33,362 nt of DNA from an uncultured Verrucomicrobiota bacterium (lineage in GTDB: Bacteria; Verrucomicrobiota; Kiritimatiellia; RFP12; UBA3636). The stretch is from assembly GCA_946534105.1 (NCBI GenBank), contig CAMNCG010000017.1, forward strand, positions 1 to 33,362, in the 5' to 3' direction. Under the pieces are notes generated by a model. It had not been told where the DNA came from. It saw only the letters and a program-made list of their open reading frames with translations, and searched no databases. How positions within the stretch are numbered: the first letter of the stretch is position 1; the number at the start of each line of letters is the position of its first letter. Positions 1 to 33,362 of the stretch are shown in pieces. The position numbers and the translations under genes were made by a program.

Positions 1-1
1 C

Positions 2-883
2 GGATCCGGGGCCGTCCAGCTCAACACGGACAACGAGGCCATCGCCGGCATCGCCTACCGGGAACTTTCCGCCGGGCGTCCCGCCGCGTTCGCCCTCGTG
101 GGCTTTCGCGCCGCCTTCGCGTGGTCGGAGGCACGGGAGCGGGCGTTCGCCGCCTGCGTCCGGGCGTCCGGAAAGCCTCTTTTTCGCTTTCGCCGCGTCG
201 GCGGGCGCGCCGACCGCCGCGACGAAAACCGCGAAGCACGGCTGGCCAAGTGGCTTTCCCGTCTCCCCCGGCGCACCGCCGTGTTCGCCGTGAACGACCC
301 CACGGCGTTGGAGGTCCTTTGGGCCGCCCGCGCCGCGCGTCGCGCGATTCCGCACGATTTGACACTGCTCGGGGTCGATAACGACATATCGGTCTGCGAG
401 GCGTTTTCGCCGTCGATTTCCAGCATCCAGATCGACCATGAAACCGCTGGGTTTCTCGCGGCGAGGGCGCTGGGCGTCTCCAACCCGCAAGGCGGCAACC
501 TGACGACCGTCAGCCCGCTTCTCGTCGTCCGGCGCCGCACGACGGGCGGTTCGGGACGGCGGGAGTCGTTCGTCCTCAAGGCCATCGAGATGATCCGCGC
601 CGAGGCGTGCAACGGACTTTCCCCGGCCCTGCTGGCCAGACGCTTCCGCTGTTCGCGCCGTCTTTTCGAGCTTCGGTTCCGCGAGGCGACGGGCCACAGC
701 GTGCTCGACGAAATCCAGCACGTCCGCCTGGAGAGCGTCTATGCGCTGCTGGCGCACACGGACACAGCCATCGGCGCCATCGACGAGCTCTGCGGCTGGG
801 GCTCTCCCGTTTCCCTCCAGCGATTTTTCCGCTCCAGAACCGGCATGACGATGCGCCAGTGGCGCAGGAAGAACCGACGTTGA
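2..883 (+). CDS. XylR-like transcriptional regulator (LacI-type sensor plus AraC-type HTH), 5' end missing
   Basis: The reading frame is open from the first bases of the window, so the gene starts upstream; the GTG at 98 is internal. The visible N-terminal part resembles the second half of a LacI/GalR periplasmic-binding-like sensor: a partner-lobe segment around 'AFALVGFR', then 'TAVFAVNDPTALEVL', 'LLGVDNDISVCE' and 'SISSIQID', the usual order in XylR-type sensors. The last ~100 residues are an AraC-type DNA-binding domain with two helix-turn-helices ('LARRFRCSRRLFELRFREA' and the 'FRSRTGMTMRQWRR' end). In this family a sugar binds the sensor and the AraC part activates a nearby promoter. 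The secreted glycosidase starts 71 bases downstream on the same strand and is its likely target. The effector sugar cannot be read from the sequence. Family call secure; target inferred. Confidence 0.9.
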   Translation, partial: GSGAVQLNTDNEAIAGIAYRELSAGRPAAFALVGFRAAFAWSEARERAFAACVRASGKPLFRFRRVGGRADRRDENREARLAKWLSRLPRRTAVFAVNDPTALEVLWAARAARRAIPHDLTLLGVDNDISVCEAFSPSISSIQIDHETAGFLAARALGVSNPQGGNLTTVSPLLVVRRRTTGGSGRRESFVLKAIEMIRAEACNGLSPALLARRFRCSRRLFELRFREATGHSVLDEIQHVRLESVYALLAHTDTAIGAIDELCGWGSPVSLQRFFRSRTGMTMRQWRRKNRR

Positions 884-896
884 GGCTCTGATTTTC

Positions 897-939
897 TTTT
901 CGCAAAGCGACGCATTTTTCGGAAACGAAGCGGTAGAAT
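897..939 (+). promoter_or_regulatory. Probable promoter and operator of the GH50-like gene
   Basis: A -10-like TAGAAT lies at 934-939 within the local motif GGTAGAAT that recurs at other promoters in this window. No good -35 is seen 17 bases upstream, which fits an activated promoter. Upstream lies TTTTCGCA-N6-CGCA (897-914), an arrangement also present in the divergent control region at 19822-19839. The predicted RNA would start near 946, giving a leader of about 9 bases to the ATG at 955 or about 24 to the ATG at 970. Confidence 0.5.
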
Positions 940-954
940 CGGCGGCGAAAACGC

Positions 955-2865
955 ATGAGTCAGGTGCCCATGAAACCGATTCCGCTCCATTTCGCAACCG
1001 TGGCGATTTGCTTTGCGGCCGTCTGCCGCGCCGCGCCATGCCTTTCCGATTTCTCCGTCTCCGCCCGTCCGGACACGGCGCTAGGGGATGCGGCCTCCGG
1101 CCGCGCCGCCGCGGGCAGGATGCCCGCGCGCCCAGACCAAGCCGCGCTCCTTGTCCGCACCGGCGCCGAATACGCCTGGCCCGGCGTGGAACTGCGCTTC
1201 CCGGACGGCCCGCGCGACCTCTCCGGCGCAGGCATGCTGCGCGTCGTCGTGAGCAACGCGTGCGAAAAGGCCTACATGGTCCACGCGATGCTCCGCACCG
1301 GCGCCGACCAGGGTCGCTCGCCCTCGGGCTGCGCCACGCTGCGTCCCGGAGCCGTGCGCGAGATCGCGATTCCCCTGCGGAACATCCCGTGGGTGCTTTC
1401 CGCGCCGCTCGACCTTCCCGGCATGCGCCAGAAGCCCGGCACGGCAGACTCGACGACCTACGACCTCTCCGCCTGCTCCGGCATCGACGTCTATCGCGTC
1501 CAGACGTCGCGCAAGGAGGCGGTGTCGTTCGCGGTCCTTTCCGTCTCGTTCGGCGAAAACCCGGTCGCGCCGGCCGTGCTCGACGCCGCGACGTTCTTCC
1601 CGTTCGTGGACCGGTTTGGCCAGTTCCGGCACGCGGACTGGCCGCTCAAGATCCACTCCGACGAGGAACTGGCCGCCGCCGCCGCGCGCGAGGAGGCGTG
1701 GCTTGCGGCGCACGCCGGAAGCCCCATCCCGGACGCCGACCGCTACGGCGGCTGGGCGGGCGGCCCGCAGCTCGCCGCGACGGGCTACTTCCGCACCGAA
1801 AAGATCGGCGGCGCCTGGTGGCTCGTCGATCCGGAGGGCCATCTCTTCTTCTCGCACGGCATCGCGTGCGTCTATGCCGACACGCCGACGCCCGTCACGG
1901 GGCGCGAGCATTTCTTCGAGTGGCTGCCGAAGAGGGGCGAACCGCTCTTCTGCGGCTGGATGGCGCGCGCCGACGGGCGCCTCAACATCGACTTCGCGCA
2001 AATCAACCAGAAGCGCAAGTGGGGCGAGGACTGGAAGCCGCGCTTCGCCGACCTCGCCGCGCGCCGCTGCCTCGCCTGGGGCGTGAACACAATGGGCAAC
2101 TGGACGACCGACTACGCCTGGGCGCCGCGCCGCGTCCCCTACACCGTCTGGATCCATTCGCGCTCCTTCCCGCACAAGCTCCCAATTGCGCGCAAGGGCT
2201 TCGGCGACCGCCTCCCGGACGTCTTCCACCCCGACTACCCGGCCTACATCCGAGCCCGCGCCGCCGACATGGCCGCCAAGGTCGCGGACGACCCGATGTG
2301 CCTCGGCGTCTTCGTGGACAACGAACTGGCGTGGGACACGGCGGAAGACCCCGCCGCCTACGCGGAAACGTATTTCGGAATCGTTGAAGCGGCGGTGCGC
2401 GAGGCATTCCCGCACCACCTCTACCTCGGATGCCGCTTCGCGTGGGGCGGCGAGGACGTCTGGCGCGTCGCCGCGCGCCACTGCGACGTCGTGAGCGTCA
2501 ACTTCTACGAGCGCTCCCCGGCGCGCGACCTGCCGCCCGGCGCGGTGGACAAGCCGCTCCTCATCGGCGAATACCATTTCGGCTCGCTCGACAGCGGGAT
2601 GTTCGGCGGCGGCCTCGTCACGGTCTTCGACCAGAAGGAGCGCGGCGACGCCTACCGCTCGTTCGTGCGCGACTGCCTCGACCATCCGCGCTTCGTCGGG
2701 TGCCACTGGTTCCAGTGGCAGGACCAGGCGCTCACCGGCCGCCCCGACGGCGAGGACTACGCCTGCGGCTTCGTCACCGCCTGCGACGTGCCCTATCCCG
2801 AACTCGTCCGCGCCGCGCGCGACATCGCCGCCGAAATGTATCCCAGGCGCTTCCACAGAGAATAA
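955..2865 (+). CDS. Secreted GH50-like glycoside hydrolase (agarase-type, clan GH-A)
   Basis: A secreted retaining glycosidase. The 636-residue protein starts with a signal peptide ending near 'AVCRAAPC'; ATG 970 (MKPIPL...) would give a more typical signal peptide than ATG 955. A beta-sandwich-like region of about 200 residues precedes the catalytic barrel. The barrel opens with 'YFRTEKIGGAWWLVDPEGH' and 'LFFSHGI', a signature typical of GH50 agarases. The putative acid/base is Glu457 in 'GVFVDNELAW' and the nucleophile Glu539 in 'IGEYHFGSLDSGMF', both close to the GH50 pattern. Substrate is uncertain: GH50 enzymes are known for agarose, but related clan GH-A enzymes cleave other beta-galactans. 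Residues about 43-58 are encoded by two palindromes (see the repeat at 1090). It lies between its presumed regulator and a secreted beta-repeat protein 45 bases downstream. Confidence 0.8.
   Translation: MSQVPMKPIPLHFATVAICFAAVCRAAPCLSDFSVSARPDTALGDAASGRAAAGRMPARPDQAALLVRTGAEYAWPGVELRFPDGPRDLSGAGMLRVVVSNACEKAYMVHAMLRTGADQGRSPSGCATLRPGAVREIAIPLRNIPWVLSAPLDLPGMRQKPGTADSTTYDLSACSGIDVYRVQTSRKEAVSFAVLSVSFGENPVAPAVLDAATFFPFVDRFGQFRHADWPLKIHSDEELAAAAAREEAWLAAHAGSPIPDADRYGGWAGGPQLAATGYFRTEKIGGAWWLVDPEGHLFFSHGIACVYADTPTPVTGREHFFEWLPKRGEPLFCGWMARADGRLNIDFAQINQKRKWGEDWKPRFADLAARRCLAWGVNTMGNWTTDYAWAPRRVPYTVWIHSRSFPHKLPIARKGFGDRLPDVFHPDYPAYIRARAADMAAKVADDPMCLGVFVDNELAWDTAEDPAAYAETYFGIVEAAVREAFPHHLYLGCRFAWGGEDVWRVAARHCDVVSVNFYERSPARDLPPGAVDKPLLIGEYHFGSLDSGMFGGGLVTVFDQKERGDAYRSFVRDCLDHPRFVGCHWFQWQDQALTGRPDGEDYACGFVTACDVPYPELVRAARDIAAEMYPRRFHRE
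1090..1128. repeat. Pair of REP-like palindromes inside the GH50-like coding sequence
   Basis: Two adjacent perfect hairpins: 1090-1104 (GCGGCC, loop TCC, GGCCGC) and 1110-1128 (CGCGGGCA, loop GGA, TGCCCGCG), the latter followed by CGCCCA. They are translated without a stop as a Gly/Ala/Arg-rich linker between the signal peptide and the first domain. They resemble the palindromes at 10149-10220 and 27780-27858, suggesting one dispersed family. Confidence 0.6.
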
Positions 2866-2910
2866 CCGCCCCCACCGCTTTTCAACTTTTCAACCGTAAA
2901 AGGAAACCCC

Positions 2911-5469
2911 ATGAAAACTCAGCGCACCACCTCCCGCCTTGCCGCTGTCTTGTGCCTCGTCGTTTTCGGCGAGGCCGCATCCGCCCGCGCCGACACCATC
3001 TACATGACCAAGACGCAGACCGGCGACCAGACGGCCTTCACGGACGGGCAGTTCTGGTCGGACGGCGCCGCGCCGTCGTCGGACAAGGACTACATGACGC
3101 GCATATCCGGAACGCTGCGGACGCCACAAGGATGGAGCACGTGGGCGGACATCTTTGATTTCAAGGGGCGCTCGCTCACCATCGGCGATCCGGACAACCC
3201 GTCGACGGGCGGCTACATGCTGCTCCGCACCGGTGCCGGAGGCTGCAAGGTCTCCGATCTCCGCCTTGCAGGAAACGCGCAAATTTCCTCCGGCGTGAAC
3301 CGCTCCACGGTTCTGATGGGCGCGACCACCGTCCTCGCGGACGACGACCATCCTGCCGTCGTCCACGTCAGGCCCGGATACACGCTTACGTGGAACAGCC
3401 AGCTCTCCGGTGCCGCCGGAACGCGCATCCGCTTCGACTGCGAAACGTCCGCCGGCGGGACGCTCGAATCGACCGTGGATCACGTCTCGACCTTCGCCGG
3501 AACGATGGAACTCGGCGACAACCTCTACTTCCACCCCTACCACTGGAATCGCATCCCGTCGCTCTGCTTCAACGGAACCGGCGCGAGGCTGTTCTGCGAG
3601 TTCGAATATCCGAAGCATCTTCTCGCCGACAGCGCCGGCCGGGCGATTTCCGTCGGGCCGAAGGGCGGCACGTGGCTCGTGAGCAACTGGAACAAGCGCA
3701 CCCGCGTCGACTGGCCCGTCTCCGGCACGGGGACGCTGACGATCAACGGCGCGGGTTCCGGCGTCCTTGCCTTCGAGGGCGCGTTCTCCGGCTCCCCGAC
3801 CATCGCCGTCACCGCGTTGGGTTCCATCGCTCTCACGAACGGTGTCTCGTTCGCGCAGGAGAGCGGCGTGGCGATCGCGCTCGGCGCCGGGACGCTCCAC
3901 CTTTCCGCCGATGCCATGCCGGCCCCTGCCTCGTTCTCCGCCGCGGATGGCGCGACCCTCGTCCTCTACCCGGATCCCGCGACTGGCGCGACGGTTCCAC
4001 TCAAGGCCGCCGCCGCCGCCGCGCTCTCCGGCACTGTCGCCGTGAAACTCGCCGCCTATCCCGCCGCGATGCCCGAAGGCGGACTCCTGCCGTTCCTCGT
4101 CGTCCCCGCCGCGACCGACCTTTCCGGTGTCGCATTCGACTGGCAGGGCGTCGGCTACGGCCAGCCCGTCGGGGAGATTGTCGTGTCCGATCCGGCGGAC
4201 GGCTTCGTCACGGTCTCCGCGAAGCTCTCCACCATCGCCGGCCCGGTCACGCCCACGACCGGCGGTTCCGCCGCGACCTACTTCGAGACGGCCTCGCATT
4301 GGAGCGACGGTCTCGCCCACCACGCCACAAACTATCTTGTGACGGGGCACTCGAACGTCCGCGCCACATCCGCTGACTGGGTGCACACGTGGGAATGCAA
4401 AGCCGACGCCGTCACGCTCGTCGATTCGAGATTCCTGACCAAACAGCGCAACCGCCTCTACTTCAAGGACCTCCGCCTCTACGGGAACAGCCGCCTGGGC
4501 ATCGCCAGCTTCGATGGCGGCGCCGCGACTGAGGACCTCAACCTCTACGGCGGCCTGACCGTCGCCACGGACGCGCGCGGCTACGACGGCGTCTATTTCT
4601 CCTGCAACAACGCGAACTTCCGTCGCGGCATCGTGCATTCCGCGCTTGCCGGTTCCGGCAACCTCTTCCTCACGGGCGAGAGCGTCAACGCGGGCGGGGT
4701 CGTCTGGCAGCTCTGCGGCGACAACGCAGCGTATCGCGGCTCCATCGAGGCCTACACGACCAACGCCGCGCGGAAGGTCTCGCTCGACGCGCAGAGCGCC
4801 ACCGCCCTTGGCGGCGCCCCGGCCGCGTTTCTCCAGCACGGCCTCTACCTCGGCCCGAACGCCACGCTCAATGTCACGAACGTCGCCGTCGCCGTCGCGG
4901 ACGTCACGCGCGGCGTCACGGTCTCCAACGCCACGGTGAACGTCGGCGCGGGCCTGGACTTCGCGATCTCCTCGCAGACGCTCCTCGGCGACACCGTGAC
5001 GAAGACCGGCGCCGGCACCTGGACGCTCGGCGGAGCCTCCGCCCCCGCGACCGACGCGACGCTCTCGGTTGAGGAGGGGACGCTCGCCTTTGCCGCCGAA
5101 GACGCCGCCGTCGGCGCCGCGCTTTCCTTCGCCGACGGCGCGGCGCTCGGCGTCTGTGCGCTCGGCGAGCAATCGCCGAGTTCCACCGGCGTCATCCTCA
5201 CAAACGGCCTCTCCGCCGCCGGCGCGACTCTCCCCGTGCGCATCATCGCGCCGGGCGCCGCCAAGTCCGACTCCTTCCGACTCGCCGCCTTCACCGCCCC
5301 CACCGCCACTGTCGATGCGCTCCTGCCGAAACTGGCCGGGACGTCCACGACCGGCAAGTCCGCCGCCGTTTCCTTCTCCGCCTCCGACGCCTACACGCTC
5401 GGCGGCGTCTCCGTGAAGACCGTGACCGCCTCGGTGTCCCCCGCCGCCTTCATCCTCGTCGTGCGATAG
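2911..5469 (+). CDS. Secreted beta-strand-repeat (autotransporter-associated repeat) protein
   Basis: An 852-residue secreted protein, start supported by an AAAGGA ribosome-binding site 4 bases before ATG 2911. The N-terminus is a signal peptide ending near 'AASARAD'. The rest is Gly/Ala/Thr/Ser-rich and predicted to be all beta. Near residues 695-725 'TKTGAGTWTLGG' followed by 'LSVEEGTLAFAA' matches the autotransporter-associated beta-strand repeat (PATR/PF12951 type), a short repeat of passenger domains that fold as beta-helices. There is no convincing C-terminal autotransporter barrel: the protein ends 'SPAAFILVVR', similar to the ends of the proteins at 10720 and 24535. It follows the GH50-like gene by 45 bases, so it is probably co-transcribed, perhaps serving as a surface scaffold or glycan-binding partner. 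That role is inferred. Function otherwise unknown. Confidence 0.75.
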   Translation: MKTQRTTSRLAAVLCLVVFGEAASARADTIYMTKTQTGDQTAFTDGQFWSDGAAPSSDKDYMTRISGTLRTPQGWSTWADIFDFKGRSLTIGDPDNPSTGGYMLLRTGAGGCKVSDLRLAGNAQISSGVNRSTVLMGATTVLADDDHPAVVHVRPGYTLTWNSQLSGAAGTRIRFDCETSAGGTLESTVDHVSTFAGTMELGDNLYFHPYHWNRIPSLCFNGTGARLFCEFEYPKHLLADSAGRAISVGPKGGTWLVSNWNKRTRVDWPVSGTGTLTINGAGSGVLAFEGAFSGSPTIAVTALGSIALTNGVSFAQESGVAIALGAGTLHLSADAMPAPASFSAADGATLVLYPDPATGATVPLKAAAAAALSGTVAVKLAAYPAAMPEGGLLPFLVVPAATDLSGVAFDWQGVGYGQPVGEIVVSDPADGFVTVSAKLSTIAGPVTPTTGGSAATYFETASHWSDGLAHHATNYLVTGHSNVRATSADWVHTWECKADAVTLVDSRFLTKQRNRLYFKDLRLYGNSRLGIASFDGGAATEDLNLYGGLTVATDARGYDGVYFSCNNANFRRGIVHSALAGSGNLFLTGESVNAGGVVWQLCGDNAAYRGSIEAYTTNAARKVSLDAQSATALGGAPAAFLQHGLYLGPNATLNVTNVAVAVADVTRGVTVSNATVNVGAGLDFAISSQTLLGDTVTKTGAGTWTLGGASAPATDATLSVEEGTLAFAAEDAAVGAALSFADGAALGVCALGEQSPSSTGVILTNGLSAAGATLPVRIIAPGAAKSDSFRLAAFTAPTATVDALLPKLAGTSTTGKSAAVSFSASDAYTLGGVSVKTVTASVSPAAFILVVR

Positions 5470-5473
5470 GAGA

Positions 5474-5599
5474 AGCCGCGTCGGCGAACCGATCGACCTG
5501 CCGTCTAATTTCACGCTGGAACTTCGCGGGGCGCACCTCGTGCAGGCGGCCGGAACGTTCTGCAACCTCTTCCGCGCCGGCGGCGCGGACAACATTCGG
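5474..5599 (+). pseudogene. Fragment of a pectate-lyase-like beta-helix gene
   Basis: One frame of this otherwise gene-free stretch reads 'GEPIDLPSNFTLELRGAHL' followed by 'GTFCNLFRAGGADNIR'. This is the typical early part of right-handed parallel beta-helix (pectate lyase superfamily) proteins. There is no start codon in a sensible position and the similarity ends at 'DNIR', just before the large hairpin at 5615. It is best read as a leftover of a deleted glycan-active gene. The family call is by eye from the spacing of the motif. Confidence 0.45.
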
Positions 5600-5614
5600 T
5601 CACGCCCGCGACGG

Positions 5615-5673
5615 CCAGAGATTCCAAATCGGGCGGTCGCCGGCACGGCGACCGCCCGATTTGGAATCTCTGG
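5615..5673. repeat. Perfect 28-bp inverted repeat with a 3-base loop
   Basis: The arms at 5615-5642 and 5646-5673 are exact reverse complements separated by GCA. There is no T-run after the right arm, so it does not look like an intrinsic terminator. It sits at the break point of the beta-helix fragment and 17 bases before the -35 element of the next promoter. It could be a short mobile palindromic element or the scar of a larger one. Confidence 0.85.
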
Positions 5674-5689
5674 GTGCCGGGGTCCGGCC

Positions 5690-5718
5690 TTGAACCGCGC
5701 CGGTCCTTGCGGTAGAAT
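5690..5718 (+). promoter_or_regulatory. Sigma-70-like promoter, leaderless
   Basis: TTGAAC at 5690-5695, a 17-base spacer, and TAGAAT at 5713-5718. Exactly 7 bases separate the -10 from the ATG at 5726, so the RNA should begin at or next to the start codon. It would drive the truncated ATPase gene and possibly the regulator at 6124. Confidence 0.7.
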
Positions 5719-5725
5719 CGGAGCC

Positions 5726-6115
5726 ATGCAAGACACTCCACGGGACATTCCGGCCAAACTCCTGCCCCTGCCGGTCGGCAACAGCGACTGGGCGCACATC
5801 GCCGCGCACGACTGGCACGCGGACAAGACGCAGCTCATTTCCGGCCTTCTCGACCGCGACGCGACGGTCGCTCTCTTCACGCGGCCGCGGCGCTTCGGAA
5901 AGACGTTCGCGCTGGCGATGCTCCACACCTTTTTCGAGAAGACCGAGAAGTCCAACGCCCACCTCTTCGAGGGCACGAAGGTCTGGGCCGACCTCGCGGA
6001 GCGGGACCTTTCGACCGTTCAACCGTTCAACCTTTCAACCGCGCAGGACGCGCCCCCGCGCGTCCTGCGCTACGGCGTCGGCTTCGCCGGCAAGCACGTC
6101 GCGCTGGCGAAATAG
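5726..6115 (+). pseudogene. AAA-ATPase-like gene with its middle deleted
   Basis: The 129-residue product has the N-terminus of the AAA-ATPase-like family found with a C-terminal nuclease-like domain: 'LPLPVGNSDW', 'DKTQLISGLLDRD' and a Walker-A-like 'FTRPRRFGKTFALAML'. The family is normally about 500-550 residues. After about residue 93 the family sequence stops and a low-complexity stretch (TTCAACC-type repeats, 6009-6041) leads into 'YGVGFAGKHVALAK', which resembles the family's extreme C-terminus. The sensor, arginine-finger and nuclease parts are missing, so the product cannot be a working enzyme. Its promoter is intact and its stop lies 8 bases before the next start, so transcription may now serve the regulator. 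Confidence 0.7.
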
Positions 6116-6123
6116 GGGTTGCA

Positions 6124-7329
6124 ATGGGCAAGGCAGCCGCGATGGAAGGCAATCGCGCCAAGAAGGTCGCCATCCTGTTTTCGCTGAAACGGAAGGCGGA
6201 GCGCTCGACGTTTCTCGGGATTCTCGACCATGTCGGAAAAAGCGGTCGTTGGTTCTGCCTTTTCGACGAGCGCTGGAGCGGCGAGCGAATGGCCGATTTC
6301 CCCAAAACGGGGGTCGACGGCATCATCGTCTCACGGACCGGGTTCGACGACGCGCGCGAGATCGCGGCGCTGCGCGTCCCGGTGGTTTTCGTGGAACCGG
6401 GGCCGGAACGGGAGGATCCGGACTATCCTCTCCGGGGCATTCCCTACGTGCGGCGGGACAGCCGCGCGATCGGCGCAATGGCGGCGCGCTATTTCGTTTC
6501 GCGGGGATACCGCTCGTTCGCGTTCGTCGATCTGCCCAGCGTCGAATGCTGGAGTCGCGAGCGGCACCTCGGTTTTGGCGACGCGCTCGCGGAGCGGGGG
6601 TTCGGCTTCGCGGTGTTCGATTCCTCCACCGCCGGAGAAAAGCGAGACTGGCCGACGGAACGGGAGCGCATGGTCCGCTTCCTCAGGGAACTTCCACGGG
6701 AAACGGCGGTTTTCGCCCCGGCGGACCATCGGGCCCGCAACGTGCTGGAGGCGTGTCTTTTCGCCGGTCTTCGGGTGCCGGACGAAATCGCCGTTCTGGG
6801 CGTCGACGACGACCCTCTGATTTGCGACTCCACCGTGCCGTCCCTTTCAAGCATCCATACCGGCGGCTTTCGCCGCGGCCAGATTGCTGCGGCGATGCTC
6901 GACGACCTCATGTCCGGTCGCCAGCCCCGCGAGTGTGCCATTTCCCAGCCACCCATCGGCATTGTCACGCGCGACAGCACAGGCTACGCCGCCACGAGCG
7001 ATGCCGCCATTTCGCGGGCGGTCGCCTTCGTCCGGCGCAACGCCGGGGACGGGAACCTCGACGTCGCCGCCGTCGTGCGGGCGAGCGGATGTTCCCGGCG
7101 GACGCTGGAAGGACGGTTCCGCGCCAAGCTGGGCTTTTCGGTCCGCGACGCGATCATCCGCGAACGCATCGAGCGCGTCAAGGCGCTGCTTGCGGCCGGC
7201 AGCCTCTCGATCGGCGAAATCACGGAGCGGACGAACTTCGTGCGCGAAAGCCATCTGGCCAAGCTCTTCAAGCAGGTGACGGGCGTCACCATGACCGAAT
7301 GGCGCCGCGAAAACCGCGACACGCTCTAG
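6124..7329 (+). CDS. XylR-like transcriptional regulator
   Basis: A 401-residue protein with a LacI/GalR-type sensor (about residues 14-285) and an AraC-type DNA-binding domain (about 295-398). Sensor landmarks are 'VDGIIVSRTG', 'RDSRAIGAMAARYFVSRGY', 'RERHLGFGDALAERGF', 'AVLGVDDDPLICDS' and 'PSLSSIHT'. The HTH part carries 'VVRASGCSRRTLEGRFRAKL' and ends 'FKQVTGVTMTEWRRENR'. This is the full-length XylR arrangement in which sugar binding makes the protein activate its target. ATG 6124 is preceded by AGGGG at good spacing; ATG 6142 is possible. It lies directly upstream of the 7454 glycosidase, whose promoter carries paired direct repeats, and the same arrangement precedes the GH42 gene at 27957. 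Control of both is inferred. Confidence 0.92.
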   Translation: MGKAAAMEGNRAKKVAILFSLKRKAERSTFLGILDHVGKSGRWFCLFDERWSGERMADFPKTGVDGIIVSRTGFDDAREIAALRVPVVFVEPGPEREDPDYPLRGIPYVRRDSRAIGAMAARYFVSRGYRSFAFVDLPSVECWSRERHLGFGDALAERGFGFAVFDSSTAGEKRDWPTERERMVRFLRELPRETAVFAPADHRARNVLEACLFAGLRVPDEIAVLGVDDDPLICDSTVPSLSSIHTGGFRRGQIAAAMLDDLMSGRQPRECAISQPPIGIVTRDSTGYAATSDAAISRAVAFVRRNAGDGNLDVAAVVRASGCSRRTLEGRFRAKLGFSVRDAIIRERIERVKALLAAGSLSIGEITERTNFVRESHLAKLFKQVTGVTMTEWRRENRDTL

Positions 7330-7361
7330 CCCGCCCCACGCCCTTGCCCGCCGCCCCTGCC

Positions 7362-7427
7362 TGCGCAAACGGATAAATCCCGCTTGCTCAAACTGGTGTA
7401 GCGCGGGCAGAAGCGCCGTGCCAGAAT
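7362..7427 (+). promoter_or_regulatory. AraC-type tandem operator and promoter of the 7454 glycosidase
   Basis: Two direct repeats, TGCGCAAACGG (from 7362) and TGCTCAAACTGG (from 7385), start 23 bases apart and flank the palindrome GGATAAATCC (7371-7380). GGTGTAGCG follows. A TGC-CAGAAT extended -10 lies at 7419-7427, 37 bases from the second repeat. No -35 is visible, as expected for activator-dependent promoters. The same elements at the same spacing occur at 27884-27949. The predicted RNA start is near 7435. Confidence 0.7.
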
Positions 7428-7453
7428 TGACGGCGAAAGGGCGCGATAGGGCC

Positions 7454-10400
7454 ATGCTGGGACCTCTAGGACAACGCAGACGCAGGTTGGGGCGCGAATC
7501 GGCCGCCGATTTCACGGCGGCGGCGTTCGCGCTTTTCCTCGCCTTGTCCGCAGCGTCCGCGCGCGGCGGCGAAATCTGGCGGCTGGGGAAGGCCGACGGC
7601 TCGCCGTCCGGGTTCCTCCCTTACCGGGCCTGGGAATACGGGAGCGCTCCGGATGTCGCGAACAGCCCCGAGATGGACGCCCTGTCCCATACGTGGCGCT
7701 TTGCCGTCCCCTCCGTGGCGACGACGCTCTCGTCGTCGCGAATCCCATCCTCGATTTGCTCCGTCTTCGAGAGCGTCTTCATGCGCGACGAAGAGGTCGT
7801 GACGGGCCTCGAACTATCCTGGGACGAATCCGCGCCCGGTTTCCGCATCCTCCGCGTCGAATGCTGCAACGCCGGCCACATGCCGGAAAACGGCCTCGGC
7901 GGGGTCGAAATCTCCCTCCCCGACGGCCGCCGCCGCCTCTACGACATCCCCGCGCGCGGCGCGGACGGCTCGCCGCCGCGCTTTTCCTACGACTTCGCGA
8001 TGCCCGTCGCCCCCGGACGCAATGCCGCGACGATCCGCGTCGTCTCCCCGGGCAAGCACGAGTCCGTGACCTTTGACTCGATCGCGCTTGTCGAATCCGA
8101 TGTCGTGCCGGAGTTCCAGCCGCTTCTGGAAATCGCATCCTCCGATCCCGACGGCGTTTTCCATCCAGGCGGCGACGCCCGCCTTGCGCTGCACCTCTCC
8201 AACGCCGATGCGGGGCTCGTCCGCTACGAGGTGCGCGACATCGCGTCGAATGTCGTCTTCCGGGGCGAGGCGGAAATCGCGGGCGGGCATGGCGAAGCCG
8301 CGCTCCCCGCGGATCGTCTCGGCTGGTTCGGCGTCTCCGCCGCCTTCCGCGACGACGAGGCGTCGTCGACACGCCAGTGCGCCGCCGCCGCAACCTCCTA
8401 CTGCGTTCTGGAGCCGCCGGAGGAGGGCTTCATCGACTCGTCGCGCTTCGGCTGCCACGCCGTGGGCGGCGACGGCTATTTCCTGCGCGACACCGCGCTC
8501 CGCCGCGAAAGGACGGAGCGCGCTCTGCGCCGCGCCCGCCTCGCCGGCGCGAAATGGGCGCGCCTGCACTACCTGAGCTGGGCGCTCCGCGAACCGGAGC
8601 GCGGCCGAGACGTCTGGGACGGACTCGACGAACGGCTCGACCTGGCCGCCCAAAACGGCCTCCTCATCCTCGTGAACGTCGTCGGCGTCCCGCGCTGGGC
8701 CTCGCCTTCGGCGGATGGAAAACTCACCGTCACCGGGGAGCCGCGCTGGAAAATGGCCGCCCCGTCGGACCTCGCCGCCTGGTCGAACTTCGTGAGCCGC
8801 CTCGTCTCCCGCTGCAGGGGGCGTGTCTCCGACTGGGAAATCGGAAACGAACCCGGCCATCAAAGCGCATTCTGGACCACGGGCAGCCCGGAGGATTTCG
8901 CCGCCTACCTCAAGACCGCCTACATCGCCGCCCACGCCGCCGACCCCGCGTGCCGCGTATATCCCGGCGCCCCGCTTGACGCGCATTTCCTCGAAGAAAC
9001 CGTCGCGGCGGCCGGGGGCGTCGCCGACTTCGACTCGCTGAGCGTCCACTACCTCGGCAACGCGAAGCGCTTCTCCTCCAAGGCGGCGGGCTGGCGCGCC
9101 CTGCGCGACGCCATCGCCCCCGGCCTCGCGATCGTGAATTCCGAGGACATGGGCTGGCATTCGGAGCGCGGGAGCGGCCCGCTCGCCGTCGCTTCCGCAA
9201 TGGTGAAGCTTCATGTCCGCGACGCGGCGGCCGGCGTCTCCCGCACCTTCGCCTTCCAGCCCTTCATCCAGGGCAGCCCCTACTCCTTCCACGACGTGCG
9301 CGGCGCGCCGCTCCCGGCCTTTGCCGCCTACCGCGCCATGACGCACCGCCTCGAAGGCGCCGCCTACGTCGGCGATCTCTCGACCCGCGAATGCGAGGCA
9401 TACGTCTTCGACCGCGCCGGGACGCCCGTCACGGTCTTCTGGAACGCGCTTTCCGTCCCGGCCGCATTCCGCGCGACGCTCGGCGGCGGGTCCTTCACGG
9501 CCGTTGACTTCATGGACAACGAGTCGCCCGCCGCCCCCGGTGCGGACGGTATTCTCGCCCTCCCCGCCGCGCCGCGCCCGCGCTATGTCGAGGGTGGCGA
9601 CTGGGACGCCATCCGCGCCGCCCTTGCGCAAAGCGCCGCCGCGCGGGCGGAGGCCGCCACGACGCATCCGCTCGGCGAAAACCTCGTCCCGCCCGGACGC
9701 CGCGCCTTCACCGCGAGCGGACGCCGCTTCGAGACCGTCGCCCATTCGGTCCCCGTCCGCTATGGCGACACCTATCTCTTCGCCGCTACGATTCGAGGCG
9801 CCGGCACCCTCGACGGCATCGTCGCCGTCCATGGCGCAGACGGTGGAGAACTCTGGCCGCGAAAGCAGGGACTCAACTGCCTCCGCGACCGCCGCGCCGG
9901 GCCGGAGTGGAAAACCGTCGCGGACACCTTCACCATTGCGGACGAAAAGGCCGCGACGCTCCGCCTCGTCCTCGTTGCCGACTTCTCGGAGCAGGCCGCC
10001 GGCGCCCCGATTGAAGTCCGGGACATCACCGTGGCGCAAATCTCGGAAACCCATTCCGCATCCAAGGCGCTTCATCGGGGCGCGTTCGGAACGGACGCCT
10101 TCGGCCCGCCGATCGCCATTCCCGGCGCGACGGCGAGATTGGCATTAGGCGGACGTTTCGTGGAAACGTCCCTGCCAGAGCACACGCAAAGTGGTAGGGA
10201 CGCGCCCACGGCGCGTCCGCAGCCTTCCCTGCGCCTCCGCTTCGAGGTCGAGGACGACGCCTTCGACCCGCCAGATGGCCCGGAGAACTGCTGGCTCAAC
10301 GATTCGATCCAGTTCGCCATCGACCCGCGCGACGACGGCACGGACTTCACCTCCTTCCGCCTCCTGCGCACGGCGGACGGGCGCGACATCCTCTACAAGG

Positions 10401-10723
10401 ACCGCAACTACACGACCCCCGAACTGCCCGACGACATTACGCGCCGGGGTGTTGTCCAGGACGCGGAGATCGCGTTCCGCCGCACGTCGTCTGGCTACTC
10501 CTTCGACCTTTCCATACCGGTTCGCGAGCTCTATCCGCTCAAGGCGGACGCGCGCGCCTTCGGCTTCAACTTCCTCGTCAACGACTCGGATGGCGGCCCC
10601 CGCGAGTGGCGGGAATGGACGGAGGGCATCGGCGGCATCAAGACCGCCGCGCCCTTTGGCCATCTGGGCAGGGAAGAAAAACAGGCAAGGCAAACGCCAA
10701 ACCAAACTAAGGAGCACAAATGA
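7454..10723 (+). CDS. Secreted GH39/GH5-like glycosidase with C-terminal CBM9-like domain
   Basis: The GTG at 7418 lies next to the -10, so ATG 7454 is the start, giving about 1089 residues. The N-terminus is Arg-rich and then hydrophobic ('AAFALFLALSAASARG'), a signal peptide. Beta-sandwich-like regions precede a clan GH-A barrel: 'AGAKWARLHYLSWALREPE', acid/base Glu466 in 'WEIGNEPGH', and likely nucleophile Glu564 in 'VNSEDMGW'. The pattern is closest to GH39-like and related enzymes; exact family and substrate are unsure. The last ~160 residues ('DSIQFAIDPRDDGTD', 'SFDLSIPVREL', 'EWTEGIGGIK') match a CBM9-like sugar-binding domain. A 72-base palindromic element (10149) forms the linker before that domain. 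The stop overlaps the next start by 4 bases (ATGA). Confidence 0.8.
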   Translation: MLGPLGQRRRRLGRESAADFTAAAFALFLALSAASARGGEIWRLGKADGSPSGFLPYRAWEYGSAPDVANSPEMDALSHTWRFAVPSVATTLSSSRIPSSICSVFESVFMRDEEVVTGLELSWDESAPGFRILRVECCNAGHMPENGLGGVEISLPDGRRRLYDIPARGADGSPPRFSYDFAMPVAPGRNAATIRVVSPGKHESVTFDSIALVESDVVPEFQPLLEIASSDPDGVFHPGGDARLALHLSNADAGLVRYEVRDIASNVVFRGEAEIAGGHGEAALPADRLGWFGVSAAFRDDEASSTRQCAAAATSYCVLEPPEEGFIDSSRFGCHAVGGDGYFLRDTALRRERTERALRRARLAGAKWARLHYLSWALREPERGRDVWDGLDERLDLAAQNGLLILVNVVGVPRWASPSADGKLTVTGEPRWKMAAPSDLAAWSNFVSRLVSRCRGRVSDWEIGNEPGHQSAFWTTGSPEDFAAYLKTAYIAAHAADPACRVYPGAPLDAHFLEETVAAAGGVADFDSLSVHYLGNAKRFSSKAAGWRALRDAIAPGLAIVNSEDMGWHSERGSGPLAVASAMVKLHVRDAAAGVSRTFAFQPFIQGSPYSFHDVRGAPLPAFAAYRAMTHRLEGAAYVGDLSTRECEAYVFDRAGTPVTVFWNALSVPAAFRATLGGGSFTAVDFMDNESPAAPGADGILALPAAPRPRYVEGGDWDAIRAALAQSAAARAEAATTHPLGENLVPPGRRAFTASGRRFETVAHSVPVRYGDTYLFAATIRGAGTLDGIVAVHGADGGELWPRKQGLNCLRDRRAGPEWKTVADTFTIADEKAATLRLVLVADFSEQAAGAPIEVRDITVAQISETHSASKALHRGAFGTDAFGPPIAIPGATARLALGGRFVETSLPEHTQSGRDAPTARPQPSLRLRFEVEDDAFDPPDGPENCWLNDSIQFAIDPRDDGTDFTSFRLLRTADGRDILYKDRNYTTPELPDDITRRGVVQDAEIAFRRTSSGYSFDLSIPVRELYPLKADARAFGFNFLVNDSDGGPREWREWTEGIGGIKTAAPFGHLGREEKQARQTPNQTKEHK
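10149..10220. repeat. In-frame inverted pair of REP-like palindromes within the glycosidase gene
   Basis: Two hairpins, 10151-10171 (GGACGTTTC, GTG, GAAACGTCC) and 10198-10218 (GGACGCGCC, CAC, GGCGCGTCC), sit in opposite orientation. Read in the same sense, both 25-base units are GCGGACG, four variable bases, GTG, the four complementary bases, CGTCCCT. The stem changes are compensatory (TTTC/GAAA versus CGCC/GGCG). The whole unit is 72 bases, a multiple of three, and has no stop, so it adds 24 residues to the linker before the CBM9-like domain. Confidence 0.8.
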
Positions 10724-13239
10724 ACATCAAGCGCAACTATAGGGCAACAGTCCTATTCGCAGCAGTCGCGGCAACTTCGCTAAATGCATTCGCCGCCGCG
10801 ACCATCTCAGAGGACACGGTCGCGTCTTCTTCGGCGACATACAACGAAGAACTTCGCATCGACGCGAACCTGACCGTTCCATCCAATGTCACCTTGACGA
10901 TGGCGAACGGAACCAGCGCGTATCTTCCCTATTCCGCTGGCAAGGATACGACGTTGAGAACGACTGGCGGAACGTTCAAGTTCTACGACTGGCAAATCGC
11001 TGCGCAGCACAATGACCTGATTCTCGGCGCAAATGGGGGGAAGGGACATATAGTTGTCGATGCTGGCGACTTCATGGTCAACAGTGCCGTGATAAGCCGA
11101 AATGCAGAGGCAGACGCATCGGGCTACGTCGATTTTGCGACCATCAACGGCAGGTTTCTCCGTGGCGCGTTCTACGTGATGAGCGTGTCTCCGGCGCGAA
11201 TAAAATTCTCTGGAGGCGGCATGATCCCCCCGCACACAACATCGTTGCGCGATTTCTTCAGCATCGGTGAAGGTTCCGAATTAGTTCTTTTTGCGGACAA
11301 CCACGAGATTTCGTTCAACCTCAATCCCGGCCTCTCGTTGGACTTCCGCCTTAACGCTGGGAGCGGCAAATTCACGACGGGCGGAACAGGCAACATGAGA
11401 TTCTACGCCAACGGGGGTGCCAGCAAGGTTCGTTTTTGTGCCGGAGAAGACCGCGCAACGTGGGGGCATTCCGGCGACACCGTTTTCGACGGCCCGGTAA
11501 ACGTCATTCTGGAACAAAACCAGTCATTGCCGCATGGAGAAGACACTGGAATCGTGAAGTTCACGTCCAGCCAGGCCGGAACAATGTCGCGTCAAACAGA
11601 TCTCAATGGATTCACCAGTGCCGTGAATGGCATTTGGGCGGATGCCAACGCGATTTCCCATGCAATCATCACGAACAGCAGCGAAAGCGCCGAAGGCGTC
11701 CTGCAGTTCGGAGTCCGCAACGAAGATTCGTCGATAGTCGCTCCGTCTATCCGTGGAAACTGCGCTATTGAAAAACTCGGGACCGGAACGCTTTCGATTA
11801 CGAACCTCGTGGTTCAAAAAATGCGAGTTCTCGGCGGCACGGCGAAAGTCGTGGGCGCGTCGGTGTCTGCGGAGAGCATCGTCGTTTCAAACGCCACCCT
11901 TGTCGTGGACGGCGTGACGCTGGCGGCGCAAAGCATTGTCTGCATTGACGGTGGCGATATCACATTCGCCAACGGCGGGGCGGTTTCCGCCGGTTGTGAG
12001 GTTCGCCGCAGTCTCGACACCGCCAACTATCCATCGAAGTGGACGGCCTTCGGCATCAAGGATTACGGCTATGTCGATCCGTTTGGGGCGGGGACTTCCG
12101 TTGACATCGTAAAACGGAATTCCGATACGTTCACCTACTACCAGGCGGCTCCGACAATTGGCGATATTGACATCCGGGAAGGCACGCTCCGGTTCGGCGG
12201 CGAACCCTGCACGTTGCACTATCCCTGGTGGCGGCTTACCATCAGGAAATCCGCAGGCTCGGTATCCCGGACTGCGGCTGGCGTGAGCGAGACGATGCAT
12301 GCCGGTCTGGGCCGCTGGTGGGTTGTCACTCCGGAATTGACCGATCGCAGGGGAAGCGGCAACTGGTCAGGCCCGTCTCTCATGCCGTTCGGGCAGTCCT
12401 TGGCGGCAGGAACACCAACCGCCGATTTGGGCGAAAGCAAATGGACGGCCGCAAAGCCGTGGGTTGTGGCATCAGGTGCTGATTCCATCGCCCAAAGCAT
12501 GACCTGGACGTTGCCGGATACTTTGGGCCGTCTTTTCAACAACGGAAACTACGAGTACTATTTGAGCACCGTCTTTGCCAATGTCGCGCCAAATCCCACG
12601 GATTCGGCATCATGGGAGAGCGTCGCGTTTCGCTTCGGCAGTGCCCAGGCGGCCGCATATACCATCGGCGGCTACCTTTTGTCCATTCCAGTCGGCATTC
12701 CCGGCATCTCGCCAGTAAGTTGGACTGTCGAAACTTCCCCGGACGGAAACAACTGGACGGAAGTGGATGTCCGCGACGATGTCGATCCTGCGGATCTTTC
12801 GGGCTACTGGATGAACGGCGGCAAGATGTTCCTTTTCAATGCCAATGCGGCATCGTGGACGTTCTCTCCAACTGGAATGGTGAAGGTGGCTGCGAGTGCG
12901 ACGCTAGACCTGTCGGAGATACCGACGGAAAACATCGCGATACGTGGCTTGGAAGTCGATGTCGAAAACGGCGGAGGCTCAATCACCAAGTTCGTTCCGT
13001 CGCCCGATGGACTTCTTTCGCTCGACAACGTTCCCGCCGAAAGTCTTGACGCAAACGGTCTAATCGCCTCTCCGCTGGTTCTTCCCGTCTCCATCGAAAC
13101 GGTATCTGGCGCGGACAACCTCGCTTCATGGTCTGTTGTTGCCAACGGTGTCCCTCAAAACGGCGCCAAGGTGCTGCTGACTTCCGGTGGCGCAATCAAG
13201 GTCTCGCGCACATTCCCGACAACAGTTGTCTTCCGATAA
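10720..13239 (+). CDS. Secreted beta-repeat protein, A/T-richer than its neighbours
   Basis: An 839-residue secreted protein with an AAGGAG ribosome-binding site (10709-10714) and a signal peptide ending 'AFAAATI'. It is dominated by short beta-strand turns. 'IEKLGTGTLSITN' resembles the autotransporter-associated repeat also seen in the 2911 protein. Near residues 670-690 'VSWTVETSPDGNNWTEVD' recalls a discoidin-like (F5/8 type C) beta-sandwich strand. The C-terminus is 'FPTTVVFR'. No catalytic motif was recognised. It overlaps the glycosidase gene by 4 bases and is followed 41 bases later by the dehydrogenase, so it belongs to that operon. Its base composition is visibly less G/C-rich than the genes on both sides, which may reflect separate acquisition. 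A surface-scaffold or glycan-binding role is inferred only from context. Confidence 0.7.
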   Translation: MNIKRNYRATVLFAAVAATSLNAFAAATISEDTVASSSATYNEELRIDANLTVPSNVTLTMANGTSAYLPYSAGKDTTLRTTGGTFKFYDWQIAAQHNDLILGANGGKGHIVVDAGDFMVNSAVISRNAEADASGYVDFATINGRFLRGAFYVMSVSPARIKFSGGGMIPPHTTSLRDFFSIGEGSELVLFADNHEISFNLNPGLSLDFRLNAGSGKFTTGGTGNMRFYANGGASKVRFCAGEDRATWGHSGDTVFDGPVNVILEQNQSLPHGEDTGIVKFTSSQAGTMSRQTDLNGFTSAVNGIWADANAISHAIITNSSESAEGVLQFGVRNEDSSIVAPSIRGNCAIEKLGTGTLSITNLVVQKMRVLGGTAKVVGASVSAESIVVSNATLVVDGVTLAAQSIVCIDGGDITFANGGAVSAGCEVRRSLDTANYPSKWTAFGIKDYGYVDPFGAGTSVDIVKRNSDTFTYYQAAPTIGDIDIREGTLRFGGEPCTLHYPWWRLTIRKSAGSVSRTAAGVSETMHAGLGRWWVVTPELTDRRGSGNWSGPSLMPFGQSLAAGTPTADLGESKWTAAKPWVVASGADSIAQSMTWTLPDTLGRLFNNGNYEYYLSTVFANVAPNPTDSASWESVAFRFGSAQAAAYTIGGYLLSIPVGIPGISPVSWTVETSPDGNNWTEVDVRDDVDPADLSGYWMNGGKMFLFNANAASWTFSPTGMVKVAASATLDLSEIPTENIAIRGLEVDVENGGGSITKFVPSPDGLLSLDNVPAESLDANGLIASPLVLPVSIETVSGADNLASWSVVANGVPQNGAKVLLTSGGAIKVSRTFPTTVVFR

Positions 13240-13280
13240 AACTCCCACGGGCGTTTTTCAGGACAGGAAGGAGAACTCGA

Positions 13281-14420
13281 ATGAGCGACAGCAACCAGAG
13301 CGTTTCGACGAAGATCGAGGGGAAGAAGGCCTCGTTCAAGGGCAGGAAACTCCGCATCGCCGTTGTCGGCTGCGGGGGAATCGCCAACTACCACATGGAG
13401 ACGTATCGCAAAATCGAGAACGCCGAAGTCGTCGCAGGGTGCGACATCGTGCGCGACCGACTCGACCGGATGCGCGACAAGTGGGGCGTCCCCGAAAACG
13501 CGCTCTTCATCGACGGTTCGCAGAAGCCTTGGCGCGCGATGCTCGCGGCCATGAAGGGGAAGATCGACGCGGTCGATGTCTGCACCCCGAACGGCGTCCA
13601 CGCCCCTGCGGTGATAGACGCCTGCAACGCCGGCCTCCACGCGATGACCGAAAAGCCAATGGCGATGACGGTCAAGGAATGCAAGGACATGGTCGCCGCC
13701 GCGAATCGGAACGGCGTGAAACTCGCCGTGGGCTTCCAGCGCCGCTATCAGGACAACACGCAGAATCTGGCGCGGATGCGGGCCGAGGGCTTCTTCGGCG
13801 ACGTGATGCTCGTTCGGGTGCGCGCTTGCCGCCGCCGCGGCATCCCCAATTGGGGCGTATTCGGGCAGAAGGACAAGCAGGGCGGCGGCCCCCTTATCGA
13901 CATCGGCGTCCACATCATCGAAAGCGCGATGGCGTTTCTCGGAAACCCGACCCCGGTTTACGCCTCCGCCGGGACATGGACGTTCATCGGCGACAAGCCG
14001 TCGGAAACGATGTCGATGTGGCCGGGCTGGGATCACAAGACATACACGGTCGAGGACTTCGCCTGCGGCCAGATTCGATTCGACAACGGAACGATCATGC
14101 AGATTGAGTCGTCGTTTGCCGACCATCAGAAGGAGCACGACATTCAGGACTGGTGGGCTTACGGGACGAAGGCAGGCTGCCAATGGAGCACAAGTGAAAT
14201 CTGGACCGATCAGAACCGCATGATGGTAAACATGGCGCCCGTGTTCATGCCGGAGTGCGACTGGGACGTCGTCTTTGAGCGCAAGCTCCGCAATTGGATC
14301 GACGGGTGCCTCAACGGAACTCCGCTTCAGGCTTCCGGCGAAATCGGCCTCAACGTCCAGAAGGTTCTTTGCGGCCTTTACGATTCGGCGAAGGTCGGCC
14401 ACGAGATTCGGATCAGGTAG
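13281..14420 (+). CDS. Gfo/Idh/MocA family dehydrogenase
   Basis: A 379-residue cytoplasmic oxidoreductase, start set by AGGAAGGAG 7 bases upstream of ATG 13281. The N-terminal Rossmann fold has 'RIAVVGCGGIANYHMETY' (NAD(P) binding), 'VCTPNGVHAPAVIDACNAG' and 'TEKPMAMTVKECKDM', where 'EKP' carries the conserved catalytic-site Lys of this family. The C-terminal alpha/beta domain has 'GGGPLIDIGVHIIESAMAFLG', with the usual D...H pair. Such enzymes oxidise or reduce sugars, inositols and related polyols, or act in the first oxidation step of some glycosidases' product pathways. The substrate cannot be read. It sits between a beta-repeat protein and an FAD oxidoreductase, suggesting joint redox processing of the sugar released by the 7454 glycosidase. 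Confidence 0.9.
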   Translation: MSDSNQSVSTKIEGKKASFKGRKLRIAVVGCGGIANYHMETYRKIENAEVVAGCDIVRDRLDRMRDKWGVPENALFIDGSQKPWRAMLAAMKGKIDAVDVCTPNGVHAPAVIDACNAGLHAMTEKPMAMTVKECKDMVAAANRNGVKLAVGFQRRYQDNTQNLARMRAEGFFGDVMLVRVRACRRRGIPNWGVFGQKDKQGGGPLIDIGVHIIESAMAFLGNPTPVYASAGTWTFIGDKPSETMSMWPGWDHKTYTVEDFACGQIRFDNGTIMQIESSFADHQKEHDIQDWWAYGTKAGCQWSTSEIWTDQNRMMVNMAPVFMPECDWDVVFERKLRNWIDGCLNGTPLQASGEIGLNVQKVLCGLYDSAKVGHEIRIR

Positions 14421-14434
14421 AACGGGGCTGCCGG

Positions 14435-15724
14435 ATGGATTCGACAGGAAAGATTGCACGGCATTACGATGTCGTGGTCGCCGGGGGCGGAATTGCCGGG
14501 AGCGCGGCGGCGATCGCCGCCGCGCGCGGAGGGGCGTCGGTGCTTCTGGTGGAAGCGTCGGGGGCGCTCGGCGGTTCCGCCACGAACTGCCTCGTCAATC
14601 CGTTCATGTCTTGGAAGACCACCATCGAGGAAAACGGGAAGAAGCGGCAACTCCCGCTGAGCCGTGGTCTCTTCGCCGAAATCCACGGGGCGTTGAACGA
14701 GGACGGCCTCTACGGTGAAGCAAGGGAGTGGTCGATTTTCAACGAGGAGACCCTCAAGCTCGTCCTCGACCGCAAGACGGCCGCCGCCGGCGTCGATGTC
14801 CTTTTCCACGCCACGCTTTGCGGCGCGGCGACGGCTGGCCGGAACGTGAAGTCGGTGTCCGTCGCGACCGTCGGCGGGATACTTCGGTTCGAGGCGGAGT
14901 CGTTTGTCGATGCGACGGGTGACGCCACGCTCTCGACGCTGGCCGGGGTGCCGTTCCGCAAGGGGCGCGAGAGCGATTCGCTCTGCCAGCCGATGACGCT
15001 CTGCTTCCGAATGTGCAACGTCGATGTCGAAGCCGCGCTTCGCGGCGATCCGGAAATCCGCGTCGCCTACAAGGCGGCGGTGGCCGAGGGCCGGATTTCC
15101 TGCCCGAATGACAGCGTCCAGTTTTTCCCGATGCGGGTTCCGGGCGTCCTCCACTTCAACATGACGCGCGTCGTGAAGCACGACCCGACGGACGCCTTCG
15201 CGGTCTCCGACGCGGAGCGGGTGGCGCGAGAGCAGGTGCTGGAGATCGTCCGCTTCATGAAGGGGAATTTCGCCCCCTTCAAAAACGCATCGCTGATGAT
15301 GACGGCGGCGTCCATCGGCGTCCGCGAAAGCCGCCGGATCGAAGCCCGCCATCTTCTCACCGAAACGGAACTTATGGCCGGAACGCACTTCCAGGACGCC
15401 ATCGCGGCTGGAAACTACCAGATCGACATCCATTCGCCAGACGGGACAGGGGCGGAAATCCGAGAGCTTCCCCCCGGCGCCTGGTACACGATTCCGTATC
15501 GGAGCCTGTTGCCGGAATCGCTTGACAATCTTGTCGTCGCCGGGCGCTGCATCGGCGCGACGCACGCCGCGCAAGCCGCCATTCGCATCATGCCGACCTG
15601 CATCTGCATGGGGGAGGCTGCCGGCACCGCCGCCGCGCTCGCCAAGGAACTCGGCACCGTCCCGGCCAATCTCGACACGGACGCGCTTCGGAATCGCCTT
15701 CGCGAAAACGGGGCGTTTTTCTGA
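14435..15724 (+). CDS. FAD-dependent oxidoreductase (FAD_oxidored type)
   Basis: A 429-residue flavoprotein. The ADP-binding Rossmann motif is 'DVVVAGGGIAGSAAAIAAAR' at residues 12-31, followed by the acidic 'VLLVEASGALGGSATN'. The second FAD contact is 'SFVDATGDATLSTLAGVPF', and the C-terminal FAD motif is 'LDNLVVAGRCIGATHAAQA' with 'RIMPTCICMGEAAGTAAAL'. This is the pattern of the PF12831 family, common in PVC bacteria and often found beside glycan-degradation genes; its reactions are mostly uncharacterised. There is no signal peptide. It starts 14 bases after the dehydrogenase and overlaps the esterase start (TGATG), so it is in the same operon. Confidence 0.88.
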   Translation: MDSTGKIARHYDVVVAGGGIAGSAAAIAAARGGASVLLVEASGALGGSATNCLVNPFMSWKTTIEENGKKRQLPLSRGLFAEIHGALNEDGLYGEAREWSIFNEETLKLVLDRKTAAAGVDVLFHATLCGAATAGRNVKSVSVATVGGILRFEAESFVDATGDATLSTLAGVPFRKGRESDSLCQPMTLCFRMCNVDVEAALRGDPEIRVAYKAAVAEGRISCPNDSVQFFPMRVPGVLHFNMTRVVKHDPTDAFAVSDAERVAREQVLEIVRFMKGNFAPFKNASLMMTAASIGVRESRRIEARHLLTETELMAGTHFQDAIAAGNYQIDIHSPDGTGAEIRELPPGAWYTIPYRSLLPESLDNLVVAGRCIGATHAAQAAIRIMPTCICMGEAAGTAAALAKELGTVPANLDTDALRNRLRENGAFF

Positions 15725-16623
15725 TGGAATCCGGCGCCATGGACTATCAGCGAAGCATCGTCTTCCTCGGCGATTCGATTACCCATCAGGGGCGCTACCT
15801 GCGCTATCTCGCCGAATACTTCGCCGAAGACGCGCCGGAGACTGGCGTCCGCCTCTGGAACGCCGGTGTCGGCGGCGACCGCACCGACTTGTGCCTCGCC
15901 CGCCTTGCGCGCGATGTCGATGCGCACAAGCCCGACGACATCATGATCCTTCTTGGCATGAACGACTGCATGGACGAGAAGGCTTCCGCCGCGTTCGAGG
16001 AACACTTCACCGCGCTTGCCGCGCGGCTCCGCGCCGCCAATCCAGGCGCGCGGTTCATCTGGGCGACCCCGACGCCCTACGACAGCGAGGTCGCGGCTTC
16101 CGCCGACGACGGCCCGCACCCGGAACGCGCCGCCGCGCTGCGGCGCTACGCCGCGTACATCCGGGAGTGGCACGAGCGCGAGGGCGGGATGCTTGTCGAT
16201 TTCCATGCGCCGATGGTTGCCTTCAACCGAGACGCGCAGAAGACCAATCCGTCCTTCTCGCTTTGCGGCCCGGACCGCGTCCATCCGCAGGAACTGGGCG
16301 GCTACTTCATGGCCCGCGTCTTCCTCCGCGACGCCGGGTTCCTGCCGTGGCGCGAGCCGGAATCCGTCGCCGTGCTGGAAGCGGAAATGGCGAAGTGGCG
16401 CGGCAGTCACAGCACGCCCGTCTGCCGCGAGGCCGCCCGACGGGCCGAAGCCGAGGCCGAGGGGCGAACCCTGCACATGATCCGCTGGCAGCTTGAAGTG
16501 CTCCAGCATCGTGACGCCGACGATTTCGTGGCGCTTGAAGCGCTCGAAAGGTCTTTTGAAGGCCGTCACGGCGAATTCGAGGACCGCGTCCGTCGCTATC
16601 TCCGCGAATGGCCCCGGCCGTAA
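15724..16623 (+). CDS. SGNH/GDSL hydrolase (probable carbohydrate esterase)
   Basis: A 299-residue SGNH hydrolase. Block I is 'IVFLGDSIT' with nucleophile Ser18, block II is 'NAGVGGDRT', block III is 'ILLGMND', and block V is 'DRVHP' with Asp184 and His187. All catalytic elements are present. Residues after about 210 form an extra charged helical tail ('CREAARRAEAEAEGR') not needed for the core fold. No clear signal peptide is seen, so it may act in the cytoplasm, for example removing acetyl groups from imported sugars. It is translationally coupled to the FAD gene and appears to be the last gene of this locus. ATG 15739 is a possible alternative start. Confidence 0.88.
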   Translation: MESGAMDYQRSIVFLGDSITHQGRYLRYLAEYFAEDAPETGVRLWNAGVGGDRTDLCLARLARDVDAHKPDDIMILLGMNDCMDEKASAAFEEHFTALAARLRAANPGARFIWATPTPYDSEVAASADDGPHPERAAALRRYAAYIREWHEREGGMLVDFHAPMVAFNRDAQKTNPSFSLCGPDRVHPQELGGYFMARVFLRDAGFLPWREPESVAVLEAEMAKWRGSHSTPVCREAARRAEAEAEGRTLHMIRWQLEVLQHRDADDFVALEALERSFEGRHGEFEDRVRRYLREWPRP

Positions 16624-16626
16624 CGC

Positions 16627-16723
16627 CGTTTGCGCCCCTCGCGGCGATATGGTAGGATTGAATCCGTCAACGACATGGAATGCGTGAGATGGAAACCGCC
16701 GGGCACAAACTGAAAATCTACTG
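16627..16723 (+). repeat. Duplicated promoter-plus-toxin-start module, copy 1
   Basis: These 97 bases recur at 27351-27447 with only about three mismatches. The first ~35 bases recur again at 18346-18380. The block covers a promoter (TTGCGC at 16630-16635, 17-base spacer, extended -10 TGG-TAGGAT ending 16658) and the first codons of the PIN toxin. Homology stops abruptly inside the coding region. Confidence 0.85.
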
Positions 16724-17198
16724 CGAGACCTCCTTCTGGAGCTACCTCGTAGGTGGTCCCACATCGGATGAGAAGGTCGCCCGGTGGCAGGCCCTGACCC
16801 GAAAGTGGTGGGAATGCGAGCGCCCATACTGTGATGTGTTTATTTCCAACTATGTCGAACAGGAAGCGCGGTTGGGAAATGCGGCTTTTTCCGAGAAACG
16901 CCTTGAAGCGATGTCTGCGGCAGTAAAACTTGACGTAGCACCATCTTCGGTCGTTCCTATTGCCGCAGAATTATTGGCTGCCCATGCACTTCCACCGGAC
17001 GAGAAGACAGACGCTCTTCACATTGCAACTGCCGCATATCACGGAATGGATGTGCTTCTAACATGGAACTGCCGGCATCTTGCAAACCTTTTCACACTTC
17101 CGAAGACAATCGCGGCTATAACGACACTTGGTTTTACGTGCCCGCTAATCATTACTCCCGAACGCTACTTGGAGGATATTCGCCATGGCAACGACTGA
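16680..17198 (+). CDS. PIN-domain (VapC-like) toxin
   Basis: A 172-residue PIN-domain ribonuclease of a type II toxin-antitoxin pair. Conserved acidic positions are seen in 'LKIYCETSFWSYL' (Glu in place of the usual Asp, as in this subfamily), 'VEQEAR', and 'KTDALHIATAAYHGMDVLLTWN', the last with the typical PIN 'DALHIA' and 'LLTWN'. The C-terminal 'CPLIITPERYL' is the usual end of this subfamily. PIN toxins cleave RNA and are held inactive by the partner. ATG 16689 is an equally likely start. The gene overlaps the antitoxin by 14 bases. Its base composition is A/T-richer than the flanking glycan genes, in line with a mobile cassette. Confidence 0.85.
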   Translation: MREMETAGHKLKIYCETSFWSYLVGGPTSDEKVARWQALTRKWWECERPYCDVFISNYVEQEARLGNAAFSEKRLEAMSAAVKLDVAPSSVVPIAAELLAAHALPPDEKTDALHIATAAYHGMDVLLTWNCRHLANLFTLPKTIAAITTLGFTCPLIITPERYLEDIRHGND

Positions 17199-17430
17199 CG
17201 ATCCCATTGTCGATGAAGTCCGCAAAGCACGACGGATCATATCGGCATTTTACAATGACAGCATTCAGGCAATTGCCGAGGCTGCCGCACGTGGGTTCGA
17301 TGATTTTCCAAAAGACGCCCGCGCCAAGGCGTTGGGCATGACCTACGGCGAATACTGTCTCGCGGAGGTCGAAGGCAGACTTCCCCTTTGCGCTTGCGAG
17401 AAGCCAGCCGAATACAAGGCCGGGAACTGA
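17185..17430 (+). CDS. Antitoxin partner of the PIN toxin
   Basis: An 81-residue protein beginning 'DDPIVDEVRKARR', the N-terminal pattern of small antitoxin-like proteins that follow this PIN subfamily. It starts inside the toxin gene, so translation is coupled. The C-terminal half ('KDARAKALGMTYGEYCLAE' onward) is nearly identical to that of the antitoxin at 27510, whereas the N-terminal halves differ. In type II pairs the variable part usually binds the toxin; here that would be the N-terminal half. DNA-binding ability is not evident from the sequence. Confidence 0.75.
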   Translation: MATTDDPIVDEVRKARRIISAFYNDSIQAIAEAAARGFDDFPKDARAKALGMTYGEYCLAEVEGRLPLCACEKPAEYKAGN

Positions 17431-17442
17431 AGGCGTTCATCC

Positions 17443-18328
17443 ATGCTAGACAAAAAACAACTAGACTTTCTCCGCGCCCTGTGCGAGACGCAGACCCCAA
17501 GCGGCCGCGAAATCGAGGGCCAGCGCCTTGTGGCAAAATACATCGAAGGCTTCGCCGACGAAATCCGCCTCGACCCCCTCGGCAACCTCCATGCCGTGAA
17601 AAACCCAGGCGCGCCTTTCCGGGTGGTGATCGACGCGCACTGCGACGAAAACGGCCTCCTGGTGCAGTATGTCGATGACCGCGGCTTCCTCTTCTTCTCC
17701 CTTGTCGGCGGCGTCAACAGGCAGCTCCTGCCCGGCGAGCGCGTCCTGCTCATGGGGCCGAAGGGCGGGGTCTCCGGCGTCATCGGGCGTAAGCCGCCGC
17801 ACCTGAGGTCGCAAAAGGAGAAGGACTCCGGCGTGGGCGAAATCGACGAACTCTGGATTGACATCGGCGCGAGGGACAAGGCGGAAGCGATGCAATTCGC
17901 GCCGCCCGGAACCTTCGGCACGGCAGACGCGCCCTTCCGGCGGCTCTGCGGCACGCGTGCGAGCGCCAGGGCCTTCGACGACCGCTGCGGCGTATTCGTC
18001 ATCATGGAGGCGCTGCGCCGCCTGAAAGGGCCCCGTCCTCGCCGCCGGCCCGAACTACGACCCCGCATTTTGCGAAATCGTCCGGCACACTGCCGCCGCG
18101 TCGGGGATTCCGCTGCAGACGCATCCGCGCAAGGGCAACGGCAACGACGCCTTCGTCATCCGCCACACGCGGGCGGGGGTGCCGGTTTCGCATCTGGCCA
18201 TCCCCCTGCGTTACATGCACTCGTCCGTCGAAACGCTTGACCTTGAAGACCTCGACCGCTGCGCCCAGCTCATCGCCGATGTCCTGGCCGCCCTGCCGGA
18301 GCAACCAGAAGTCGGCTTCCGCCTGTAG
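17443..18328 (+). pseudogene. M42 family glutamyl aminopeptidase, internally deleted
   Basis: The frame from ATG 17443 reads as an M42 peptidase: 'TPSGREIEG', metal-ligand 'VIDAHCDENG', the beta-barrel insertion 'GVSGVIGRKPPHL', and ligand 'ARAFDDRCG'. After 'EALRRLKG' at about 18030 the frame breaks. The second part, in the +1 frame from 18032 to the stop at 18326-18328, reads 'PVLAAGPNYDPAFCEIV' and ends with the ligand-bearing 'YMHSSVETLDLEDL'. Aligned to the family, some 50-60 residues are missing at the join, including the catalytic Glu-Glu motif and a metal-binding Asp. It is therefore a deletion and not a simple frameshift, and the product is inactive. It starts 12 bases after the antitoxin. 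Confidence 0.85.
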
Positions 18329-18342
18329 CGCACACATCCCAC

Positions 18343-18380
18343 TTTCGCCCCTTGCGGCGATGTGGTAGGATTGAATCCGT
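18343..18380 (+). promoter_or_regulatory. Third copy of the toxin-cassette promoter, now orphaned
   Basis: TTTCGC (18343-18348), 17-base spacer and TGG-TAGGAT (-10 at 18366-18371). Bases 18346-18380 are identical to 27357-27391. No toxin gene follows; the similarity ends at 18380. The next ~70 bases (18381-18454) contain several GGGACAG/CTGTCCC words that look like repeat or insertion-element debris, with no gene seen. Confidence 0.6.
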
Positions 18381-18454
18381 GGACATCGGGGTCTGTCCCT
18401 CCGCCTTCTGTCCCTCTTCCTTCTTGAAGCCGCAGCAATAAACTGTCCCGGATT

Positions 18455-18583
18455 TCACGTGCCGACCCTCACCTTGTAGCCAAGGACGCCCGCAACCTTC
18501 AACAGGGTGTCGAGCGTGACGTTGCCGACCCCGGTCTACATGTTCGAAACGGTGTGCACGGATACGCCTGCAATGTATTCATC
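18455..18583 (-). pseudogene. Remnant of an XRE-family HTH regulator
   Basis: On the minus strand one frame reads 'YIAGVSVHTVSNM', a TAG stop (18538-18536), then 'TGVGNVTLDTLLKVAGVL' and 'GYKVRVGT', ending at TGA 18457-18455. This is the recognition-helix and C-terminal part of an XRE/Cro-type HTH protein, often an antitoxin or toxin-antitoxin regulator. The N-terminal helices are absent and the internal stop breaks it. It lies just downstream of the regulator at 18599-19780 on the same strand. Confidence 0.6.
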
Positions 18584-18598
18584 ATGTTGAACGCCACC

Positions 18599-19780
18599 TC
18601 ATCGTTGCGGGTGGCGACCTCGCCACCGCCCCGGCGTGACGCCGAACCGTTCGCGGAACAGGCGCTCCATCGGGCGGCGTCCGCCGAAGCCGCACACCGT
18701 GGCGATTTCGCCGATGCGGGCGTTCCCGGAGCGGAGCATCCCGCAGGCAAGTTCGAGCCGGCGGCGGCGGATCGCGGCGGCGAGGCCCTCCGTGTGCAAT
18801 TCGCGAAAGCGAAGTTCGGCAAGGCGGCGGGAAACGCGCAAATGAGCCGCGACTTCGCCCGTGCCGATTCCCTCGGCGGCGTGGTCGTGGATGAAGTCCA
18901 GCGCCCTCCGGACGAGCGCCGCCGCCGGCAGCGGCGCGCGGGTGGAATCGCGTACGACGACCGATGCGTGCCCGGTTGACGGCACCATGTTGCGCGGCGG
19001 CTCCATGGCACCGCCCGCGCGTCCGGACGCCAGCATCCGGCGGAGCGTTTCGGCGATTTCCGCGCCGATGGCTTCCTCGTCGATGCGGATGCTCGAAAGC
19101 GTAGGGCGCGAAATGGCGCACATGTAGGCGTTGTCGTCCACCCCCAGAAGGGAAGCCTGCGACGGAACTTCGATTTTCGCCCGGCGGCATGCGTCGAGCG
19201 CCTCCATCGCGGAACGGTCGTTCGCCCCCATCACGGCGAACGGCTTCGGCAACGATTCGATCCATTCGGCGAGCGTCGAGGGGCCGGCGGAAGTCCCGAA
19301 CGCCGACCATTCGACGCCGGCCCTTTGCGCCGCCCGCGCGAAACCCGTCATCCGGTTTTCGCTCCATGCGGCCTTTTCGGAGAACGGGACGAATCCGAAG
19401 TGCCGGAAGTTCCCGCACCCCGCAAGGTGCGAGAATCCGAGTTCTCCGATCCACGAGTCCAATGTGACGCCGTCGTAGAACGTCACGCCGCGGCGCGGCG
19501 GCGGCACGGTCATGTCCGGCGTGTCGATGACCACCGCCGCCATGGGCGACGCCGCCAGGGCGTCGACGACATCCCACGAGGACGCCTTGGACACCAGGAC
19601 GCCGGCCGTCCCCGATGCCGCGAGGCGTCGGACGGATTCCGGGGTGAAGTGATCGCAGTCCGGCTCGACGTCGATCTCCCACCTGCACCGCGCGGTGGCG
19701 AAATCCAGCGCCCCGGCGATCATCCGGCTGCGCGGGGCGTTGTAGGGCTGGACTGCGAAAACGACCTTTTTCCTCTTCAT
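18599..19780 (-). CDS. XylR-like transcriptional regulator
   Basis: A 393-residue protein with a LacI/GalR-like sensor ('KKVVFAVQPYNAPRSRMIAG', 'GFARAAQRAGVEW', 'FAVMGANDRSAMEALDACR', 'SLLGVDDNAYMCAIS', 'PTLSSIRID') and a C-terminal AraC-type domain ('VAAHLRVSRRLAELRFREL', 'FRERFGVTPGRWRG'). Its ATG is only 8 bases from a strong promoter, so its RNA is probably leaderless. It diverges from the GH13-like gene across a 125-base control region, the classic arrangement for a regulator acting on its neighbour and itself. It likely responds to a sugar released by that cluster. The family call is secure; ligand unknown. Confidence 0.92.
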   Translation of the reverse strand: MKRKKVVFAVQPYNAPRSRMIAGALDFATARCRWEIDVEPDCDHFTPESVRRLAASGTAGVLVSKASSWDVVDALAASPMAAVVIDTPDMTVPPPRRGVTFYDGVTLDSWIGELGFSHLAGCGNFRHFGFVPFSEKAAWSENRMTGFARAAQRAGVEWSAFGTSAGPSTLAEWIESLPKPFAVMGANDRSAMEALDACRRAKIEVPSQASLLGVDDNAYMCAISRPTLSSIRIDEEAIGAEIAETLRRMLASGRAGGAMEPPRNMVPSTGHASVVVRDSTRAPLPAAALVRRALDFIHDHAAEGIGTGEVAAHLRVSRRLAELRFRELHTEGLAAAIRRRRLELACGMLRSGNARIGEIATVCGFGGRRPMERLFRERFGVTPGRWRGRHPQR

Positions 19781-19788
19781 GTTGGCGG

Positions 19789-19817
19789 AGTCTATCCTAC
19801 CGGCTCCGGCATGTCAA
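19789..19817 (-). promoter_or_regulatory. Promoter of the divergent regulator
   Basis: On the minus strand: consensus TTGACA (19817-19812), 17-base spacer, TAGACT (19794-19789), then 8 bases to the ATG. The match to sigma-70 consensus is the best in the window, suggesting steady expression of the regulator. Confidence 0.75.
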
Positions 19818-19821
19818 CGAT

Positions 19822-19858
19822 TTTTCGCATTTTGTCGCAAAACGATTGCGCAAATCGT
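19822..19858. promoter_or_regulatory. Probable operator between divergent genes
   Basis: An A/T-rich tract with four-base CGCA repeats: TTTTCGCA-N6-CGCA (19822-19839) and CGCAAATCGT (19849-19858). CGCA words start at 19826, 19836 and 19849, so the first and last are 23 bases apart, as in the paired repeats at 7362. TTGCGCAA (19847-19854) is a perfect palindrome. It is placed upstream of both -35 elements, as expected for a shared operator. Confidence 0.5.
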
Positions 19859-19869
19859 CGTATTGCCGC

Positions 19870-19898
19870 TTGCGCGGCCCGGTCGTTTCTCGTATTGT
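19870..19898 (+). promoter_or_regulatory. Promoter of the GH13-like gene, leaderless
   Basis: TTGCGC (19870-19875), 17-base spacer, TATTGT (19893-19898), then exactly 7 bases to ATG 19906. This fixes the start codon at 19906 and not at the upstream TTG of the same open frame. Confidence 0.65.
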
Positions 19899-19905
19899 TG
19901 CAGTC

Positions 19906-22900
19906 ATGCGCAACCACACTGCCATTCTCGTTTCCATCGCCCTTTCCCTCGCAGGAACGAACCGTGCGACGGATTTTGCTGCGCCGGACGGCTGCGGAAA
20001 CGAAGGACCTGCGGCATTCCGCGCCACGTTCGACACCGATTCCGGACGGATTACCTCCGTTTCGGACGGCGGTCGCGTCGTCTTCGCCGCCGATCCGGAA
20101 GAGGCAAAGGCGGTGGAGTTCGCGTTCGAAGGCGGCCCCGGGTCTGGATCCGGCCACCAGGATGTGGAATCGTTTTGGCGCTGGCGCCTTGACTGGCGCA
20201 CCCACCCGCTGGATCGCATGTTGCAGGGGACGCTTTCCTTCGAGTGGCGGGGCGAAGCGCCGGTGCGGCTCAAAAGCATCACCATCCATCACGGGAAATT
20301 GGCCGGGGGAGCGTGTGGCGCGGCTCGTCGTGAGAGCTTGTCCGACTTGGGGCGGAATGTCGGAGCGAACACGCCGTGCGATCCGTCCTACATCCTTTCC
20401 GGCCTCTTCCCGCCCCTCTCCCGCACCTTCGCCGACTTCCGCCCCGGCCGCGTCGAGGAAGGTTCCGAATACACGCCATTCGCCTTTGGCGCCAACGGCG
20501 CCGGCTCGAGCGTGATGCTTGCCCACGACGAACTGCGTCCCTATTCCGACTACGCGAAACCGCTCGTCACGGAGCGCGCCGACGGCATCTGCCTTTCCAC
20601 GCGCTACGAATCGGCCGGCTGGATTCGCCCGAACGAGCCGCAGACCGTCGGCGACTTCTGGCTCGTCTTCCGGGATGGATCCACCGAGGACCATCTGCGG
20701 CACACAGGCAATTGGTTCCGCAAGATCGGCATGGCGCCGCCGGCGAACCGCCCGGAATGGGTGCGCGACATCGTGGCCTGCTATTCCATGCACCCGTGCG
20801 GCCGCAACGACGACATGCGCTGCGACCCGGACGGCCTCGCGCTCTCCCGCTCGTATCTGCCGCTGCTTGAAGCGCTCGGAGCGAACTGCGTCTGGATGCG
20901 CCCGATCGAGGACAAGGCGCCCTACATGCCGCGCGACTACTACAGGCTCCAGCCAGGCGTCGGCTCCGCCGAAGACCTCGCGGCATACGTCGCCGACGCC
21001 CATTCGCGCGGCATGCGCGTCTGGCGCGACGCCGTGCCGCACGGCGGGCACGTCGATTTTCCGCGAGCCAAGGAGCATCCCGAGTTCCTCGCCTGGAAGG
21101 AAGACGGCAGGCCCGACACATGGTGGACCTACGACTACTTCAATCCCGGCTGGCTTTCGACGTTCTCCGGAATCGTCCGCGATCTCACGGCCGCGGCCGC
21201 GCTGGACGGCTGGCGCATCGACGTGGCGACCGGCTCGCGTTTCCCCAACTGGAATCCGGACGTCCCCTACGCGCGCGGCAGCTTCGCCCGCTGCCAGGGC
21301 GCGCTCGCGATGAACCGGGCCATCCGCGCCGCCGCCCGCGCCGTCACGCCAGACGCCGCCACGCTCGGCGAAACGACGCGTTTCTCCGGCGCGGCCGTCT
21401 GCGACTCCACCTACGACTTTCGCCCGAATCTCATGTGGTTCTGGCGATTTACCGACACGCCCGTAGCGGATTGCGTCCGCAACATCCGCCGCCATCTCCA
21501 CGAATGCCAGGCCGCCCTGCCGCCCGGAGCCATCCAGGTCCGCTACATGGAGAACCACGACTCGCATCCGGCTCTCCCGCTCTTCGGCCGGGCCGGCGCC
21601 ACGGCCCTCTTCGCCATGACGGCCTTCTGCGACGGCTATCCGCTCATCTACCAGGAGGCGGAAGACGGATGCTTCGAGGCCATGCGAGAAATCCTGCGCG
21701 TCCGCCGCGAAACGCCCGAACTGCTGCACGGCGACGCCGACTACGACTGCGTCTCCGCCCCCGGGGGCGTTTTCGCGGTCCTGCGCACTCTCGGTGACGG
21801 CGCCGTCATGGCGCTCGTCAACTTCAATGGCAAAAGTGCACGGGGCGAGGTCTCGTGGCCCGGCGGCGCCTTCGACTGCGATCTTCCACCCTTCGGCTGG
21901 GAAGTGCGGCGCGTGGCGGGGGAAGGGGCCGGCACTTCGCGTGTGCCGCAATCCAGCCGTCGTTCGCCTGCCGTCCCGGCGCAGGCGCCGGACGCGACAG
22001 CAAGCGGACAAGGCCCGGAGGTCTTCGCCGCTTTGCTTGATGGAACGTCCGCTTCCTGTCGCATCGCCACCGAGCCGCTGCCGTCCGGCGCCGTCCGCTA
22101 CCGCGTCGCCGACCTCGCCGGCATGGACGCTACAAACGTGCAGATCGTCGTGCGGCTGCCAAACGCCTCGCGCTGGTTCGCGCAGACCGCCGAGGGCGAT
22201 TTCGACGGCACGTCGTTTGTCCGGCATCCGCGGCTCGGCTGGGTCGGCTCCACCGTGAAGCACGGCAGGCACGACACCTCCGTGCGCTGGACTTCGCTTC
22301 TTCACCCTTTCGGCTTCACGTCCGGCCGCGCCTGCGTCGGCATTGAATCCGAAGACGGCGCCTCCATCGTCCTCTCGGGTTTCAACGCCCGGTTCGCCGA
22401 AGTCTGCATTCTTGACCGCGTCCATGGCGATCCCGGCCTCGCCATCGCCATCCGCGCCAGCGACCCCGCCGGCCTCGTCTGCGAGGTGTCGGCGGGAGGT
22501 TCGTGGGGCGAAGCCCTCCCGTTGCCGGCGGCATGCTCCCTCACCGGCCTTCCCGAACTCACCGCCGTGATGGCCGGATGGGAGTGGGAGAGCGGGGGGC
22601 TGCGGCTTGCCATCCGCCGCAACGGCACGTTGCGCGGCGCATGGCGGCGCGACCCCGCAAGCGGCGGGTGGCGGCAAGTCGCCGGCACCGTCGACATCCG
22701 CACCGACACCGGCGTCGGTCGCAAGGACCCCTTCGGAAACCCCGACAACCAGATCTGCAGCCAGAACGACGCCTTCGGCGACCCCATCCGCTTCTGGAAA
22801 GGCGACGACGGGGCGGTCCACCTCGACTTCGGTCCCGGCGACCTGCGCACCTTCGACGCAAAAATGGCCGTCCCGATTTGGTATCGCACGCGCTACACCC

Positions 22901-23133
22901 TGCGTCCGGGTGCGGACGACTTCGAACTCGAAGCCGCCATATCCATCGAGCGCGACTATGCCAAGGGGGAAGGCGAAATCGTGTTGCGCGTAGCCGGCGA
23001 CGACGGCAGTTCATACCGTTGGCTCACGCCTGAAACGTCCCTTTCCATGCCCAAAGGCGCCTGGCGCGGTGTCAGACTGCACTTCGGCAAGGGAAAAACA
23101 ACACAAACAACGAAGGAAACAACTCATGAGTAA
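19906..23133 (+). CDS. Secreted GH13-like (alpha-amylase clan) glycosidase with extra domains
   Basis: A 1075-residue protein with signal peptide 'ILVSIALSLAGTNRATDF'. An N-terminal beta domain (to about residue 270) precedes an alpha-amylase-type barrel with all four conserved regions: 'WRDAVPHGGHVDF' (region I), 'DGWRIDVATG' with nucleophile Asp439 (region II), 'TLGETTRF' with acid/base Glu489 (region III), and 'MENHDSHP' with His551-Asp552 (region IV). A beta-sandwich ends the barrel near 'FGWEVRRV'. A palindrome-bearing linker (21930-21991) joins a C-terminal region of about 390 residues with no recognised family. Motif wording departs from common amylases, so substrate is uncertain; GH13 and neighbouring GH-H families act on alpha-glucosides. 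The stop overlaps the next gene by 8 bases. Confidence 0.82.
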   Translation: MRNHTAILVSIALSLAGTNRATDFAAPDGCGNEGPAAFRATFDTDSGRITSVSDGGRVVFAADPEEAKAVEFAFEGGPGSGSGHQDVESFWRWRLDWRTHPLDRMLQGTLSFEWRGEAPVRLKSITIHHGKLAGGACGAARRESLSDLGRNVGANTPCDPSYILSGLFPPLSRTFADFRPGRVEEGSEYTPFAFGANGAGSSVMLAHDELRPYSDYAKPLVTERADGICLSTRYESAGWIRPNEPQTVGDFWLVFRDGSTEDHLRHTGNWFRKIGMAPPANRPEWVRDIVACYSMHPCGRNDDMRCDPDGLALSRSYLPLLEALGANCVWMRPIEDKAPYMPRDYYRLQPGVGSAEDLAAYVADAHSRGMRVWRDAVPHGGHVDFPRAKEHPEFLAWKEDGRPDTWWTYDYFNPGWLSTFSGIVRDLTAAAALDGWRIDVATGSRFPNWNPDVPYARGSFARCQGALAMNRAIRAAARAVTPDAATLGETTRFSGAAVCDSTYDFRPNLMWFWRFTDTPVADCVRNIRRHLHECQAALPPGAIQVRYMENHDSHPALPLFGRAGATALFAMTAFCDGYPLIYQEAEDGCFEAMREILRVRRETPELLHGDADYDCVSAPGGVFAVLRTLGDGAVMALVNFNGKSARGEVSWPGGAFDCDLPPFGWEVRRVAGEGAGTSRVPQSSRRSPAVPAQAPDATASGQGPEVFAALLDGTSASCRIATEPLPSGAVRYRVADLAGMDATNVQIVVRLPNASRWFAQTAEGDFDGTSFVRHPRLGWVGSTVKHGRHDTSVRWTSLLHPFGFTSGRACVGIESEDGASIVLSGFNARFAEVCILDRVHGDPGLAIAIRASDPAGLVCEVSAGGSWGEALPLPAACSLTGLPELTAVMAGWEWESGGLRLAIRRNGTLRGAWRRDPASGGWRQVAGTVDIRTDTGVGRKDPFGNPDNQICSQNDAFGDPIRFWKGDDGAVHLDFGPGDLRTFDAKMAVPIWYRTRYTLRPGADDFELEAAISIERDYAKGEGEIVLRVAGDDGSSYRWLTPETSLSMPKGAWRGVRLHFGKGKTTQTTKETTHE
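21930..21991. repeat. REP-like palindromes in the linker of the GH13-like protein
   Basis: Hairpins at 21930-21948 (CGGCAC, 7-base loop, GTGCCG) and 21976-21991 (CCGGCGC, AG, GCGCCGG) lie within the Pro/Ala/Ser-rich linker between barrel and C-terminal region. They are weaker than the elements at 1090 and 10149 and could be chance in high-GC coding DNA, but their linker position is the same. Confidence 0.4.
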
Positions 23134-24496
23134 ACCAATAATTGGCGGCCTGACAGCGATTTGCCTCGCCATCCCCGGCGTGGCCGTCTTCGCCGCGCCC
23201 CCTGTGATCGACGCCTCGTCGGTCACGTTGTCGCAGGTCGGCAACCGCACCGCCGTCGTGCGCTACCGTCTCACCGGCGCCCCGGCCGTCGTCACCTTCG
23301 ACATCGAGCATCGCGACGGCGACGGCAACTGGTCATCCGTCGGCGTCGATTTCGTCACGCTCGCTGGAGACGTGAACCGCCTCGTCCAGCCGGACGACTC
23401 CGCCCTCAAGGAAATCCGCTGGGAGGCGCGCAACGACTGGCCGGACCAGTCCTTTCAGGACGGCTCCGTCCGCGCCCGCGTCACCGCATGGGACAAGGCC
23501 GCTCCGCCCGACTACATGGTGATCGACCTCTCGGACTTTTCGGAAACCTTCTACGAAACCGCCGACAGGCTTCCCCTCGGCGGCCTTTCCAACGACTACT
23601 ACCGCACGAACGCGCTCGTCATGCGCCGCATCCACGCCGCCGGCCAGACCTTCGTCATGGGCCAGCAGACAAGGGACTCGGATTCCTCCACGTGCGAGGC
23701 GTCCTTCCGGAACAGGGCGCCCGAGCATTGGGTCGCGCTCACCAACGACTTCTACATGGCCGTCTTTGAGACCACCCAGCGCCAGCACCAGCGCCTGCAG
23801 CTCGTCGATGGCGGCGGAAACAAGGACTCCAGAGACCTGACGAGCGTCATGCAGCCCGTCGATGCGATGTCCTACAACAAACTTCGCGGTTCCGTCGCGG
23901 AAGGCATCGACTGGCCGGTCACGGGGACTGCCGTCGGCGGACTTCTTGCCGCGTTTCGGGCCAACTCCGGGATCGAATTCGACATCCCCACGGAGGCCGA
24001 ATGGGAGTTCGCGTGCCGCGCCGGGACGCAGAGCGCCTTCTATGACGGCAGCGAGTTCACGACGGCCGACGAGGGGTCCGCCACCCTCGGCGACCTCGCC
24101 TGGTTCTGCGGAAACTGCGTTGCCGATTCGGAACTCATGAACGACAACGGCTACTACGGCGGCATCAAGGTCCCCGGCCTCAAGAGGCCCAACGCCTGGG
24201 GCCTTTACGACATGTACGGCAACGCCTCCGAGTGGTGCAAGGACTGGGCGGGAGCCTACGACACCGCATCCGCCCCGACCATCGCTCCCGGTGGCGCCGC
24301 GTCCAACGCCGAAAACACGGTCGGCCGACGCATCAAGCGCGGCGGCAACTGGCGTGGACGGGGCGCCTTCGCTTCCTCGTCGGGCCGACGCTCCAATGAA
24401 GTCACCTACACCGTCGACGCCGGCAACGCTTCCTCCCAGGGCTCCGCGACTTGGGCCAACGGCTACCGTCTTGTCTGCCCGGCCGTGGCAAAGTAG
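23126..24496 (+). CDS. Secreted protein with formylglycine-generating-enzyme (FGE/SUMF1) fold, no catalytic Cys pair
   Basis: A 456-residue secreted protein with signal peptide 'LTAICLAIPGVAVFAAPP' and a GAAGGA ribosome-binding site. An N-terminal beta domain of about 140 residues precedes an FGE-sulfatase fold: 'PTEAEWEFACRAGTQSAFYD', 'NAWGLYDMYGNASEWCKDW', 'RIKRGGNW' and 'NGYRLVCP'. FGE enzymes need a Cys pair just after the 'RGGSW' turn; here that stretch is 'NWRGRGAFASSSGRR', without Cys, so sulfatase activation is unlikely. Related C-type-lectin-fold proteins bind ligands, and a glycan- or surface-binding role is inferred. It overlaps the GH13-like gene and is followed by a paralogue. 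Confidence 0.82.
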   Translation: MSKPIIGGLTAICLAIPGVAVFAAPPVIDASSVTLSQVGNRTAVVRYRLTGAPAVVTFDIEHRDGDGNWSSVGVDFVTLAGDVNRLVQPDDSALKEIRWEARNDWPDQSFQDGSVRARVTAWDKAAPPDYMVIDLSDFSETFYETADRLPLGGLSNDYYRTNALVMRRIHAAGQTFVMGQQTRDSDSSTCEASFRNRAPEHWVALTNDFYMAVFETTQRQHQRLQLVDGGGNKDSRDLTSVMQPVDAMSYNKLRGSVAEGIDWPVTGTAVGGLLAAFRANSGIEFDIPTEAEWEFACRAGTQSAFYDGSEFTTADEGSATLGDLAWFCGNCVADSELMNDNGYYGGIKVPGLKRPNAWGLYDMYGNASEWCKDWAGAYDTASAPTIAPGGAASNAENTVGRRIKRGGNWRGRGAFASSSGRRSNEVTYTVDAGNASSQGSATWANGYRLVCPAVAK

Positions 24497-24500
24497 AAAC

Positions 24501-24527
24501 CACGAAATACACGAAACACACGAAAGG
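24501..24527. repeat. Three tandem 9-base repeats
   Basis: CACGAAATA, CACGAAACA and CACGAAAGG in direct succession fill most of the 38-base gap between the two FGE-fold genes. The third carries the AAAGG that may serve as ribosome-binding site for ATG 24535. Confidence 0.8.
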
Positions 24528-24534
24528 CCCCTCC

Positions 24535-25965
24535 ATGAAACACGCATCCATCGCCGCGCTCGGCGTCCTCGTTTGCATGTTCGCGATGCCAGGCGCGAGT
24601 CCCGCTGCGCCCGCCGCAACCGTCATTTCCACGACCCAAAGCGCCACGACGCGCATGGTCTCCGTCACCTTCGACCTCTCCGAGCCGGCCATCGTCACGC
24701 TCGGCGCGCAAACGAGCGCCGATGGCGGCTCGACGTGGGCGGACATCGACGGCTATGTCGTCCACGTTGTCGGCGACGTCAACAAGAAACTCGCCGCCGG
24801 AAACGGCTACACGGCGCTTTGGGACGCGGATCTCGACTGGCCGGGACACCCGGAAAGCGGCGAAGCCATCCGCCCCGTCGTCCGCTGCTGGACGGAGGAC
24901 GACCCGCCGGACTGGTTTGTGATGTCGCTCCTCGACAAGTCCCGCCGATGGTACTTCACCGACGCGCGGCAGATCCCCGGCGGCGTCACGAACCGGCTCT
25001 ACAAGACCGACTACCTCGTCATGCGCCGCATCCACGCCAGGGACGTTGTCTGGCAGATGGGTTCCGACAGCAGCGAACCGGGGCGGATGGCGGGGACGCA
25101 GGACGGCGGCGAGACGCCGCAGCACTACGTAAAACTCACGCACGACTACTACATGGCCGTTTTCCCAGGCACCAAGGGGCAGTCGGTCCGCCTTTTCTCC
25201 TCGTCGCTCAGCACCTCCGAAAACCCCGACTGGTTCCCAGTCAACGCATGCCACCATCTCTTCCTGCGCGGATATCGCGCCGCGTCGGGGCAGCCCTGGT
25301 CATACGTCTCCGGTGCTGAGGATCCAGTGGCCGGCTCCAACCTCGACAAGCTGCGCGCCGCGACCGGGCTGGCGTTTGACATTCCGACCGAGGCGCAATG
25401 GGAGTTTGCCTGCCGCGCCGGAACGGCGACGGCGCGCTACGACATGGAATGCGACGTTGACGACATGGGCTGGCATTCGGGCAACAGCGGCGGCGCCATC
25501 CATGAAGTCGGCCTGAAGAAACCCAACCCGTGGGGCCTCTATGACATGTATGGCAACGTCACCGAATGGTGCCGCGACTACTCCGGCGGCTACGGGACCG
25601 CCGCGACGCCATCTGCGGCGATCGTCGATCCGGCGGGTCCCGCCTCGCACGAAAGAAACTACCGCGTCAAGCGCGGCGGCTCCTCCCGCTCCCCTGCCGC
25701 GAACTGGTTCCGCAGCGCGAGGCGCGGCTACTGCGACCAGTCCTGGACAACGACGCCCAACGCATCCGACGGCGGCGGTAGCGGTAGCGGCAGCGACTAC
25801 TTCTCCGGCTACCGGCTCGTCATCGACCTTCCCGCAAGCGCCGCGTCGACATCCGCCGCCCCCGGCGCGGCGGACGCCTTCCAGACCATCGCCATCGACG
25901 AGGCGTTCTCCGAAGGCGTCAACTTCAGCACCATGCCTTCCGGCACGGTGATCCTTTTTCATTGA
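24535..25965 (+). CDS. Second secreted FGE-fold protein, no catalytic Cys pair
   Basis: A 476-residue paralogue of the preceding gene, with signal peptide 'LGVLVCMFAMPGASPAAP' and the same N-terminal beta domain ('ADGGSTWADIDGYVVHVVGD'). The FGE fold shows 'PTEAQWEFACRAGTATARYD', 'NPWGLYDMYGNVTEWCRDY', 'RVKRGGSSRS' and 'YFSGYRLV'. The stretch after the 'RGGS' turn is 'SRSPAANWFRSARRG' with no Cys pair. A Gly-Ser run (about 25772-25795) sits in a loop. The protein has an added C-terminal tail ending 'MPSGTVILFH', reminiscent of the ends of the 2911 and 10720 proteins. It is the last gene of the 19906 cluster; a binding or scaffold role is inferred. Confidence 0.82.
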   Translation: MKHASIAALGVLVCMFAMPGASPAAPAATVISTTQSATTRMVSVTFDLSEPAIVTLGAQTSADGGSTWADIDGYVVHVVGDVNKKLAAGNGYTALWDADLDWPGHPESGEAIRPVVRCWTEDDPPDWFVMSLLDKSRRWYFTDARQIPGGVTNRLYKTDYLVMRRIHARDVVWQMGSDSSEPGRMAGTQDGGETPQHYVKLTHDYYMAVFPGTKGQSVRLFSSSLSTSENPDWFPVNACHHLFLRGYRAASGQPWSYVSGAEDPVAGSNLDKLRAATGLAFDIPTEAQWEFACRAGTATARYDMECDVDDMGWHSGNSGGAIHEVGLKKPNPWGLYDMYGNVTEWCRDYSGGYGTAATPSAAIVDPAGPASHERNYRVKRGGSSRSPAANWFRSARRGYCDQSWTTTPNASDGGGSGSGSDYFSGYRLVIDLPASAASTSAAPGAADAFQTIAIDEAFSEGVNFSTMPSGTVILFH

Positions 25966-26001
25966 ACCCACTACCATCCCATAGCCTGCAAAAACCCGCC
26001 C

Positions 26002-26079
26002 CCTGTCCGCGAGGGCGGGTTCCGCCTCGTCGCTCGCGACGCCCCTTCGGGGACGGCTTCACCCGCCCTCGCGGACAGG
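26002..26079. repeat. Nested inverted repeat able to fold as a three-way junction
   Basis: The outer arms 26002-26020 and 26061-26079 are a perfect 19-bp inverted repeat. Inside, GCC (24-26) can pair with GGC (55-57), and two hairpins follow back to back: 26028-26041 (CGTCGC, TC, GCGACG) and 26042-26052 (CCCC, TTC, GGGG). No T-run follows, so it is not a typical intrinsic terminator. It fills the gap between the FGE gene and the sialidase promoter. It may be a structured RNA or a palindromic mobile element. Confidence 0.75.
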
Positions 26080-26137
26080 TGCGCCCCGAACGGAGACCAC
26101 CGCGCCCCCGCCCCCGTCACCGGCACCGAAAACGGTC

Positions 26138-26166
26138 TTGAATCCGGTCCCGTGATATGGTAGTCT
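26138..26166 (+). promoter_or_regulatory. Promoter of the sialidase-like gene
   Basis: TTGAAT (26138-26143), 17-base spacer, TGG-TAGTCT (-10 at 26161-26166). The RNA should start near 26173, leaving a leader of about 90 bases before ATG 26262, longer than at other promoters here. Confidence 0.6.
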
Positions 26167-26197
26167 CTCCTCCGTCCGCAAGGAAGCCTCGGCGGAT

Positions 26198-26228
26198 GCT
26201 GGCTACGCAACGGGTGTTGCGCTGGCTA
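26198..26228 (+). promoter_or_regulatory. Direct and inverted repeats in the sialidase leader
   Basis: GCTGGCTA occurs at 26198-26205 and 26221-26228, 23 bases apart. Between them lies the inverted repeat CGCAAC-GGGT-GTTGCG (26206-26221). The 23-base period equals that of the operator repeats at 7362 and 27884. Downstream of the -10, it could act as a repressor site or as an RNA hairpin. Confidence 0.45.
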
Positions 26229-26261
26229 GTGGATGTAGGGGGGAAGGTTCGTTGCATTTCT

Positions 26262-27338
26262 ATGGGCATGAACGCTCCGCTCCTACACTGTTTTCCCATG
26301 TTCCTGATTGCACCTTTCGTTGCGTCCGACCTCTTCGCCAACTCCGAGTTCTCCACCCGCATGGTGGAGAACCGTCCCGGCTACAACTCCTGGCCCATGG
26401 TCCAGGCTCTGGACGGAGGGCGCATCGTATGCGCCTACAGCAGCGGCAAGGGGCACTCAACCGGCGAAGGATCCCGCGGGGCGTTTGCCCGCGTCTCCGA
26501 CGACGGTGGCGCGTCGTGGGGCGAATCGGTTTGCGTGGCGGATTCCCCGGAATGGGGGGAGTGCGTCGTCGGCAAGGGGTTGGATGCTTCCGGTGCAATG
26601 CTCCTCTGGGTTCGCCGGCAGGGAGCCGGAGGCTGGGACACCGGCACTTTCCACGGCCTCTACCGATCTTCCGACGGCCTTGTCTGGGAGAGGGTCGCCT
26701 CGCCGTCACTCGACCCCGAGCCCATACAAATCACCGACGTCCTCCGTCTTCCGGGCGGAGTCCTGATGTCTCTTTGGTTCGCGGGAAACTACTGCGACGA
26801 CGCGCGCAATGCGTGGGGAACGCTCATGAGCCGTGACAACGGCTCCACTTGGGAACAGCACACGGTTGAGCTGGGTATGTCGAAGTCCGAGTGGCCGACA
26901 GAACCCTCGGCCGTCGTTCTCCCGGACGGACGCATCCTCGCCGTCACCCGCACTGAAATTTGCCATGCGGGGCAACTCCAACTCCTCTCCAACGACGGAG
27001 GGGCGAGCTGGACGAAGCATCGCACCAACATCACGGACGTCAATGCCTCGACGCCCTCCCTTGTCTTCGATCCGGCGACGGGACTCCTCTCCTGCTACTA
27101 CTACGAGCGCGGTCCCGGACTGCTCAAGCGCCGTGTCGCGAAAGCCGCCGACATCGCCGCCAACCCGATGGCCTGGCCAGTGCCGGAAATCCTTGCGCAA
27201 GGCGGCAAGGTGCGTCCGCACGACTCTGGCAACGCCAACTCCACCTCGTCCGGCGGACGCCATTTCGTCGCCTGGTATTCCGGGAATCCGGTCAACGCCG
27301 CCGTCCTCGTAACCTCTGCTCCGCAGCCAACTCCATGA
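26262..27338 (+). CDS. Secreted sialidase-like (BNR/Asp-box) protein
   Basis: A 358-residue six-bladed beta-propeller of the sialidase superfamily. The longer open frame begins inside the promoter, so translation likely starts at ATG 26262 or 26268, giving a signal peptide 'FLIAPFVASDLFA'. Asp-box repeats are 'SDDGGASW', 'SRDNGSTW' and 'SNDGGASW'. 'TRMVENRPGYNSWPMVQALDG' marks the first blade, and 'EPSAVVLPDGRILAVTRTE' holds the usual acidic position. The set of three catalytic arginines of true sialidases could not be confirmed by eye, so another exo-glycosidase or a lectin-like role remains possible. It is encoded as a single gene with its own promoter. Confidence 0.78.
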   Translation: MGMNAPLLHCFPMFLIAPFVASDLFANSEFSTRMVENRPGYNSWPMVQALDGGRIVCAYSSGKGHSTGEGSRGAFARVSDDGGASWGESVCVADSPEWGECVVGKGLDASGAMLLWVRRQGAGGWDTGTFHGLYRSSDGLVWERVASPSLDPEPIQITDVLRLPGGVLMSLWFAGNYCDDARNAWGTLMSRDNGSTWEQHTVELGMSKSEWPTEPSAVVLPDGRILAVTRTEICHAGQLQLLSNDGGASWTKHRTNITDVNASTPSLVFDPATGLLSCYYYERGPGLLKRRVAKAADIAANPMAWPVPEILAQGGKVRPHDSGNANSTSSGGRHFVAWYSGNPVNAAVLVTSAPQPTP

Positions 27339-27350
27339 CGGACGAAAGCC

Positions 27351-27447
27351 CGTTTGCGCCCCTTGCGGCGATGTGGTAGGATTGAATCCGTCAACGACAT
27401 GGAATGCGTGAAATGGAAACCGCCGGGCACAAACTGAAAATCTACTG
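27351..27447 (+). repeat. Duplicated promoter-plus-toxin-start module, copy 2
   Basis: Near-identical to 16627-16723. It carries TTGCGC (27354-27359), 17-base spacer, TGG-TAGGAT (-10 at 27377-27382), and the first codons of the PIN toxin. The homology ends at the exact point where the toxin body has been lost. Confidence 0.85.
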
Positions 27448-27513
27448 TATGAGTGTCCGGCGATTCTGACGCCGGAAGAGTTTTTGAGCCGCAGGGAGGA
27501 GTTTGGAATATGA
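27404..27513 (+). pseudogene. PIN toxin gene with the core deleted
   Basis: The start encodes 'METAGHKLKIYC' exactly as in the toxin at 16680. The sequence then jumps, out of frame, to 'CPAILTPEEFLSRREEF', the normal C-terminal end of this PIN subfamily, and stops at TGA 27511-27513, overlapping the antitoxin start. About 130 codons, including every catalytic residue, are gone. The C-terminal remnant differs from the copy-1 toxin end, so this cassette carried a different toxin body. Confidence 0.85.
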
Positions 27514-27761
27514 GCGCAACAAAAATTGACTGGAACGATCCGAAATACAATGATCCAATGGAGGAAATCTATGCCATCCGGCGCATGATTTCCGAAGAAT
27601 ACGGGCATGACATATACCGCTATGCAGCGGCAATCCGCGAAAAGGACGCCCGCGCCAAGGCGTTGGGCATGACCTACGGCGAATACTGCCTCGCGGAGGT
27701 CGAAGGCAGGCTTCCCCTTTGCGCTGGCGAGGAGCCGACCGAATACAAGGCCGGGAACTGA
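27510..27761 (+). CDS. Orphan antitoxin of the deleted PIN cassette
   Basis: An 83-residue protein with a strong AGGGAGGAG ribosome-binding site. The N-terminal half ('DPMEEIYAIRRMISEEYGH') matches the pattern of PIN-associated antitoxins ('DPIVEEVRRIREEYA') but is unlike the 17185 protein. The C-terminal half from 'KDARAKALGMTYGEYCLAE' is almost identical to that protein, also at DNA level and for a few bases beyond the stop. With its toxin lost, it could serve as an anti-addiction antitoxin, though this is speculative. Confidence 0.75.
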   Translation: MSATKIDWNDPKYNDPMEEIYAIRRMISEEYGHDIYRYAAAIREKDARAKALGMTYGEYCLAEVEGRLPLCAGEEPTEYKAGN

Positions 27762-27779
27762 AGGCGCAGCCCTCACCGT

Positions 27780-27858
27780 GGTCGCGCGGAAGCGCGACCC
27801 TCCCAATGCGGCGGCGGCGCGCGGAAGCGCCCCTGGGACGACACGCTTCCAGCGTGTC
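27780..27858. repeat. REP-like palindromes
   Basis: Hairpin 27780-27799 (GGTCGCGC, loop GGAA, GCGCGACC) is followed by CTCCCA. Hairpin 27840-27858 (GACACGCT, TCC, AGCGTGTC) follows 40 bases later. The stem-plus-CCCTnCC design matches the units at 10149-10220. They lie between the antitoxin and the GH42 operator. No gene is seen in 27762-27883. Confidence 0.7.
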
Positions 27859-27883
27859 ATGGACGTCCGGCGGCGCGCTTCGT

Positions 27884-27949
27884 TGCTCGAATGGATAAAT
27901 CCACGATGCGCAAAACGGTGTAGCGGGACGCAAGGGCAAGTGATATCGT
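27884..27949 (+). promoter_or_regulatory. AraC-type tandem operator and leaderless promoter of the GH42 gene
   Basis: Direct repeats TGCTCGAATGG (27884) and TGCGCAAAACGG (27907) start 23 bases apart and flank GGATAAATCC (27893-27902); GGTGTAGCG follows. The extended -10 TGA-TATCGT ends at 27949, 37 bases from the second repeat to its first base, exactly as at 7385-7422. Seven bases separate the -10 from ATG 27957. Confidence 0.75.
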
Positions 27950-27956
27950 CGTTCCC

Positions 27957-30113
27957 ATGAATCTACCATCCGAGCGGCCCCCTATGGCCGAGCTTCCCTT
28001 CCTCTACGGCGCGCAATACTACCGCGCGCCGACGCCGGCCCGCGAAAACTGGGACGGCGACCTGGCGGGCATGAGGCGCAAGGGGTTCAACACCGTCAAG
28101 TTCTGGGTCCAGTGGCGCTGGAGCGAACGGCGGGAGGGAGAATACTTCTGGGACGACCTCGACGAACTCATGCGCCTGGCGGCCAGGCACGGCCTCCATG
28201 TGATTCTCAACCTGATTCTGGACGTGATGCCGGAGTGGGTGGAGCGCGACCATCCCGACGCGATGATGGTCGATGCCGACGGGCGGCGCGTCGGCGCGAC
28301 CGCCCCCTGTTTCCGCCAGCTTGGCGGCTATCCCGGCCCCTGCTACTCCCACCGGGTGGTGACGGAGAAGCGCCAGCGCTTCGCGCGGGCCGCCTTCGAG
28401 CATTTCAGGGACGCGCCCGCGCTCCTCGCATGGGACGTCTGGAACGAACCGGAACGCATGGCGGCGCACCGGACGAACGACGCCATGCCCGCGCTCTGCT
28501 TCTGCGGGAGCTGCAGGCGCGCCTTCCGCGAGTGGCTCTCCAGGCGGTACGGCTCCATCGGGCGGCTGAACGCCGTCTGGGGCCGCTGCTACACGTCCTT
28601 CGACGCCGTGGAGGCGCCCGTCCAGGCCAGCTGCGTCTCCGACTTCATCGACTGGCGCGCCTTCCAGCGCGACGTGCTGCACCGGGACGCCGCGTGGCGG
28701 CTGGACCTGCTGCGCGAGGTCGATCCCGGAAGGCATCCGCACCTGCACGTGGTGACGGCCACCGGCGCCTTCTCCCCGGCCGTCGCGGTGGACGACTTCA
28801 CGCTCGCTCGGTCATGCGAAATCTTCGGATCGACCATGACGGGCGGCCCCTACGCCTGCGCCGCCGGCCTCTCCGCCGCGCAGGGCCGATTCTACTACAA
28901 CGCCGAATGGCACCTCAACTTCGGCTCCATCGGAAGCTTCCAGCGCATCGTCGGGCGCGATCTCTTCCTGCACGACCAGCTCGCGCAGATTGGCTGGGGC
29001 ATCAGGGGATGCCTCTTCTGGCAGTTCCGTCCCGAAGTCCTGGGGTGCGAGGCCCCGGCCTGGGGCTTGGTGCGGCCGGACGGCTCCGACCGCCCGGTCG
29101 TCCGCCATGCCGAGGCGTTCACCAAGGCGTTCCAGCCGCACGCCGCGGCCTTCCTGCGCTGCCGCCGCCCCGCGGCGCGCGTCCTCGTCTGGCGAAGCGC
29201 GGACAACGAGACCTTCCACTACTGCCGCTACAACGGCGTGAAGCGCTACCACGACGGCTTGGGCGCCTGGTGCGACGCCCTCTACCGGCTCAATGTGCCG
29301 TTCACCCTCTGCGACACGGAGATGCTCGAAGCCGGGGCGGGGAAGTCGGCCGACGTGCTGATCCTGCCCCAGGCCATGTATCTCCGCGGACGGGACGCGG
29401 CGGCCATCAGGGCCTTCGCGAACGCGGGCAAGACCATCCTTTCCGAGATGAACCTGGGCGCATACGATGCCGACACCGGGCGCTTCTCGCCGGCGGTGCC
29501 GGGGCATGGCCTTGCGGAGGAGTGGGGCGTGCGCGAGGAGGAGGCCACGGCGGCCGTCCATTTGCCGTCCGCGGACACCGCCGCCGTCGCGTCGGATGGC
29601 GCTGACGACGTCTCGAAGGCGCTCCGGAGTTCCGGCGCCTGCGGAAGCGATTTCTTCGCCTTCGACGCCGCAGACGGGGCGAAGGGGCTTGGTGCGTTTG
29701 ACTTCGCCCAACTGACGACGGCGAGCGGAGAGGTGCTGGCACGGTTCGGCGGCGCGCCGATGGCCGTGCGCGTGCGGACGGCCTCCGGCGGGGCCGTGTT
29801 CTACTTCGGCACCCAGCTCGGGACGGCCGCCGCCGGAAAGGGCGACGACACGTTTCTCCGCCATGCCCTTTCGGCGGTCCTTGCGTCCGCCGGCGTTCCG
29901 GCGGACGATGCCGGGGGGATGCACATCGACACCCTTTCCGACGAGACCGGGACCATGCGATTCGCCGTTCTCGTCAACGACGGAGAACGTGAACTTCCCG
30001 TGCGCCTGCCTCCGGGGAGCTGGAAGGAGCTGTTCGGCGGCGAACCAAAAACGCTCCGCCCCAAAACGGCGGCGCTGTTCGTCGATCGCCAGGGAACCGC
30101 AGGGGGGGTGTGA
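27957..30113 (+). CDS. GH42 family beta-galactosidase, cytoplasmic
   Basis: A 718-residue GH42-type enzyme that removes terminal beta-galactosyl units. The barrel starts 'FLYGAQYYRAPTP' and 'GFNTVKFWVQWRWSERREGE'. Acid/base is Glu164 in 'WDVWNEPE'; nucleophile is Glu317 in 'FYYNAEWHLN'. The Cys pair 'CFCGSC' fits the zinc-cluster region of many GH42 proteins. A beta-galactosidase trimerisation-like domain follows (about 400-610, 'GKSADVLILPQAMYL'), then a small beta domain. There is no signal peptide, so it acts on imported oligosaccharides. The leaderless promoter sets the start at 27957. Regulation is probably shared with the 7454 glycosidase. Confidence 0.9.
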   Translation: MNLPSERPPMAELPFLYGAQYYRAPTPARENWDGDLAGMRRKGFNTVKFWVQWRWSERREGEYFWDDLDELMRLAARHGLHVILNLILDVMPEWVERDHPDAMMVDADGRRVGATAPCFRQLGGYPGPCYSHRVVTEKRQRFARAAFEHFRDAPALLAWDVWNEPERMAAHRTNDAMPALCFCGSCRRAFREWLSRRYGSIGRLNAVWGRCYTSFDAVEAPVQASCVSDFIDWRAFQRDVLHRDAAWRLDLLREVDPGRHPHLHVVTATGAFSPAVAVDDFTLARSCEIFGSTMTGGPYACAAGLSAAQGRFYYNAEWHLNFGSIGSFQRIVGRDLFLHDQLAQIGWGIRGCLFWQFRPEVLGCEAPAWGLVRPDGSDRPVVRHAEAFTKAFQPHAAAFLRCRRPAARVLVWRSADNETFHYCRYNGVKRYHDGLGAWCDALYRLNVPFTLCDTEMLEAGAGKSADVLILPQAMYLRGRDAAAIRAFANAGKTILSEMNLGAYDADTGRFSPAVPGHGLAEEWGVREEEATAAVHLPSADTAAVASDGADDVSKALRSSGACGSDFFAFDAADGAKGLGAFDFAQLTTASGEVLARFGGAPMAVRVRTASGGAVFYFGTQLGTAAAGKGDDTFLRHALSAVLASAGVPADDAGGMHIDTLSDETGTMRFAVLVNDGERELPVRLPPGSWKELFGGEPKTLRPKTAALFVDRQGTAGGV

Positions 30114-30115
30114 CA

Positions 30116-30143
30116 CCGCGGCGGACGCGCGGTTTGTTTTTTT
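30116..30143 (+). terminator. Probable intrinsic terminator after the GH42 gene
   Basis: A short G/C stem, CCGCG (30116-30120) with CGCGG (30128-30132), 7-base loop, followed by TTTGTTTTTTT (30133-30143). It begins 3 bases after the stop codon. The T-run also supplies the -35 of the lpxC promoter. Confidence 0.55.
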
Positions 30144-30163
30144 CGCCCGCCTTGTGGTAGCAT
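30134..30163 (+). promoter_or_regulatory. Leaderless promoter of lpxC
   Basis: TTGTTT (30134-30139), 18-base spacer, extended -10 TGG-TAGCAT (-10 at 30158-30163), then exactly 7 bases to ATG 30171. It probably drives the lpxC-aroA-aroC operon. Confidence 0.65.
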
Positions 30164-30170
30164 GGGCGCC

Positions 30171-31199
30171 ATGACGACACCCGACTATCCCATCGGCCGG
30201 CTTGTTGCCGGAAACGAAGACGCCGTGGCCGCGGCGCACGAGCGCTTTCTCGACCAGCCGGTCGATCTCGAGTTGCTGGACGAGAGCGGTTCGTATCCGT
30301 TCTCCGGACGTCGCACGACGCTCCGGGGCGTCGCCTCCTGTTCCGGTCCCGGCACGTTCCGCGGCAGCGAGCGTTCGACGCTGACGTTCGGTCCGTCTTC
30401 CGAACCGGGCTGGTGGATCGACCGCGCCGACCTTCCCGACCAGTTCCCGATCGGCGTTTCGGTGCGCAACGTGTGGACGACCGCGCGCAACATCGTGCTG
30501 CGCTCCGGCAACCCGCACAACTACCTGCGCATGGTGGAGCACATCGTCGCGTTCCGGCTCGGTCTCGGCCTCGACGACGCGACGGTGAGCATCGGTTCCG
30601 GCGACCCTCCGCTCTTCGACCGCGGCAACTACGACATCTACGAGGCGATCATGCGCGCCGGAATCGCGGAGAAGGACGAGCCGGCGAAGTTCGTCACCGT
30701 CGCCGAGCCGCTCACGTTCGGCGGCACGCGCGGCGATTTCCTCACGTTCCTTCCCGCGAAGCCCGGCCAAAAGGGACTCCGCGTCGACTGCGCCGTCGAT
30801 TTCAAGTCCGCGATCGGCCGCCAGCGCATCGTCTACGACCTCTCGCCCGAGGTTTTCCGCCAGGGGTGCCAGGCCCGCACGAACGCGCCGTATTCGCTCT
30901 ACCTCTACACCCGGACGCTCGGCAAGCTGTTCGCCGACACCCGCAATCTCGGGTACACGAAACGCAACATCCTCATCCACGGCCGCAAGCGCTACCTCAA
31001 CGAACCGGGCCTCCTGCAGGACGGCCGTTCGCTGGAGGCGGTGTGGCACCGTTCGACGCTCGACCTCCTGGCCGCGGTGTCGCTCCTCGACGGCGGCCGT
31101 TTCGCGGGCACGATCGTTTCGTACCGGGCCGGGCACACGCAGGACGTGGCGATGTGCGCCGCGCTCCAGCTCCACAAGCACCTGGTCCCGCTGCCATGA
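30171..31199 (+). CDS. lpxC: LpxC-type UDP-3-O-acyl-GlcNAc deacetylase
   Basis: A 342-residue homologue of LpxC, the zinc deacetylase that commits UDP-GlcNAc to lipid A synthesis. The first domain has 'TLRGVASCSGPGTF' and 'MVEHIVAFRLGLGLDDATV', with Glu123 and zinc-ligand His124 of the 'EH' motif. The second domain has 'VWHRSTLDLLAAVSLL' (His293 and Asp298) and 'YRAGHTQDV' (His322), matching the remaining ligands. In E. coli LpxC the His-to-Asp spacing is four and the residue after His is Lys; here spacing is five and Arg follows, so it could be a divergent LpxC or a paralogue. It overlaps aroA by 4 bases. Confidence 0.78.
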   Translation: MTTPDYPIGRLVAGNEDAVAAAHERFLDQPVDLELLDESGSYPFSGRRTTLRGVASCSGPGTFRGSERSTLTFGPSSEPGWWIDRADLPDQFPIGVSVRNVWTTARNIVLRSGNPHNYLRMVEHIVAFRLGLGLDDATVSIGSGDPPLFDRGNYDIYEAIMRAGIAEKDEPAKFVTVAEPLTFGGTRGDFLTFLPAKPGQKGLRVDCAVDFKSAIGRQRIVYDLSPEVFRQGCQARTNAPYSLYLYTRTLGKLFADTRNLGYTKRNILIHGRKRYLNEPGLLQDGRSLEAVWHRSTLDLLAAVSLLDGGRFAGTIVSYRAGHTQDVAMCAALQLHKHLVPLP

Positions 31200-32494
31200 A
31201 TTCCGACGGCGGCGCGTCCGTTCCGCGGAAGCGCGTTTCGCTCCGCCTCGGCCCCGGGCCGCTCCGGGGGCCGGTCGCGGTCCCCCCTTCGAAGAGCCTC
31301 CTGCACCGCGCTCTCGTCGGCGCCGCGCTGGCGGGTGACGTTTCGCGCGTCGCCGTGCCGGAAACGCCGTCGGACGACATCGCCGCGACGCTGCGGGTCC
31401 TGCGCGCGCTCGCGCCGGCCGCCTTCGGCGACGCGCCGCGTCCGGCGGCGCCGGGGCCCGTTTCGTGCGACTGCGGCGAATCCGGCACCACGCTCCGGCT
31501 CGCGATCCCCGTCGCGGCCGCGCTCGGCGTCGACGCCGTTTTCACCGGTTCGGGCCGGCTTCCGATGCGCCCGATGGCGCCGTACGCGGAGGCGTTCGCC
31601 GGTTCCGGCGCGGCCCTGGAGCGTCCGGGGGAGGGCGGCGCGTGGCTCCCGCTGCGCGTTTCGGGGCGGCTCCGCCCCGGGGTCTACCGCCTGCCAGGCG
31701 ACGTTTCCTCCCAGTTCGTTTCGGGCCTTCTTTTCGCGCTGCCCCTCCTCGACGGGCCTTCGCGCATCGACATCTCCGGCGAGCTCCAGTCCCGCCCGTA
31801 CGTCGAAATGACGCTCGCCACGATGCGGGCGTTCGGCGTCGCCGCGTCGGAATCCGGCGGCGGCTTCGACGTGCCGGGCGGCCAGCGGTACCGGCCGGAC
31901 GCGGACCCTCCGGTCGAAAGCGACGCCTCGCAGGAGGCGTTCTGGCACCTTGCCCGCTTTCTCGGATCGGACGTGTCGATCGCCGCGCCGGCGTCGTCCG
32001 GGCTCCAGGGCGACGCCGCGTTTCCCGCGCTTCTCGGGCGCCTCGCGGCCGCCTCGCCGGGCTCGCCGGCGCCGGAAATCGACGTGTCGCAGGTGCCGGA
32101 CCTCGTGCCGGCCCTCGCGGTCGCCGCCGCGTTTTCCCCGGCCGGCGCCCGCCTCGTGCACGCCGAGCGGCTGCGCCTCAAGGAGAGCGACCGCCTTGCG
32201 ACCACGTGCGCGCTTCTGCGCGCCATCGGCTGCGCGGCGTCGGAAACGGCCGACGGGCTTGTCGTCCCTCCCGGGCCGCCGCCGCCCCGGCCCGCCGGGG
32301 CCCCGGTCCCGGTCGTGGACGGCGCCGGCGACCACCGCATCGTGATGGCCGCGGCCATGGCGGCGACGCGCGCGGCGCTCGTCGTGCGGGGAGCGGAGGC
32401 CGTGAACAAGTCCTATCCGTCGTTTTTTGAAGACTACCGCGTGTGCGGCGGCCGCGTCGCGGCCGCGGACGGCGCACCGGGAGAAGAGCCATGA
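31196..32494 (+). CDS. aroA: 3-phosphoshikimate 1-carboxyvinyltransferase (EPSP synthase)
   Basis: A 432-residue enzyme that joins shikimate-3-phosphate and phosphoenolpyruvate in aromatic amino-acid synthesis. Landmarks in order: 'VAVPPSKSLLHRALVGAAL' with the PSKS substrate loop, 'CGESGTTLRLAIPVAAALG', 'LPMRPMAPYAEAF', 'GDVSSQFVSGLLFALPLL', 'RLKESDRLATTCALLRAIG', 'GAGDHRIVMAAAMAA' and 'KSYPSFFEDY'. All are diagnostic and well placed. The start is the ATG that overlaps the lpxC stop (ATGA); the open frame continues far upstream only because the region lacks stops. It overlaps aroC the same way. Confidence 0.96.
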   Translation: MNSDGGASVPRKRVSLRLGPGPLRGPVAVPPSKSLLHRALVGAALAGDVSRVAVPETPSDDIAATLRVLRALAPAAFGDAPRPAAPGPVSCDCGESGTTLRLAIPVAAALGVDAVFTGSGRLPMRPMAPYAEAFAGSGAALERPGEGGAWLPLRVSGRLRPGVYRLPGDVSSQFVSGLLFALPLLDGPSRIDISGELQSRPYVEMTLATMRAFGVAASESGGGFDVPGGQRYRPDADPPVESDASQEAFWHLARFLGSDVSIAAPASSGLQGDAAFPALLGRLAAASPGSPAPEIDVSQVPDLVPALAVAAAFSPAGARLVHAERLRLKESDRLATTCALLRAIGCAASETADGLVVPPGPPPPRPAGAPVPVVDGAGDHRIVMAAAMAATRAALVVRGAEAVNKSYPSFFEDYRVCGGRVAAADGAPGEEP

Positions 32495-33362
32495 CATCGA
32501 CGTTCGGAACGGTTCTCAAGGTTTCGCTTTTCGGCGAATCGCACGGCCCGGCCGTGGGATGCGTCGTGGACAGTCCTCCGCCAGGCGTCGCGTTCGATCT
32601 GGCCGAGGCCGGGCGCCACATGGCGCGCCGCGCGCCGGGGCAGGGCGGGGCGTGGAGCACGACGCGGAAGGAACCCGACGCGCCGGAGGTGCTCTCCGGT
32701 CTCTTCCGGGGCCGCACGACCGGCACGCCGCTCGCGGCGCTCGTGCGCAACCTCAACGTCCGCTCCGGCGACTACGCCGCGATCGCCGACACGCCGCGCC
32801 CCGGGCATGGCGATCTCACCGGGCGCATTCGCTACGGCGGATTCGCCGATCCGCGCGGGGGAGGGCACTTCTCCGCGCGCGCCACGGCGGGGCTCTGCTT
32901 CGCCGGGGCCCTCGCGCTTCAGGCGCTCCGCGCCCGCGGCGTGCTCGTCCGCGCCCGGATCGCGGAGATCGCCGGCGTGGCGGATGGCGCGGCCCCCTCC
33001 GCGCTCGAACCGCTTCCCGACCTTTCCGGCAAGGCGCTCGCCGTCCTCGACGACGCGGCCGGCGAACGCATGGTCCGCGAAATCGAACGCGCCCGCGAGG
33101 ACGGCGACAGCGTCGGCGGCGTCGTCGAAGTGCGCGCGTCCGGCTTTCCGGCCGGCGTCGGCGCCCCGTTCTTCGACCGCGTCGAGACGCGTCTCGGCGC
33201 GATGCTCTTTTCGCTCAACGCCGTTCGCGGCGTGGAATTCGGCGACGGCTTCGCCGCCGCGCGCCGCCGCGGCTCGGGAAACAACGACCCGCCCCCGCCC
33301 GCGCCCTCCGGCGCGCGCGGCAGCGTCACCGTTGCGTCAATGGCCGGGCTCATGCACAGACA
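32491..33362 (+). CDS. aroC: Chorismate synthase, 3' end beyond window
   Basis: The first 290 residues of chorismate synthase, which converts EPSP to chorismate using reduced FMN. Diagnostic motifs are 'FGESHGPAVGCVVDSPPPG', 'RPGHGDLTGRIRYGGFADP', 'RGGGHFSARATA' and 'RGVEFGDGFAAA'. It follows aroA with an ATGA overlap, as pathway partners often do. After 'GSGNND' the expected 'NHAGGIxGG' FMN-site motif is not recognisable: the last codons read 'TVASMAGLMHR'. This may be divergence or poor sequence at the window edge. Confidence 0.93.
   Translation, partial: MTSTFGTVLKVSLFGESHGPAVGCVVDSPPPGVAFDLAEAGRHMARRAPGQGGAWSTTRKEPDAPEVLSGLFRGRTTGTPLAALVRNLNVRSGDYAAIADTPRPGHGDLTGRIRYGGFADPRGGGHFSARATAGLCFAGALALQALRARGVLVRARIAEIAGVADGAAPSALEPLPDLSGKALAVLDDAAGERMVREIERAREDGDSVGGVVEVRASGFPAGVGAPFFDRVETRLGAMLFSLNAVRGVEFGDGFAAARRRGSGNNDPPPPAPSGARGSVTVASMAGLMHR

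Follow-up and report, generated by a model that had tools for sequence, protein, structure and literature searches.

Two glycosidase genes lying 20 kb apart in the window (the whole 33,362-nucleotide stretch of DNA analysed here) are each preceded by what looks like the same set of repeats and promoter elements, which raises the question of whether a single regulator governs both. A first-pass annotation had proposed an AraC/XylR-type activator encoded at 6124 and a regulon of two glycosidases. At the level of comparative genomics this proposal holds, and we consider it very likely that the XylR-type regulator encoded at 6124–7329 reads both sites as its operators, that the promoters are of the class II activator type, and that together they form a two-promoter regulon.

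Structure of the twin operators

Direct reading established that an identical tandem architecture of 19+4+19 bp is present on the forward strand at positions 7362–7403 and 27884–27925. Site 1 reads TGCGCAAACGGATAAATCC-CGCT-TGCTCAAACTGGTGTAGCG, with the promoter-distal half-site at 7362–7380 and the promoter-proximal one at 7385–7403; site 2 reads TGCTCGAATGGATAAATCC-ACGA-TGCGCAAAACGGTGTAGCG, the corresponding half-sites being localized to 27884–27902 and 27907–27925. All four half-sites were also recovered in pattern scans. In both cases the repeats start 23 bases apart and the -10 hexamer, preceded by TGn, begins 37 nt from the start of the second repeat. The extended -10 elements are TGC-CAGAAT at 7419–7427 (hexamer 7422–7427; TAGAAT in genome G023) and TGA-TATCGT at 27941–27949 (hexamer 27944–27949; TATAGT in genome G032), both on the forward strand. 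The recurrence of the same parts at the same spacing, as first annotated, is therefore exact. The repeats listed among those parts stand, but GGATAAATCC does not stand as a separate element: it belongs to half-site 1, where it forms the inner box, and the natural unit of the operator is two 19-bp half-sites.

At neither site did a simple consensus scan detect a -35/-10 pair of sigma-70-like character. Both sites show sequence features of class II AraC-like promoters, namely a proximal half-site over the -35 position, a fixed distance to the -10 and a poor -35. With regard to RNA elements, no Rfam family reached its gathering score in the window.

Compared in fixed register, the two operators have 32 of 42 bases in common, versus 9, 12, 13 and 18 of 42 in the four upstream 42-base blocks (18 in the block adjoining the operator) and 12, 11 and 13 of 42 in the three downstream blocks. 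The likeness is thus largely limited to the operator, which argues against the idea that a promoter segment was recently duplicated and that the two copies are not regulated in common. Other repeated stretches do occur in the window and would suit such an event, but the two -10 hexamers are unlike in sequence while alike in position, and we regard this origin as scarcely credible.

Rarity of the operator pattern

When up to three mismatches were allowed, the full pattern gave two matches in the window and none in 100 shuffles; in the 3.93-Mb genome it again gave two matches, and the reversed pattern none. Random occurrence across the genome, which the first-pass annotation had named as grounds for dropping the proposal, was hence not seen for the full pattern. 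The bare pair TGCKCRAA-N15-TGCKCRAA, lacking the inner boxes, is not rare: 65 matches were obtained at two mismatches versus 25 for the reversed control, and the pair occurs perfectly at three places and with one mismatch at one further place.

Extending the scan to 161 genomes of the order, an operator pattern with the GGTGTAG box identified 10 perfect sites, two each in G000, G001, G003, G023 and G032, and none in the reversed control; no site with one mismatch was found in the 161 genomes. Eight of the 10 sites lie in segments whose genes are 95–99% identical in DNA, and the set consequently holds few independent witnesses. The two G032 sites and the operators of paralogues are more independent.

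These more diverged operators bear on the role of GGATAAATCC, which forms a palindrome (GGAT-AA-ATCC) and might be the operator of another, inverted-repeat-binding regulator, the direct repeats being secondary. The box is present in both window sites and in 9 of 9 sites recovered by a pattern that itself contains GGATAAATCC, some of them using 0 of 3 mismatches. In the diverged G032 locus, however, the box reads AGATAAAAGA, and beside paralogues of 62% identity it reads GTGTTAAAAA or AGAGTAAAAA; the palindrome is gone, whereas half-site 1 keeps TGCGCAAA, half-site 2 keeps T[GA]CkCAAA, and GGTGTA is likewise retained. The palindrome was accordingly rejected as incidental, and a separate palindrome-binding regulator appears highly improbable.

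The regulator and its relatives

The gene at 6124–7329 (forward strand) encodes a protein with a LacI-type sensor and an AraC-type double HTH, the predicted reader of both operators as judged from Pfam, the E. coli XylR match and operator co-occurrence. PF13377 (N-terminal, periplasmic-binding-protein-like) was located at residues 121–286 and PF12833 (C-terminal, AraC-type) at residues 319–395, both over the Pfam cut-off. Residues 12–399 align end to end with residues 25–409 of E. coli XylR (4fe7; E 1.2e-41), bearing out the earlier description of the protein as XylR-like. No xylose-metabolism family was present among the Pfam matches of the 19 distinct window ORFs that were scanned, four of which were matchless.

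Co-occurrence of regulator and operator was established in the same 161 genomes. Matches of at least 72% identity to the 6124 protein (E ≤ 1e-140) were found in exactly the five operator-bearing genomes, the next best being 62%, in a scan that scored up to 11 candidates per genome and in which gene fragments at the contig ends of draft genomes would fall under the cut-off. This co-occurrence and the fixed spacing to the -10 are among the evidence that favors the proposed regulon. For the window's two further XylR-like genes, no near copy was present in the examined stretches of G001, G003, G023 and G032. A single genome contains 97 regulator matches; of these own-genome matches 73 were examined, and the core pair (up to two mismatches) was present in only 6 of 143 flanks, one of them being site 1, indicating that the regulator family as a whole does not share this half-site.

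Conservation of the locus and -10 geometry

The order of regulator, operator and glycosidase is kept in G000, G001, G003 and G023, as well as in a diverged G032 locus in which the regulator is 72% and the target 70% identical. At this one locus the orthologous comparison suggested in the first-pass annotation revealed a phylogenetic footprint: 33 of 42 operator bases are kept (18/19 in half-site 2, 14/19 in half-site 1 and 1/4 in the linker), versus 4–17 of 42 in the neighboring 42-base blocks. A point against the assignment is that G032 also carries the site-2 operator yet has only the 72% relative of the regulator.

Among 20 relatives' loci, a tandem half-site pair was found outside yet near the regulator gene in seven, and no such pair was found near the regulator in the other 13. 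The same scan yielded pairs with two mismatches within genes and in more distant flanks, and a two-mismatch pair such as that of L097 can hence be due to chance. Of 16 rows of related operators, 14 have a -10-like hexamer 35–38 nt from where half-site 2 starts, a comparison comprising five distinct operator-bearing relatives; of the seven relatives' loci with pairs, L081 (a near copy of L080) and L097 (two mismatches) were excluded.

Helix 1 reads SRR[TY][LI]E in the five distinct operator-bearing relatives and SRSYLD in two relatives without a nearby operator. A recognition-helix code was not established, as evidenced by paralogues L109 and L110 (SRR[YH]LE), which have no nearby pair under four mismatches, and by L114, which has a pair yet reads SRRLVD. 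An identical-8-mer test for a family-wide spacing was discarded, with nothing drawn from it: 12 of 30 loci were wrongly oriented, and several of its peaks, at multiples of three (21, 24, 42 and 51), fit coding sequence.

Predicted target genes

The first predicted target (7454–10723, forward strand) is a probable secreted glycosidase with weak similarity to GH42 and GH39; its signal peptide was judged visually from the sequence. Pfam analysis of the reading from 7418 gave 25.4 bits for GH42 (cut-off 21; 1.1e-5) and 21 bits for GH39 (cut-off 26; 1.7e-4), and no PDB sequence matched at E 0.001. The listed GTG start at 7418 falls at the -10, and from this position and the G023 homologue ATG 7454 is the likely start. 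The second predicted target (27957–30113, forward strand) is a GH42 beta-galactosidase-like enzyme (Pfam GH42, 1.2e-35), with its best PDB match among the beta-galactosidases (1kwg, 2.3e-18). The first-pass label "GH39-like" for the first enzyme is weak, its GH39 score lying below the cut-off. In the second gene the ATG starts 8 nt past the final base of the -10, and its mRNA may therefore be leaderless.

Proposed mechanism

We propose that a dimer of AraC-type DNA-binding domains would occupy the two direct half-sites, each of 19 bp and made up of TGCkCrAA and an inner box, at their 23-bp spacing, with the promoter-proximal half-site at the -35 position of a promoter whose -10 is extended and whose -35 cannot be recognised. 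Once loaded with sugar, the presumed ligand, the bound protein would contact RNA polymerase and turn transcription on in the class II, AraC-like manner; a half-site at -35 combined with the missing -35 points to activation through such contact. The regulon would include, as a minimum, the secreted glycosidase next to the regulator gene and the GH42 enzyme encoded 20 kb from it.

The same regulator at the same sites could instead be mainly a repressor, or have a dual role, covering the -35 region until sugar releases the protein, and both its LacI-like sensor half and the placement of half-site 2 over the -35 position would be compatible with this. Nevertheless, lacking a sigma-70-like pair, both promoters look activator-dependent. 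An AraC-type domain acting on direct rather than inverted repeats is also the usual arrangement of an activator. Furthermore, the studied Vibrio homologue is described as an activator (PMC12125979). We infer from these features that activation is the probable mode, and repression as the main one seems unlikely.

Probable spread of the predicted regulon and relation to known systems

The regulon genes are 95–98% identical in DNA between two families, as opposed to 73% for rpsI, and judging from these identities the regulon has probably moved horizontally between bacterial families. A broader picture is offered tentatively: Kiritimatiellae such as these may control glycan use with an expanded set of XylR-type activators, numbering roughly a hundred in each genome, one clade of which would read class II operators carrying variants of TGCGCAAA at 22–23-bp spacing, with regulator, operators and glycosidases traveling between families as one self-contained unit and staying wired on arrival. 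The present work provides a concrete candidate operator for one of the numerous regulators of XylR type that an uncultured Kiritimatiellae-like lineage possesses, joins two distant glycosidases in one predicted regulon, and suggests that a regulon and its operators spread together between families. The diverged relatives with matching fixed-spacing operators offer a route to how such regulators choose their sites.

A literature search of partial coverage, which is no proof of absence, found no work on AraC-type transcriptional regulators in Kiritimatiellota and none joining Kiritimatiellota or Verrucomicrobia, XylR/AraC regulators and sulfatase. The kind of system is known; what is added is this instance and the 97 regulator matches in one genome. 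AraC at araI1-I2 likewise activates in class II fashion from a pair of direct half-sites separated by some two turns of the helix, of which the proximal overlaps the -35, although its spacing is about 21 bp (23 bp here) and its sensor domain is of another type. E. coli XylR (PDB 4fe4/4fe7) shows full-length homology and the same domain order at 26% identity to the 6124 protein; its targets are the xyl operons, whereas those predicted here are glycosidases. Two TTGCKCAA octamers resembling the half-site occur in the E. coli xylA-xylF intergenic region, a likeness in sequence not matched to mapped XylR sites or xyl promoters. The E. coli xylA promoter contains two XylR binding sites, according to PMC8534289. 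A further relative is XylRA of the Vibrio beta-1,3-xylan utilisation locus, for which PMC12125979 describes a LacI-type sensor and an AraC-type domain, as in the 6124 regulator, binding to paired direct repeats and activation of xylan genes, several glycan genes being preceded by a pair of direct repeats, as here; it differs in being gammaproteobacterial, in its AT-rich repeats and in having xylose shown as its effector.

Operator architecture and rarity

Direct reading of the two operators, at 7362-7403 (site 1) and 27884-27925 (site 2), confirmed the first-pass claim that the same parts recur at equal spacing before both glycosidase genes: each operator consists of two 19-bp half-sites (TGCkCrAA plus an inner box), 4 bp apart, and the -10 behind it, extended by TGn, begins 37 nt past the start of half-site 2, the promoter-proximal one. 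In fixed register the operators are identical at 32 of 42 bases; the corresponding values are 9-18 for the four upstream 42-base blocks and 11-13 for the three downstream ones. The complete pattern, allowing up to three mismatches, matched the window only at sites 1 and 2, with no hit in any of 100 shuffles, and a scan for its random occurrence across the 3.93 Mb draft genome returned the same two places only (reversed control 0). Stripped of the inner boxes, the bare pair TGCKCRAA-N15-TGCKCRAA is much less specific (65 matches at up to two mismatches vs 25 in the reversed control); its three perfect matches are sites 1 and 2 and C279:101, and its one-mismatch match is C135:1421.

The regulator and its co-occurrence with the operator

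The predicted reader of both operators is the XylR-type protein encoded at 6124..7329 (+), in which Pfam identified a periplasmic-binding-protein-like domain and an AraC-type HTH. It matched Escherichia coli XylR (4fe7) across nearly the whole length (E 1.2e-41), with 26% identity in the alignment. Its own 87%-complete, 3.93 Mb genome yielded 97 matches at E ≤ 1e-10, a count in which at least one gene (on contig C140) was apparently matched as two pieces; regulators that combine a LacI-type sensor with an AraC-type domain are thus apparently very numerous in this genome. Two further matches lie in the window, at 98-883 and at 18599-19780 on the minus strand. Close copies of these two were absent from the compared stretches of four related genomes (G001, G003, G023 and G032), where the best match was 52%, elsewhere on the G023 contig, and the others reached at most 37.3%.

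In 161 genomes from this order, the GGTGTAG-box pattern (up to one mismatch) occurs at 10 sites, all perfect, in five genomes, two per genome; the reversed control gave none. Homologues at least 72% identical to the 6124 protein (E ≤ 1e-140) were confined to the same five, the next best being 62%, in a protein search of 161 genomes that scored up to 11 candidates in each and that gene fragments would escape. The stricter GGATAAATCC pattern found nine sites in 95 genomes, the tenth site being the diverged one of G032. Operator and regulator therefore co-occur cleanly over several genomes.

Near-identical copies in different families

Between the window and G001, G003 and G023, DNA identity is 95.3-99.1% for the regulator, 97.7-98.6% for the GH42 gene and 96.8-97.9% for the first glycosidase. 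For rpsI it is 86.5% between the window's genome and G001, and 73.0% between the former and G023, which belongs to another family. Segments 95-98% identical in DNA link window positions 6142-10704, 26267-27367 and 27864-30094 to G023 (L040) and 13280-16619 to G032 (L043), although rpsI of the other-family genomes sharing them is only 71-73% identical. On the regulon-bearing G023 contig, purD is 66% identical to that of G028, 79% over 105 aa to that of G032 and 57% to that of the window's genome. Being nearer its own family, it argues against misbinning, though not against a chimeric assembly. Horizontal transfer is the likeliest reading of the near-identical copies, and glycan genes have probably been exchanged recently between families together with the regulator and operators. 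Given such transfer, the eight sites in near-identical copies amount to few independent witnesses.

The informative case is G032 contig C152, where the regulator is 72% and the target glycosidase 70% identical and gene order is unchanged. Its operator, TGCGCAAATAGATAAAAGA-GTGT-TGCTCAAACGGGTGTAGCG, keeps 33 of 42 bases (18/19 in half-site 2, 14/19 in half-site 1, 1/4 in the linker); conservation in the adjoining 42-base blocks is down to 8 and 4 bases on the upstream side and to 13 and 17 on the downstream side. The box GGATAAATCC has become AGATAAAAGA there, and GTGTTAAAAA or AGAGTAAAAA next to the 62% paralogues, whereas TGCGCAAA (half-site 1), T[GA]CkCAAA (half-site 2) and GGTGTA are kept. 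The GGATAAATCC palindrome was accordingly rejected as the functional element; since it is lost while the half-site parts persist, function more likely resides in the direct repeats.

Site 2 as a module

In G001, the DNA match covering the GH42 gene starts at 27883, one base ahead of operator 2, and a separate upstream match ends at 27766; in G003 and G023 the operator lies within the match. In G032, a 91% block spans 27882-27970 (operator 2, promoter and first codons), with a further 83% block upstream (27448-27755), and the GH42 match restarts at 27996 past inserted sequence. There, the site-2 promoter and MNLPS codons begin a 1292-aa gene different from the GH42 gene, and the GH42 sequence forms the C-terminal part of a 1099-aa ORF (10736-14035 of L043). 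Because this ORF lies on the same strand and overlaps the end of the 1292-aa gene, GH42 seems still to lie downstream of the operator 2 counterpart. Stretches at 16641, 17314 and 18338 recur at 27365, 27645 and 27349 (41, 42 and 39 of 42 identical), close to a PIN-domain gene (16680-17198) and ahead of GH42; they are possibly rearrangement remnants.

Half-site pairs beside related regulators

Seven of 20 loci with regulators 47-72% identical carry a tandem half-site pair near the regulator and outside the gene (up to two mismatches, spacing 20-25), at most 75 nt upstream in six and 373 nt downstream in one; no such pair was found near the regulator in the other 13. Two-mismatch pairs also occurred within several regulator genes, and two more farther upstream, so the L097 pair (two mismatches, the weakest of the seven) may be chance. 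A survey of the window's own genome, covering 73 of the 97 regulator matches, found the core pair (up to two mismatches, spacing 21-24) in 6 of 143 flanks, site 1 included; eight control spacing bands gave 2, 0, 1, 0, 1, 0, 0 and 0, the reversed core 1 and a complement-like core 0. Two further tandem TGCGCAA sites of this genome have GATAAA as their inner box. One, at C135:1421-1451 (L046), adjoins another XylR-like regulator and has a -10 located 35 nt past its second half-site; the other is at C279:101-131 (L045).

Predicted target genes

The first glycosidase (7454..10723, +) scored weakly in Pfam (GH42 25.4 bits, cut-off 21; GH39 21, cut-off 26), and no PDB sequence match was found at E 0.001; judged by eye from ATG 7454, it looks secreted. 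The longest-ORF start, GTG 7418, coincides with the -10 element, and ATG 7454 is likely the true start. The second enzyme (27957..30113, +) is a clear GH42 member by Pfam and PDB matches. Its ATG 27957 comes shortly after the -10, which suggests a leaderless mRNA; the alternative start is a second ATG at 27985. Elsewhere in the window, adjacent ORFs at 23069-24496 and 24451-25965 overlap by 46 bases and each carry an FGE-sulfatase (formylglycine-generating-enzyme-like) domain.

Promoter geometry and comparison with known systems

Across 16 operator rows, -10-like hexamers 20-59 nt past the start of half-site 2 numbered 22, of which 14 fell at 35-38 nt, one in each of 14 rows; the remaining two rows have theirs at 22. 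The set is partly dependent, as sites 1 and 2 together with their near copies account for five rows and one operator was entered in both directions; the remaining rows were selected by half-site, not by -10. A simple consensus scan found no recognisable -35 at either promoter. In the class II AraC arrangement, two helical turns separate the direct half-sites, the promoter-proximal of which covers the -35 position; a clear -35 is missing and the -10 is extended. Half-site spacing, -35 overlap, the missing -35 and the extended -10 all point to this arrangement, in which the 6124 protein would bind the direct half-sites, cover the -35 position with the proximal one and activate transcription as AraC does.

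The XylR-type two-glycosidase regulon proposed at first pass was thus right in substance, and on sequence grounds it is a well-supported predicted regulon. What raises its interest is the clean co-occurrence in several genomes, its probable horizontal spread as a wired unit, and the very large XylR-type set to which it belongs. The type of system is already known, and the regulon described here is a further example. A Vibrio XylR homologue binds paired direct repeats and activates transcription (PMC12125979). The E. coli xylA-xylF intergenic region holds two TTGCKCAA octamers that resemble the half-site, a suggestive likeness.

Follow-up and report, generated by a model that had tools for sequence, protein, structure and literature searches.

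How a palindromic DNA segment comes to be read as protein inside an enzyme gene, and why it persists there, is the question raised by a glycosidase-like gene from an uncultured member of the Kiritimatiellae whose nearest relatives are MAGs from rumen and omasum. The gene (7418..10723, forward strand) lies in the window, the 33,362-nucleotide stretch analyzed here, and was identified from its open reading frame and Pfam matches; its 1101-aa product carries a Glyco_hydro_42 match at residues 362–502. A first-pass annotation had described two REP-like units inside it as a domesticated protein linker. We combined genome searches, orthologue comparison and codon-phase analysis across related genomes. 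In all likelihood, a REPIN inserted into a loop of the protein, probably through a REP-associated tyrosine transposase, and was retained as a tolerated passenger via phase filtering.

Structure of the repeat pair

The element (10149..10220, unstranded) is a REP heterodimer whose GTAG ends point inward (head to head). It consists of a REP-T unit (GCAGGGACGTTTCCACGAAACGTCCGC, 10149..10175, reverse strand), an 18-bp spacer (10176..10193, forward strand) that varies among the in-gene dimers of other genes, and a REP-C unit (GTAGGGACGCGCCCACGGCGCGTCCGC, 10194..10220, forward strand). The two oppositely oriented units of the first-pass annotation were confirmed, both with perfect 9-bp stems (GGACGCGCC/GGCGCGTCC and GGACGTTTC/GAAACGTCC). 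On its own strand a unit reads G(T/C)AG, GGACG-N4-CAC-N4'-CGTCC and GC, with TTTC/GAAA as inner stem on the left and CGCC/GGCG on the right. The unit pattern matched twice in the window (0.01 expected from the shuffled window), and the element strand folded with z = -6.8, a result equaled by none of 200 shuffles. With GTAG or GCAG in most units beside a 9-bp stem, the repeats carry the tag of GTAG-type REPs, defined as GTAG or GYAG at one end of a hairpin stem of 6–9 bp, and their inverted pairing is that of a GTAG-type REP dimer or REPIN.

The hairpin is selected as an element family. Across the order, 20 unit types picked by hand had every stem cell paired (100%); all nine stem pairs were kept, six of them varying on both sides, and the covariation score was 0.609 (0.113 shuffled). 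Selection on the hairpin within this gene had been read from the compensatory difference between the two arms, a conclusion that does not hold: the arms belong to two REP types, which existed beforehand and form heterodimers across the genus and, with other stems, the order, so the stem difference arrived with the element. The four distinct element-carrying orthologue sequences, a small sample, gave no indication that the hairpin has been under selection since insertion. Two stem substitutions were scored among them, GCG>GAG (C>A, Ala to Glu) in G003 and CGT>CAT (G>A, Arg to His) in G023, each breaking a pair without compensation. Substitutions in element and flank between orthologues were too few for a selection test, and three pairs of that comparison (flank identity 0.45–0.55) are not true codon alignments, so that only its other rows count.

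Filled and empty sites

The 72-bp element is stop-free and read in the frame of the glycosidase, its first base falling on codon position 2. It adds GRFVETSLPEHTQSGRDAPTARP to the protein, its codon phase encodes the peptides GRFVETSLP and GRDAPTARP, and the tryptic peptide predicted for the element-bearing protein is FVETSLPEHTQSGR. We compared eight orthologue records, some of which probably represent one genome held in two collections. The element was present in orthologues at 95–97% identity, G001, G003 and G023 among them, and absent, with a 23-codon gap, from two records at 70–73% (given as G032 and L032, also as L032 and L038). The window genome's own paralogue (L060, 67%) is likewise without it and has a 15-codon gap. 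The gap that the first-pass annotation proposed to look for in orthologues exists, but not as a clean 72 bases; equally, the 72-bp length, frame and lack of stops stand, whereas the filled gene exceeds its insert-free orthologue by a net 23 codons (69 bp). The empty site reads ARLRLD-EEGLHIRF, a turn joining two strands, and the loop there measures 4 residues in L032, 12 in L060 and 27 in the window protein. Because the length of the flanking loop varies, the element ends could be assigned neither an exact breakpoint nor a target-site duplication. Its multiple copies in the genome, together with the missing counterpart in two orthologue records and the paralogue, argue that this REP-like pair is an insertion.

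Pfam detected CBM9_1 (PF06452) in the insert-free L032 and L038 (E = 1.5e-7; L032 segment 44–186); in the window protein there was no CBM9_1 match up to E 10. Alignment mapping from L032 places the C-terminal CBM9-like domain at 10127..10624 (forward strand), split by the element. As the match in the insert-free orthologue extends over the empty site, the element sits inside the domain, at the turn of its first beta-hairpin, instead of forming a linker in front of it as first proposed. The AlphaFold model of the C-terminal part (pLDDT 47) was too weak to use; it places the insert in a loop between two strands. Such inserts can conceal a domain from profile searches: the CBM9-like domain is masked from Pfam here, and the same may happen to further domains encoded by these genomes.

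One carrier, G023, is placed in another family, yet its host-gene protein is 97% identical, and in a second REP-carrying gene of this genome the compared flanks are >99% identical at the DNA level (L036, L069, L185). This near-identity reflects either recent transfer or a binning error.

Copies and transposases

A scaffold search of the 3.93-Mb assembly, a check that the first-pass annotation had proposed, returned seven exact matches and none for the reversed-pattern control. These copies lie mostly in heterodimers of a CGCC-type and a TTTC-type unit, on contigs C8, C15 (two), C17 (the window), C60 and C230. Allowing ≤2 mismatches, the window genome (G000) contains 13 units, and all 10 further genomes of the genus that were searched had at least one match (range 1 to 41). 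The copy number of the window genome is low compared with >100 in classic REP cases. Still, with 13 units in G000, 41 in G005 and 144 in G025, the repeat is dispersed and multi-copy, and the order-level relatives G025 and G042 each yielded >130 matches, with other stems and again mostly as heterodimers.

Most units of G005 (1.4 Mb, 56% complete; L133–L160) are extragenic by the codon model, and its TTTC unit is altered to GTAGGGGCGTTTCCACGAAACGCCCGC, a compensated change. Intergenic 58-bp dimers form the center of a larger nested palindrome of about 130 bp, resembling a MITE that carries a REP dimer; its outline is roughly TAGAGCGGTTTCA...TGTAGCCGTT-[dimer]-AACGGCTACA...TGAAACCGCTCTA, and it occurs at L001:1430–1570 (C8 of the window genome) and in L125, L126, L129, L130, L162 and L177.

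In G025, an order-level relative of the window genome, a 163-residue protein with the motifs MPDHVHGL and YIRANPVRA matched NCBIfam NF047646 (REP-associated tyrosine transposase; 85 bits, cut-off 80) and TnpAREP (PDB 4er8). Its gene has GTAGGGACG REPs on both flanks, with stems GGCT and TTTC. A transposase of this class probably moved the window element. No REP-flanked cognate transposase was found in the window genome (assembly 87% complete) or its genus; the window genome has three Y1_Tnp genes, but these lack an adjoining GTAGGGACG REP and were dismissed as candidates. In this order several REP families come with transposases of their own: in G042 and G051 (L264, L268, L289) genes of the same transposase family are flanked by related GTAGGG hairpins with different stems, GTAGGGCGGTCTC..., GTAGGGCCGCCTC... 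and GTAGGGCGGTCGC....

Codon phase of in-gene copies

Many copies in the genus likewise lie in genes. Frames were called from the flanks alone by a codon-usage model, on which gene calls outside the window also rest. With looser thresholds, 33 of the 87 clusters from the genus together with G023 and G032 lay within one open coding frame; stricter thresholds gave 26 in-gene clusters, counted by hand as 17 independent loci. Genes carrying units encode an alpha/beta hydrolase, GH42, a glycosyltransferase, LacZ, an HMA/E1-E2 metal ATPase, an FAD-binding protein and an RNB ribonuclease. In the window genome, clusters inside genes numbered 4/6 (strict) or 5/6 (looser), which departs from the mainly extragenic location of REPs; the departure does not exclude membership, because PMC3733652 accepts in-gene copies as REPs.

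Although five of six possible frames run through a unit without a stop, a single codon phase accounted for 42 of 43 strict in-gene units and 16 of 17 loci (binomial ~5e-6, the chance level being two of five open frames), and the sole exception, L166, is another unit type. The favored phase encodes GRDAPTARP or GRDVSTKRP in forward and GRAVGASLP or GRFVETSLP in reverse orientation. In other families analyzed by the same method, 10 of 19 units shared one phase (Fisher P = 4e-5 versus the genus, a value that overstates the evidence because related loci and the units of one dimer are non-independent). An artefact of frame calling was rejected, since frames came from the flanks only and the same method found mixed phases in other families. 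Selection on the protein could contribute by removing strongly basic frames, such as two of the other open frames of the CGCC type (VGTRPRRVR, RTRRGRVPT); there is nothing obviously harmful about the open frame ADAPWARPY, and basic frames therefore explain the bias only in part. The bias may be a new feature, as the passages on intragenic REPs consulted here do not mention it.

Phase filtering competes here with a REP subfamily adapted to coding sequence, in which 3n arm spacing and register would hold both arms in one benign frame and let the dimer spread through genes. The dimer lengths speak for it: dimers in genes of the genus have both arms in phase 1 and always span a multiple of three (57, 60, 63, 66, 69, 72 and 84 bp), whereas dimers outside genes often measure 58 or 67 bp and are 3n in only 12 of 31. 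In-gene dimers of other families often measure 76 bp, their two arms falling in different phases. Moreover, the outer arms of the larger palindrome around the intergenic 58-mers are missing from in-gene dimers. However, filtering by selection predicts the same pattern, and in-gene spacers vary in sequence and length from gene to gene, unlike copies of a single adapted dimer. We therefore regard such a subfamily as possible but rather doubtful, and the wider proposal that rumen Kiritimatiellae possess REP dimers adapted to genes, with 3n spacing, one phase and a standard Gly-Arg...Pro linker in many unrelated proteins, as unlikely.

Origin and retention of the insert

In the favored reading, insertion followed by phase filtering, a GTAG-type REP heterodimer (REPIN) entered the glycosidase gene in an ancestor shared by all carrying alleles, as the filled and empty sites show. 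The landing site is a length-variable loop between strands 1 and 2 of the CBM9-like domain, where 23 stop-free codons were gained, probably by the action of a REP-associated tyrosine transposase on single-stranded hairpins. A net length of 3n and peptides containing Gly, Pro, Ser and Thr in its phase, borne by a surface loop, may have allowed the element to survive, and the phase bias of the genus suggests that inserts in other phases were purged by selection on the protein.

Domestication, in which the added loop or the DNA or mRNA hairpin benefits the enzyme or its expression, appears very improbable. Four distinct orthologue sequences have retained the element and its hairpin is strong, but both stem substitutions went uncompensated and altered an amino acid, homologues manage without the insert, and unrelated genes bear the same one. 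Tolerance suffices as an explanation, and for any service to the enzyme, which the word domesticated had implied, we found no evidence; the element is probably a tolerated passenger. An ancestral segment deleted in relatives is scarcely credible, for variable loop length lends it nothing specific and the sequence matches a multi-copy mobile element that is missing from both the orthologue (70–73%) and the paralogue (67%).

Comparison with known systems

The insertion resembles several described systems to different degrees. With the REPINs and RAYTs of Bertels and Rainey (2011, PMC3116915) it shares the inverted REP doublet as unit, and a cognate RAYT with the same REP scaffold on its flanks occurs in the order-level relative G025; it differs in that many copies of the genus lie in genes and in that a genus RAYT with REP flanks was not found. 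Like the palindromic elements (RPEs) of Rickettsia, the classic parallel, it entered a conserved gene without loss of frame. RPEs are in-frame palindromic repeats in conserved genes whose products can stay functional, as in the gmk case described in a review (PMC2229807); according to that account they measure 105–146 bp and are specific to Rickettsia, whereas the window dimer has 72 bp and another host.

The closest match is the GTAG REPs of Di Nocera et al. (2013, PMC3733652), and the window element belongs to this published kind, intragenic GTAG REP dimers. That study describes dimers inside genes coding for 20–30 residues, finds the largest number of in-gene GTAG repeats in Opitutus terrae (Verrucomicrobiota) and reports heterodimers as favored in most families. 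Common to both are the GTAG end, the 9-bp stem, head-to-head and tail-to-tail heterodimers and in-gene dimers, a likeness set by tag, stem length and dimer layout and not by the stem and loop consensuses of families. The present case differs in its host, a rumen member of the Kiritimatiellae, in the few copies of the window genome and possibly in the nearly exclusive use of one codon phase. It offers, from an uncultured lineage of the gut, a clear filled-and-empty-site example of a mobile palindrome turned into protein, and a genus with >12 in-gene copies lets selection on the encoded peptide be told from selection on the hairpin. In-frame REP insertion is known from other bacteria; here, the inserts nearly always share one frame.
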